Source: Terfezia claveryi (taxonomy: Eukaryota > Ascomycota > Pezizomycetes > Pezizales > Pezizaceae). From it: a DNA stretch of 64,000 nt. Of this stretch, positions 1 through 64,000 are shown one piece after another. The stretch lies in contig WHUX01000105.1 in NCBI GenBank assembly GCA_015179025.1, positions 62,001-126,000 of the forward strand. Reading direction: 5' to 3'. The translations under genes were made by a program, and so were the position numbers. Position 1 is the stretch's first letter. Every line of letters starts with the position of its first letter. The notes below the pieces were generated by a model. The model had not been told where the DNA came from. It ran no database searches and was given only the letters and a program-made list of their open reading frames with translations.

Positions 1-894
1 CAACAGGATGACGAGCTTCGCAATTGCAGCCGGGGGAGCTGGCGGCCACGAGACAAAGAAAGTACAGCGGCTAAATCCAATGATGACTGCTGTGGATGAC
101 ATAATCCACACCTTGGCAGGTTTGCCGTGGTGAAAGGCGGAGCGCTCCGGGGGGGAGCCGTAAATACAGTGCGCGGCGCAAGGACAACCACCACTACCGA
201 TAGCTTTAGTGTGGGCGAAGGGCATGCGAAGGGCTTCCTTCACTTGCGATATAGAGATAACACGACGTGCGGTACTTGGCTCTGACGGAGACTTTGGCGA
301 TATTTGTAGGCGGGGGCAGGCGGGGACGGCCTACATAGTACGTACATTACACTGCTGCGGGTTATATTAGGGTAACGAGGAACAACAACGCTGCAAGTAA
401 CGCTAGTAGCCGGGCGGGTCCTGGGCTGCAAATATCGGTGCAGCGAGCGGGCAACGAGCGGGCACTCCGAGACTGATCAGGCGCGGATACTGTAGGTACC
501 TGCGGGGAGTGGGATTCTAGTCGGACGACATAGCTGCTGCTGGTACGGCGGGTAACCAACTGCAACTGCAACTGCCCGCACAATCTTGTTTGTTCACCTC
601 GCGAGTATTAATCAAATAGCTGGCCAGGCCTTCACTCCTCTGACAGCTGCAATCTCGGGCCTCACCGCTGACAGAAAGGCACATGGGAGTACAGTAAGTA
701 GGTACTGTACGACTGAATTATTCACAATACAACGAACGACTTTTCCTCCTTGTTCCTACATCCTTGGGCAGTTGTCTCCTCCTCCTTCGCCTCTTCATCC
801 TCCTAAATTTCAGATATAACTGTTCCTGGCCAATTATAGCATTTCACAGTTTGTGCATCCCCTCACACAAGATCTCGACCCTCACGGGTAAACA
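1..894. other. 5' flank of the host gene, no gene recognised
   Basis: No convincing coding region is seen; only short overlapping frames without recognisable domains. A pyrimidine-rich stretch at about 771-806 lies some 90 bases before the ATG at 895, a common layout of fungal core promoters. Promoter function is inference. Confidence 0.4.
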
Positions 895-2382
895 ATGATA
901 CACAAAAACTCATCACATCATAGCATGGGCCTCACCCCCCTTCCCACGACCTACTTCCTGCCTGCAACTCGCATGAGGAGTAGATCTAGGCCGTCTGCCG
1001 CACCACCAGCACCACCACCCTTGGCCATCATCTCCCCAACCTCATGCGCAGTGCTTCCCACAGACATAGCAACCATTCCAGAAACCGTCCCAGCTATGCA
1101 CACGGCTGGCAAACCCTACGCGCGCGCCCCTAGCAGTCCAACCAAGACTCGCTCTCGCTGTCGTCCAGGTAGCTGGCCATCAAGCCGACCCCGCTCCCAG
1201 TGGAAACCACTCCCTGACCCTGTAGCGCTTGAGCATGACCTCCAGCAGGGCCAGCCAGCGGGGGAAGATGCAGACTTATTGGACGTTATTGTTGTTAGGC
1301 CGAGGCCTCCGGGTGGGACTGTTGAAGGGACCGGTCAAGCAGAAGGCTATACATGTGGGAATGGGCAAGGAGTACCTATAGACATGCCATGGCCAGTGTT
1401 TACCCAAAACTCGAATTCGCCGCCAATGAGTCCATTGTCCCCACCGCCGTCGGAATTGGAGGATTATATTCCTAGCTTTGCGCCGCTTAAAACTAGGGTA
1501 GCTACAACTATTACGGTATCCACAAAAACCAAGGCAGCATATTCAGATATCAGTGATGCACGAGCACAAGTGGAGGCGCAAGTGGCGGAGAATTTGACTC
1601 GCTCTCCCACATCTACTTTTCCTGTCTCTTCTCTTCCTCCACAGCCCACATGTGTACGCAGCAGTAGTCCAACCCTTACCCGTCGCCCTGTGAACCACAG
1701 AGCCAAGCCCAGTTCTAACAATAATGATGATAATAACGAACCTACGACCACCTCGCGAGCACGAACCCGTTCCCGCACAGGGTGCATATGGCTTGGGAAC
1801 AGAGTGGATGATTCCACTCCCTCACCAACTCCGGAAGGCCTACCCAGCGGAAAATTCGCGAAGTGGACGCCATCCAAAAATACCACCGCGCTCTATAAAG
1901 CCGCAGTGAGGCTGCGGAAGAGCGGTGCACCGTACCCCAGAATCCCAGAGTGGTTGGGGATGTCTGAGGCGGTTGGAACGGTCGCGATTTTTGAGAAGGG
2001 GGTGAAGGGGGGTAATGATGTGTTACACCCCAAAGAAGGAGGGACGGAGGCTGCGGGAGAAGCAGGGAGCGGCCGGAATATGCACGTGGGAGGGGAGGTG
2101 GAGGCACAGCAGAGATTGAAGATGCTGAGAAAAGCGAAGGGGGGTACTGCTTTTATGATTGAGGAGGGATATATGTGTGCGGATGAGGAAGGCTCGAACA
2201 CCCTGAGGCAAGCAGTGGTTTGTGAGGGCCCCCCCCCGAATCTGAATACGGCCATACCCTCTCTGGCCAGGAATTGCGGTACGAAGACATGTTACTCGAG
2301 GAAGCAGAACTCGACCGGGATAACCCCTATCAATGGCTTACGATGTGGAATACAGAACGAAATAAGCGTGAAGGGTGTATGA
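895..2382 (+). CDS. N-terminal part of a large low-complexity protein, unknown function
   Basis: Open frame of 495 codons from an ATG in good context (A at -3). The protein is rich in Pro, Ser, Thr and Arg, with a basic stretch near residues 285-300 and a better ordered part around residues 325-355 (motif KFAKWTPSKNTTALYKAA). No catalytic motif, signal peptide or membrane segment is visible. The natural reading probably leaves this frame at the C9 run at 2229-2237: downstream, frame 3 is open from 2226 and continues as coding-like sequence for 800 codons, while this frame runs only 48 more codons of unlike composition. The two frames would give one protein of about 1250 residues if the run differed by one base, or if an intron bridged it. 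I do not recognise the family; it could be a lineage-specific fungal protein. Confidence 0.5.
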   Translation: MIHKNSSHHSMGLTPLPTTYFLPATRMRSRSRPSAAPPAPPPLAIISPTSCAVLPTDIATIPETVPAMHTAGKPYARAPSSPTKTRSRCRPGSWPSSRPRSQWKPLPDPVALEHDLQQGQPAGEDADLLDVIVVRPRPPGGTVEGTGQAEGYTCGNGQGVPIDMPWPVFTQNSNSPPMSPLSPPPSELEDYIPSFAPLKTRVATTITVSTKTKAAYSDISDARAQVEAQVAENLTRSPTSTFPVSSLPPQPTCVRSSSPTLTRRPVNHRAKPSSNNNDDNNEPTTTSRARTRSRTGCIWLGNRVDDSTPSPTPEGLPSGKFAKWTPSKNTTALYKAAVRLRKSGAPYPRIPEWLGMSEAVGTVAIFEKGVKGGNDVLHPKEGGTEAAGEAGSGRNMHVGGEVEAQQRLKMLRKAKGGTAFMIEEGYMCADEEGSNTLRQAVVCEGPPPNLNTAIPSLARNCGTKTCYSRKQNSTGITPINGLRCGIQNEISVKGV

Positions 2383-4652
2383 TTGATAAGCCGCATGTAC
2401 ATGCACCTCCGCCGAAGCAGGATGAGGGGGAAATTGAGCTTGATGGTGGAAGGGAGAGCTGGGTGACCTGGGCGGATGAAATAGAGACTATCCTCAGCCG
2501 GGATGAGGAGGAGATTACCGGGATGAACGGTAGGAGGTGTAGAGACAGCGGGGGTGTGAAGGGAAGGAGAGGGGCTGGGGAGACAGAGGTGAAGAAGATG
2601 AAGATGTGGACTGAGGTGGTGGAGATACAGCAAACGGGGTATGAAAATGCGCGGTTGCAAGATGTGGAGGCAAATGGGCAAATGCAGGAAAAGAAGGAAT
2701 GGGATAAAACGGAACACCTCCCGAATCAGGAGGTATATTCAGGAAATGAGCCAGAGACTGCGCAAGGCAACACAAACCTCAATGCTGCTTGTTACAATAT
2801 GACTCGCGCTATACTCCCCCGCCACCATCGCCACGAGCCCGACTCGCACAGGGAAGATATTGGCTCAGACAATATCTCTCTGCCTCTCTTGCAAGGCGCA
2901 GCCTGGCTGCATAACAGGGAGAAATCTGGGCCAAAGCAGATACGATTGGAAGGTAAGAAAACTAGGATTCTCACAAAGGGGGAAAAGTTGGGTCGCAGGC
3001 CACGCGAGAGAAGACATAAGTTGCGGGTCGTGGTCAAGGGTGACATGGGAGTTAACGATGAGGAAAGGGTTTGGGGTAGTGCTGATAAAGAAGCGCGGGG
3101 TAGGAGCTTGATAGTTGATGAATTTTCGTCAATGGTCCCCGGGGTAGAAGGTGAAGGCTATGGCTATCGGAGAGGGGAAAATGGGGATGGGCACGGAGGA
3201 GGGGATGGATATGAGTGTGAAGAGGAGGGGGAGTGGGAATCTAGTGATGTTGACATGGGGGAATGTGATAATCGCGGTTATTATGATGATGATGAGGAGG
3301 AGGATGGTGAGGGATTCTTGTCGGAGGAGGTACTAGGGGAAAATACATCTCCTGCTGGAGATCCGGGAAAGTCGTCACCACCACTATTGCGGGGACTAAA
3401 GGCCTTGCCGGGATCGCAACGAAAAATTCTATCCTCGTCAATCACCCGCATTGCTTCTGAAAGCGCAGAGGAGGTGGATACAGACATAGATATTTCCTCC
3501 GATGGTAGTGAGGGCAGAGCTAGGCATGATGATGACAACCCTGTCTCATCCAAACTGACGAATGACTCCGCAGAAGCGCATAGGTTACAAATTGAACAAC
3601 TCCTAGAGGAAGAATCCCTAGTCACGTATCTCACGAGGGCAGGACATGCCATGAGAAGTGTTGAATTACATGCTACCGCAATTACCAAGTCTACCACACA
3701 GCAGGAGCCAGATATGGAGATGCCCGATGCTGATGGTCAGGGTGGTCAAACGCGCTTCAGTCGAGGGAACAATACCACCGGTGGCGCCGCGGAGAAGGAT
3801 TTGTCAGTGCATTGGGGTTCCGCGGAGGTTGTGCGTAAGGGGAAGGGAAAAGAGATACTTCTCCCAGCGCGGAAAAGGCTTAAGCGAGTACATTCAACAG
3901 TTAACAGGGTTATTACGGATTTCTCCTCCGAGAGTAGCGATGATGTGAGTCGAGCTCCCAAGCCCTCTACAACCCCACCTGCCCTCCGGATGGGGGAAGA
4001 ATCCCTAGATACCCGTGGGAGCCTCATGCCAGGGGTGGAACGTACTAGTGAGGTAAGACACCAGCGACGCGATGACAACAATATAGTTCATAGAAGGATT
4101 CCTGCCCGTTGCGAAGAAGAAGGGGAGGAGGAGCGAGTGAACGATGACCGCCTCCTGCAACGGGAGGCGATATTCAAGCTTCAAAAACGGAAGAGGAGGG
4201 AAAGGAGGGAGATTGAGCGAGTGAGGCAGGGCAGAAATAGGGAGGAACAAGTTTGTAGAGAGAAGAGAATGGGGTTTCAAAGGCACGAGGAACAAACGAA
4301 GCTTGATTTGTGTCCAAAGGCATCTTTAGAGATTCCGAGCTGGATTAAGTCTATGAGGAAGGTCCCTCGTACCATCAATGGCACTATTGCTCCCGGGGGT
4401 TTGCGGTGTCGGCAGGCATCCACAACCACTACCACGTTGGTACAGATGGGAAAGCCAGTCATGGTACACGCTTCTACAAACACCGAAGCTGGGGAACATG
4501 TTGTATCCCCGGCCTTCTTATCCGATGGAGGAAACCCAGCGGGCTGTGAACATTATGATACTGATTTCTACTCCGACTCAGACTCCCATGACGTTGATGC
4601 AGGCGAGGGTAATGCTGATTGGCGAACACATTCATCCGCCCCCGAGGCTTAA
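2226..4652 (+). CDS. C-terminal part of the same low-complexity protein (frame 3)
   Basis: Open from 2226 to the stop at 4650-4652; the first in-frame ATG is at 2289, so no strong independent start is evident. The sequence is highly charged: acidic blocks (DDDEEEDGEGFLSEE near 3280-3330), Ser/Asp tracts (DIDISSDGSEG; TDFSSESSDDVS), and a basic, probably coiled-coil stretch near 4150-4290 (KLQKRKRRERREIERVRQG). A more conserved-looking block follows (SWIKSMRKVPRTINGTIAPG, about 4340-4400), then an acidic tail. Alternating acidic and basic disordered segments suggest a nuclear, chromatin- or nucleic-acid-associated protein, but that is inference. It joins the upstream frame at the C9 run. No RIP-like stops occur, in contrast to the transposons nearby. 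Confidence 0.5.
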   Translation, partial: GPPPESEYGHTLSGQELRYEDMLLEEAELDRDNPYQWLTMWNTERNKREGCMIDKPHVHAPPPKQDEGEIELDGGRESWVTWADEIETILSRDEEEITGMNGRRCRDSGGVKGRRGAGETEVKKMKMWTEVVEIQQTGYENARLQDVEANGQMQEKKEWDKTEHLPNQEVYSGNEPETAQGNTNLNAACYNMTRAILPRHHRHEPDSHREDIGSDNISLPLLQGAAWLHNREKSGPKQIRLEGKKTRILTKGEKLGRRPRERRHKLRVVVKGDMGVNDEERVWGSADKEARGRSLIVDEFSSMVPGVEGEGYGYRRGENGDGHGGGDGYECEEEGEWESSDVDMGECDNRGYYDDDEEEDGEGFLSEEVLGENTSPAGDPGKSSPPLLRGLKALPGSQRKILSSSITRIASESAEEVDTDIDISSDGSEGRARHDDDNPVSSKLTNDSAEAHRLQIEQLLEEESLVTYLTRAGHAMRSVELHATAITKSTTQQEPDMEMPDADGQGGQTRFSRGNNTTGGAAEKDLSVHWGSAEVVRKGKGKEILLPARKRLKRVHSTVNRVITDFSSESSDDVSRAPKPSTTPPALRMGEESLDTRGSLMPGVERTSEVRHQRRDDNNIVHRRIPARCEEEGEEERVNDDRLLQREAIFKLQKRKRRERREIERVRQGRNREEQVCREKRMGFQRHEEQTKLDLCPKASLEIPSWIKSMRKVPRTINGTIAPGGLRCRQASTTTTTLVQMGKPVMVHASTNTEAGEHVVSPAFLSDGGNPAGCEHYDTDFYSDSDSHDVDAGEGNADWRTHSSAPEA

Positions 4653-6046
4653 TATGTTATTACTGCTCCTGAGATGGAGTCGGAAGATTAGCCAGATCCA
4701 AACCTCAAGTTGTACAATCCTGGATGATGACACTCCTAGGGAGGAAGGTGGATGGCAGGACGTCAGAGATTGATGTAGGTGGAGAGGGAAGATGTTGCTT
4801 GGACAGTAAAGGAGGGCGGGATAAGACACTGAGTAAAGTCTGTGGCATGAGGGGAAGAGTAACCTTAGCCGTGGTAAGCGGTTGATTTGTCTTTTGATGG
4901 TTGAGCATGCGTGACGGGATGGCAGGGAGGGAGTGGTTGGAAGGTTGAGTAGTTTCATACTACCCAATACTGAATCTACTAATGACGGGCTATGGTTGTG
5001 CCCCCTTGACTGAAGCTATATGTAGGCACATAGATGGAGGTTGGGTTCTGGAGGACATAGTTTGGTATTTTAGTTAGTAAGAAATTCCTGTGTTTCTCTG
5101 GATTATAAGTAACTAGTTATTCTTTTTTCTTTCTTTCTTTTTTCTTTCTTGTTTTCAATATCTCATTACTTTTTGAAAATTCAAGTTTATATAACGTATG
5201 AGGAGAGACCGCAGGCAAAGAGAGGGTCCTCCGCTTTTCCCAATCGTGAATGTCCATGCCCTCTGCGGGCTCCGAGCTGTGACAATGTATGCCAGACCTT
5301 TTTGATCCCCCGGTTGCTCCACGTTCCTATGTTCAATCCTGAAGGCTTGACAATTCTGGCCGGTGTGACAAGCGGTTTTGCTGATAGCGTCAAGTATAAG
5401 CTCTAGTACTCATATAAGGTAAAACAAGTACCAGGGTGCAGAGCTCGTATGCAAGGTCGCGGCCACTACGAGGAGACATTTCCAACCCAAGGGCTTGCTG
5501 CTTTGCAAAAGTAAGAAGATACGATATCATACTCCCACCACCGACTACATACCACACAGCAACAGGTCGGAACTCTATACAACCAGAGCAGCTGTGAACT
5601 ATGTAACGTATCCGGCAGGGCTAAGAGAGAGGGCTCTCTCTTACTTCCTACCCACGGCAAGAATATATCCACTCAGGCCTCGGTTTAATAACCACAGCGA
5701 GTCCTTGCCCCTTACTTGAACTTGCGAGCCCTTCTTCACGCAGACACCTAGGTCGCTAGCATGTAGCATATATGCAGCGTTACGGTAGTAGCGTAAATAA
5801 TTTCAGAGAATGAACAATTTTCTACATCACAGTTGGCAGTTTGCAACCATCATACGAGGATCTGCAACAGTATTGTAATGATTTTTTTTCTTGCCTTCAC
5901 GAGTTCTTTCGAGAGTGTTTTCTGTCTTTAACCTTTAGATCACCCTCAACCCTATCAAAAACTTGCAATCGCCCCCCGACGGACCTACTTGGGCGTTCAG
6001 GCGTGAGGGTAGGAGATGGCCAGCATCCAAGAGCGTTTCAGTAGCG
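4653..6046. other. 3' flank and intergenic region
   Basis: No gene, tRNA or rRNA is recognised. There is a long pyrimidine tract (CTTT repeats) at about 5121-5155. Short frames here lack domains. Confidence 0.4.
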
Positions 6047-6060
6047 CCCCCCCCCCCCCC
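6047..6060. repeat. C14 homopolymer
   Basis: Fourteen consecutive C, then G and CCCC. It lies just left of the AT-rich Gypsy-H remnant and may mark its truncation point; the length may be unreliable in an assembly. Confidence 0.7.
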
Positions 6061-6140
6061 GCCCCGGGTCAGCGAATATCCCGTGAGAAATCCATTGACG
6101 TCCAAGGAATTCTAGCCAGAGACAAGCTCAAGCGGAATGA

Positions 6141-6228
6141 GAAAACATAAAGAGAAGAATAATACCCTGATGATAGTGGAGAAATAGAAAACATAAAGAG
6201 AAGAATAATACCCTGATGATAGTGGAGA
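6141..6228 (+). repeat. 46-bp direct repeat, two units
   Basis: Unit starts GAAAACATAAAGAGAAG and contains ACCCTGATGATAGTGGAGA; copies at 6141-6186 and from 6187. It lies at the start of the Gypsy-H gag region and encodes an acidic Asp/Ser segment. Confidence 0.8.
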
Positions 6229-6836
6229 TGATAGCTCAGGCTCTGATAAGACATTATCAGTTACAAGTCAAACTCTAAAAAGAAAACCTAAACAAGGAAA
6301 ATCAGTTGAATACTAGCAATGGGAATCTATAATGGGAATAGTTACAATGGGTAACTATAAAGCAACAAATGTTTTAAAAGAAATAAAGATTGATCTACCA
6401 GAAAAAATAAGATAAGAAGACAAAAAATGGCAAGACTTACAATATTTTGACTCTTATACTACAGCAATGTAATGTTGGTTGGTTATTAAAGGAATAGATT
6501 TAGAAGGTGCTTCAGCTTTGGAAATTGTTAGATTTAGAATGGAAGGAAGTACGCTCACTACTTATAATTAATTCCTAAGAAAGAAAGGAAAGAATGTGAC
6601 ATTCTTTAGATTCATACTAGTGCTAAGGAATTTTCTAATACCCTCCACTAGTAAGGACATTTTGTAAAAATGATAGGAGATGGCTACACTATACAAGGAC
6701 GGATATCATATAAGAATTAAACAGTTCACTAATTAGCTTACTGAAATGTAAATTAAATTAATTGACAAAGATGGCAAACAATCAATATTGCAGGAAGTAA
6801 AAAAAAGAAAGTTTCTTAATTACCTGCTATCATATA
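6229..6836 (+). pseudogene. gag: Gypsy-H gag, 5' part
   Basis: Interrupted frame with retrotransposon Gag features: a segment like NVTFFRFILVLRNFLIPSTS (about 6590-6650) and later IKQFTNQLTEMQIKLID, with several TAA/TAG stops, most at expected Gln positions. The reading stops at 6836, where the pogo-like element inserted at a TA, and resumes at 8699. Structural protein of the virus-like particle; inactive here. Confidence 0.65.
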
Positions 6837-6882
6837 CTGGGAAAACTGGTGAATAAGAGACCATGTCGGTTTTTGAGACATT
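6837..6882. repeat. Left TIR of the pogo-like element
   Basis: Matches the reverse complement of 8651-8696 with only two or three mismatches near the tip. Confidence 0.9.
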
Positions 6883-6928
6883 TCTAATTACAAAGTGCAC
6901 TAATACTAATTCTACCTGAATCTGTTGC

Positions 6929-8508
6929 TTAGACAGGGGGCTCTACATGAATACCGTCTGTAGCCTCTACTATATACTCAACCTCTTTATCAGACCCCAA
7001 CGCATCATCTATCTGCCATGGCCCTACCGTAATATCTAGGAGGCTACGCACATAAAGCTTTGTATCTTCAGTCCCATCAAGAGATAAAGAAATACCTACC
7101 TGTTTAAAAGACTTAATGATACTCTCTTTTTTCTCTGTATGTAACCAAAGCCATGCTTGTCCAACAGCTTCAGTTATGAGAATGCGTCGACAACCAACAC
7201 TCTCATCTGTTTCCCCAACTACTTCCAACTTTTCCTCTAAAATATCCACAATTTTATCCTTAACTAGCTTGTTAAGAATTGTATCTATAGGCTGAACATA
7301 TCTTGTACAGCCATCTGGAATATATACTGGAATGATATGTCACTCTTTCATAGCATTCAGGACCTTCTTAGTTTTTTGACTACTAAAAACATCTAATACT
7401 ACTAAGCGTTCAGGTTGCGGTAGCTCTAATGTAGAAGAGGTAGTTCCGCAAATATCATGCTGAATCCATTTCATAGTAATCTCTTCATTACTATATGCTG
7501 TAGAATTGAAGAAGACCATAACACCAGGATGGTATTTCTTTCGTTCTTCTTTCCGAGGCTGCTGCTCAACAGTAGAACTGCCATGGAATACCAAGATTGG
7601 CTTATATCGGAGTTCTCCATCAGCACAGGCAGTGATCATGAGAGTTGCTTGTCGTTTTGTCCAAGAGGTATGCTCAGTGTGAATGAAAACAGTAGTTGTG
7701 CTTTTAGTATCAAATGTACGATTTTGTAGGAACTCAAAAGGTAATGGTGTCTAGTCCATGTTATAGATATATTGAGGTGGGAATCGATTGTGTTGTTAAG
7801 ATCTTGCTGGTGGTTGAGATTTTCGTCGTATTTCTTGTAGAAAGGTTTGTATTGCCTTTGCCTTATCATCCGGAGCATCTTGTCCAACTTTGGTTTTTAC
7901 CCACCATGAAATGCTCCATCGCTCACAAAACCCTTCAAACCACCCATTAGAGAATGTACATGGATAACGCTTCTTATTTGCAGCATCCACTCTAACTTCC
8001 TCTCGCTCTTCAAATATCTTCTTTCCTTCTTGTATAAACCAACGCTGTCCTACAGGCTTTCCTTGCTTCCGAATAGCTATAAAGCGAGTATGTAGCACTG
8101 CCTTCATCTCATGCCAAACACCTTTAGGCGGCCTTTCTACCTGCCTCGAACCTTTCTGTACTGCTACTATTTTAGCTTCCTGCTCCTTCCAGTGCAGTAG
8201 CATTGGCTTTGTAATATTAAGCTCTTGAGAGACCCCTTCCAATTATATCAGCCAATGCCTATATTAACTGAGTCCATTTGGCACCTACATCCTATGCTTG
8301 CCGGTATCTTTGCTTTTGTTTTCGGATCTATGTGGGACTTTTGGAGTATGCTTAATGCCTTGAGTTTAAACTCTCTTATATATAACTTTCTTCTGCTACT
8401 CCATAACCTCCGGTTCAGAGAATTGACACTTCTAGGTTGTAGAGTAGTAGATTTGCCCTTAAGCCCTGGTCGGGTGGACTTAGTAGCTGAGCTTAGAATT
8501 GTAGACAT
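6929..8508 (-). pseudogene. pogo/Fot1-like transposase, broken
   Basis: Read right to left: a basic N-terminus (8508-8248), then in another frame a helix-turn-helix (NITKPMLLHWKEQE) and a CENP-B/Tc5-type second domain (WFIQEGKKIFEE; FSNGWFEGFCERWSIS). The DDE_1 catalytic part follows: first Asp in NMD followed by a TAG stop and TPLPFEF (about 7760), TKRQATLMITACADGE, second Asp region LVVLDVFSSQKTKK (about 7400), and the family hallmark DGCTRYVQPID near 7290-7320, which includes the third acidic position. At least one frameshift and several stops, at Gln positions, disrupt it. It would have cut and pasted the element at TA sites. The assignment is firm; the exact pogo subfamily is not determined. 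Confidence 0.85.
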
Positions 8509-8650
8509 TATTGGGTATTGGAATATTGAACTTTAATCTGATAATGTCGATAATACGTACTTACATTTTTCCTTTTCCTCCTAACTACTGTGTTGACCAT
8601 GTTGCCAACTTGTCATGTTGAGATCTTGCCCAGTTGCATGGTGGCTTGCA

Positions 8651-8696
8651 GATGTCTCAAAAACCGACATGGTCTCTTATTCACCAGTTTTCCTGG
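8651..8696. repeat. Right TIR of the pogo-like element
   Basis: Inverted copy of 6837-6882, followed by the duplicated TA at 8697-8698. Confidence 0.9.
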
Positions 8697-8698
8697 TA

Positions 8699-9177
8699 TA
8701 TCAGCTACATTAATTCCTTTAATTAAAGAACAATAGTTATATAATCAGCTTATGCATCAAGTGGAGTCATATGAAGCTTTAAAGAAAGATATTGCTTCAC
8801 TACCTATACCAAATACATCCTAATAACAATACCCTCAGAATGAAAATTAGAGTCATAGTCCATACAGAGACCAGAATCAATAACAAAAAACAGGATCTAA
8901 TCCTAGTAGCAATCCCAACACCAAACCTAATACAGAAAAATGGAAGGACTCAGATTGGGACACCATTACAAAAAAATTGGATCAGAAGATAAAGATGCAA
9001 TTAATTAGAGACAAGAAATGTCTATAGTATTGGAACTCTGGACACTCCTATAAGGACTATAGGAAACAACAAAATAAGGTACTCATGTATACAGCCACAC
9101 AAGATTTAGCTATAACAATAGCTACTAAGAACAAAAACAATAAAGATAAAATTAAGGAATTACCCTTGTCAAGATAG
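8699..9177 (+). pseudogene. gag: Gypsy-H gag, 3' part with decayed zinc knuckle
   Basis: Continues the Gag frame after the pogo insertion (ESYEALKKDIASLPIPN, about 8765-8815), then a linker rich in Asn, Pro and Gln and the remains of a CCHC knuckle near 9015-9060, in which two Cys codons read as Tyr (TGT to TAT) and a Gln codon as TAG. These are C-to-T and G-to-A changes on the same gene, as RIP produces. Confidence 0.65.
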
Positions 9178-10790
9178 GTACCAGATTTTAGTAAAGTATT
9201 TGTTAAAGCTAATAAACACCCTGTACTAGCTTTAATTGATCTTCAAACGAAAGGAGAAGACTTAATTAATTCTCAATTTGTACACCTATACAAAATACCA
9301 ACTAAAAGTATTAAGAAGAAATTATTAAGCACTGCAATTAAAGGCTTAAAAGGAATAATAGACAAATCTTGTACTATTAAACTTAATTGGATAGGTTTGT
9401 AGAAGAACGAACATTCTATGTAGCTCATTTAACTAGATGGGATATGATATTAGGAGAACCTACTCTTACCAAAGTGTGAGCAATAATTCCTGCCCATTAG
9501 GAACCAATTACTATCTAACCAAAAAATATTTCTTGATTCCAGCTAAGTGTATAGAAGGGATTTAGAACCATAGTGAATGGTATAAGATTAGCATATATAC
9601 AGGTTAACTGTGAATTAGTTGCAGATTATAGTGAACCAGATAATTGGGAAAATATTAGTGATGTAGAAGATACCAATTCAAAAAGAGAACTTATGATAGC
9701 TGTTTCTATAGTACAGAAACAATTTAATCCTGTAATGGAGTTTCCCTTATTATTTCCCAAGACAATTCTATGGGAATTACCCCCATAAAGAAAGATTAAT
9801 CACTCTATCAAACCAAAAGTCAGAGCTACTTAAATACCAAAATGGCGACCTTTAAGTCATTGATTTAGACAACAAATCCATAACAAATTAGTTGAAGAAG
9901 AAGCATCAGATTGCATATACAAAGTAGAAAATAATACAAATACTATAGTCATGTTCACAATCCCTAAATAAGATAAACCAGAAGAAGCCAGATACATTAA
10001 TGACTATTAAAACTGCAATTTAGCTATCGAACCAGATGATACCCTATTGCCAGATATTAATGAAGCAATTGAACTAGTAATGGAGAATCTCATTTAGATT
10101 AAGCTCGACTTAGCTGATGGATTTTTTAATATTAGGAATAATAAAAAATCTGAGCAATACTCTACCTTTTTATATCATATAGGATATTTTAGAAGTAGAG
10201 TTATGCAACAAAGGGGTTATAATATACCAGCTACTATGGTTTACATTATATATGAAATTTTTAAGGACATGGTCTATAAAAATTTAATTATCTATATTGA
10301 TGATATTATTATATTTTTCAAAACATATGAAGAACATATAGAATTACTGAAGAAAGTACTTTAATATCTATAAGATGAGAAATTCTATCTCAAAGAATGC
10401 AAATGCCAGTTTTTTACTCTAAGATTGGAAATTTTAGAACATGTTTTGATATTAAATGGATTATATGTAGACCTAAAGAAGAAGACTACTATATTAATAT
10501 TTCCAACTTCTACATGAAAAAAAGATCTTAAAGGATTCCTTGAAATTGTAAATTATCTCAGCAGATTTATTCCTAACTTGGTATCATATGCAAGCACCCT
10601 GTCAGAACTGTAAGGAGAAATGAAGAAATGGAAATGGACAGATACTCATAACATAGCATTTAAAAAACTTAAGGAACTTATGAATTTCCCACATATTTTA
10701 AAACCCTAGAATAATGAATCTACTGAACCTAAATATTTAGTATGTAATGCTAGTGACATAGAACTAGAATTATGGATAGGTCAAGGACCA
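9178..10790 (+). pseudogene. pol: Gypsy-H protease and reverse transcriptase
   Basis: Protease-like part at 9210-9480 (VLALIDLQTKGEDLINSQF, an atypical active-site loop) and RT at about 9840-10600: motif A as KLDLADGFFNI, the catalytic YIDDIIIF (about 10297-10320), then LKGFLEIVNYLSRFIPNL. Stops lie where Gln or Trp is expected in the family. The YIDD box is intact but the frame is interrupted repeatedly, so no functional RT is expected. Confidence 0.8.
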
Positions 10791-11588
10791 TTGACATATA
10801 TTAGACCATCATGCTTCTACTCTAAAAAATTTAATCTAGCCCAACTCAATTATCTTACCTTTCAAAAGGAATTATTAGCGATTATTGACTTATTGAAATT
10901 TTTTAAAGTACAATTAAGAGGTCACAAGTTCACTATCCTTACTGACTACAAACCATTAGTAATCTTCCATACTCAAATGCCTACAAGTCAGAAATTAAGG
11001 CAATGGCAGGATTATCTAATAGAATTTGATACAGATATACAGTACACTGCAGGAAAGGAAAATTTGATAGCAGATGCTTTATCAAGAAAGTATAAATACT
11101 TGGACACTCCTACTACTGAGGACGATTATATTTTCAATAGCATCGATCCTCCTAACTATACCTACAACTATAATATCTCTACCGATACTTTAAGAACTTT
11201 CCATTTACTAGAAACCTCTACTGAAAATGATATGGTTTCTCGCAGAGCTATCAATTTCAAGCATGTCAACCGCATCTTCAATAAATATTATAGAAGAGCT
11301 AAAGAACTTGGACACTATATCTTCTGTCTATACTTCGAGAGCATCCAAAATGAAGAAAGTGAATATGACATGATGAAGAAAGAAGAGTCTTTAGATAACG
11401 AGACTCTATCTACTATACTAGAACAAGTTTTTAGTGGGTATGATCGCATACCCAATATAAACCAGAACAAACCTTTAACAGTTCTTGGACTAAGATATAG
11501 GCCTCCCTCTTCGGAAAACATACAACAAAATACCCTCGCTCTCGAAAAAGCAAAAGAAATTGCCATTGACCTAGCTCATAGCAATTAA
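10791..11588 (+). pseudogene. pol: Gypsy-H RNase H region (longest surviving frame)
   Basis: 265 open codons. Motifs: FYSKKFNLAQLNY, FQKELLAIIDLLKFF, the RNase H segment ILTDYKPLVIF, and the ending typical of Ty3/Gypsy RNase H, AGKENLIADALSRK (about 11050-11090). After that the frame continues with 165 residues unlike the usual short spacer. It is the uninterrupted middle of a larger broken pol, so the start at 10791 is not a natural one. Confidence 0.75.
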
Positions 11589-12665
11589 CAACAATACAAA
11601 AGGATGCATTAGTCCTTTTGCTGAGATTTCTATTGTCCAACTTATAGCAGTTCTCACGCTATGAACAACTACATATTCACTGTTGAAACATGTATAATTT
11701 GCAACTACTACGGACATGGCAGTTTGAACTGTAACCTGTTAGCCTCAGTTTTTAAGAAGGAGAAGGAATTCTTTACATCTGATATTACGTATCTCATATC
11801 TACAAATGAGTCTCGAAAGGAACTAGCACCAGTACAACAAACTCCAGCATATCCATCTCCATAAGCTCTCAGCTGCGAAGAAGCTATTCATGAAATCAAG
11901 GAATAGGCAAAAAGATAGAACACTGACAAGCTGACACTCCTTACTCTCTAACCTAGTATTCAGTTCAGTAACACTACCGAACAAATAAGTACTCAACAAA
12001 TGGAACAGGAAATCAAAGATACTCCTATTGCCCCACAATAACCATGGAATGCACCTTAACAACCAGCTGCAACTGCTAGCAGCAGCAATGCAATTCCAAT
12101 CAATACTGCTGCCATTACCACTCACTCAAAAAAGTGAGTAGCTATTGACAAAGACCCAGAACCCTCTTTTATCCAAGACACCAAGACCTTCAGATAGCAT
12201 TATGATTTCTATAAGTTTTTAGGATATAATACTTCTATATACAAGGAGAAGAAATCCACCATCAAGGACTTCAACCAAAGGATTAAACTAACCCTCAACA
12301 AGCTTATTGAAGAGAAACATATCAATAACGGATAGGAAGATGATAAGGACTACTTTATTACACATTGGCTTAACTAAGGTATAGGTATGAAAGATGTATA
12401 TCAATTGTACATGAGAGTATATTATATCTGGAAGAACTACTATGATACCTTTATGAACCCTAAGGATTATAGAAGAAAAGATGAATTTTTGTATGTCAAG
12501 AACCGATAAGGACAATGGAGATTAGTATTACCCTCTATCTTTAACATTGAAGTCCTTTGCAGAACTAACTAAGAACTATATCAGAAGTTGTAATACTTGT
12601 TAATGGACAAAGTATTCCAACAAGGCACCACTTGGACTCGCAATCTCATTATATGTACCAAGTAG
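11589..12665 (+). pseudogene. Gypsy-H extra region between RNase H and integrase, with a CCHC knuckle
   Basis: Same frame as the RNase H part, with stops mostly at Gln positions. A clean CX2CX4HX4C zinc knuckle is seen at about 11690-11735 (CIICNYYGHGSLNC). A Gln/Pro/Ala-rich linker follows (about 12030-12110), then a stretch like DFYKFLGYNTSIYKEKK and DEFLYVKNRQGQWRL, which may lead into the integrase N-terminus. A knuckle of this type normally ends Gag, so its place after RNase H is unusual. It may be a family-specific domain or a captured second Gag piece; function unknown. Confidence 0.5.
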
Positions 12666-12866
12666 GCCATGGACAGACATATCAATGGATTTTCTTAAGT
12701 TAGTACCTGTATTTACTAAGTGTTTAATTTTGTACTCAAATATTCCTGTTGAAGAAGATCATATAGTTTGTATTTTACAACTTTGGATGATTGTCAATAG
12801 GCAATCAGGATTCAAGTTTCTTATTTCTGTCTCAGATAATTTCACAGTAGAATAATATACTGCTAC
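12666..12866 (+). pseudogene. pol: Gypsy-H integrase, first part of the catalytic core
   Basis: Frame 1: WTDISMDFL (first catalytic Asp), then WMIVNRQSGFKFLISVSDNFTVE and one stop. The core is cut at GCTAC by Gypsy-A and continues from 52737 with the second Asp region. Confidence 0.75.
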
Positions 12867-13433
12867 TGTAACAACCGTGTGTTCAGTTGTCATCACCTGT
12901 GATCGCAGGTGATGGGTCATTGCCAATGTTGTCTTTGTCATTACCTGCAATCGCAGGTGATGGGTTATTGTATTAACGTTACCTTGCTTGGCTTCCGAGA
13001 TAGGGAAGCTTATTTCCCCCATTGCCCTGACCGAGTTATGTATATATAGAGCCTGTCCCTCGTACTGTCGTTGGATCCCCATCCAACGTCTTGTATACCC
13101 AATACAGGACCTTGCTTTCCCCAGCACTTGTGCACCTCCCTTGTGCACATCCTTGTCTCAAACAAACAACTCTGCAGTACAGCTGCCTCCCTTGACACAC
13201 GCGGCAACTGCCTCCGCATGTCTCATGTCCCTTGCCCTCTGCCTCTCTTGCCTCTTGCCTCTTGCCCTTGCCCTCCGTCTCAGTCTTCCCCTGGTCACAC
13301 ACGTAGCGTTCCTACGTATGTCTTACCCTAGCTTCTCCCCAGATCACACACGTAGCGCTCCTACGTGTGCGATTGCCCCTTGCCACTTCCCTGGCATACC
13401 CCTTAGTCGCCTTGCCCCAGAGCCGACGTTACA
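12867..13433 (+). repeat. Gypsy-A 5' LTR
   Basis: 567 bp. U3 carries two imperfect copies of a 24-bp palindrome (12891-12914, 12939-12962). TATA-like TATATATA at 13041-13048, then the ATCCAACGT self-primer candidate at 13081-13089. The 3' half is shared with the B and C LTRs. Differences from the 3' LTR are mostly transitions. Confidence 0.93.
13041..13089 (+). promoter_or_regulatory. Gypsy-A LTR core promoter and candidate self-primer
   Basis: TATATATA at 13041-13048 is followed about 33 bases later by ATCCAACGT (13081-13089), complementary to ACGTTGGAT just after the LTR (13436-13444). In Tf1-type elements the mRNA 5' end primes minus-strand DNA in this way. The transcription start is inferred, not seen. 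Confidence 0.5.
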
Positions 13434-13450
13434 CTACGTTGGATCTTCTC
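13434..13450 (+). other. Gypsy-A primer-binding region
   Basis: CTACGTTGGATCTTCTC directly follows the LTR. It is conserved in A and B, and C has a close variant. It pairs with the LTR's own ATCCAACGT; I see no obvious full match to a tRNA 3' end. Confidence 0.5.
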
Positions 13451-13469
13451 GACCAACTAGTATGCTGTC

Positions 13470-14642
13470 ATGTCCAGAACCCCTCCACCCGCTGTCAGGT
13501 TTCAAACCTGGAGGAACTCCCCTATACCCTCAGGCCCGAACGAATTGAATACCTATCGTCAAGAGATCATCAACATCTTCAAGGCCATGGATGCCATCGG
13601 GGCCGAACTCAGCAACAGCCTGGCCGTGGCCGAATGAAAGCTGAGATCCGCTGACGAAGAGATCACGGTCCTCCAGACGGATCTCGACCATGTGAACCTT
13701 GCCCTAGCTACCGAACGGACCATGGTACAAAACCTCGGCCGCGCCCTGGCAAATCTGGCTATCCCTACGCCAACCACCACCACCAAAACGGAAAGTATCC
13801 CCACCCCCCCTAAGTTCAATGGGGATAGGGCTCGTCTACGAGCCTGGAAAAATGCAGTGAACTTGAAGTTGAGCAGGGATTCGGCTAGGTTTCCGTCAGA
13901 ACAACACCGCCTAGTCTATGTGTTTGCCCTACTGGAGGGCAAGGCCACAGATCAAATCCAGCCGTATGTGCTCGAGACAGGGATCAAGCTCGACAAGGTC
14001 TTAGCCTTGTTTGTTATCTTAGATCGGGCGTTCGGAGATCCTGATGCAGTAGGGATGGCCAGTCGAGTACTCCAGGCACTGAGACAGTGCAACTCAGAGC
14101 TGTCTACTTATATTACAGAGTTCTCGAGGCTGGCCGTAGAGGTAAGGTGGAACGACCAGGCTAAGTTCGAGCAATTCCAGGAGGGGCTCAGCGATGAGCT
14201 CCAACAAGCTATGTTTACCCTCTCCGCGGTTGATACCCTCGAGGAGTTGATCGACCAGGCCTCCCGGGTGGAACAGCGGATGTTCCGGCTCTGCAACCAC
14301 CCCCCATTCAGGCCAGCACCCCGTCTCCCACCACCCCACCAACACCATACCACCAAAGCAGCTCAGGCTCCTGCCCCCACCAATCAACCAGCACACCTAT
14401 CGTTGGTGGCAGGAGGGCCCACCCCCATGGATTTATCATCAGGCAGACCCTGCCTGACCCAAGAAGAGAGGGAATGCCGCCAGAATAATGGGCTATGCAT
14501 AGCCTGTAGGAAGGCCGACCACTTCATTGCGGCTTGCCCCCTTCGAAAGAATCGCTCCCTCGCCATCCACGCTATCTCCGATACCCCAGTGCCTAGGATT
14601 GAGGAGCTTGACGAGTCGGGAAAAGCCCTGTCCCTTGCCTAG
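13470..14642 (+). pseudogene. gag: Gypsy-A Gag
   Basis: Capsid and nucleocapsid protein of the retrotransposon particle. ATG at 13470 (MSRTPPPAVRFQTW) and a stop at 14640-14642, 390 codons. A coiled-coil-like N-terminus is followed by the core (KFNGDRARLRAWKNAVNLKL; ALLEGKATDQIQPYV; LIDQASRVEQRM) and the zinc knuckle CX2CX4HX4C (CIACRKADHFIAAC). A TGA at about 13635, where B has CGA, interrupts it. The end overlaps pol in the -1 frame at a GGGAAAA heptamer. Nearly the same protein as Gag in Gypsy-B. Confidence 0.85.
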
Positions 14643-14663
14643 TTACTGACACTAGCAAGGGAC
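14618..14663 (+). promoter_or_regulatory. Gypsy-A -1 frameshift cassette
   Basis: GGGAAAA (14618-14624) is in the correct register (G GGA AAA) with 5 nt to a hairpin at 14630-14663: arms GTCCCTTGCCTAGT and ACTAGCAAGGGAC, one bulge. The gag TAG lies in the stem, and pol is in the -1 frame. The function is inferred from the architecture. Confidence 0.7.
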
Positions 14664-15870
14664 CTGCCCTAGGCCATTTGTCTTTGTCTGCATTTTCTGT
14701 TTTTTCCACTATTGATGAATCTTGCTTGTTCAGTGAGCATTTTGTTGTATCTATCTCCCTCAGAATCAATGATAGAACAATCAATACGTCAGCACTTATA
14801 GATTGCGGAGCTTCAGGAATTGCATTCATTAACCAAGCCTTTGTCAGTAAATTCTCTATACCCACATCCAAGCTCAAAACCCCCCGTGTCCTGGATGTCA
14901 TTGACGGTCGACCCATCTCCTCCGGAGATATCACCGATATTGCGTGCTTGTCCGCCCTAGTAGAGGATCACTCCGAGGCCAACCTCCCCATATTCGTTAC
15001 TAAGGTAAAATACCCAATTGTCCTCGGAATCCCCTGGCTCAGAATGCACGATGTATCGGTCAGCTTTGGCTCATACACCCTGCAGTTCAATAGCCAGTAT
15101 TGCCAAAAACACTGCGGAAATCCAAAGGCCACCATTACTGGGCTGTGTGTCTTGCCACCCCTGATAACCCACCCGACCCAGGTGGTACCTTGGCATGCGC
15201 ACCTAGATGCCAATCCCCTGTTTCCCTAATTCCCCCAATTCCCCCTATTGTACCGCCTCCAAAACCTCTGAATATTAGTTTTATCGGAGCAGGGACTTTC
15301 GCTTACCTCACCAGGAGGCACAAGCTAAAGGCTCACACCCTGTCCATACATGAGGCAAACCTGGAGATTAACAAGACGAGGTCTAAGGAGGAGTGGAAGC
15401 CCATGGTCCCAGACGAATACCACGAATTCATCTACCTGTTCTCGGAGAAGGCCGTAGGAAAGCTCGCACCCCACTGGCCATATGACCACACTATTCCGCT
15501 GATAGAGGGTAAGACCCCCCCCTATGGGCCCCTCTATGGAATGTCCAGGTTAGAACTGGAAGCTTTGAAGAAATACTTGGAGGAAAACCTCAACAAGAGC
15601 TTCATTCGCCATAGCTCCTCACCAGTGGGTGCCCCAGTACTGTTCGTGAAGAAATCGGACTGCTCCCTCCGATTATGTGTCGATTACCAGGGCCTAAACG
15701 AGATAATGGTCAAAAACTAGTACCCCCTACCTCTGATCCAGGAGACATTAGCCAGGCTTTCCAAGGCAAAATGGTTCACCAAATTGGACTTGCGAGGGGC
15801 GTACAACCTGGTACAGATCGCGGAAGGGGAGGAGTGGAAAATGGCCTTCCGGACACGTTATGGCCACTTC
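14664..15870 (+). pseudogene. pol: Gypsy-A pol, 5' part: protease and start of RT
   Basis: Pol frame -1 to gag. Protease with the active-site loop ALIDCGASGIAFI (about 14795-14830) and PIVLGIPWLRMHDV. After a slip at the C4 run 15215-15218 the frame changes and RT begins ([38 protein letters not shown]). A stop at 15718-15720 follows EIMVKN. RT is cut after YGHF at 15870 by Gypsy-B and resumes with EYNVMPFGL at 49511. Inactive. Confidence 0.85.
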
Positions 15871-16421
15871 TGTCACAACCGTCCTTTCCTAGCCAGGTTT
15901 GAGAGTCGGACAGGATTCCGTCCAACTCTCGTTATTGTTGATTGATATCGTTGTTATCTCTATTCCCGAGATAAGGGGTCTCGGGAACCTTATTCCTTCC
16001 GGTGGCCTTGGCCAGGAAGGAAGCTTGTATATATAACTTGCTCTCTCCGCCCTCTCATTGGATCCCTATCCAACATCTTATATACCCAATACAGGACCTT
16101 GCTTCCCCCAGCGCTTGTGCACCTCCCTTGTGCACATCCTTGTCTCAAACAAACAACTCTGCAGTACAGCTGCCTCCCTTGACATACGCGGCAACTGCCT
16201 CCGCATGTCTCGTGTCCCTTGCCCTCTGCTTCTCTCTGCCTCTTGCCTCTTGCCCTTGCCCCTGTCTCAGTCTTCCCCTGGTCACACACGTAGCGTTCCT
16301 ACGTGTGTCTTACCCTAGCCTTTCCCCGATCACACACGTAGCGCTCCTATGTGTGCGATTGCCCCTTGCCACTTCCCCGGCATACCCCTTGGTCGCCTTG
16401 TCCCCCAGAGCCCTCGTTACA
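15871..16421 (+). repeat. Gypsy-B 5' LTR
   Basis: 551 bp, TGTCAC...GTTACA. Contains a decayed hairpin at 15901-15930, TATATATA near 16028, and CACACGTAG/CTACGTGTG inverted repeats. It lacks the E2 insertion present in the other two LTRs. Confidence 0.93.
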
Positions 16422-16438
16422 CTACGTTGGATCTTCTC
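16422..16438 (+). other. Gypsy-B unit 1 primer-binding region
   Basis: Same CTACGTTGGATCTTCTC as in Gypsy-A. The 5' LTR partner here reads ATCCAACAT, one transition away from full complementarity. Confidence 0.5.
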
Positions 16439-16457
16439 GACCAACTGGTATGCTGTC

Positions 16458-17654
16458 ATGTCCGGAACCCCTCCACCCGCTATCAGGTTTCAAACCTGGA
16501 GGAACTCCCCTATACCCTCAGGACCGAACGAATTGAATGCCTATCGTCAAGAGATCATCGACATCTTCGAGGCCATGGATGCCATCGGGGCCGAACTCGG
16601 CAATAGTTTGGCCGTGGCTGAACGAAAACTGAGATCCGCCGATGAAGAAATCACAGTACTCCAAAACGACCTTGACAATGCCACCATCACTCTGGCCAAC
16701 GAGAGAACCACGATCCAGACCCTCAACCGCGCTATGGCCGCTATGTCGGCAACCCCACCCTCCGCACCAACTGCCAAAACCGAAAGTATTCCAACCCCCT
16801 CCAAATTCAATGGGGATAGGGCTTGCCTCCAAGCTTGGAAGAACTCAGTAAACCTCAAACTCAATGGGGACTCAGCCAGATTCCCATCCGAGCAACACCG
16901 ATTGGCTTATGTCTTTGCCCTACTGGAGGGTAAGGCAGTAGATCAAATCCAGCCATATGTCCTTGAGACTGGGATTAAGCTGGACGGCATCTCGGCACTC
17001 CTCGCTATTCTAGACAGGGCTTTTAGGGACCCTGATGCCGTGGGCACGGCTAGCCGAGCCCTCCGAGCCCTGAAACAACGTAATTCGGATCTGTCCACAT
17101 ATGTAGCAGAGTTCTCCAGGCTGGCAGCAGAAGTATTGTGGAACGACCAGTCAAAGCTCGAGCAGTTCAAGGAGGGACTGAATGACGAACTTCAACAGGC
17201 CATGGTCACCCTCCCAGAGACTAAGAGTCTCGACGAATTAATCGACCAGGCATCCAGGGTGGAACAACGGATGGCTAGGTTGAGACACCGCCTTACCTTC
17301 CGCCCTGCCACCCGCTCACCTCAGCAACCACAGCAACATCAACCACGGCAACACCAACAACAGCAACCGACCCCCAAGCCTGCCCAAGTCCCGGCCTCGG
17401 CCAACAAACCCGCGCACCCCTCTCTCGTGGCAGGTGGTGCCGCGCCTATGGACCTATGCGCAGGTAGGCCACGGTTAACCCAGGAGGAGAGAGATCGCCG
17501 CCGAATGAAAGGGCTGTGTATAGCATGCGGGAAAGGGGACCATTTTATTGCGGCATGTCCCTTCCGCAAAAACCGCTCGATGGCTGCCCACGCCATCTCC
17601 GAATCCAGGATTGAGGAGGTTGATGAGTCGGGAAAAGCCCTGTCCCTTGCCTAG
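16458..17654 (+). CDS. gag: Gypsy-B unit 1 Gag
   Basis: Intact frame of 398 codons from the ATG that starts MSGTPPPAIRF, the start shared with A. The longer open frame (from 16002) runs back into the LTR and is not natural. Order: coiled-coil-like N-terminus (about residues 30-110), capsid core (KFNGDRACLQAWKNSVNLKL; LEGKAVDQIQPYVLETG; ELIDQASRVEQRMARL), Gln/Pro-rich linker, and zinc knuckle CIACGKGDHFIAACP. It forms the particle and binds RNA. The last codons overlap pol in the -1 frame. Among the most intact genes of the nest, with no RIP-type stop. Confidence 0.9.
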   Translation: MSGTPPPAIRFQTWRNSPIPSGPNELNAYRQEIIDIFEAMDAIGAELGNSLAVAERKLRSADEEITVLQNDLDNATITLANERTTIQTLNRAMAAMSATPPSAPTAKTESIPTPSKFNGDRACLQAWKNSVNLKLNGDSARFPSEQHRLAYVFALLEGKAVDQIQPYVLETGIKLDGISALLAILDRAFRDPDAVGTASRALRALKQRNSDLSTYVAEFSRLAAEVLWNDQSKLEQFKEGLNDELQQAMVTLPETKSLDELIDQASRVEQRMARLRHRLTFRPATRSPQQPQQHQPRQHQQQQPTPKPAQVPASANKPAHPSLVAGGAAPMDLCAGRPRLTQEERDRRRMKGLCIACGKGDHFIAACPFRKNRSMAAHAISESRIEEVDESGKALSLA

Positions 17655-17675
17655 TTACTGACACTAGCAAGGGAC
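17630..17675 (+). promoter_or_regulatory. Gypsy-B unit 1 -1 frameshift cassette
   Basis: GGGAAAA at 17630-17636, 5-nt spacer, hairpin 17642-17675 with the gag TAG in the 5' arm. Identical in layout to the cassettes in A, B unit 2 and C. Confidence 0.72.
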
Positions 17676-20600
17676 CTATCCTGGGTCATTTGTCTTTGTC
17701 GTCTTTCTCTGTTCCTGCATCTATGTTTGTTGACGAATCTCGCTTGTTTGGCGAGCATTTTGTAGTACCAATAACTGTTAAATTCAATGGTAAAACAGTG
17801 GTAACATCAGCTCTCATAGATTGTGGTGCTTCAGGAATAGCCTTCATTGATCAGACCTTTGTCAGTAAAAATTCGATACCAACAGCCAAGCTAAAGACCC
17901 CCGCCTTCTTGATGTCATTGATGGCCGACCTATCTCTTCCGGGGCTATTACCGACCTCGCATGCCTACCTAGTGCCATTGGAGACCATTCGGAAAGCCTC
18001 CCTATGTTTGTAACCAAGCTCAAATACCCCATTGTCCTGGGGATCCCCTGGCTCCGAATACATGATATCTCCGTTAACTTTGGCTCTTACACCTTGAACT
18101 TTAACAGCGGGTATTGCGAGAAGCACTGCGGTGCCCTACAGACTGCCGTTAAAGGATTATGTGCCCTACCACCCCCGACAGAGGATCCTAGTCAGGTGAT
18201 GGCAGAAACCCCCCCACTAAAACCCCTCGATATCAACTTCATTGGAGCAGGGGCCTTTGCTTACCTTACCAGAAGGCACAAGCTGAAAGCCCATACTCTA
18301 TCAATCTGCGAAGTTAACCTGGAAATCAATAAGCTGCGGTCCAAAGAAGAATGGAAGTCCATGGTGCCGGGTGAATACCACGAATTCATTGACTTGTTCT
18401 CTGAGAAAGCCGCGGAGAAGCTTGCCCCCCATCGACTATACGACTACACAATCCCGCTGGTAGAAGGTAAGACCCCCCTTATGGACCTCTCTATGGGATG
18501 TCCCGGATGGAACTGGAAGCTCTGAAAAAGTATCTGGAGGAAAACCTCAACAAGAGCTTCATTCGCCACAGCTCCTCTCCAGTGGGTGCCCCGGTGCTGT
18601 TCGTGAAGAAGTCGGACGGCTCTCTTCAGTTGTGTGTTGATTATCGTGGCCTGAACGAGATAACGGTCAAGAACAGGTATCCCCTACCTCTGATCCAGGA
18701 AACATTAGCCAGGCTCTCCAAGGCAAAATGGTTCACTAAACTGGATTTGAGGGGAGCCTATAACCTGGTCCGAATAGCTGAAGGTGAAGAGTGGAAAACG
18801 GCCTTCCGCACCCAGTACAGGCACTTCGAGTACAATGTCATGCCTTTCGGCTTAACCAACACCCCGGCCTCTTTCCAGCACTTTATTAATGATACCCTAC
18901 GAGACTTTTTGGATGTGTTCTGCACAGCCTACCTGGATGATATCCTGATCTATTCAGACACCCTGGCAGAGCACAAAATCCATGTCCGACAAGTGCTGGA
19001 AAAGCTAGAGCAAGCCGGATTATACCTCAAGCCCGAGAAATGTGAGTTTCATATGCAGGAGGTCAAGTATCTGGGGTTGATTATCACTACCGAAGGTATC
19101 AGGATGGATCCCACCAAGGTTGCCGCTGTCCAGGAATGGCAAATCCCAGCAAATCTCAAGGATGTCCAAGCCTTCCTGGAGTTCGCTAACTTTTACCGGC
19201 GGTTCATTCTAGGGTATTTGAAGATCGTAGCCCCCCTCACCACCCTGACCAAGAAAGACCGGCGCTTCGACTGGAATCCAGAAGCCCAATCTGCCTTCCA
19301 GAACCTCAAGGAAGCTTTCTGCTCAGCACCGATCCAGACAGCGAATGTATCGTGGAGACTGACGCCTCCGACTATGTCTCTGCGGGAATCTTGTCTCAGT
19401 ATGTCAATAGGATCCTCCACCCAGTGGCATACTTCTCAAAAAAGCACTCTCCGGCTGAGTGTAATTATGAAATCTATGATAAAGAGTTAATGGCCATTAT
19501 GCGAGCATTCGAGGAGTGGAGGCCACACCTGGAGTCAGCCAAGGGGATCATCGAGGTGCTATCTGATCATAAGAATCTTGAGTACTTCACCACCACTAAG
19601 CTGCTGAACCGACGGCAGGCTAGGTGGTCGGAGTTCTTATCTCGATTCAACTTCAAGATCAAGTATCGGCCTGGAAAAGCTGAGGGTAAGCCAGATGCAC
19701 TGACCAGGAGATCAGGAGATCTCCCTAAAGGAGGGGATGAAAGGCTGAAGTACCAAAATTAGGTGGTATTGAAACCTGAAAATCTCGACCTGGCGGCCAC
19801 TAGCCATGCTGATGCTGATGCTGATGCTGATGCTGATGCTGATGCTGATACTGATGCTAATGCTGATGCTGATGCTGATGCTGATGCTGATGCTGATGCT
19901 GATGCTGATGCTAAAGCTGAAGCGAACCCAGGAGCAGATCTGCTTCTACGGATACAACGGGCATATGTGGAGGACGACCTGGTTAAGGATATAATCGCTG
20001 CAGTGGAGTCTGGACAGTGCCGTCACACCAAGATTTCCCTAGCCGAGTGCACTACTCAGGACGGCCTCCTATACTACCTAGATCGGCTCTATATACCTGA
20101 AGGAGAGCTGCGGATGCAGCTGATCAAAGAACACCATGATACCCTGGCTGCGGGTCATCCTGGAGTAGCTAAAATGTTAGAGCTGCTAGCTAGGCAATAT
20201 ACGTGGATTGACCAACGGAAGGAGGTGGAGCGGTACATACGGAATTGCCATGTCTGCAAGCGTGCCAAACTCACCCCCCACGCTCCGTATGGTACCCTGA
20301 AGCCCCTGGAAGTCCCAGAACAACCCTGGCAACACCTGACTATGGACTTCGTCACCGGATTGCCAGAAGACTCGGGATTCAATGCCATCTTAATGGTAGT
20401 GGATCGGTTGACAAAAATGAGGCATGTGATACCCTGTTGAGACACCTGCTCAGCCCCTGAATTGGCATCCCTTTACCTGAATAATGTCTTCCGTTACCAT
20501 GACCTCCCGGCGTCGGTTGTCTCAGACCGCGGCCCTCAGTTCGTCGCCGACTTCTGGAGAACCTTCTATGAGCTGCTGGGTATTGAAGTACACCTGTCCA

Positions 20601-20905
20601 CGGTATACCACCCTCAAACTGATGGCCAGTCAGAACGCATGAACGCCATCATGAAGCAGTACCTGAGGGCGTATATCAATTATCAGCAGAATAACTGGGT
20701 TTTGTTGCTGGCGACCTGCGAGTTCTCCGCCAACAACCACTTCTCCGAGACCCTGAAGAACTCCCCATTCCTGGCCAATTATAGCTGGCACTCTCAGTTC
20801 GTAGACTCCCTGGCACCTCTGCGCAAGGCCAGGGAGAATGCCCCAGCCAAGGACTTCACAACAGAGATCACAAAACTCCATGCTACCTTGAAAGCTGAGT
20901 TGGCC
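17676..20905 (+). pseudogene. pol: Gypsy-B unit 1 pol: protease, RT, RNase H, integrase up to E1
   Basis: Protease (ALIDCGASGIAFI), RT ([24 protein letters not shown] near 18935-18960), RNase H ([24 protein letters not shown]), an Ala-Asp hexanucleotide repeat linker, the integrase zinc finger (HHDTLAAGHPG...NCHVCKRAK) and DDE core (LTMDFVTGLPED; VVSDRGPQF; YHPQTDGQSERMN). Breaks: one C missing relative to unit 2 in runs at 17898-17902 and 18473-18478; a deletion of about 16 nt near 19331-19340 (shared with unit 2); TAG at 19760-19762; TGA near 20438. The frame ends at E1 (20906). Confidence 0.9.
19806..19920 (+). repeat. GCTGAT hexanucleotide repeat in pol (unit 1)
   Basis: About 18 GCTGAT-type units encoding Ala-Asp pairs between RNase H and integrase. 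C has fewer units and A two or three degenerate ones. Confidence 0.9.
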
Positions 20906-23412
20906 CATCAGCAAAAAAAAATGTGCATCAGGACGTACCACCAAGCGTCCGGACGCGAGTTTGCGTGCTCTGCGTCCTGTGCGTCTGGACGTACTAGAAC
21001 GTTGCCCCCTCACCTGTGACGCAACACCAATGCTGGGCAGTTGCTCTCGCATCTGGACGCACTGGAACGTTGCCCCCTCGCCTGGGACGCAACACTAATG
21101 CTGGGCAGTTGATCTCGCATCTGGGACGCACTGGGATATTGCCCCCATGCCTGGGACGCAAGCATACATGCAACCTTTGTCCCGACATACTTGGTGGGTA
21201 AACACAACCCGCTTACAGCTTGCATCTGCTACGTTCTTACACCAGCCAGCTATGTAGCCGGGTTTGCAACCTTTGAATATGCGTGCAGCAGAAATATTCA
21301 TTGTATTCGCCAATTATTATATACACAGAGAGGTATTTAGCAATAGATATGTACACGGAACATGTGTGCAGCAATACTCGCTCTAACCCTTGGCCTAAGC
21401 TTCGCTCTAACTCTTGCTCTACCAACCAGACTACTCTCGCTCTAATGCTCGCTCTAATTCTCACTCTAAGCTCTCTTTAATACTCGCTGTAAAATGCTGG
21501 GAATAACGAGCAAAGGGAAAAAGCGCGGGGAAGGGAAGTATATATACAGGAAAACCATAGTTGCCAAGGCCGATTGCTAAGGCCGACAATTTAGACTTTC
21601 CGAAGACAATGAGATAGGGGATAATAAGAGAAGTGGCAGAACAGAGATTAACGGCACTCAGCCCCCCTTTCGCACGCGGGTGCCGTACTACTCAATGCCT
21701 GGCCTGGTAATAGTCATATTGGGAAATCGTAGTCGTGGTACTGCGAAAGAGACAAGTACTGCGATATGTGCGGAGTTCACGCTTTGTGATATATCCCGTA
21801 GGAATTCATGCATTCACGGGCATATATATATAAGTATCCGAAAGCACGAGTTTCTCGCATATATATATAAGTCTCCAAAAGCACGAGTTTCTCGCATATA
21901 TATATATAAGCCTGCGAATGCATGGATTTTTCGCATATATATATATATGTCTCCAAAAGCACGAGTTTCTCCCACATATATATATATGTCTCCAAAAGCG
22001 CGAATTTCTCGCACATATATATATATGTCTCAAAAAGCACGAACTTCTCGCACATATATATATATGTCTCAAAAAGCACGAGTTTCTCGTATATATATAT
22101 ATAAGCCTGCGAATGTATGGATTTCTCACATATATATATATAAGTCTGCGAATGCATGGATTTCTCGCATATATATATATATGTCTCCAAAAGCACGAGT
22201 GTCTTGCACATATATATATAAGTCTCCAAAAGCACGAGTTTCTCGCATATATATATATATAAGCCCGCGAATGCATAGATTTCTCACATATATATATATA
22301 TATAAGCCCGCGAATGCATGGATTTCTCGCATATATATATATAAGCAGCGAGCACATGGGTTTCTCGCATATATATACTTATATGAGCCCGCGCATGCAT
22401 GAATTCCTACGGGATATATCACAAAGCGTGAACTCCGCACATATCGCAGTACTTGTCTCGTTCGCAGTACCACGACTACGATTTCAGGCATTGAGTAGTA
22501 CGGCACCCGCGTGCGAAAGGGGGGCTGAGCGCCGTTGATCACTGTCATGCCACTTCTCTTATTATCCCCTATCTCATTATCTTCGGAAAGTCTAAATTGT
22601 CGTCCTTAGCAGTCGGCCTTGGCAACTATGGTTTTCCTGTATATATACTTCCCTTCCCCGCGCTTTTTCCCTTTGCTCATTATTTCCAGCATATTACAGC
22701 GAGTATTAGAGAGAGCATTAGAGCGAGCATTAGAGCGAGAGTAGTCTGGTTGGTAGAGCGAAAGATAGAGCGATTGATACAACGAGAGTTAGAGCGAAGC
22801 TTAGGCCAAGGGTTAGAGCAAGTGTTGCTGCACACATGTTCCGTGTACATATCTATTGCTAAATACCTCTCTGTGTATATAATAATTGGCGAATACAATG
22901 AAGATTTCTGCTGCACGCATATTCAAAGGTTGCAAACCCGGCTACATAGCTGGCTGGTGTAAGAACGTAGCAGATGCAAGCTGTAAGAGGGTTGTGTTTA
23001 CCCACCAAGTGTGTCGGAACAAAGGTTGCATGTATGCTTGCGTCCTAGGCACGGGGGCAACATCCCAGTGCATCCCAGATGCGAGAGCAACTGCCCAGCA
23101 TTGGTGTTGCGTCCCAGGCGAGGGGGCAACGTTCCAGTGCGTCCCAAGCGCGGTGGCAAAGTCCCAGTGTGTCCCAGATGCGAGAGCAACTGCCCAGCAT
23201 TAGTGTTGCGTCCCAGGCGTGTGAGCAACGTCACAGTGCATCCTAGACGCGAGCGCAACTGCCAAGAATTGGTGTTGTATCCCAGGCATGTGAGCAACGT
23301 CCCAGTACGTCAGGACGCTGGCACAACAAGCGTTCGCGTCCTGATTTTGAGTTATCGTCCCGTGCGTTACATGTGTCTGACGCACAGGACGAAAATATTA
23401 TTTTTGCTGATG
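20906..23412 (+). mobile_element. E1, non-coding TIR/hairpin element (unit 1)
   Basis: 2507 bp. Ends CATCAGCAAAAA / its inverse; 2-bp TSD CC (20904-20905, 23413-23414); removal restores the integrase frame. Distinct left and right ends with many GCGTCC motifs. Long inverted arms (about 21053-21815 and 22395-23145) surround an AT-rich minisatellite core. Unlike E2 and E3, the 12-bp repeat zones in its arms are degenerate. No coding capacity beyond repeat-derived frames. Superfamily not assigned. Confidence 0.85.
21815..22400. repeat. E1 core minisatellite
   Basis: Units of about 37-39 bp: (TA)n plus GTCTCCAAAAGCACGAG or GCCTGCGAATGCATGG plus TTTCTCGCA. Two unit types are interspersed, mostly in one orientation. 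Confidence 0.9.
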
Positions 23413-23815
23413 CCTACGCCCAAGCCAGGCAAGTGGAGTATGCCAATGGGTTCCGGTTGCCAGCTCCTAAATACCACCCAGGGGACCAAGTATGGCTATC
23501 TAGCAGACACTTCCGAACAGAACGGCCCTTCCGCAAACTGGACCATAAGTTCTTAGGCCCCTTCGAGGTGCTAGGCGCTGTAGGCACTCATGCCTATCGA
23601 TTGAGGTTTCCCAAGGACATCAAACGCCACCCGGTCATTCATGTCTCGGAGATCGAGCCAGCCGCGGACGATCCTCTTCGAGGTCAAAGGCATCCGCCAC
23701 CTCCTCCCGTGGTGATTGCAGGAGAAGAGGAGTGGGAGGTTGAGGAGGTACTGGACTCCAGGAAGCACTCTGGACGAGTTCAGTACAAGGTCAAATGGTT
23801 AGGGGACGAGGAGAC
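23413..23815 (+). pseudogene. pol: Gypsy-B unit 1 integrase C-terminus and chromodomain start
   Basis: Continues after E1: QARQVEYANGFRLPAPKY, the GPY/F-type module (KFLGPFEVLGAVGTHAY; HPVIHVSEIEPA), then the chromodomain EEWEVEEVLDSRKHSG and VQYKVKWLGDEET, cut by E3 at 23816. Chromodomains of such elements bind modified histones and steer integration into heterochromatin. Confidence 0.88.
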
Positions 23816-23907
23816 CATCAGCAAGAAAAAAGTGGCGTCTAGACGCACCGCCCAGCATCCGGACGTGAGAGCTCGCGCAAGTGCGTCCTGTGTGTCTTGT
23901 ACGTCTG

Positions 23908-24030
23908 GACGCCTGGCTGCATTGCAACACAATCAGGACGCCTGGCTGAGTTGAAACACAATCTGGACGCCCGGCTGAGTTGCAATACAATCTGGACGCC
24001 TGGCTGAGTTGCAATACAATCTGGACGCCA
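23908..24030 (+). repeat. 31-bp tandem repeat in E3 left end
   Basis: About four units, each CTGGACGCCTGGCTG followed by AGTTGCAATACAAT, in the subterminal region outside the inverted arms. Confidence 0.85.
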
Positions 24031-24315
24031 TTGGGGCAACTAAAGCCGTCCAGACGCTGGTTGGCATATTTCAATGTCTAGATATTAGAGTTGCTTCCCT
24101 TGGCATCATCAACTCAATTGATGTTGTTAATGCTATAGCTTTGGGCCCCAAATCGCTCTCGTACAATGCACACCCGCTCTAACACCAGCCAGGTGAGTAG
24201 CCGCTATTGCAGCCATTCAATATGCACGCAGCGAAAATATCCATTGTATTCGCTAATACTTAAATACACAGAAGTATTGAGTAATAGATATATACATAAA
24301 ACATGCACTTGCTGC

Positions 24316-24470
24316 TTCAATCGCTCTAATACTCGCTCTAATACTCGCTCCAATAGTCGCTCTAATACTCCCTCCAATACTCGCTCTAATACTCGCTCTA
24401 ATACTCGCCCTAATAGTCGCTTCAATACTCGCTCTCATACTCGCTCTATTACTCGCTCTAATGCTCGCCA
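24316..24470. repeat. 12-bp array, left arm of E3
   Basis: About a dozen units of the type CGCTCTAATACT, inverted relative to 26070-26205. Confidence 0.85.
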
Positions 24471-24774
24471 TAATGTGGTGGGATCTAGAGTGAAGGGAAA
24501 ATGCACGGGGAAGGGAGGTATATATACAGGAAAACCATAGTTGCCAAGGCCGACTGCTAAGGCCGACAATTTAGACTTTCCAGAGACAATGAGATAAGCG
24601 ATAACAAGAGAAGTGGCATGACAGTGATCAATGGCGCTCAGCCCCCTTTCGCCCGCGGGTGCCGTACTATTCAATGCCTGGCCTGGTAATAGTCATATTG
24701 GGAAATCGTAGTCGTGGTATTGAGATATGTGCGAGTTCACGCTTTGTGATATGTTTCGTAGGAATTCATGCATT

Positions 24775-25735
24775 CGCGGGTTTATATATATATATACGAG
24801 AAACTCATGCATTCGCGGGCTTATATATATATGCGAGAAACTCGTGCTTTTGGAGACTTATATATATATATACGAGAAACTCGTGCTTTTGGAGACTTAT
24901 ATATATATATGCGAGAAACTCGTGCTTTTGGGGACTTATATATATATATGCGAGAAACTCATGCATTCGCGGGCTTATATATATATGCGAGAAACTCGTG
25001 CTTTTGGAGACTTATATATATATATGCGAGAAACTCGTGCTTTTGAGGACTTATATATATATATGCGAGAAATTCATGCATTCGTGGGCTTATATATATA
25101 TGCGAGAAACTCGTGCTTTTGGAGACTTATATATATATATGCGAGTAACTCATGCTTTTGGAGACTTATATATATATATGCGAGAAACTCGTGCTTTTAG
25201 GGACTTATATATATATATGTGAGAAACTCATGCATTCGCGGGCTTATATATATATGCGAGAAACTCATGCTTTTGGAGACTTATATATATATATGCGAGA
25301 AACTCGTGCTTTTGGGGACTTATATATATATATGCGAAAAACTCATGCATTCGCGGGCTTATATATATATGCGAGAAACTCGTGCTTTTGGAGACTTATA
25401 TATATATATGCGAGAAACTCGTGCTTTTGGGGACTTATATATATATATGCGAGAAACTCGTGCATTCGCGGGCTTATATATATATATGCGAGAAACTCAT
25501 GCATTTGCGGGCTTATATATATATGTGATAAACTCGTGCTTTTGGAGACTTATGTATATATATGCAAGAAACTCGTGCTTTTGGAGACTTATATATATAT
25601 ATGCGAGAAACTCGTGCTTTTGGAGACTTATGTATATATATGCGAGAAACTCGTGCTTTTGGAGACTTATATATATATATGTGCGAGAAACTCGTACTTT
25701 TGGAGACATATATATATAAGCCGGCGAATGCATGA
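24775..25735. repeat. E3 core minisatellite with higher-order order
   Basis: Unit A (39 bp): GCGAGAAACTCGTGC, TTTTGG(A/G)GAC, TTA(TA)n. Unit B (about 37 bp): GCGAGAAACTCATGC, ATTCGCGGGC, TTA(TA)n. Order mostly B-A1-A2 or B-A1-A1-A2, repeated. Confidence 0.9.
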
Positions 25736-26069
25736 GTTTCTCGCATATATATATATAAGCCCGCGAATGCATGAATTCCTACGAAATATATCACAAAGCG
25801 TGAACTCGTACATATCTCAATACCACGACTATGATTTCCCAATATAACTATTACCAGGCCAGGCATTGAATAGTACGGCACCCGCAGGCGAAAGGGGGCT
25901 GAGCGCCATTGATCACTGTCATGCCACTTCTCTTGTTATCCCTTATCTCATTGTCTTCGGAAAGTCTAAATTGTCGGCCTTAGCAGTCGGCCTTTGCAAC
26001 TATGGTTTTCCTGTATATATAACTCCCTTCCCCGCGCATTTTCCCTTCACTCTATATCCCAGCACATTA

Positions 26070-26205
26070 CAGCGAGCATTAGAGTGAGTATTGGAGCGAG
26101 TATTAGAGCGAGTATTAGAGCGAGTATTAGAGCGAGTATTAGAGCGAGTATTAGAGGAGTATTGGAGCGACTATTGGAGCGAGTATTAGAGTGAGTGTTA
26201 GGGCG
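26070..26205. repeat. 12-bp array, right arm of E3
   Basis: Units AGAGCGAGTATT, the mirror of the left-arm array. Confidence 0.85.
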
Positions 26206-26745
26206 ATTAAAGCAGCGAGTGCATGTTTTATGTATATATCTATTACTCAATACTTCTGTGTATATAATTATTAGCGAATACAATGGATATTTCCGCTGCA
26301 TGCATATTCAGTCGCTGCAACAGAGGCTACGCACCTGGCTGGTATTAGAGGGTCGTACATACAAGCTGGTGCATTGTAGAAGAGAGCAATTGTGGGCCTT
26401 CCGTTAGCAACGTCAGCGGTAGAACCTGTAGTGTTGGGGACGAGCAGCCCATTCCATCTTGCGTCCAGGAGGCGCGAGCATCTGCAAAGCGCGTGTATTG
26501 TGTCTCAGACGTGGGAACACACTTGTGTTGCCTTCTAGGAGCAGAAGCACGCTTGTGTTGCGTCCTGGATGCGGGAACACCTGCCAGAGGCGAGTGTTGC
26601 GTCCCAAGCGCAGGCGCCAGCAGCTAGTGCATCCCGACGCACGAGCACCAAGCTTTGGCGTCCTGATCTTGAGTTTTCGTCCTGTACGTCCCGTACGTCC
26701 TATGCGTCCGGACGCATAGGACGCAAACACAATTTCTTGCTGATG

Positions 26746-26841
26746 ACCACCTGGCAACCAGCAGAGGATCTGGAAAACGCCCCTGACCTGGTCACCCTAT
26801 TCCACCAGCGTTACCCTCTCAAGCCTCGCCCAGCTGAATGA
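26746..26841 (+). pseudogene. pol: Gypsy-B unit 1 chromodomain end
   Basis: TWQPAEDLENAPDLVTLFHQ and the pol stop at 26839-26841. The 3' end of the chromodomain, separated from its start by E3. Confidence 0.85.
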
Positions 26842-27024
26842 TATTTTTGTCTTATCTTCGTTGATTTGGAGTTGGAATTATGATTGTTGTTTCTGTTGTT
26901 GTCAGGTTGTTCGGAGTTGGGGTTTTTGTCCTTACCTTGTTGTTGTTGTTTCCTGTGTTGATTTTGCCGGTTATCGTGCCCAGGCCTCCTAGTCGCTGGA
27001 GCTCCGAGCCTAAAGGGGGGATAG
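26842..27024 (+). other. Gypsy-B unit 1 3' untranslated region with polypurine tract
   Basis: T-rich untranslated stretch, ending in a purine run (TAAAGGGGGGATAG, about 27011-27024) directly before the LTR, the usual plus-strand primer position. Confidence 0.75.
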
Positions 27025-27323
27025 TGTCACAACCGTCCTTTCCTAGCCAGGTTTGAGAGTCGGACGGAATCCCGTCCGACTCTCATTATTGTTGATTGAT
27101 ATCGTTGTTATCTCTGTTCCCGAGATAAGGGGTCTCGGGAACCTTATTCCTTCCGGTGGCCTTGGCTAGGAAGGAAGCCTGTATATATAGCTTGCTCTCT
27201 CTGCCCTCTCATTGGATCCCTATCCAACGTCTTGTATACCCAATACAGGACCTTGCTTCCCCCAGCGCTTGTGCACCTCCCTTGTGCACATCCTTGTCTC
27301 GAACAAACAACTCTGCAGTACAG
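27025..27323 (+). repeat. Gypsy-B middle LTR, left part
   Basis: TGTCAC start. Contains a perfect hairpin at 27055-27084 (stems GAGAGTCGGACGG and CCGTCCGACTCTC). Interrupted by E2 after CAGTACAG. Confidence 0.92.
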
Positions 27324-27799
27324 CATCAGCAAAAAGAAATATGCGTCAGGACGCACCACCAAGCGTCCAGACGCGATTTTGCGTCCTGTGCGTCCTATGC
27401 GTCCGGATGTCCCGGGGTATTGCATTACAATCCGGACACAACTAGGGCCCCGCGCTGCGTCCTGACGCCATTGGGGCCCCAAAAGCTGTCCGGACGGTGG
27501 TTGACATAAGCTCAACGTCTGGATGTCAGAGCTCATTGCCATCGTATCCTCAACTCAATTAAGGTTGTTAACGCTATAGGTTCCAAGTCTGGCGTTGCTG
27601 AACCAGGGCCCCAAATCACTCTCTTCTACAATGCACACCCACTACCAGCTTGCATCTACGACGCTCTAACATCGGCCAGGTACGTAGCCACTATTGCAGC
27701 CATTGAATATGCACGCAGCGGAAATATCCATTGTATTCGCTAATAATTATATACACAGAAGTATTGATTAATAGATATATATATAGAGCATGCAATCGC

Positions 27800-27930
27800 T
27801 GCTCCACTCGCTCTAACACTCGCTCCAATACTCGCTCTAATACTCGCTCTAATACTCGCTCTAATACTCGCTCTAATACCCGCCATAATACTCGCTCCAA
27901 TAGTCACTCTAATGCTAGCCGTAATGTGCT
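27800..27930. repeat. 12-bp array, left arm of E2
   Basis: CGCTCTAATACT units, inverted relative to 29090-29250. Confidence 0.85.
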
Positions 27931-28224
27931 AGGATAGACAGCGAAGGGAAAATGCGCGGGGAAGGGAGGTATATAAACAGGAAAACTATAGTTGCTAAGG
28001 CCGACTGGTAAGGCCGACAATTTAGACTTTCCGAAGACAATGAGATAAGGGATAACAAGAGAAGTGGCATGACAGTGATCAATGGCGCTCAGCCCCCTTT
28101 CGCCCGCGGGTGCCGTACTATTCAATGCCTGGCCTGGAAATAGTCATATTGGGAAATCGTAGTCTTTGTATGGAGATATGTGCGGAGTTCACGCTTTGTG
28201 ATATGTTTCGTAGGAATTCATGCA

Positions 28225-28790
28225 TTCGCGGGCATATATATATATGTGTGCGAGAAACTCGTGCTTTTGGGGATATATATATATATATATACGAGAAATC
28301 CATGCATTCGCGGGCATATATATATATATATGTGAGAAACTCGTGCTTTTGGAGATATATATATATATATATATGCGAGAAATCCATGCATTCGGGGGCA
28401 TATATATATATATATGCGAGAAACTCGTGCTTTTGGAGACTTATATATATATATGTGTGAGAAACTCATGCTCTTGGGGACATATATATATATATGCGAG
28501 AAACTCGTGCTTTTGGAGATATATATATATATATATATGCGAGAAATCGATGCATTCGCGGGCATATATATATATATATGCGAGAAACTCGTGCTTTTGG
28601 AGAGTTATATATATATGTGCGAGAAACTCGTGCTTTTGGAGACATATATATACATATATGCGAGAAATCCATGCATTCGGGGGCTTATATGTCTCCAAAA
28701 GCATGAGTTTCTCGCATATATATATATAAGTCTCCAAAAGCACGAGTTTCTCGCGCATATATATATATAAGCCCACGAATGCATGAATTC
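28225..28790. repeat. E2 core minisatellite
   Basis: Same A-type and B-type sequence blocks as in E3, separated by longer TA tracts. Orientation flips near 28690. Confidence 0.88.
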
Positions 28791-29089
28791 CTATGAAACA
28801 TATCACAAAGCGTGAACTCCGCACATATCGCAATACTATGACTACGATTGCCCAATATGACTATTTCCAGGCCAAGCATTGAATAGTACGGCACCCGCGT
28901 GCGAAAGGGGGCTGAGTGCCATTGATCACTGTCATGCCACTTCTCTTGTTATCGCTTATCTCATTGTCCTCGGAAAGTCTAAATTGTCGGCTATAGCAGT
29001 CGGCCTTGGCAACTATTGTTTTCCTGTATATATACCTCCCTTCCCCGCGCATTTTCCCTTCGCTGTCTATCCCAGCACATTACGGCTAG

Positions 29090-29250
29090 CATTAGAGTGA
29101 CTATTGGAGTGAGTATTACGGCGAGTATTAGAGCGAGTATTAGAGCGAGTATTAGAGCGAGTATTAGAGCGAGTATTGGATCGAGTATTAGAGCGAGTAT
29201 TAGAGCGAGTATTAGAGCGAGTATTGGAGCGAGTATTAGAGCGAGTGTTA
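29090..29250. repeat. 12-bp array, right arm of E2
   Basis: Very regular AGAGCGAGTATT units, about a dozen. Confidence 0.88.
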
Positions 29251-29750
29251 AAGCGATTGAAGCAGCGATTGCATGTTCTATATATATATCTATTGCTCAA
29301 TACCTCTTTGTATATAATTTTAGCGAATATAATGGATATTTCTGCTCCATGCATATTCAATGACTGCATTAGTGGTACGTAGCTGGCTGATGTTAGATCG
29401 TAGATGCAAGCGGTGAGCAGGTGTGCATTGTAGAAGAGAGCGATTTGGGGCCCTGGTTCAGCAACGCCAGACGTGGAACCTATAGCGTTGGGGACGAGCA
29501 GCCCGTCTCATGTTGCGTCCAAGAAGTGGTAGCATGCTTCTGTTGCGTCCCAGGCGTGGGAGCACACTTGTATTGCGTCCTGGGCACTGGTGCGCACGAG
29601 TGTTGCATCCCGACGCTGGTGTGCACGAGTGTTGTGTCCCGACGCTGGCGCACTAAGCGTTTGGCGTCCTGATTGTAAGTTCCTGTCCCATGCGTCCTGT
29701 GCGTCGGACGCACAGGAAGACACATGACGCGAATATTTTTTTTGCTGATG

Positions 29751-30005
29751 AGCTGCCTCCCTTGACACACGCGGCAACTGCCTCCGCGTGTCTCGTGTCC
29801 CTTGCCCTCTGCCTCTCTCTGCCTCTTGCCTATTACCCTTGCCCCCGTCTCAGTCTTCCCCTGGTCACACAGGTAGTGTTCCTACGTGTGTCTTACCCTA
29901 GCCTTTCCCCCGATCACACACGTAGTGCTCCTATGTGTGCGATTGCCCCTTACCACTTCCCTGGCATACCCCTTGGTCGCCTTGTCCCCCAGAGCCCTCG
30001 TTACA
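29751..30005 (+). repeat. Gypsy-B middle LTR, right part
   Basis: Rest of the LTR, ending GTTACA and followed by the CTACGTTGGATC primer-binding region of unit 2. Confidence 0.92.
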
Positions 30006-30041
30006 CTACGTTGGATCTTCTCGACCAACTGGTACGCTGTC

Positions 30042-31238
30042 ATGTCCGGAACCCCTCCACCCGCTGTCAGGTTTCAACCCTGGAGGAACTCCCCTATACC
30101 CTCAGGACCGAACGAATTGAATGCCTATTGTCAAGAGATCATCGACATCTTCGAGGCCATGGATGCCATCGGGGCCGAACTCGGCAATAGCTTGGCCGTG
30201 GCTGAACGAAAACTGAGATCCGCCGATGAAGAAATCACAGTACTCCAAAACGACCTTGACAATGCCACCATCACTCTGGCCAACGAGAGAACCACAATCC
30301 AGACCCTCAACCACGCTATGGCCGCTATGTCGGCAACTCCACCCTCCGCACCAACTGCCAAAACCGAAAGTATTCCAACCCCCTCCAAATTCAATGGGGA
30401 TAGGGCTTGCCTCCAAGCTTGGAAGAACTCGGTAAACCTCAAACTCAATGGGGACTCAGTCAGATTCCCATCCGAGCAACACCGATTGGCTTATGTCTTT
30501 GCCCTACTGGAGGGTAAGGCAGTAGATCAAATCCAGCCATATGTCCTCGAGACTGAGATTAAGCTGGACAGCATCCCGGCATTCCTCGCTATTCTAGACA
30601 GGGCTTTTAGGGACCCTGATGCCGTGGGCACGGCTAGCCGAGCCCTCCGAGCCCTGAAACAACGTAATTCGGATCTGTCCACATATGTAGCAGAGTTCTC
30701 CAGGCTGGCAGCAGAAGTATTGTGGAACGACCAGTCAAAGCTCAAGCAGTTCAAGGAGGGACTGAATGATGAACTTCAACAGGCCATGGTCACCCTCCCA
30801 GAGACTAAGAGTCTCGATGAATTAATCGACCAGGCATCCAGGGTAGAACAACGGATGGCTAGGTTGAGACACCACCTTACCTTCCGCCCTGCCACCCGCT
30901 CACCTCAGCAACCACAGCAACATCAACCACAGCAACACCAACAACAGCAACCGACCCCCAAGCCTGCCCAAGTCCCGGCCTCGGCCAACAAACCCGCGCA
31001 CCCCTCTCTCGTGGCAGGTGGTGCCGCGCCTATGGACCTATGCGCAGGTAGGCCATGGTTAACCCAGGAGGAGAGAGATCGCCGCCGAATGAATGGGCTG
31101 TGTATAGCATGCGGGAAAGGGGACCATTTTATTATGGCATGTCCCTTCCGCAAAAACCGCTCGATGGCTGCCCACGCCATCTCCGAATCCAGGATTGAGG
31201 AGGTTGATGAGTCGGGAAAAGCCCTGTCCCTTGCCTAG
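30042..31238 (+). CDS. gag: Gypsy-B unit 2 Gag
   Basis: Intact, 398 codons, nearly identical to unit 1 Gag (few substitutions, for example Val for Ala near FPSEQH and Met for Ala after the zinc knuckle). Same domains: coiled-coil-like N-terminus, capsid core, Gln-rich linker, zinc knuckle CIACGKGDHFIMACP. The open frame begins earlier (29886) inside the LTR; the ATG at 30042 is preferred by comparison with A, B unit 1 and C. Confidence 0.9.
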   Translation: MSGTPPPAVRFQPWRNSPIPSGPNELNAYCQEIIDIFEAMDAIGAELGNSLAVAERKLRSADEEITVLQNDLDNATITLANERTTIQTLNHAMAAMSATPPSAPTAKTESIPTPSKFNGDRACLQAWKNSVNLKLNGDSVRFPSEQHRLAYVFALLEGKAVDQIQPYVLETEIKLDSIPAFLAILDRAFRDPDAVGTASRALRALKQRNSDLSTYVAEFSRLAAEVLWNDQSKLKQFKEGLNDELQQAMVTLPETKSLDELIDQASRVEQRMARLRHHLTFRPATRSPQQPQQHQPQQHQQQQPTPKPAQVPASANKPAHPSLVAGGAAPMDLCAGRPWLTQEERDRRRMNGLCIACGKGDHFIMACPFRKNRSMAAHAISESRIEEVDESGKALSLA

Positions 31239-31259
31239 TCACTGACACTAGCAAGGGAC
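31214..31259 (+). promoter_or_regulatory. Gypsy-B unit 2 -1 frameshift cassette
   Basis: GGGAAAA at 31214-31220, 5-nt spacer, hairpin 31226-31259. The pol frame is open from 31211, so it overlaps gag by 28 nt and covers the slip site, as a -1 shift requires. Confidence 0.75.
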
Positions 31260-34200
31260 CTATCCTGGGTCATTTGTTTTTGTCATCTTTCTCTGTTCCT
31301 GCATCTATGTTTGTTGACGAATCTCGCTTGTTTGGCGAGCAATTTGTAGTACCAATAACTATTAAATTCAATGGTAAAACAGTGGTAACATCAGCTCTCA
31401 TAGATTGTGGTGCTTCAGGAATAGCCTTCATTGATCAGACCTTTGTCAGTAAAAATTCGATACCAACAGCCAAGCTAAAGACCCCCCGCCTTCTTGATGT
31501 CATTGATGGCCGACCTATCTCTTCCGGGGCTATTACCGACCTCGCATGCCTACCTAGTGCCATTGGAGACCATTCGGAAAGCCTCCCCATGTTTGTAACC
31601 AAGCTCAAATACCCCATTGTCCTGGGGATCCCCTGGCTCCGAATACATGATGTCTCCGTTAACTTTGGCTCTTACACCTTGAACTTTAACAGCGGGTATT
31701 GCGAGAAGCACTGCGGTGCCCCACAGACTGCCGTTAAAGGATTATGTACCCTACCACCCCCGATAGAGGATCCTAGTCAGGTGATGGCAGAAACCCCCCC
31801 ACTAAAACCCCTCGATATTAACTTCATTGGAGCAGGGGCCTTTGCTTACCTTACCAGAAGGCACAAGCTGAAAGCCCATACTCTATCAATCTGCGAAGTT
31901 AACCTGGAAATCAATAAGCTGCGGTCCAAAGAAGAATGGAAGTCCATGGTGCCGGGTGAATACCACGAATTCATTGACTTGTTCTCTGAGAAAGCCGCGG
32001 AGAAGCTTGCCCCCCATCGACTATACGACCACACAATCCCGCTGGTAGAAGGTAAGACCCCCCCTTATGGACCTCTCTATGGGATGTCCCGGATGGAACT
32101 GGAAGCTCTGAAAAAGTATCTGGAGGAAAACCTCAACAAGAGCTTCATTCGCCACAGCTCCTCTCCAGCGGGTGCCCCGGTGCTGTTCGTGAAGAAGTCG
32201 GACGGCTCTCTTCGGTTGTGTGTTGATTATCGTGGCCTGAACGAGATAACGGTCAAGAACAGGTATCCCCTACCTCTGATCCAGGAAACATTAGCCAGGC
32301 TCTCCAAGGCAAAATGGTTCACTAAACTGGATTTGAGGGGAGCCTATAACCTGGTCCGAATAGCTGAAGGTGAAGAGTGGAAAACGGCCTTCCGCACCCA
32401 GTACAGGCACTTCGAGTACAATGTCATGCCTTTCGGCTTAACCAACACCCCGGCCTCTTTCCAGCACTTTATTAATGATACCCTACGAGACTTTTTGGAT
32501 GTGTTCTGCACAGCCTACCTGGACGATATCCTGATCTATTCAGACACCCTGGCAGAGCACAAAATCCATGTCCGACAAGTGCTGGAAAAGCTAGAGCAAG
32601 CCGGATTATACCTCAAGCCCGAGAAATGTGAGTTTCATATGCAGGAGGTCAAGTATCTGGGGTTGATTATCACTACCGAAGGTATCAGGATGGATCCCAC
32701 CAAGGTTGCCGCTGTCCAGGAATGGCAAATCCCAGCAAATCTCAAGGATGTCCAAGCCTTCCTGGAGTTCGCTAACTTTTACCGGCGGTTCATTCTAGGG
32801 TATTTGAAGATCGTAGCCCCCCTCACCACCCTGACCAAGAAAGACCGGCGCTTCGACTGGAATCCAGAAGCCCAATCTGCCTTCCAGAACCTCAAGGAAG
32901 CTTTCTGCTCAGCACCGATCCAGACAGCGAATGTATCGTGGAGACTGACGCCTCCGACTATGTCTCTGCGGGAATCTTGTCTCAGTATGTCAATAGGATC
33001 CTCCACCCAGTGGCATACTTCTCAAAAAAGCACTCTCCGGCTGAGTGTAATTATGAAATCTATGATAAAGAGTTAATGGCCATTATGCGAGCATTCGAGG
33101 AGTGGAGGCCACACCTGGAGTCAGCCAAGGGGATCATCGAGGTGCTATCTGATCATAAGAATCTTGAGTACTTCACCACCACTAAGCTGCTGAACCGACG
33201 GCAGGCTAGGTGGTCGGAGTTCTTATCTCGATTCAACTTCAAGATCAAGTATCGGCCTGGAAAAGCTGAGGGTAAGCCAGATGCACTGACCAGGAGATCA
33301 GGAGATCTCCCTAAAGAAGAAAATGAAAGGCTGAAGTACCAAAATCAGGTGGTACTGAAACCTGAAAATCTCGACCTGGCGGCCACTAGCCATGCTGATG
33401 CTGATGCTGATGCTGATGCTGATGCTGATGCTGATACTGATGCTAATGCTGATGCTGATGCTGATGCTGATGCTGATGCTGATGCTGATGCTGATGCTAA
33501 AGCTGAAGCGAACCCAGGAGCAGATCTGCTTCTGCGGATACAATGGGCATATGCGGAGGACGACCTGGTTAAGGATATAATCGCTGCAATGGAGTCTGGA
33601 CAGTACCGTCACACCAAGATTTCCCTAGCCGAGTGCACCACTCAGGACGGCCTCCTATACCACCTAGATCGGCTCTATATACCTGAAGGAGAGCTGCGGA
33701 TGCAGCTGATCAAGGAACACCATGATACCCTGGCTGCTGGTCATCCTGGAGTAGCTAAAATGTTAGAGCTGCTAGCTAGGCAATATACGTGGATTGACCA
33801 ACGGAAGGAGGTGGAGTGGTACATATGGAATTGCCATGTCTGCAAGCGTGCCAAACTCACCCGCCACGCTCCGTATGGTACCCTGAAGCCCCTGGAAGTC
33901 CCAGAACAACCCTGGCAACACCTGACTATGGACTTCGTCACCGGATTGCCAGAAGACTCGGGATTCAATGCCATCTTAATGGTAGTGGATCGGTTGACAA
34001 AAATGAGGCATGTGATACCCTGTCGAGACACCTGCTCAGCCCCTGAATTGGCATCCCTTTACCTGAATAATGTCTTCCATTACCTTGGCCTCCCGGCGTC
34101 GGTTGTCTCAGACCGCGGCCCTCAGTTCGTCGCCGACTTCTGGAGAACCTTCTATGAGCTGCTGGGTATTGAAGTACACCTGTCCACGGTATACCACCCT

Positions 34201-34491
34201 CAGACTGATGGCCAGTCAGAACGCATGAACGCCAACATGAAGCAGTACCTGAGGGCGTACATCAATTATCAGCAGAATAACTGGGTTTTGTTGCTGGAGA
34301 CCTGCGAGTTCTCCGCCAACAACCACTTCTCCGAGACCCTGAAGACCTCACCATTCCTGGCCAATTATAGCTGGCACCCTCGGTTCGTAGACTCCCTGGC
34401 ACCTCTGCGCAAGGCCAGGGAGAATGCCCCAGCCAAGGACTTCACAACAGAGATCACAAAACTCCATGCTACCTTGAAAGCTGAGTTGGCG
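31260..34491 (+). pseudogene. pol: Gypsy-B unit 2 pol: protease, RT, RNase H, integrase up to E1'
   Basis: Two long frames, 31274-33076 and 32938-34605 (the latter runs a little into E1'). The first has protease (LIDCGASGIAF) and a complete RT ([23 protein letters not shown]). The second has RNase H ([17 protein letters not shown]), the Ala-Asp repeat, and integrase (zinc finger HHDTLAAGHPG, C-X2-C; core LTMDFVTGLPED, VVSDRGPQF, DGQSERMN). The only break before E1' is the deletion of about 16 nt near 32917-32926, also present in unit 1. The C runs that are short in unit 1 are full length here. Best preserved pol in the window. Confidence 0.9.
33394..33510 (+). repeat. GCTGAT hexanucleotide repeat in pol (unit 2)
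   Basis: Same Ala-Asp tract and the same interruptions (Thr-Asp, Asn) as unit 1. Confidence 0.9.
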
Positions 34492-37039
34492 CATCAGCAA
34501 AAAAAAATGTGTGTCAGGACGTACCACCAAGCGTCCGGACGCGAGTTTGCATCCTGTGCGTCCTGTGCGTCTGGACGCACTAGAACGTTGCTCCCTCGCC
34601 TGTGACGCAACACCAATGCTAGGCAGTTGCTCTCGCATCTGGACGCACTGGAACGTTGCCCCCTCGCCTGGGACGCAACACCAATACTGGGCAGTTGATC
34701 TCGCATCTGGGACGCACTGGGATATTGCCCCCATGCCTGGGACGCAAGCATACATGCAACCTTTGTCCCAACACACTTGGTGGGTAAACACAACCCGCTT
34801 ACAGCTTACATCTGCTACGTTCTTACACCAGCCAGCTATGTAGCCGGGTTTGCGACCTTTGAATATGCGTGCAGCAGAAATATTCATTGTATTCGCCAAT
34901 TATTATATATACAGAGAGGTATTTAGCAATAGATATGTACACGGAACATGTGTGCAGCAATACTCACTCTAACCCTTGGCCTAAGCTTCGCTCTAACTCT
35001 CGCTCTACCAACCAGACTACTCTCGCTCTAATGCTTGCTCTAATTCTCGCTCTAAGCTCTCTTTAATACTCGCTGTAAAATGCTGGGAATAACGAGCAAA
35101 GGGAAAAAGCGTGGGGAAGGGAAGTATATATACAGGAAAACTATAGTTGCCAAGGCCGATTGCTAAGGCCGACAATTTAGACTTTCCGAAGACAATGAGA
35201 TAGGGGATAATAAGAGAAGTGGCACGACAGTGATCAACGGCGCTCAGCCCCCCTTTCGTACGCGGGTGCCGTACTACTCAATGCCTGGCCTGGTAATAGT
35301 TATATTGGGAAATCGTAGTCGTGGTACTGCGAAAGAGACAAGTACTGCAATATGTGCGGAGTTCACGCTTTGTAATATATCCCGTAGGAATTCATGCATT
35401 CACGGGCATATATATATAAGTATCCGAAAGCACGAGTTTCTCGCATATATATATAAGTCTCCAAAAGCATGAGTTTCTCGCATATATATATATAAGCCTG
35501 CGAATGCATGGATTTTTTGCATATATATATATATGTCTCCAAAAGCACGAGTTTCTCCCACATATATATATATGTCTCCAAAAGCACGAATTTCTCGCAC
35601 ATATATATATATGTCTCCTAAAGCACGAGTTTCTCGCACATATATATATATATGTCTCAAAAAGCACGAACTTCTCGCACATATATATATATGTCTCAAA
35701 AAGCACGAGTTTCTTGTATATATATATATAAGCCTGCAAATGTATGGATTTCTCACATATATATATATAAGTCTGCGAATGCATGGATTTCTCGCATATA
35801 TATATATATGTCTCCAAAAGCACGAGTGTCTCACACATATATATATAAGTCTCCAAAAGCATGAGTTTCTCGCATATATATATATATAAGCCCACGAATG
35901 CATAGATTTCTCGCATATATATATATATATAAGCCCACAAATGCATGGATTTCTCGCATATATATATATAAGCAGCGAGCACATGGGTTTCTCGCATATA
36001 TATACTTATATGAGCCCGCGCATGCATGAATTCCTACGGGATATATCACAAAGCGTGAACTCCGCACATATCGCAGTACTTGTCTCGTTCGCAGTACCAC
36101 GACTACGATTTCAGGCATTGAGTAGTACGGCACCCGCGTGCGAAAGGGGGGCTGAGCGCTGTTGATCACTGTCGTGCCACTTCTCTTATTATCCCCTATC
36201 TCATTATCTTCGGAAAGTCTAAATTGTCGGCCTTAGCAGTCGGCCTTGGCAACTATGGTTTTCCTATATATATACTTCCCTTCCCCGCGATTTTTCCCTT
36301 TGCTCATTATTCCCAGCATATTACAGCGAGTATTAGAGAGAGCATTAGAGCGAGCATTAGAGCGAGAGTAGTCTGGTTGGTAGAGCGAGAGATAGAGCGA
36401 TTGATACAACGAGAGTTAGAGCGAAGCTTAGGCCAAGGGTTAGAGTGAGTGTTGCTGCACACATGTTCCGTGTACATATCTATTGCTAAATACCTCTCTG
36501 TGTATATAATAATTGGCGAATACAATGAAGATTTCTGCTGCACGCATATTCAAAGGTTGCAAACCCGGCTACATAGCTGGCTAGTGTAAGAACATAGCAG
36601 ATGCAAGCTGTAAGCGGGTTGTATTTACCCACCAAGTGTATCGGGACAAAGGTTGCATGTATGCTTGCGTCCCAGGCACGGGGGCAACATCCCAGTGCAT
36701 CCCAGATGCGAGAGCAACTGCCCAGCATTGGTGTTGCATCCCAGGCGAGGGGGCAACGTTCCAGTGCGTCCCAAGCGCAGTGGCAAAGTCCCAGTGCGTC
36801 CCAGATGCGAGAGCAACTGCCCAGCATTAGTGTTGCGTCCCAGGCATGTGAGCAACGTCACAGTGCATCCTAGACGCGAGCGCAACTGCCAAGAATTGGT
36901 GTTGCATCCCAGGCGTGTGAGCAACGTCCCAGTGCGTCAGGACGCTGGCGCAATAAGCGTTCGCGTCCTGATTTTGAGTTATCGTCCCGTGCGTTATATG
37001 CGTCTGACGCACAGGACGAAAATATTATTTTTGCTGATG
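34492..37039 (+). mobile_element. E1' (unit 2 copy of E1)
   Basis: 2548 bp at the same integrase position as E1, same ends. The left flanking base pair reads CG where unit 1 has CC. Contains the same arms and core with small indels. Confidence 0.85.
35400..36020. repeat. E1' core minisatellite
   Basis: About one unit longer than the E1 core (an extra unit near 35620). Confidence 0.88.
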
Positions 37040-37442
37040 CCTACGCCCAAGGCAGGCAAGTGGAGTATGCCAATGGGTCCCGGTTGCCAGCTCCTAAATA
37101 CCACCCAGGGGACCAAGTATGGCTATCCAGCAGACACTTCCAAACAGAACGGCCTTCCCGCAAACTGGACCATAAGTTCTTAGGCCCCTACGAGGTGCTA
37201 GGCGCTGTAGGCACTCATGCCTATCGATTGAGGTTTCCCAAGGACATCAAACGCCACCCAGTCATTCATGTCTCGGAGATCGAGCCAGCCTCGGACTATC
37301 CTCTTCGAGGTCAAAGGCATCCGCCACCTCCTCCCATAGTGATTGCAGGAGAAGAGGAGTGGGAGGTTGAGGAGGTACTGGACTCCAGGAAGCGCTCTGG
37401 ACGAGTTCAGTACAAGGTCAAATGGTTAGGAAACGAGGAGAC
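37040..37442 (+). pseudogene. pol: Gypsy-B unit 2 integrase C-terminus and chromodomain start
   Basis: VEYANGSRLPAPKYHPGDQ, GPYEVLGAVGTHAY, HPVIHVSEIEPA and chromodomain EEWEVEEVLDSRKRSG, cut by E3' after GNEET. Confidence 0.88.
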
Positions 37443-37527
37443 TATCAGCAAGAAAAAAGTGGCGTCCAGACGCACCGCCCAGCGTCCGGACGTGAGAGCT
37501 CGCGCAAGTGCGTCCTGTGCGTCTTGT

Positions 37528-37656
37528 GCGTCTGGACGCCTGGCTGCATTGCAACACAATCAGGACGCCTGGCTGAGTTGAAACACAATCTGGACGCCCG
37601 GCTGAGTTGCAATACAATCTGGACGCCTGGCTGAGTTGCAACACAATCTGGACGCC
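37528..37656 (+). repeat. 31-bp tandem repeat in E3' left end
   Basis: About four units, as at 23908-24030. Confidence 0.85.
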
Positions 37657-37944
37657 ATTAGGGCAACCAAAGCCGTCCGGACACTGGTTGGCATATTTCA
37701 ATGTCTAGATATTAGAGTTGCTTCCCTTGGCATCATCAACTCAATTGATGTTGTTAATACTATAGCTTTGGGCCCCAAATCGCTCTCGTACAATGCACAC
37801 CCGCTCTAACACTAGCCAGGTGAGTAGCCGCTATTGCAGCCATTCAATATGCACGCAGCGAAAATATCCATTGTATTCGCTAATACTTAAATACACAGAA
37901 GTATTGAGTAATAGATATATACATAAAACATGCACTTGCTGCTT

Positions 37945-38095
37945 CAATCGCTCTAACACTCGCTCTAATACTCGCTCCAATAGTCGCTCTAATACTCCTC
38001 CAATACTCGCTCTAATACTCGCTCTAATACTCGCCCTAATAGTCGCTTCAATACTCGCTCTCATACTCGCTCTATTACTCGCTCTAATGCTCGCC
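37945..38095. repeat. 12-bp array, left arm of E3'
   Basis: CGCTCTAATACT units, mirrored at 39760-39895. Confidence 0.82.
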
Positions 38096-38394
38096 ATAAT
38101 GTGCTGGGATCTAGAGCGAAGGGAAAATGCGCGGGGAAGGGAGGTATATATACAGGAAAACCATAGTTGCCAAGGCCGACTGCTAAGGCCGACAATTTAG
38201 ACTTTCCGAAGACAATGAGATAAGCGATAACAAGAGAAGTGGCATGACAGTGATCAATGGCGCTCAGCCCCCTTTCGCCCGCGGGTGCCGTACTATTCAA
38301 TGCCTAGCCTGGTAATAGTCATATTGGGAAATCGTAGTCGTGGTATTGAGATATGTGCGAGTTCACGCTTTGTGATATGTTTCGTAGGAATTCA

Positions 38395-39425
38395 TGCATT
38401 CGCGGCTTATATATATATATGCGAGAAACTCATGCATTCGCGGGCTTATATATATATACGAGAAACTCGTGCTTTTGGAGACTTATATATATATATGCGA
38501 GAAACTCATGCATTCGCGGGCTTATATATATATGCGAGAAACTCGTGCTTTTGGAGACTTATATATATATATGCGAGAAACTCGTGCTTTTGGAGACTTA
38601 TATATATATATGCGAGAAACTCGTGCTTTTGGGGACTTATATATATATATGCGAGAAACTCATGCATTCGCGGGCTTATATATATATGCGAGAAACTCGT
38701 GCTTTTGGAGACTTATATATATATATGCGAGAAACTCGTGCTTTTGAGAATATACGAGAAACTCATGCATTCGCGGGCTTATATATATATGCGAGAAACT
38801 CGTGCTTTTGGAGACTTATATATATATATGCGAGAAACTCGTGCTTTTGGAGACTTATATATATATATGCGAGAAACTCGTGCTTTTGGAGACTTATATA
38901 TATATATGCGAGAAACTCGTGCTTTTGGGGACTTATATATATATATGCGAGAAACTCATGCATTCGCGGGCTTATATATATATGCGAGAAACTCGTGCTT
39001 TTGGAGACTTATATATATATATGCGAGAAAAAAGTGCTTTTGGGGACTTATATATATATATGCGAGAAACTCATGCATTCGCGGGCTTATATATATATGC
39101 GAGAAACTCGTGCTTTTGGAGACTTATATATATATATGCGAGAAACTCGTGCTTTTGGGGACTTATATATATACATGCGAGAAACTCATGCATTCGTGGG
39201 CTTATATATATATGCGAGAAACTCGTGCTTTTGGAGACTTATGTATATATATGCGAGAAACTCGTGCTTTTGGAGACTTATATATATATATGCGAGAAAC
39301 TCGTGCTTTTGGAGACTTATGTATATATATGCGAGAAACTCATGCTTTTGGAGACTTATATATATATATGTGCGAGAAACTCGTGCTTTTGGAGACATAT
39401 ATATATAAGCCGGCGAATGCATGAG
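38395..39425. repeat. E3' core minisatellite
   Basis: B, A1 and A2 units as in E3 but in a different order, with one truncated unit near 38748-38755 (GAGAATATACGAG). Confidence 0.9.
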
Positions 39426-39759
39426 TTTCTCGCATATATATATATAAGCCCGCGAATGCATGAATTCCTACGAAACATATCACAAAGCGTGAACTCACAC
39501 ATATCTCAATAACACGACTACGATTTCCCAATATGACTATTACCAGGCCAGGCATTGAATAGTACGGCACCCGTGGGCGAAAGGGGGCTGAGCGCCATTG
39601 ATCACTGTCATGCCACTTCTCTTGTTATCCCTTATCTCATTGTCTTCGGAAAGTCTAAATTGTCGGCTTTAGCAGTCGGCCTTGGCAACTATGGTTTTCC
39701 TGTATATATAACTCCCTTCCCCGCGCATTTTCCCTTCGCTCTATATCCCAGCACATTAC

Positions 39760-39895
39760 AGTGAGCATTAGAGTAAGTATTGGAGCGAGTATTAGAGCGA
39801 GTATTAGAGCGAGTATTAGAGCGAGTATTAGAGCGAGTATTAGAGTAGTATTAGAGCCACTATTGGAGCGAGTATTAGAGTGAGTGTTAGGGCGA
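39760..39895. repeat. 12-bp array, right arm of E3'
   Basis: AGAGCGAGTATT units. Confidence 0.82.
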
Positions 39896-40434
39896 TTAAA
39901 GCAGCGAGTGCATGTTTTATGTATATATCTATTACTCAATACTTCTGTGTATATAATTATTAGCGAATACAATGGATATTTCCGCTGCATGCATATTCAG
40001 TCACTGCAACAGAGGCTACGCACCTGGCTGGTATTAGAGGGTCGTACATACAAGCTGGTGCATTGTAGAAGAGAGCGATTGTGGGCCTTCCGTTAGCAAC
40101 ACCAGCGGTAGAACCTGTAGCGTTGGGGACGAGCAGCCCATTCCATCTTGCGTCCAGGAGGCGCGAGCATCTGCAAAGCGCGTGTGTTGCGTCCCAGACG
40201 TGGGAACACACTTGTGTTCCCTTCTAGGAGCAGAAGCATGCTTGTGTTGTATCCTGGATGCGGGAACACCTGCCAGAGGTGAGTGTTGCGTCCCAAGCGT
40301 GGGCGCCAGCAGCTAGTGCGTCCCGACGCACGAGCACCAAGCTTTGGCATCCTGATCTTGAGTTTTCGTCTTGTGCGTCCTATGCGTCCTATGCGTCCGG
40401 ACGCACAGGACGCAAACACAATTTCTTGCTGATG

Positions 40435-40530
40435 ACCACCTGGCAACCAGCAGAGGATCTGGAAAACGCCCCTGACCTGGTCACCCTATTCCACCAGCGT
40501 TACCCTCTCAAGCCTCGCCCAGCTGAATGA
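40435..40530 (+). pseudogene. pol: Gypsy-B unit 2 chromodomain end
   Basis: TWQPAEDLENAPDLVTLFHQ and the stop at 40528-40530, then a T-rich untranslated stretch and purine run (AAAGGAGGGATAG) up to 40713. Confidence 0.85.
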
Positions 40531-40713
40531 TATTTTTGTCTTGTCTTCGTTGATTTGGAGTTGGAATTATGATTGTTGTTTCTGTTGTTGTTAGGTTGTT
40601 CGGAGTTGGGGTTTTTGTCCTTACCTTGTTGTTATTGTTTCCTGTGTTGATTTTGCCGGTTATCGTGCCCAGGCCTCCTAGTCGCTGGAGCTCCGAGCCT
40701 AAAGGAGGGATAG

Positions 40714-41012
40714 TGTCACAACCGTCCTTTCCTAGCCAGGTTTGAGAGTCGGACGGAATCCCGTCCGACTCTCATTATTGTTGATTGATATCGTTGTTAT
40801 CTCTGTTCCCGAGATAAGGGGTCTCGGGAACCTTATTCCTTCCGGTGGCCTTGGCCAGGAAGGAAGCCTGTATATATAGCTTGCTCTCTCCGCCCTCTCA
40901 TTGGATCCCTATCCAACGTCTTGTATACCCAATACAGGACCTTGCTTCCCCCAGCGCTTGTGCACCTCCCTTGTGCACATCCTTGTCCCGAACAAACAAC
41001 TCTGCAGTACAG
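40714..41012 (+). repeat. Gypsy-B 3' LTR, left part
   Basis: TGTCAC start, perfect hairpin at 40744-40773, interrupted by E2' at the same base as the middle LTR. Confidence 0.92.
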
Positions 41013-41489
41013 CATCAGCAAAAAGAAATATGCGTCAGGACGCACCACCAAGCATCCAGACGCGATTTTACGTCCTGTGCGTCCTGTACGTCCGGATGCC
41101 CCGGGGTATTGCATTACAATCCGGACGCAACTAGGGCTCCGCGCTGCGTCCTGACGCCATTGGGCCCCAAAAGCCGTCCGGACGGTGGTTGACATAAGCT
41201 CAACGTCTGGATGTCAGAGCTCATTGCCATCGCGTCCTTAACTCAATTGAGGTTGTTAACGCTATAGGTTCCACGTCTGGCGTTGGTGAACTAGGGCCCC
41301 AAATCACTCTCTTCTACAATGCACACTCGCTACCAGCTTGCATCTACGACGCTCTAACATCGGCCAGGTACGTAGCCACTATTGCAGCTATTGAATATGC
41401 ACACAGCGGAAATATCCATTGTATTCGCTAATAATTATATACACAGAAGTATTGATTAATAGATATATATATAGAGCATGCAATCGCTG

Positions 41490-41610
41490 CTCCACTCGCT
41501 CTAACACTCGCTCCAATACTCGCTCTAATACTCGCTCTAATACTCGCTCTAATACTCACTCTAATACTCGCCGTAATACTCGCTCCAATAGTCACTCTAA
41601 TGCTAGCTGT
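41490..41610. repeat. 12-bp array, left arm of E2'
   Basis: CGCTCTAATACT units. Confidence 0.82.
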
Positions 41611-41723
41611 AATGTGCTGGGATAGACAGCGAAGGGAAAATGCGCGGGGAAGGGAGGTATATAAACAGGAAAACCATAGTTGCCAAGGCCGACTGGTAAG
41701 GCCGACAATTTAGACTTTCCGAA

Positions 41724-42362
41724 TGTTGAAAATAATCATTTCCTTTCGATATAGTTAAGTATTTCCATACAATACATCGTTCTCTCTTACGATTACTTCT
41801 ACATCATGCTGATACCCAATATGGACACTTGCTACCCGATTAAGGACTTCTGTATTATTTCTTTCACATGTGTCACATGTCGTTTCACATGTTCTTATTA
41901 TCTTTGCTTACTTTCCTAACTTAGTATCTATTATCATTGCATGATGCTGCTTTACTACTTAAGGTTACTGCTTACTTGTTTCAGTTGTCATGACTCAACG
42001 ATCATCACTTCTATGACTTTCTGTTATATTCGTTGACTCATATTACTGTCTCAGTCGCACACCTCTATGTATTTCTTCATTTACATGTGCACGATATACT
42101 ATTCTTAGGTTATGTAACTTAGACTTTCTTACTAGATCTTTACCCTCAACTCGTACCGTTATATACGAGCTTCCTACTCCTGTATCTAGTTCTATACACT
42201 TCTCGATTAGACTCAATAGACTGTCTTCTCTCGACATAGTTCAACCATCTGCTCTCTCGCACTTCTGCTCGCTCCCACTCTCTGCTTAATAGCACTACTG
42301 TCCACCGCTACTACCTCCGTAATTACTACCGCGATACCTCCGCTCATAGTAACCTTTCAATA
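41724..42362 (+). repeat. Copia 5' LTR
   Basis: Starts TGTTGAAA and ends TTTCAATA, near-inverted tips. Confidence 0.93.
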
Positions 42363-42376
42363 GGTTATGAGCCCGG
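42363..42376 (+). other. Copia primer-binding site
   Basis: GGTTATGAGCCCGG directly after the LTR is complementary to the anticodon arm of fungal initiator tRNA-Met (GGGCTCATAACC), the half-tRNA priming known for copia and Ty5. Confidence 0.75.
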
Positions 42377-42439
42377 AATAGCTCAGGACAACTCGATAAC
42401 TTTCTCGCATTCACCTTCCCTCCCACACATATCTATACA

Positions 42440-43294
42440 ATGGCATCCAGTTCAGATTCTGGTTCTGGCGGTAAAGGAAAGGCTGTACCCTCTATCTTCC
42501 GACCACCGAAAGACTTCAAGCCTATTCCAGTCAAACTCGACAACATCGAGTCACTTACCGGCAAAGACAACTATGAAGACTGGGCTGATACTGTCAAGAT
42601 GATTATGAGAGGCATGGGTTGTAAGGAACTTGTTATTGAAGGACTTAAACCTGTGACAGATGTGACACAAGAAGAGAAAGAACTCTTCGCAGCTATGGAA
42701 AATCAAGCTATCCTCATGCTAATACAGGTTATCAGCAAACCTATACTAAAGGTCGTCTCTAAGTTTGATTCACCACACGAAATCTGGACTCATCTCAAAG
42801 ACCAGTATTACCGTGATACTCCATTCTCTTTCGTACATCAACTGCGCACACTCTTCACCTTAGCCTCAACCTACACTCCTACTACCTCCTTCGCCGACTT
42901 CATTGAGCAGTATGAGACTGAGTGGTCTCGACTTTACTCTCTCACTGGCTCTTCAGATGAATATCGCAAATCCCTCCGCACTTTCCTTGATAAGGACGAA
43001 GCCAAAAGGGATATCCTCCTCTCCTTCCTCGTCGAACATCACTCTAATATAGTCGACAACCTCTCAACTAAGTCCGACCTTACATATGCCGATGCAAAAT
43101 TACGACTCCTCTCTGTTGGTTCCGAAATCGAAAAACGGGATACTGCTCTCTCTGCCTCCTTCAAGAAGAAAGGCAAGCCTCAACAGCAGCAATCACAACA
43201 ACAGAACAAGGACTCCGATGTGGAATGCACCTATTGCAAGAAGCATCAACTCGGTAAATACACAGGTCACACATGGCAAAGTGCCAGAAGTTGA
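42440..43294 (+). CDS. gag: Copia Gag
   Basis: 284 codons from the first ATG after the PBS (MASSSDSGSGGKGKAV). Copia-type Gag: LTGKDNYEDWADTVKMIMR, KPILKVVSKFDSPHEIWTHL, FADFIEQYETEWSRL; then a Gln-rich linker and the first half of a zinc knuckle (CTYCKKH). The frame slips near 43270-43290, and the following Cys-Gln-Lys and Lys-rich tail continue in frame 1 with pol. Particle protein; probably once continuous with pol. Confidence 0.85.
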   Translation: MASSSDSGSGGKGKAVPSIFRPPKDFKPIPVKLDNIESLTGKDNYEDWADTVKMIMRGMGCKELVIEGLKPVTDVTQEEKELFAAMENQAILMLIQVISKPILKVVSKFDSPHEIWTHLKDQYYRDTPFSFVHQLRTLFTLASTYTPTTSFADFIEQYETEWSRLYSLTGSSDEYRKSLRTFLDKDEAKRDILLSFLVEHHSNIVDNLSTKSDLTYADAKLRLLSVGSEIEKRDTALSASFKKKGKPQQQQSQQQNKDSDVECTYCKKHQLGKYTGHTWQSARS

Positions 43295-46200
43295 AGAAGT
43301 CAAATGAGGATAAGAAGAAGGATAAAAAGAAGGAAGATAAGAAGGAACAGGCTCTTATCGTTGGCAGCTCTGGTAGCTCCAAGGATGAGGCTCTCAGCGT
43401 CAGTAACCCATCCCGAAAAACCATCTGGAAATTCGATACAGCGTGCAGTGCTCACATGACCAATGACATAGGACACTTCGAGAACTTTTCAGAGGATAGT
43501 GGAACTGTAGAAGGAGCTGGCAATAATCTCCTCGAAGCTAAAGGAAAAGGGACAGTCCTTCTTAACTGTCTACTCCCTAACGGCTCTACTTCCACTGTTC
43601 GTCTTGTCAATGTTCGATATGTTCCTTCTCTTGGTCACTCACTGTTTTCTTGGAATGCTGTTCGATCTCGTCTTTCCACTTTTTCTACGGACTCGGGTTT
43701 TATGTTACGAAGAAAGGCAATGATTCTGTGTTATTTATGGTGGAATTTGTTGGAAGTCTCCCGTTTATTATTGAGTCAAATGAAAAGGCATTGGTTTCTT
43801 CCTCTCGAAAAACTATCGATCACTGGCATCAGTCATTCGGTCATCAAGCCATTACTGTCCTCAACATAAAGAACTCTACTCTGACGGTGATATTCTCCCA
43901 ACACCCCCTGATAACTATCATTGCGAGCCATGCATACTCGCCAAATCTACTCACTCTGTCCCTAAGTCTACAACATCTCGTGCCTCCAATATTCTCGAAC
44001 TCATTCACTCAGATCTTAGTGGTAAACTCCCCACACCCTCTTTTGGTGGAGCAAGCTACTTCATCACACTTATTGATGACTACTCTCATGCTTCTTGGGT
44101 CTACTTCCTTAAACAGAAATCCGACTCAACCAAATCAATCCAAGACTTTGTTACCTTGGTTGAAAAGCAAACGTCACACCATGTTAAACGGTTTCGTACT
44201 GACAATGGTGGAGAGTATGTTAACAAAGATCTTGAACAGTTCTTTAAGTCAAAAGGCATCGTGCATGAACTAACGCCCCCTTACTCTCATGAATCTAATG
44301 GTGTAGCTGAACGCTTCAACCGAACAATACAGAACATGATGAGGGCTATGTTGACGAATATGGACAAAAGATTCTGGGCTGAAGCATGCTCAACTTCGAC
44401 CTATCTCCGAAATCGGTCACCTCATAGTGCTGTCAAAGGGAAGACTCCCTACGAGGTCTTTCACGGCAATAAACCTACCATCTCTCACCTTCAACCCTTC
44501 GGTAAGGAATGTTATATACACATACCTGAGGAACGACGACCTGCAGGCAGTAAACTCCTACCACGGGCTGAGAAAGGTATATTCATTGGTTATACTAATA
44601 GCACAGCTATCTATAAGGTCCATGTACCTTCTAGAAAGCATACTTATACAGTTCGAGCACAAGATGTCATTTTCGGACCGAGTACAACTCCAGAAGGGGT
44701 ACCTCCACCTACATCTAACTCGACTAATCCATCACGGTCACCAACTACGAATACTGCTTCTCCTCCTACTTCTCCACTTGAAGTAATCCCATACACTAGC
44801 TCAGAATTCCCAAACGAATATCTCTGGCAACAATGGTGTATACGAAATCCAAAACAAGCAGAAGAATGGTATTTTAAGGGACACCCGCTCGTTCATAAAG
44901 CATGGTTCCCTGGTATGACCTTTCCCATCCGACTGAAACAACATCGGACACAACTACTTCCTCACCACCTATTCCTCCAACATCAACTGCAACGTCATCA
45001 CCTCCTCCACCAGCTCCTGGACCTATATCCAAACCAACTCCACAAGTTCACTTACCTCCTCCACCTCAAAATCGAGATGAATATTCACCACTTACTTCAC
45101 TTCCTCAAGACCTTCGACAATCTTTACCCGATGACTCCAACGATGGAAACTTCACCCGAATCGTTAGTGGAAAAATAGTTAGACCTACAACCATTACCAA
45201 GGCAGGTCGAGCTGTTTTTAAACCAATCAAATTCGGAACTGCACAAGCTCCTATTGTCCCCATAATTGGTACAAAGATACAGTTTGATGGTCGTTCTAGA
45301 TTAATCGAAGACCCACCTGAAGTCTTTGATGAGGATAATGAAGAAGATAAAGTGTTGATCGCTTTAGTCTTACAACATGGTGATGAACCTCGAACGTTTA
45401 AACAGGCTGTTAACTCACCTGATGAAGAAAAATGGAGAAAGGCTATGAACGATGAGTTGGAAGCTATGAAGGATCAAGATGTTTGGAAAGTGGTTCCAAC
45501 ACCACAGGATAGGAATATTATTGGAAGCAAGTGGGTATTTAAGATTAAGCGAGATGCTAATGGGAATATCGATCGGTACAAGGCTCGTCTAGTTGCTCAA
45601 GGTTTCTCTCAACAACCCGGCACAGACTTCGATGAAATCTTCTCTCCTGTTGTCCGATACGACTCTCTCCGCCTCCTTATTGCTTTATCTGCCACTTCCA
45701 ATGGGAACCTCAACAAATGGATATCAAAGCAGCCTTCCTTTATGGCTCTTTGAATGAAATTATCTACATGCAACTCCCGGAAGGCACCCGGATTGACGGC
45801 ATGTGTGCTAAACTTAACCGATCCATTTATGGATTAAAGCAGTCTCCTCGTCAGTGGTATGGACGATTAACATCTTTCCTCCTGACAATAGGTTTCTCTG
45901 CTTGTGCCTTTGACCCCTGCGTCTTCGTCCATAAGTCTGGCACAATCATACTCGCCCTTTATGTCGACGACATTACTTTATTCGGATATAAAGACTCAGC
46001 CATTATGAAGTCTACCAAACAGTCACTCAAACGAGAGTTTAAGTTAACTGATATGGGTAACTTACATTGGCTTCTAGGAATTCGAATTGAGTACTCTAAG
46101 CACAGTATCACACTATCCCAATCCTCCTACATCGACAAGATCCTCGAACGTTTCGGTATGATGGACTGCAACCCCGTCACTCTTCCTCTTGACTCGAACC

Positions 46201-46899
46201 ATACTCTTCGACAATGCACAGATGAAGATGAGGTTACCGACATCTCCCTCTATCAACAAATCGTTGGATCACTCATGTATGCAGTTATTGGAACACGTCC
46301 TGACCTGGCTTACTCTGTAACTCTTCTCTCACAATTCTCTCACAAACCATCGAAGGATCACCTCGGAGCAGTTAAACGAGTCCTACGCTACCTTAAGGGT
46401 ACTCGCGATCTTACCTTGACCTACAAACTCGGACAACCTCTTTCACTCGAAGGATTTACTGATTCAGACTTTGCTGGATGTCGTGACACTCGACGGTCGA
46501 CCTCAGGATATATCTTCAAGCTCGCCTCTTGTACTATCTGCTGGAGATCACAAAAACAAAAATGCGTGACAACCTCCACTACCGAAGCAGAATACATTGC
46601 TGGTTCTACTGCTGCTAAACAACAAATTTGGCTTCAGAAGCACTAAGTGAGCTCTCTATTAAAGATATTCCTCTGCCCTCTCTTGTGACAATAACGGCTC
46701 TATCGACCTGTCTCATAATCCTCGAATCTCCGATAAGTCAAAGCATATTGACGTTGCTTACCACTTCGTCCGCGAACTCGTTAACTCCGGCACTATCACG
46801 CTGTTGCACATTCCTGGTGAACACAATCCAGCGGACATATGCACAAAGGCCTTTCCTGGTCCACGGTTCTCCTATCTCAAAGGATTAATCATGGGATAA
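43273..46899 (+). pseudogene. pol: Copia Pol: protease, integrase, RT, RNase H
   Basis: Protease FDTACSAHMTND (about 43434), integrase zinc finger (HWHQSFGHQ) and DDE core (HSDLSGKLP; TDNGGEYV; HESNGVAERFNR, about 44300), C-terminal GKTPYEVFHGNKP, then a Pro/Thr-rich spacer. RT: WVFKIKRDANGNIDRYKARL, AFLYGSLNE, KLNRSIYGLKQSPRQW and the catalytic LYVDDITLF (about 45960-45985). RNase H: FTDSDFAGCRDTRRS, STTEAEYIAG, EHNPADICTK. The reading moves through at least five frame changes (frames starting at 43273, 43650, 44156, 44902, 45717, 46628), so no complete Pol is made. Few nonsense codons: indels rather than RIP broke it. Confidence 0.9.
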
Positions 46900-46913
46900 C
46901 AAGTGAGAAGGGG
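46900..46913 (+). other. Copia polypurine tract
   Basis: CAAGTGAGAAGGGG immediately before the 3' LTR. Confidence 0.75.
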
Positions 46914-47551
46914 TGTTGAAAATAATCATTTCCTTTCGATATAGTTAAGTATTTCCATACAATACATCGTTCTCTCTTACGATTACTTCCACATCATGCT
47001 GATACCCAATATGGACACTTGCTACCCGATTAAGGACTTCTGTATTATTTCTTTCACATGTGTTCACATGTCGTTCACATGTTCTTATTATCTTTGCTTA
47101 CTTTCCTAACTTAGTATCTATTATCATTGCATGATGCTGCTTTACTACTTAAGGTTACTGCTTACTTGTCTCAGTTGTCATGACTCAACGATCACACTTC
47201 TATGACTTTCTGTTATATTCGTTGACTCATATTACTGTCTCAGTCGCACACCTCTATGTATTTCTTCATTTACATGTGCACGATATACTATTCTTAGGTT
47301 ATGTAACTTAGACTTTCTTACTAGATCTTTACCCTCAACTCGTACCATTATATACGAGCTTCCTACTCCTGTATCTAGTTCTATACACTTCTCGATTAGA
47401 CTCAATAGACTGTCTACTCTCGACATAGTTCAACCATCTGCTCTCTCGCACTTCTGCTCGCTCCCACTCTCTGCTTAATAGCACTACTGTCCACCGCTAC
47501 TACCTCCGTAATTACTACCGCGATACCTCCGCTCATAGTAACCTTTCAATA
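46914..47551 (+). repeat. Copia 3' LTR
   Basis: 638 bp, almost identical to 41724-42362. Confidence 0.93.
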
Positions 47552-47739
47552 CCGAAGACAATGAGATAAGGAATAACAAGAGAAGTGGCATGACAGTGAT
47601 CAATGGCGCTCAGCCCTCTTTCGCCCGCGGGTGCCGTACTATTCAATGCCTGGCCTGGAAATAGTCATATTGGGAAATCGTAGTCATTGTATGGAGATAT
47701 GTGCGGAGTTCACGCTTTGTGATATGTTTCGTAGGAATT

Positions 47740-48305
47740 CATGCATGCGCGGGCATATATATATATATGTGCGAGAAACTCATGCTTTTAGGGACATATA
47801 TATATATAAATGCGAGAAATCCATGCATTCGCGGGCATATATATATATATATGCGAGAAACTCGTGCTTTTGGAGACATATATATATATATATATGCGAG
47901 AAATCCATGCATTCGCGGGCATATATATATATATATGCGAGAAAGTCGTGCTTTTGGAGACTTATATATATATATGTGCGAGAAACTCATGCTCTTGGGG
48001 ACATATATATATATATGCGAGAAACTCGTGCTTTTGGAGACATATATATATATATATAGGCGAGAAATGGATGCATTCGCGGGCATATATATATATATAT
48101 GTGAGAAACTCGTGCTTTTGGAGAGTTATATATATATGTACGAGAAACTCATGCTTTTGGAGACATATATATACATATATGCGAGAAATCCATGCATTCG
48201 CGGGCTTATATGTCTCCAAAAGCATGAGTTTCTCGCATATATATATATAAGTCTCCAAAAGCATGAGTTTTTCGCGCATATATATATATAAGCCCACGAA
48301 TGCAT
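47740..48305. repeat. E2' core minisatellite
   Basis: A and B blocks with long TA tracts, as at 28225-28790. Confidence 0.88.
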
Positions 48306-48609
48306 GAATTCCTACGAAACATATCACAAAGCGTGAACTCCGCACATATCGCAATACCACGACTACGATTGCCCAATATGACTATTTCCAGGCCAGGCAT
48401 TGAATAGTACGGCACCCACGTGCGAAAGGGGGCTGAGCGCCATTGATCACTGTCATGCTACTTCTCTTGTTATCGCTTATCTCATTGTCCTTGGAAAGTC
48501 TAAATTGTCGGCCATAGCAGTCGGCCTTGGTAACTATCGTTTTCCTGTATATATACCTCCCTTCCCCGTGCATTTTCCCTTCGCTGTCTATCCCAGCACA
48601 TTACGGCTA

Positions 48610-48755
48610 GCATTAGAGTGACTATTGGAGCGAGTATTACGGCGAGTATTAGAGCGAGTATTAGAGCGAGTATTAGAGCGAGTATTAGAGCGAGTATTAG
48701 AGCGGGTATTAGAGCGAGTATTGGAGCGAGTATTAGAGCGAGTGTTAAAGCGATT
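48610..48755. repeat. 12-bp array, right arm of E2'
   Basis: AGAGCGAGTATT units, about one fewer than in E2. Confidence 0.85.
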
Positions 48756-49250
48756 GAAGCAGCAATTGCATGTTCTATATATATATCTATTGCTCAATAC
48801 TTCTATGTATATAATTTTAGCGAATACAATAAAAATTTCTGCTCCATGCATATTCAATGGCTGCATTAGTGGTACGTAGCTGGCTGATGTTAGAGCGTCG
48901 TAGATGCAAGCGGTGAGCGGGTGTGCATTGTAGAAGAGAGCGATTTGGGGCCCTGGTTCAGCAACGCCAGACGTGGAACCTATAGCGTTGGGGACGAGCA
49001 GCCCGTCTCATGTTGCGTCCAAGAAGTGGTAGCATGCTTCTGTTGCGTCCCAGGCATGGGAGCACACTTGTGTTGCGTCCTGGGCGCTGGTGCGCACGAG
49101 TGTTGCATCCCGACGCTGGTGCGCACGAGTGTTGCGTCCCGACGCTGGCGCACCAAGCGTTTGGCGTCCTGATTGTAAGTTCCTGTCCTATGCGTCCTGT
49201 GCGTTGGACGCACAGGAAGACACATGACGCGAATATTTTTTTTGCTAATG

Positions 49251-49505
49251 AGCTGCCTCCCTTGACACACGCAGCAACTGCCTCCGCGTGTCTCATGTCC
49301 CTTGCCCTCTGCCTCTCTCTGCCTCTTGCCTCTTGCCCTTGCCCCCGTCTCAGTCTTCCCCTGGTCACACACGTAGCGTTCCTACGTGTGTCTTACCCTA
49401 GCCTTTCCCCCGATCACACACGTAGCCCTCCTACGTGTGCGATTGCCCCTTGCCACTTCCCCGGCGTACCCCTTGGTTGCCTTGTCCCCCAGAGCCCTCG
49501 TTACA
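49251..49505 (+). repeat. Gypsy-B 3' LTR, right part
   Basis: Ends GTTACA at 49505, followed by the ACTTC duplication and the Gypsy-A RT sequence. Confidence 0.92.
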
Positions 49506-49510
49506 ACTTC

Positions 49511-52009
49511 GAGTACAACGTCATGCCCTTTGGCCTAACCAATGCCCCTGCCTCCTTCCAGCACTTCATCAACGACACCTTACGGGACTTTCTGGATGTG
49601 TTCTGTACGGCCTACCTCGATGATATCTTGATTTATTCAGATACCCTAGCAGAGCACAAGATTCATGTCCGGCAGGTATTGGAGAAGCTGGAGCAAGCTG
49701 GGTTGTACCTCAAGCCCGAGAAATGCGAATTCCATATACAGGAGGTTAAGTATCTAGGGTTGATCATTACCACGGAAGGTATTAGAATGGACCCCGCCAA
49801 GGTCACCGCCGTTCAGTAATGGGAAATCCCAGCAAATCTCAAGGATGTTCAGGCCTTCCTGGGATTCGCCAACTTCTACTGACGGTTCATTCTAGGATAT
49901 TCCAAGATCGTGGCCCCCCTCACAGCCCTGACCAAAAAAGACCGGCGATTCCACTGGAGTCCAGAAGCCCAGTCTGCCTTCAAGAAGCTCAAGGAAGCCT
50001 TCTGCTCAGCCCAGATCCTTACCCACTTCGACCCTGATAGCGAGTGTATCGTAGAAACGGATGCCTCCAATTATGTATCTGCCGGAATCCTGTCCTAGTA
50101 TGTCAATAGTATTCTCTACCCAGTGGCCTATTTCTCCAAAAAGCACTCCCTGGCGGAGTGTAATTACGAAATCTATGATAAGGAGTTAATAGCCATTGTG
50201 CATGCATTCAAGGAATGGAGGCCCCACCTAGAATCAGCAAAGGGAATCATAGAGGTTCTCTCAGATCACAAGAACCTGGAGTACTTCACAACCACTAAAT
50301 TGCTAAACCGCCAACAGGCTAGGTAGTCAGAATTCCTCTCTCGGTTTAACTTCAAAATCAGATACCGCCCTGGAAAGGCTGGTGGCAAGCCGAATGCATT
50401 GACCAGGAGATCAGGAGACCTCCCTAAAGGAGGGGATGAAAGGCTGAAATGCCAGAATCAGGTAGTACTGAAGCCGAAAAATCTCAATTTGGCAGCCAAT
50501 GGTCTGGCTGATGCTGATACTGTTGCTGACGCCGGAGCTGGTCTCTAGCAACAGGTGCGACAAGCGTATGAGGAGGACCCCCTGGCTAGAGACATTATTG
50601 CCATATTGGAATCTGGACAACGTCGTCATACCAAGATTTCCCTAGCCAAATGCACCACCCAGGACGGCCTTCTCTACCACCTGGACTGCCTCTACGTGCC
50701 TGCAGATGATGGGCTATGCCTGCGATTGATCAAGGAACACCATAACATACTGGCAGTGGGTCACCCTGGAGTGGCTAAGACATTAGAGTTGCTGTCCTGG
50801 CAATATACGTGGATTGACCAACGAAAGGAAGTGGAGCGGTACATATGGAATTGCCATGTCTGCAAGCGCGCCAAACCCACCCGCCATGCTCCGTATGGTA
50901 CCCTGAAGCCCCTGGAAGTCCCAGAACAACCCTGGCAACACCTGACTATGGACTTCGTCACCGGATTGCTGGAAGACTCGGGATTCAACGCCATCTTGAT
51001 GGTAGTGGATCAGTTAACGAAAATGAGGCATGTGATACCCTGTCGAGACACCTGCTTGGCCCCCGAATTGGCATCCCTCTACCTGAATACTAATGTCTTC
51101 TGTTACCATGGCCTCCTAGTATCGATTGTCTCAGACCGTGGCCCTCAGTTCATCGCCGACTTCTGGAAAACATTCTGTAAGCTGTTGAGTATTGAAGTAC
51201 ACCTGTCTATGGCATACCACCCTCAGACTGATGGCCAATCAGAACGTATGAACGCCATCATGGAGCAATATCTGAGAGCGTACATCAATTACCAGCAGAA
51301 TAACTAGGTTTCATTGCTGGCCACCTGCGAATTCTCTGCCAACAACCACTTCTCTGAGACCCTGAAGACCTCCCTATTCCTGGCCAATTATAGCTGGCAC
51401 CCTCGGTGCGTAGACTCCCTGGCACCTCTGCACAAGGCCAGGGAGAATACCCCAGCTAAGGAGTTCACCACGCAGATTTCTGAACTTCACTCTACCCTAA
51501 AAGCCGAGCTGGGATATGCGCAAGCCAGGCAAGCTGAATATGCTAACGGATCATGACTGCCAGCCCCCAGATACCAGCCAGGAGACAAGGTGTTGCTCTC
51601 TAGTTGGCACTTCCAGACACAACGACCTTCTTGTAAGCTAGATCATAAGTTCCTGGGGCCATATGAGGTATTAGGGAATGTAGGCACTCACGCCTACCGG
51701 TTGAAGTTCCCTAAAGATATCAAATGCCACCCGGTCGTTCACGTCTCGGAGATCGAACCAGCCGCCAACGATCCCCTCCCCGGGCAAAAGCACCCCCCAC
51801 CCCCTCCTGTAGTGATTGCAGGTGAAGAGGAGTGGGAGGTTGAGGAGGTACTGGACTCCAGAAAACGCTATGGGCGAGTTCAGTATAAGGTCAAGTAGGT
51901 AGGGGATGAGGAGACTACCTGGCAACCTGCAGAGGACTTAGAGAATGCGCAGGATTTGGTTACCCTGTTCCACCAACAATACCCCAGGAAGCCTCGCCCA
52001 GTCGACTGA
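49511..52009 (+). pseudogene. pol: Gypsy-A pol, 3' part: RT to chromodomain
   Basis: Resumes RT with [19 protein letters not shown] and [10 protein letters not shown], then RNase H ([20 protein letters not shown]), a short Ala-Asp-rich linker near 50505-50535, integrase (zinc finger, LTMDFVTGLLED, IVSDRGPQF, DGQSERMN), GPY/F module and chromodomain (EEWEVEEVLDSRKRYG), stop at 52007-52009. At least nine premature stops (near 49818, 49880, 50097, 50325, 50548, 51306, 51555, 51896 and others), nearly all explained as CGG/CGA to TGA, CAG to TAG or TGG to TAG against B. RIP-type inactivation. Confidence 0.9.
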
Positions 52010-52153
52010 GATCGCGACTTTGTATCCTTGTTGTTTTTTCTGTTCTTGTTGTTGTTCGGAGTTGAGGTTCTTGTCCTTGCTCTTGTTGTTATTGTTTTCT
52101 ATGTTGATTTTGCCAGTTATCATGCCCAGGCCTCCTAGTCACTGGAGCTCCAG

Positions 52154-52168
52154 CCTAAGGGGGGATAG
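52154..52168 (+). other. Gypsy-A polypurine tract
   Basis: CCTAAGGGGGGATAG just before the 3' LTR, matching the tracts of B and C. Confidence 0.75.
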
Positions 52169-52736
52169 TGTAACAACCGTGTGTTCAATTGTCATCACCT
52201 GCGATCGCAGGTGATGGGTCATTGCCATTGTTGTCTTTGTCATCACCTGCGATCGCAGGTGATGGGTTATTGTGTTATCGTTACCTTGCTTGGCTTCCGA
52301 GATAGGGAAGCTTATTTCTCCCATTGCCCTAACCGATTTATATATATATAGAGCCTGTCCCTCGTACTGTTGTTGGATCCCCATCCAACGTCTTGTATAC
52401 CCAATACAGGACCTTGCTTCCCCCAGTGCTTGTGCACCTCCCTTGTGCACATCCTTGTCTCAAACAAACAACTTTGCAGTATAGCTGCCTCCCTTGACAC
52501 ACGCGGCAACTGCCTCCATATGTCTCGTGTCCCTTGCCCTCTGCCTCTCTTGCCTCTTGCCTCTTGCCCTTGCCCCCCGTCTCAGTCTTCCCCTGGTCAT
52601 ACACGTAGCATTCCTACGTATGTCTTACCCTAGCCTCTCCCCAGATCACACACGTAGCGTTCCTACATGTGCGATTGCCCCTTGCCACTTCCCCGACATA
52701 CCCCTTGGTCGCCTTGCCTCCAGAGCCGTCGTTACA
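52169..52736 (+). repeat. Gypsy-A 3' LTR
   Basis: 568 bp; both 24-bp palindromes perfect here (52193-52216, 52241-52264; half-site CATCACCTGCGA). Followed by the TSD GCTAC. Confidence 0.93.
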
Positions 52737-53620
52737 GCTACTTTTGATACTTATGTAGTTCCAACTATGAGATACCCTTTTTGTATTGTTTTTGATTGTG
52801 ACACTCTTTTTATGTCAACACACTTTCAAGATTGGACTAGGAATAAAGGAATTAAGTTCCGCATATTATCTATGTGCAGATGGACAATTGTAAATTATGA
52901 ACAAAGAAATTCTACAAGTAGCAAGAGCCTATAAAATCAAAGGATTTGATTGGCTACAGAAACTACTAGAGATACAGTTAAAACTTAACTCTAGGTACAA
53001 TACTGCTAGATAGAATAGTCCCTTTTCCATACTATTTAGATTTAATATACATTTTAGCATATCAATACTTCCATACCCTATTAATATATATATACCAGTG
53101 AATAAATATCATGAGGTAACATCTAAAAACCTATATGATACCAAAAAGACTCAAGCATCTCAAGCAAATAAACGACTACCCAATACAGCCAAATTTTTAG
53201 TCAGACAACAAGTTATGCTTTCCTCAGAAAATATCAACCTATCAAATGTCTCACCTAAACTCAAACCAAAATGGCTAGGCCCATTTCCTATTGTTTCTAG
53301 TAATAGGAAAAACAATAACTATAGCCTAGACCTATCTAGTCAACCTGACCTCCACTTCATATATAATACTTTTCATATCAGCAAACTCAAATCCTATTAT
53401 AAAAATGATCCTACTTAGTTCCCTTACAGACAATCTCAAGAACTGGGACCAATTTAAGATGATCATTATAAAGTTGAAAAGGTATTAGAATTCAGAACAA
53501 CTCCTTAAATAGAAGAAAGACAATATAAGGTTAGATGGCTAGGATACTCTCCTAAGTATGATTCCTAGGTAAATGCCAAAGATATCACTACCGAAATTTT
53601 CTAAGACTTCTGGATGACTG
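52737..53620 (+). pseudogene. pol: Gypsy-H integrase (rest) and chromodomain
   Basis: Continues the integrase of 12666-12866: YVVPTMRYPFCIVFDCDTLF (second Asp region) and HFQDWTRNKGIKFRI. Then broken sequence, then a 106-codon frame from 53101 with the integrase C-terminal module (KPKWLGPFPIVSS; YNTFHISKLKSYY) and a chromodomain around 53470-53600 (YKVEKVLEFRTTP; QYKVRWLGYSPKYDS). TAG/TAA stops sit at expected Gln and Trp positions, for example in the DSWV box. Confidence 0.8.
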
Positions 53621-53858
53621 TAAGTAGAGAAAATACATTCAAGAGATGTCAAAGGACTAGAGGAAAACAAGGACCACAAACCAGAAATAAGACTAGAGCT
53701 CTTATCCAACAAGAATGAAATAGAATAATGAGTTAAGGAAATACTAAGGATATTCATGTTAATGCTAATATATTAACAATGCCACAAATCTTAGGACGTA
53801 TGAAAACCAATATAGCAGAGTTAGAGAAGTAAGGATAGGAAATCCTTCTATATAGGGA

Positions 53859-54750
53859 TGTATAATGGAAAATATTATTTCATTGCTTATATAATTAATT
53901 ATATACTTTTGTATTTCCTATATTACTACTAGATTATGTAACTAAATCTTTCGGTTGAAAGACTAGCCTTTTACTATTTCCTACTGCTTTATAAGCATCT
54001 ATAGTATGCGGAATTTGCTATAGGAAATTCCATGGAACTTACCATATAAAGACACCTTCATTATGGCTGTATGACCTTTGTCTAAAGGCATGTGACTTAT
54101 TACTATGGCCATATAACCATTGTTTAGGGTATGTGACTTATTACTATGGCAACATGACTATCGTTTATAGTGTATGACTTATTACTATGGCCATATGACT
54201 ATTGTTTAAGGCGTGTGACTTATTACTATAGCCATATAACCGCTTTTGTATAGCATACCACCTTTTGGTATGCTATCTTTTATTGTATTTATTTCCTTAG
54301 TCATCAGATCTCAGAGGAGTATAAATAGGCCACTGGATTCCCTCTGGAATCCACAAGCAATAAGCAAGAAGAAGTATATAGCAGCAAGCAAGCCTATATA
54401 CTGATCAGATCAAGATTATATAGCTTAAATAGTACAAATCATATAAGATAGATTACACCAGTTAATTACTGTTCCCTTTGGGAACGTCCCACATAGTAAT
54501 CTCCTTACCTTTCTAAGGTCTTACCTCAGTAGAACTAAAATACACAAATGTCTGTGTCTATGGATATAGATTGTATAAACAGTACCGAATGAATACTGTC
54601 TAGTACAATTCATTACTCTCCATTCCGGGGAGGTTGTGCTAACCAGACTAGATGGAGTACTTTCTGAATCCACCCAATTTTGGGTGGCTCCTCATGACCC
54701 CCCTAATGGGGCCGCATAGGAGTAACTAAGTATTTAAAAAAAAAAAAATA
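53859..54750 (+). repeat. Putative Gypsy-H 3' LTR remnant
   Basis: AT-rich stretch after pol, starting TGTATAATGG, with a 40-bp tandem repeat and a TATA box (TATAAATAG at 54320-54328) followed by a likely transcribed part. The 3' limit is unclear and no 5' copy exists for comparison. Confidence 0.45.
54061..54245 (+). repeat. About 40-bp tandem repeat in the putative H LTR
   Basis: Four to five diverged units with TGTGACTTATTACTATGGCC and ATATAACCATTGTTTA, upstream of the TATA box at 54320. Confidence 0.8.
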
Positions 54751-55050
54751 ATAATAAAAAAGGTGCAAGGAAAGCCAGCTTTTCTTTTTTTTTTGAGTAT
54801 GTATATCTGTGGAGCCTAAGGCTATGAGAAGACTCTATTCCTCCCCTTCAAAGGTTCGGTACCCTCATAGAATAATGAGTTGCCTAAACGCCCTGCCTTC
54901 TAAGCCAAGGAAATAAATCGAAAGAGAAATAACCCCTTCCTCCCCCACCATACCCTTACTGGCCTTTCCACTGATAACAAAAGATAACGCATTAAGATGC
55001 CACGCTCGCAACTAGCCCTAAGTGTAACCTTCATATCCTTTCTCTGTCGC
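54751..55050. other. Decayed sequence left of Gypsy-C
   Basis: No recognisable gene. A minus-strand frame seems to run from the right flank of Gypsy-C (61163 onwards) into this stretch once C is removed, so C may have entered an old coding region. Family not recognised. Confidence 0.3.
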
Positions 55051-55549
55051 TGTAATGAGGGCTCCGGGGACAAGGCGACCAAGGGGTACGTCGGGGCAAG
55101 GGCAAGGCTAGGGTAACACACACGTAGGAACGCTACGTGTGTGACTAGGGGAAAAGGCTGGGATGGGGGCAAGGGCGAGGTGGAGAGAGGCAGAGGGCAA
55201 GGGGCACGAGACACGCGGAGGCAGTTGCCGCGTGTGTCGGAGGGAGGCAGCTGTACTGCAGAGTAGTTCACGAGACAAGGGGGGGTGCACAAGGGAGGTG
55301 CACAAGTGCTGGGAGAGGCAAGGTCCTGTATTGGATATACAAGACGTTGGATGGGGATCCAACGAGAGGGCGGAGAGAGCAAGCTATATATACAGGCTTC
55401 CTTCCTGGCCAAGGCCACCGGAAGGAATAAGGTTCTCGAGACCCCTTATCTCGGGAATAGAGATAACAATGATATCAATCAACAATAACGAGAGTCGGAC
55501 GGAATCCCGTCCGACTCTCAAACCTGGCTAGGAGAGGACGGTTGTGACA
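55051..55549 (-). repeat. Gypsy-C 3' LTR
   Basis: 499 bp; contains the perfect hairpin at 55490-55519 (stems GAGAGTCGGACGG / CCGTCCGACTCTC). Confidence 0.94.
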
Positions 55550-55566
55550 CTATCCCCCCTTTAGGC
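55550..55566 (-). other. Gypsy-C polypurine tract
   Basis: On the minus strand, AAAGGGGGGATAG directly before the LTR. Confidence 0.75.
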
Positions 55567-57174
55567 TAAGAGCTCCAGTGACTAGGAGGCCTGGGCATGA
55601 TAACCGGCAAAATTAATACAGGAAACAACAACAACAAGGTAAGGACAAAAACCGCAACTCTGAACAACGAAGACAAGACAAAAATATCATTCAGCTGGGC
55701 GAGGCTTGAGAGGGTAACGCTGGTGGAATAGGGTGACCAGGTCAGGGGCGTTTTCCAAATCCTCTGCTGGTTGCCAGGTGGTCTCCTCATCCTCTAACCT
55801 TTTGACCTTGTACTGAACTCATCCATAGCGCTTCCTGGAGTCCAGTACCTCCTCAACCTCCCACTCCTCTTCTCCTGCAATCACTACGGGAGGGGGTGGC
55901 GGATGCCTTTGACCTGGAAGAGGATCGTCCGCGGCTGGCTCGATCTCCGAGACATGAACGACCGGGTGGCGTTTGATGTCCTTGGGAAACCTCAATCGAT
56001 AGGCATGAGTGTCTACAGCGCCTAGCACCTCGAAGGGGCCTAAGAACTTATGGTCCAGTTTGCAGGAGGGCCGTACTGTTTGGAAGTGTCTGCTGGATAG
56101 CCATACTTGGTCCCCTGGGTGGTATTTAGGAGCTGGCAACCGGGACCCATTGGCATACTCCGCTTGCCTAGCTTCAGCGTAGGCCAACTCAGCCTTCAAG
56201 GTAGCATAGAGTTTTGTGATCTCTGTTGCGAAGTCCTTGGCTGGGGCATTCTCCCTGGCCTTACGCAGAGGTGCCAGGGAGTCTACGAACCGAGGGTGCC
56301 AGCCATAATTGGCCAGGAATGGGGAGGTCTTCAGGGTCTTGGAGAAGTGGTTGTTGGCAGAGAACTCGCAGGTCGCCAGCTACGAAACCCAGTTATTCTG
56401 CTGATAATTGATGTACGCCCTCAGGTACTGCTCCATGATGGTATTCATGCATTCTGACTAGCCATCAGTCTGAGGGTGGTATGCCGTGGACAGGTGTACT
56501 TCAATACCCAGCAGCTCACAGAAAGTTCTCCAGAAGTCGGCGATGAACTGAGGGCCGCGGTCTGAGACAACCAATGCCGGGAGGCCATGGTAACGGAAGA
56601 CATTATTCAGGTAAAGGGATGCCAATTCAGGGGCTGAGCAGGTGTCTCGACAGGGTATCACATGCCTCATTTTTGTCAACTGATCCACTACCATTAAGAT
56701 GGCATTGAATCCCGAGTCTTCTGGCAATCCGGTAACGAAGTCCATAGTCAGGTGTTGCCAGGGTTGTTCTGGGACTTCCAGGGGCTTCAGGGTACCATAT
56801 GGAGCGTGGCGGGTGGGTTTGGCATGCTTGCAGACATGGCAATTCCGTATGTACCGCTCTACCTCCTTCCGTTGGTCAATCCATGTATATTGCCTAGCTA
56901 GCAGCTAAAACGTTTTAGCTACCTCAGGATGACCCGCAGCAAGGGTATCATGGTGTTCCTTGATCAGCTGCATCCGCAGCTCTCCTTCAGGTATATAGAG
57001 CCGATCTAGGTGGTATAGGAGGCCGTCCTGAGTAGTGCACTCGGCTAGGGAAATCTTGGTGTGACGGCGCTGTCCAGACTCCACTGCAGCAATTATATCC
57101 TTAACCAGGTCATCTTCCGCATATGCCCGTTGTATCTGCAGAAAGAGATCTGCTCCTGGGTTCGCTTCAGCTAT

Positions 57175-57223
57175 AGCATCAGCATCAGCATCAGTATCAG
57201 CATCAGCATCAGCATCAGCATGA
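57175..57223 (-). repeat. Short GCTGAT repeat in Gypsy-C pol
   Basis: About eight units (ATCAGC on the plus strand), versus about 18 in Gypsy-B. Confidence 0.85.
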
Positions 57224-58834
57224 CTAGTGGCCGCCAGGTCGAGATTTTCAGGTTTCAGTACCACCTGATTTTGGTACTTCAGCTTTTCATCCCCCCCTTT
57301 AGGGAGATCTCCTGATCTCCTGGTCTGTGCATCCGGCTTAACCCCAGCTTTTCCAGGCTGATACTTGATCTTGAAGTTGAATCGAGATAAGAACTCCGAC
57401 CACCTAGCCTGCCGTCGGTTCAGCAGCTTAGTGGTGTTGAAGTACTCAAAATTCTTATCATCGGATAGCACCTCAATGATCCCCTTGGCTGACTCCAGGT
57501 GTGGCCTCCACTCCTCGAATGCTCGCACAATGGCCATTAACTCTTTATCATAGATTTCATAATTACACTCAGCCAGAGAGTGCTTTTTTGGGAAGTATGC
57601 CACTGGGTGGAGGATCCCATTAATATACTGAGACAAGATTCCCACGGAGACATAGTCGGAGGCGTCAGTCTCCACGATACATTCGCTGACTGGGTCAAAG
57701 TGGGCCAGGATTGGTGCTGAGCAGAAGGCTTCCTTGAGGTTCTGGAAGGCGGATTGGGCTTCTGGACTCCAGTGGAATCGCCGGTCCTTTTTGGTCAGGG
57801 CTATGAGGGGGGCCACGATCTTAGAATACCCTAGAATGAACCGTCGGTAAAAGTTGGCGAATCCTAGGAAGGCCTGAACATCCCTGAGATTTGCTGGAAC
57901 TTCCTACTCCTGAACGGCGGTGACCTTGGCGGGGTCCATTCTAATACCTTCCGTAGTGATGATCAACCCTAGATACTTAACCTCCTGCACATGGAACTCG
58001 CACTTTTCCGGCTTCAGATACAACTCAGCTCCCTCCAGCTTCTCCAGCACTTGTCGGACATGGATCTTGTGTTCCGCTAGGGTATCCGAGTAGATGAGAA
58101 TATCGTCCAGGTAGGCGGAGCAGAATACATCCAGAAAGTCCCGCAGAGTGTCGTTGATAAAGTGCTGAAAAGAGGCGGGGGCGTTGATTAGGCCGAAAGG
58201 CATCACATTATACTCAAAATGGCCATATCGTGTCCGGAAGGCAGTCTTCCACTCCTCACCCTCAGCAATTCGTACCAAGTTGTATGCCCCTCTCAGATCC
58301 AATTTGGTGAACCATTTTGCCTTGGAAAGTCTGGCTAATGTCTCCTGGATCAGGGGCAAGGGATATCTGTTCTTGACCGTTATCTCGTTCAGGCCACGAT
58401 AATCAACACACAACCGAAGAGAGCCGTCCGACTTCTTCATGAACAGCACAGGGGCACCCGCTGGGGAGGAGCTGTGGCGAATGAAGCTCTTGTTGAGGTT
58501 TTCTTCCAGATACTTTTTCAGAGCTTCCAGTTCCACTCGGGACATCCCATAGAGAGGTCCATAAGGGGGGGTCTTTCCTTCCACCAGTGGGATTGTGTGG
58601 TCGTATGGTCGATGGGGGGCAAGCTTTTCTGCTGCTTTTTCCAAGAACAGGTCAATGAATTCATGGTATTCCCCCGGAACCATGGATTTCCACTCCTCCT
58701 TGAATCTCGTTTTGTTAATCTCTAGGTTCACTTCATGTATGGAGAGAGCGTATGCCTTCAGCTTGTGCCTCCTGGTGAGGTAAGCGAAAGCCCCTGCCTC
58801 GATAAAGCTAACGTTCAGGGGTTTTGGGGTCACC

Positions 58835-58945
58835 AGGGGGACAGAGGGGACAGGGGAAACAGGGGGAGCAGGGGAAACAGGGGGAACAGGGGAAAAAGGG
58901 GGAACAGGGGGAACAGGGGTAACCGGGGAGTGGGTAGCATTGATG
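58835..58945 (-). repeat. Pro/Val-rich linker repeat in Gypsy-C pol
   Basis: Tandem units of 9-12 bp (plus strand GGGGGAACAGGGGAA-like) encoding PPVSP repeats between protease and RT. This linker is short in A and absent in B. Confidence 0.75.
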
Positions 58946-59486
58946 TGCGCAGGCTGGTGTACCACCTGGGCTGGGTGGATTATCGGGGGTGGTAATGCGC
59001 ATAGCCCCGTGACGGTGATTTTTGGACCTCCACAGTTTTTTCTGCAATAATGGCTATTGAATTGCAAGGTGTATGAGCCGAAGCTGACTGACACATCATG
59101 CATTCTGAGCTAGGGGATCCCAAGCACAATTGGATATTTTAGTTTGGTCACAAACATTGGGAGGTCCTCCGAATGGTCTCCAATGGCACTAGGCAGACAC
59201 GCGAGGTCGGTAATAGCCCCAGAAGAGATGGGGCGGCCATCAATGACGTCGAGCAGGCGGGGGGTTTTTAATTTCGAGGTTGGTATGGAATTTTTACTGA
59301 CGAAGGTCCGATCAATGAATGCAATTCCCGAAGCACCATAATCGATGAGAGCTGATGTTACCACTGTTTTACCATTGAATTTAACAGTTATTGGTACTAC
59401 AAAATGCTCGCCAAACAAGCGAGATTCATCAACAGACATAGGTGCAGGCAAGGAAAACGCAGACAAAGATAAGTAGCCCTGGGCAG

Positions 59487-59532
59487 GTCCCTTGCTAGTG
59501 TCAGTAACTAGGCAAGGTACAGGGCTTTTCCC
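59487..59532 (-). promoter_or_regulatory. Gypsy-C -1 frameshift cassette
   Basis: On the minus strand GGGAAAA (59532-59526), 5 nt, hairpin 59520-59487 containing the gag stop, with one stem mismatch relative to A and B. Pol again lies in the -1 frame. Confidence 0.7.
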
Positions 59533-60632
59533 GACTCATCAACCTCCTCCATCCTGGATTCGGAGATGGCGTGGGCAGCCATCGAACTGTTTTTTCGGAG
59601 GGGACAAGTTGTGATGAAATGGTCCCCCTTTCCGCATGCAATGCACAAACCCTGAGTATGGCGACAGTCCCTTTCCTCCTGGGTAAGACGAGGTCTACCT
59701 GCTGACAGGTCCATGGGGGCAGCCCCAAACGCTACCAGGGAGGGGTGTGCAGGCTTGTTGACCAGTGTGAGTTGGGTGCGTGCTATCGGGAAGGGGGTAC
59801 GGGGAGTCGAGGTCGGGAGTGTCTTTTAGGGGGCTCTTACTGCCGCTGTCTGCTGTTCTACCTAGCTAGCTTACTCAATAAGTTCCTCCAGGGTCTTGGT
59901 CAGTGGGCAGTAGACCAGAGCCTTTTTCAGCTCGAAGGTAAGCCCGTCTTTGAACTGGTCGATCTTGGCTTCGTCATTCCAATTGAGCTCTGCTGCCAGC
60001 CTGGAGAACTTGGCAACATAGGTTGACAGTTCATTGTGTTTTTGCTTGAGGTCTCGTAGGGCCCTGCTGGCGGTTCCTTTAGGATCTGGGTCCCCGAAGG
60101 CTCGGTCCAAGATTGCCATTAGTGCCGGGATATCTACCAGATCAATCCCCGTTGCTTTAATGAAGGGCTGTACCTGGTCCATGGCCTTACCCTCCAGGAG
60201 GCCATAGACGTATGAGAGCTGGTGGTGGACAGTGGGGAACTTCGCCGAGTCCCTAGAGAGTTTTATTTGCACAGAGTTCTTCCATGCTCGTAACCGGCTC
60301 CAGTCCCTATTAAACTTGGGCGGGGTTGGTAGGTCTTGTGTTTTCTGGTTCTTTGGACCATCTGCCAGGTCCAAGGCACGAGTCAGTCTCCGGATGGTTA
60401 TCCTTTCCTCTGCTGCATCTTCTCGAAGGAGGGTTATTTTGTCTTCGACTTCTCGGATTCGCTTTTCGGCTTTCTGAAGGTCCGCTCCTTGTTGTTCGCC
60501 AATGGCATAAGTCTCTGTGAATATTTCGATCACAGTTCTTTGGTATGCTGATAGTTCCGTCGGGTCTGATGGAATCGGAGTCGCCCTCCAGGCTGGGAAT
60601 CTATCGGTGGGTAGTGGAATGCTCACGGACAT
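59508..60632 (-). pseudogene. gag: Gypsy-C Gag
   Basis: Start ATG at 60632 (MSVSIPLPTDRFPAW), coiled-coil-like N-terminus (KAEKRIREVEDKITLLRED), capsid core (KFNRDWSRLRAWKNSVQIKL; LLEGKAMDQVQPFI; STYVAKFSRLAAELNW) and zinc knuckle CIACGKGDHFITTCP near 59620. Three in-frame stops between about 59820 and 59873 break it, two where B has Gln and Arg. The open frame extends upstream to 60905 into the LTR, which is not natural. Confidence 0.88.
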
Positions 60633-60651
60633 CGTACCGGTTGGTCTGAAA

Positions 60652-60663
60652 GATCCAACGTAC
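60652..60663 (-). other. Gypsy-C primer-binding region
   Basis: Minus strand GTACGTTGGATC after the LTR; complementary to ATCCAACGT in the LTR transcript (60966-60958). Confidence 0.5.
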
Positions 60664-61162
60664 TGTAACAAGGGCTCCGGGGACAAGGCGACCAAGGGGT
60701 ACGCCGGGGCAAGGGCAAGGCTAGGGTGACACACACGTAGGAACGCTACGTGTGTGACTAGGGGAAAAGGCTGGGACGGGGGCAAGGGCGAGGGCGAGAG
60801 AGGCAGAGGGCAAGAGGCACGAGACATGCGGAGGCAGTTGCCACATGTGTCGGAGGGAGGCAGCTGTGCTGCAGAGTAGTTCACGAGATAAGGGGGGGTG
60901 CACAAGGGAGGTGCACAAGCGCTGGGAGAGGCAAGGTCCTGTATTGGATATACAAGACGTTGGATGGGGATCTAACGAGAGGGCGGAGAGAGCAAGCTAT
61001 ATATACAGGCTTCCTTCCTGGCCAAGGCCACCAGAAGGAATAAGGTTCCCGAGACCCCTTATCTCGGGAACAGAGATAACAATGATATCAATCAACAATA
61101 ACGAGAGTCGGACGGAATCCCGTCCGACTCTCAAACCTGGCTAGGAAAGGACGGTTGTGACA
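60664..61162 (-). repeat. Gypsy-C 5' LTR
   Basis: 499 bp; hairpin at 61103-61132; TATATATA near 60998-61005; followed by the TSD GTCGC. Confidence 0.94.
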
Positions 61163-61487
61163 GTCGCCTCTTTGACAACCTCAACAAACCCCTCTATTGG
61201 TATCTCCTTCCTTGCTACATTTAATACTGGAAGGTAATATTCCCTAATAGTAGTTCCGGAGAGAGTCTACTAGTAAAGAATAGTAAGGGGAAGACACTAA
61301 CAGCATCTCACTTAAGGTCCAAAACCTCCCCTTCTCTAGCCTGCCCCTCAAGGAAGCTCTAGGTTCGAAAACAATATCTCAACTAGATCTATACTATATT
61401 CCTCCCTGCTCTTCTTCCCTTTCTTCAACCACTTCTTCTGCTCATCTATCTCTTCCCAGTTGCTCCACATTCTTCTGGTGTGGACGG
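61163..61487 (-). other. Decayed coding-like remnant
   Basis: On the minus strand short coding-like pieces (SNWEEIDEQKKWLKKGKK near 61400-61460; IPIEGFVEVVKEAT next to 61163) separated by stops. They seem to continue left of Gypsy-C at 55050. Not recognised. Confidence 0.3.
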
Positions 61488-61930
61488 ACTAACGTAACCG
61501 ATAAGGTCTCCGATCAAGGTTTCTGATTACATGAGATATACTAACCTTTTTTGGTAATCTCTTGGTGTAGGCAAGTGTAGAGGCAAGCGTAGTATTCAGT
61601 ATTCCTTCCACCTGAATTAATATCTATGGAAACAATTACGCTCTACAATATGGCTATACTCACATCTTGCTAAAACCAATCTAAGATCATTACCCCCTCC
61701 AGCTAATATGACCTCTCCAACATTTTCTACCCACTCTTCCTAACCTCCCACATAGGCTTAATATCAAGCGGACAAGGTTATAAGACCTCAGAGGCCTTTA
61801 CTAAGTACCTATATTCATATGAAAATAGGTTTGCTTAAACAAGCCAAAGCTAAGATACCTTAAATTATAGAGTACTAACCTGCACAAGATTAGAAATTCC
61901 AAAAGTAGTCATTATATAAATTAAACGCTT
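61488..61930 (+). repeat. Left arm of a long inverted-repeat element
   Basis: About 440 bp, matching the reverse complement of 62880-63314. Many C-to-T and G-to-A differences; this arm is the more AT-rich one. Confidence 0.85.
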
Positions 61931-62879
61931 CTAATTGATGCTACCTAAACCTTCTCCTCATGTCCTTATAACAGCCTATATCAAAGTATAGTATACAGCT
62001 ATATAGAGGTTTATAATAGTCATAGGAGTCTTAAATTGCTACCTTTTGGAGTAGCCCCTTGCTCCCCTACTACCTCCCCCCCTCCTCTCACTCTCATACA
62101 GGCCAAATATTGGATAAGTGTAGCTAACAACTACTAGAAGGGCTCTCAACTATATCTTTAATTAATAGCAAAGAAAAAGTATATATATACCAAGATAGAA
62201 AGGCACCAATTTTGACCACTACTTTTCAAAAATCTATAATTCCGAAAACTCAGCAAAACCTACTTTAAACCCCTAGGTAGACTCTCTCCAATTCACCTGA
62301 CTACACCTAAGCCTCCTCTAGCACTTCTAAAACACCAATGGAATAATAGGATAACTTTAATAGCTAAGCCTAACGCTTTCAAACCCCATATACTCCTCCC
62401 GAGTACAGCTACATATTAGATGTCTCAACGACTACAAGTACAGCTAAGACTAGCATAGGTCTTGGGAAGGTGAACTTAATGCTACTTCAAATACTAGGTT
62501 AATATAAAGTTGGATACATACTTTAAATTAATAGGAGATTGAAGGTTAAGGTAGATGCAGGATCAATGGATGGTATCTTAGATATAATACTAGACTTTAG
62601 CTTAAATACTATATCAAATATTAAATCATCCACTGAATTCACTTTTACAGTATTAAAGTTAGCTAGATTGAGTGCTCGGTTGAATATAAGGATAATTCTG
62701 AGTATATAGTGGTTATCAAAGATTTGCAGCATCTCGGTAGTATATAGTATTATTTAAAAACAGAAATGTAGAGGGTATAGAAGTCTAAACATCGTGGGGA
62801 CCTCACCATAGAGAATAAGGATGGTCTTGAGGCAGCCCTTAGAAGCATATGGGGGAGGGGTTCAGGTTAGTATAAATAA
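61931..62879. other. AT-rich spacer of the inverted-repeat element
   Basis: About 950 bp without a recognisable gene; only short frames. Confidence 0.5.
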
Positions 62880-63314
62880 ACGAGTTCAATTCATATGATG
62901 ACCACTTTTTGAATTTCGAATTTTCTGCAGCTTAGTGCCCTATAGTTTAAGGTATCCTAGCTTCGGCTTGTACAAGCAAATCTATTTTCATATGAATATA
63001 GGTGCTTGATAAAGGCCTCCGAGGTCTTATAACCTTGTCCGCTTGATATTGAGCCTATGTGGGAGGTTAGGAGGAGCGGGTAGAAAATGTCAGAGAGGTC
63101 ATATTGGCCGGAGCAGGTAATGATCTTAGGTTGGTTTTGGCGGGACGTAAGCATAGCCATGTTGTAGAGCGTAACTGTTTCCATAGATATTAATTCAGGC
63201 GGAAGGAATACTGAACGCTGTGCTTGCCTACACCAAGGGATTACCAAAAAAGGTTAGTATGTCTCATGTGATCGGAAACCCTGTCTTGATCAGAAACCCG
63301 GTCGGTCACGTTAG
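62880..63314 (-). repeat. Right arm of the inverted-repeat element
   Basis: Better preserved arm. Outer limits CTAACGTGACCG-like on both sides. No clear TSD found. Confidence 0.85.
62957..63247 (-). CDS. Hypothetical 96-residue frame in the right arm
   Basis: Short open frame inside the less mutated arm (SMETVTLYNMAMLTSRQNQP; YKTSEAFIKHLYSYENRF). The same frame is destroyed by stops in the left arm. Could be a remnant of an element gene or chance; no family recognised. Confidence 0.25.
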   Translation of the reverse strand: MVIPWCRQAQRSVFLPPELISMETVTLYNMAMLTSRQNQPKIITCSGQYDLSDIFYPLLLTSHIGSISSGQGYKTSEAFIKHLYSYENRFACTSRS

Positions 63315-63489
63315 GGCTACATGCCTCCCTGTTTCCACATGCCTTCCGTACATCCAGCAAATAGGATCAACTGTGTTATCCAGCTTTGGATGCCAGGATT
63401 GGAGATTCCCTTTCCCTGTCCTACAATGAACATAGTTGATCCTAGCCTTCCTTCCCCACCTAATTACTCTGCCCCCCCCCTCTTACCTG
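63315..63489. other. Spacer between the inverted-repeat element and the LINE
   Basis: On the minus strand it may hold the last, decayed part of the LINE coding region; nothing firm is seen. Confidence 0.3.
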
Positions 63490-63988
63490 CCGCTTTTCTC
63501 TCCGCCTCCCGCATTCTCTTCCATTCTTGTCTGAGTCCCCCCTCCGTGATCTGGAGATCTTCAGGAAAGAGATTCTCTGCCCCCTCCTTTGCCAAAACGT
63601 CTGCTCATTCATTGCCGAGTATTCCTACATGAGCTTTAACTCAGCCGAGCCTAACTGCCCCTGACCCAAGCTTCTCTTGCCTTTCTTTAATCCCTACTAC
63701 CGCCGTCTGCAGATCTGCTGTTCTTGCCTTCCCTCTTCTACCTACCTCTCTTAATGCCGTAATCATTGCCGTTAAATCTTTCAAGATAAGTACTTTCCAT
63801 TCCAGAGGTGTCTTCTCAAGAGCTTTCCTAATACCAGCGACCTCTCCATCCCACACTGTGCACATTCTTTCCAAACCAACGCTTCCCTTCTTGGTTTCCC
63901 CTTCCGAACACCAGCCCCCACCGACCCTACCTTCCTCACTCATGCTGCCATAGGTATAAATCACCACTGAATCCTCTTTAACTCCCAC
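63490..63988 (-). pseudogene. LINE (non-LTR retrotransposon) RNase H domain, fragment
   Basis: Minus-strand frame from the window edge: VVIYTYGSMSEEGRVGGGW (RNase H first motif, with Tyr where the catalytic Asp of YTDGS is expected), MCTVWDGEVAGIRKALE (second motif, Glu), KVLILKDLTAMITALRE (third motif; Lys-Asp where Ser/Thr-Asp is usual), then after TGA codons VKAHVGILGNE and ADVLAKEGAE (fourth motif). In fungal Tad/I-like LINEs this domain follows RT. Stops replace Trp and Arg, as in RIP. RT lies beyond the window. Confidence 0.8.
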
Positions 63989-64000
63989 AATTTTCCTAAT

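Follow-up and report, generated by a model that had tools for sequence, protein, structure and literature searches.

Foldback-type DNA transposons with PlavakaB-type ends in the genome of Terfezia claveryi

Organization of the locus

The window analysed here is a stretch of 64,000 nucleotides of the Terfezia claveryi genome (contig WHUX01000105.1). It contains six copies of three elements, E1, E2 and E3, within a duplicated retrotransposon, as well as an uninterrupted paralogue of their target. The tandem arrays and minisatellites listed below are those found by TRF, and TSD stands for target-site duplication.

16168..29750, + strand: tandem duplication unit 1, a Ty3-like LTR element (gag and RT domains) with E1-E3
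20906..23412, + strand: E1, non-autonomous PlavakaB element, 2507 bp, TSD CC at 20904-20905 and 23413-23414
21436-21492 and 22693-22739: mirrored 12-bp arrays of E1, short and degenerate
21822..22377: AT-rich minisatellite core of E1, 39-bp
23816..26745, + strand: E2, 2930 bp, TSD AC at 23814-23815 and 26746-26747
24321-24468 and 26066-26206: mirrored 12-bp arrays of E2
24782..25791: AT-rich minisatellite core of E2, 39-bp
27324..29750, + strand: E3, 2427 bp, sitting in an LTR, TSD AG at 27322-27323 and 29751-29752
27806-27913 and 29091-29256: mirrored 12-bp arrays of E3
28215..28771: AT-rich minisatellite core of E3, 39-41-bp
29751: start of tandem duplication unit 2
34492..37039, + strand: E1', copy of E1 by tandem duplication, left TSD CG instead of CC (one base changed)
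37443..40434, + strand: E2', copy of E2 by tandem duplication, left tip TATCAGC
41013..49250, + strand: E3', copy of E3 by tandem duplication, with a copia-like element inside (about 41724-47551)
55250..58825, - strand: target paralogue without interruption; E1 site empty at 56182-56184, E2 site empty at 55779-55783, E3 site near 55250

Three insertions account for the six copies: E1, E2 and E3 entered a single Ty3-like LTR element, which then underwent tandem duplication. Positions 16168-28035 and 29751-41723 are 96.3% identical, and E1', E2' and E3' are therefore tandem-duplicate copies of E1, E2 and E3. Six independent insertions are ruled out by this duplication, so that the six copies counted in the earlier note are indeed present but go back to three insertions duplicated once. 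Recombination between LTRs would have produced the second unit. Comparison with uninterrupted paralogues inside the same window gives the TSDs of E1, E2 and E3, which are of 2 bp in all three insertions.

Internal structure of the elements

E1, E1' and E3 are palindromic over nearly the whole element (79-81%), and E2 and E2' have arms of 657-696 bp (90.5-91.8%); these measurements took in E1, E1', E2, E2' and E3. The mirrored 12-bp arrays and the AT-rich cores that the earlier note had described, including the degeneracy of the E1 arrays, are seen in the TRF output. Repeat slippage or unequal exchange would alter the length of both. The subterminal regions are rich in the GCGTC/GACGC motif, with 6-10 occurrences in each 300-bp element end against shuffle means of 0.74-0.88; the value of 6 at the right end of E1 equals the maximum of 500 shuffles. 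A tblastn search of the window with three Plavaka frames gave no transposase match at E<=1, and Rfam gave 0 matches at gathering score.

Long inverted repeats with tandem repeats inside and no transposase fit the foldback structural class. The usual home of foldbacks is the Mutator superfamily, with TSDs of about 8-10 bp, a length that the 2-bp TSDs of the E elements do not have.

Termini and target-site duplications

Allowing at most one mismatch, 12 tip matches were found in the window, all of them at element boundaries, compared with 0.23 expected; none of 100 shuffles reached 12. Exact CATCA is present in 10 of the 12 tips, the left tip of E2' (TATCA) and the right tip of E3' (CATTA) being each one base off. 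CACTA tips are the mark of the CACTA/EnSpm family; termini of that kind (CACTA or CAC) are absent, and the tips read CATCAGCAA or CATCAGGAA.

The same boundaries recur throughout the 72.6-Mb genome, where the tip CATCAGCAARAAA has 577 sites (295+282) and the reversed control 3 (3+0). The TSD is of 2 bp, being exact in 20/20 paired E1 copies examined (19 distinct sites); 19 of these 20 copies are 2.38-3.68 kb long and one 5.0 kb. The features on which the earlier note based its claim of a real element family were all confirmed: tips in common, a 2-bp TSD, repeats in the subterminal regions, palindromic arms and absence of a transposase.

Further tip pairs were taken from outside the window, namely 10 of the 11 facing exact-tip pairs separated by less than 10 kb; C17:119805/120575 was excluded beforehand because its two tip types differ. 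Seven of the 10 pairs show a 2-bp TSD and three show none. Two of these three probably join ends of different elements, and for the third (C31:31382/39411) no explanation was found.

Transposase-bearing partners

The earlier note had proposed a search for an autonomous partner between like ends. Four elements of 8-10 kb carry a Plavaka (PF18759) transposase between E-type ends flanked by 2-bp TSDs: C19 (9881 bp, TSD TA), C31 (9171 bp, TSD CA), C699 (8375 bp, TSD TA) and C184 (about 8284 bp, TSD GA). The open frame of C699 has 806 aa and spans profile positions 41-325, and that of C184 has 532 aa. In contigs C1-C54, an exact tip faces 9 of the 17 listed Plavaka matches within 6 kb, and an exact tip facing away is found for 0/17. 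The CMCT motif is constituted by C(2)C and H(3-4)H between the second D and the last E (PMC12730594). In the transposase alignment A1, C225, C228 and E523 of this motif are present in 38/38 rows, H499 in 37/38 and H503 in 36/38. The C31 and C26 transposase copies contain stop codons, the C184 tips are mutated, and no complete transposase gene proved to be intact. The ends of the C19 lineage are devoid of GCGTC/GACGC richness (2 and 1 motifs). Beyond the ends, nothing in common was detected between E interiors and the parent elements, except a minisatellite in C31. Pezizales Plavaka proteins were already present in databases.

A further family, E4, was found in this analysis. Its tips are the paired variant CATCAGGAA..TTGGTGATG, which is common to E4 and C699; mutation of the C699 tips is ruled out, since E4 copies have the same paired variant, which is a lineage trait. 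Of 30 exact E4 left tips, 17 have a right tip placed in element orientation no more than 12 kb away, and none has one in the wrong orientation.

The ends of the E families were compared with those of the parents over up to 110 bp, the right end being the one 5' of the transposase. One transposase-bearing lineage each gives the best match at the right end of E1, E3 and E4, and the same lineage is also the best match at the left end of E1 and E3. For E3, the right end is 90-92% like C31/C35 and the left end 92% like C31, with other parents at 64-80%. The E4 right end is 91% like C699 (other parents, 72-75%). E1/E1' match C184 at 79-80% on the right (71-76% for other parents) and 78-80% on the left (60-75%). 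A weaker, one-ended match makes C26 the candidate partner of E2: the E2 left end is 78% like C26, while that of E2' is 75% like C26, 76% like C31 and 75% like C699. In C26 itself one end can be recognised, while LTR sequence takes over on the other side.

Classification and mobilization

PlavakaB transposons have CATCA..TGATG termini and TSDs of 2 or 3 bp (Kojima 2025, PMC12730594, section 3.2.2). Since such termini and TSDs mark PlavakaB, E1-E4 are classified as non-autonomous PlavakaB elements of foldback build. We hold with high confidence that E1-E3 belong to the PlavakaB lineage as non-autonomous DNA transposons of foldback type; this lineage lies in the CMCT clade and is related to CACTA/EnSpm and Transib/RAG1. 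E1-E3 share PlavakaB-type ends and 2-bp TSDs with the Plavaka-bearing elements and have no transposase of their own. Termini and the PF18759 match suggest the placement of the partner transposases in PlavakaB.

The earlier note had left the superfamily open and considered the elements undescribed-looking. At superfamily level neither view holds, because PlavakaB ends of this type are published and Plavaka-bearing elements with such ends exist in the same genome. A new superfamily without kinship to any known transposase, to which elements lacking both a transposase and CACTA tips might seem to point, is thus refuted for ends of this type and is scarcely credible.

The E elements are very probably mobilised by a PlavakaB enzyme. 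The transposase of the matching lineage would act in trans, binding the tip and the subterminal repeats, excising the element and inserting it with a 2-bp stagger.

Divergence of ends and arms

Among E2, E3 and E4, the arms are 88-92% identical and the ends 71-82%. Plain co-divergence, in which each subfamily and its own autonomous lineage descend from one ancestral pair and the ends evolve about twice as fast as the arms owing to their CpG-rich GCGTC repeats, has a probability not far short of even. The all-substitution ratio of end to arm divergence is 2.1-2.5 between these subfamilies and falls within the range of the tandem duplicates (1.3-2.6), in which 32 of 34 end changes are transitions. 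However, co-divergence has to face an excess of transversions at the ends and parent transposase regions only about 73-80% identical to one another, as compared with 88-92% for the E2-E4 arms.

The closer similarity of the arms than of the ends hints at an exchange of ends between transposase lineages without proving it. One palindromic interior, composed of arms with 12-bp arrays and an AT-rich core, may have been fitted with ends from distinct autonomous PlavakaB lineages and so have become E2, E3 and E4; we consider this a tentative possibility. It would be a refinement of the PlavakaB explanation and not a replacement for it. Transversions are more frequent in ends than in arms for E2-E3 (11.5% vs 5.1%, p=0.0013), E3-E4a (9.1% vs 3.5%, p=0.0018) and E2-E4a (9.6% vs 3.5%, p=0.0007), comparisons that are non-independent and involve few copies, whereas in the tandem-duplicate control (three pairs) ends (2/660) and arms (9/2794) are similar. 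The left-end count for E4 comes from E4a only, because the E4b left end (at most 66% identical to any parent and 70% to E4a) is too different. The right ends of C31 and C699 differ at 35/110 positions, and those of E3 and E4 are each 90-92% like their own parent. Against exchange, E1 shows no excess with any other subfamily, the left end of E4a has 87% identity to C31 as against 82% to C699, and the repetitive subterminal DNA may be misaligned. Since the all-substitution ratio can be explained without it, we do not present end exchange as demonstrated.

The palindromic minisatellite is unlikely to be an independent unit that spreads by another route and was acquired by PlavakaB ends. A related AT-rich minisatellite lies inside the C31 element and is absent from its 97% sister C35, and another related copy is found in a palindrome hosting C31, with no tip of 0-1 mismatch in the bases fetched. 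However, three of three loci picked for having no nearby exact tip (L126-L128) proved to be E-type, two being E4 elements in which both tips are present and the third an E2-like copy that has the left tip only, and no boundary or TSD of a separate unit was found.

Fold of the transposase

In fold comparisons, two PlavakaB transposase models, whose underlying alignments have many members in common, resemble a RAG1/Transib core followed by a C-terminal BAH-like domain. A sequence search of solved structures with the C19-type frame gave nothing at E<=1, although fold comparisons did match. Likewise, three transposase frames and five homologues yielded no BAH domain in Pfam at E<=10; in this search most weak matches were filtered out, and the 532-aa C184 frame ends before the BAH-like region. 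The BAH-like call therefore comes from the models, in which the C-terminal domain looks like BAH. Identity of the partner transposases to RAG1 is 10-12%, and the BAH-like domain would be an addition with respect to Transib/RAG1.

A joint reading as a modular satellite transposon, in which one palindromic minisatellite interior repeatedly swapped ends to follow resident PlavakaB lineages while the BAH-like domain on the RAG1-like core may steer insertion to silenced, retrotransposon-rich chromatin, is speculative and rather doubtful.

Comparison with known systems and significance

The CACTA/EnSpm resemblance pointed out in the earlier note led in the right direction, PlavakaB being in the same CMCT clade: E ends start with CA and combine subterminal repeats with a short TSD. 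However, the transposases of the partner elements fit the Plavaka profile, E tips are not CACTA, and rust EnSpm elements have TSDs of 3 bp (PMC12730594) rather than 2 bp. PlavakaB elements have the same termini and 2-bp TSD as the E elements, and the partners carry the Plavaka transposase with conserved D, D, C(2)C, H(3)H and E, but E1-E4 lack a transposase, and in their long palindromic interior they contain 12-bp arrays and a minisatellite core. Tetris (PMC4079207) is also non-autonomous, with tandem repeats within inverted repeats, and is thought to be moved in trans; however, its TSDs are of 8-10 bp, no transposase-bearing partner was found for it and the authors suggest Mutator, whereas the partners of the E elements are identified and belong to PlavakaB. 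Galileo was initially described as foldback-like and later assigned to the P superfamily (PMC10990002).

In titles and abstract openings, mainly from non-subscription journals, neither PlavakaB elements of foldback type nor a Plavaka transposase with a BAH domain was indicated. The words "BAH" and "minisatellite" are absent from the text of PMC12730594, and "non-autonomous" occurs once, on TET/JBP genes.

An orphan-looking foldback family is now assigned to a lineage of transposases for which a 2025 paper described the ends (PMC12730594), in a pezizalean host outside Agaricomycotina, the group of the Plavaka families of section 3.2.2 of that paper. Subfamilies with near-common interiors and different ends provide a natural test of a passenger element tracking different transposases. 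Should the BAH-like domain recognise histone marks, PlavakaB transposons would tie RAG-type transposition to chromatin targeting.

Copies in the window and their target sites

In the window, the CATCAGCAARAAA tip has 12 matches at no more than one mismatch (0.23 expected by shuffling), and these tips pair up into six elements, called E1, E2 and E3 and, for their tandem-duplicate copies, E1', E2' and E3':

20906-23412, E1, paired tips
23816-26745, E2, paired tips
27324-29750, E3, paired tips
34492-37039, E1', paired tips
37443-40434, E2', paired tips
41013-49250, E3', paired tips

E1-E3 lie in a Ty3-like LTR element with gag and RT domains. Self-comparison of the window gives 96.3% identity between 16168-28035 and 29751-41723 (11,982 aligned columns), indicating that the six elements represent three insertions in one tandemly duplicated Ty3-like LTR element. 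E3' is split by a copia-like retrotransposon (about 41724-47551) with the domains Retrotran_gag_2, rve and RVT_2.

Uninterrupted copies of the three targets are present in the same window: those for E1 (near 56183) and E2 (near 55781) on the minus strand, and that for E3 (near 16169) in an LTR. Side-by-side comparison with them gives target site duplications (TSDs) of CC for E1, AC for E2 and AG for E3; that of E1' has a single base changed. Genome-wide, all 20 paired E1 copies (19 distinct sites, two copies having identical flanks) carry an exact 2-bp TSD. Outside the window, 11 facing pairs of exact tips lie less than 10 kb apart. Ten were examined: a 2-bp TSD is present in seven and absent in three (contig positions C31:63120/69451, C27:141908/146980 and C31:31382/39411). 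The first of these three consists of two right ends and the second of differing tip types, so that each is probably not a single element. Among the pooled TSDs (34 plus the GA of the C184 element), TA accounts for 12 of 35, together with 13 further dinucleotides.

Anatomy of the elements

Each 300-bp end contains 6-10 GCGTC/GACGC motifs, compared with shuffle means of 0.74-0.88. In the seven copies measured, GC content is 55-57% at these ends, 44-46% in the arms and 36-39% in the cores. E1, E1', E3 and two copies of a further subfamily, E4, are palindromic over most of their length (79-87% identity); the arms of E2 and E2' span 657-696 bp at 90.5-91.8% identity. Mirrored 12-bp arrays lie in the arms, and an AT-rich minisatellite with a 39-41 bp unit forms the centre. 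A separate 41-bp tandem array at 54062-54241 (4.4 copies) is, by eye, unlike the element cores.

Spread across the genome and the E4 subfamily

In the genome of 72,558,070 bases (794 contigs), the exact tip occurs 295+282 times and its reversed control 3+0 times. For each of four end probes (E1 left, E1 right, E3 right, E2 right), at least 40 or 41 places matched over four fifths or more of the probe length; these are lower bounds, with 40 candidates scored of 291, 212, 300 and 231, respectively.

Loci on C17, C26 and C5 were chosen for having the minisatellite and no exact tip nearby. On C17 and C26 the minisatellite belongs to an E-type element of the E4 subfamily, with CATCAGGAA..TTGGTGATG as tips (TSDs TA and AA), and the C5 locus is an E2-like copy with the left tip only. 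The variant tips are shared with the transposase-bearing element on C699. Exact E4-type tips number 30 left and 41 right in the genome (controls 0); 17 of the 30 left tips are paired in element orientation within 12 kb, and none in the wrong orientation. Thirteen of these pairs span 2.1-2.8 kb, two about 4 kb, and those on C374 and C699 7.6 and 8.4 kb. No Plavaka match falls in the C374 pair among the matches listed.

Transposase-bearing partners

The Plavaka transposase profile (PF18759) has at least 127 matches in this genome and none in 14 control genomes; the search scored 123 of 598 candidates. Three Plavaka frames gave no match in the window. On contigs C1-C54, for which the tip listing is complete, a tip faces the Plavaka match within 6 kb in 9 of the 17 matches listed, and faces away in none. 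Four transposase-bearing elements were delimited:

C19 element, 9881 bp, TSD TA, 99% identical sister on C112, other subterminal DNA
C31 element, 9171 bp, TSD CA
C184 element, about 8284 bp, TSD GA (from comparison with the uninterrupted target), open 532-aa frame
C699 element, 8375 bp, TSD TA, open 806-aa frame

The E3 right end is 91% identical to the C31 left end over 114 bp, and the C31 right end resembles the E3 left end. Similarly, the E1 left end matches the C184 right end (92% over 88 bp), and the C184 left end is like the E1 right end (71-73% over about 420 columns). C26 carries a degraded Plavaka region together with a left end resembling that of E2 (80% over 127 bp), the opposite side continuing into LTR sequence.

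An open 698-aa frame without internal stops was found in seven of the Plavaka matches listed (C19, C33, C112, C446, C645, C786, C794). Since the C19 and C112 copies, with open frames, are 99% identical over the part compared, this lineage has likely been active recently. The C184 and C699 elements are both inserted in relatives of a repeat with an RT_RNaseH domain (window 9666-11873).

A further long palindrome, with CCATACCGGTATGG-type arms and a related AT-rich minisatellite as core, carries the C31 element in one of its arms; no tip was found there at 0-1 mismatch in the bases examined. After position 7561, the C31 element has its own 34-bp palindromic minisatellite (L075:7680-8342), which is missing from the examined part of its 97% identical sister, C35.

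Among named proteins, those of Tirmania nivea (61%), Kalaharituber pfeilii (both Pezizales, Pezizaceae) and Terfezia claveryi come nearest to the C699 transposase, unnamed ones being closer. Judged by these mobile-element proteins, the host is probably a pezizalean fungus. Models of the PlavakaB transposase (C699, C112) suggest a RAG1/Transib-like core and a C-terminal BAH-like domain, the latter undetected by Pfam at the sequence level.

Ends compared with parents and interiors

The E3 right end reaches 90-92% identity with C31/C35 and 70-73% with C184 and C699, the E4 right end 91% with C699 versus 72-75% with the others, and the E1 and E1' right ends 79-80% with C184 versus 71-76%. For the E2 and E2' right ends the best match is C699 (78-79%), with no right-end parent found so far; at the left, these two show 75-78% identity to C26 versus 68-76% to the others, the left end of E2' being nearest to C31 (76%), not C26. 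The left end of the copy E4a has 87% identity to C31 and 82% to C699, while that of E4b reaches at most 66% with any parent and 70% with E4a; these two left ends match no simple parent pairing.

E2-E4 divergence is 8.5-11.9% in the arms and 18-29% at the ends. In the tandem duplicates the ends also change faster than the arms, yet almost all of the changes at ends are transitions, with transversions at similar rates in both parts (2/660 at ends, 9/2794 in arms). Compared with one another, E2, E3 and E4a show a transversion excess at their ends (p 0.0007-0.0045; five non-independent comparisons), and E1 does not (p 0.21-0.78). This excess hints at end exchange, although it does not prove it.

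Placement

According to Kojima (PMC12730594), PlavakaB, a DNA transposon lineage of the CMCT clade, has termini CATCA..TGATG and a TSD of 2-3 bp. The E elements fit PlavakaB in all end features tested, and their superfamily is therefore already known. Foldback elements mostly seem to be Mutator members, as stated in section 17 of PMC4079207; in contrast, the E elements are not Mutator. The titles and abstract openings retrieved by literature searches held nothing pointing to non-autonomous foldback PlavakaB elements. Within PlavakaB, the E elements are probably a new, non-autonomous foldback form.
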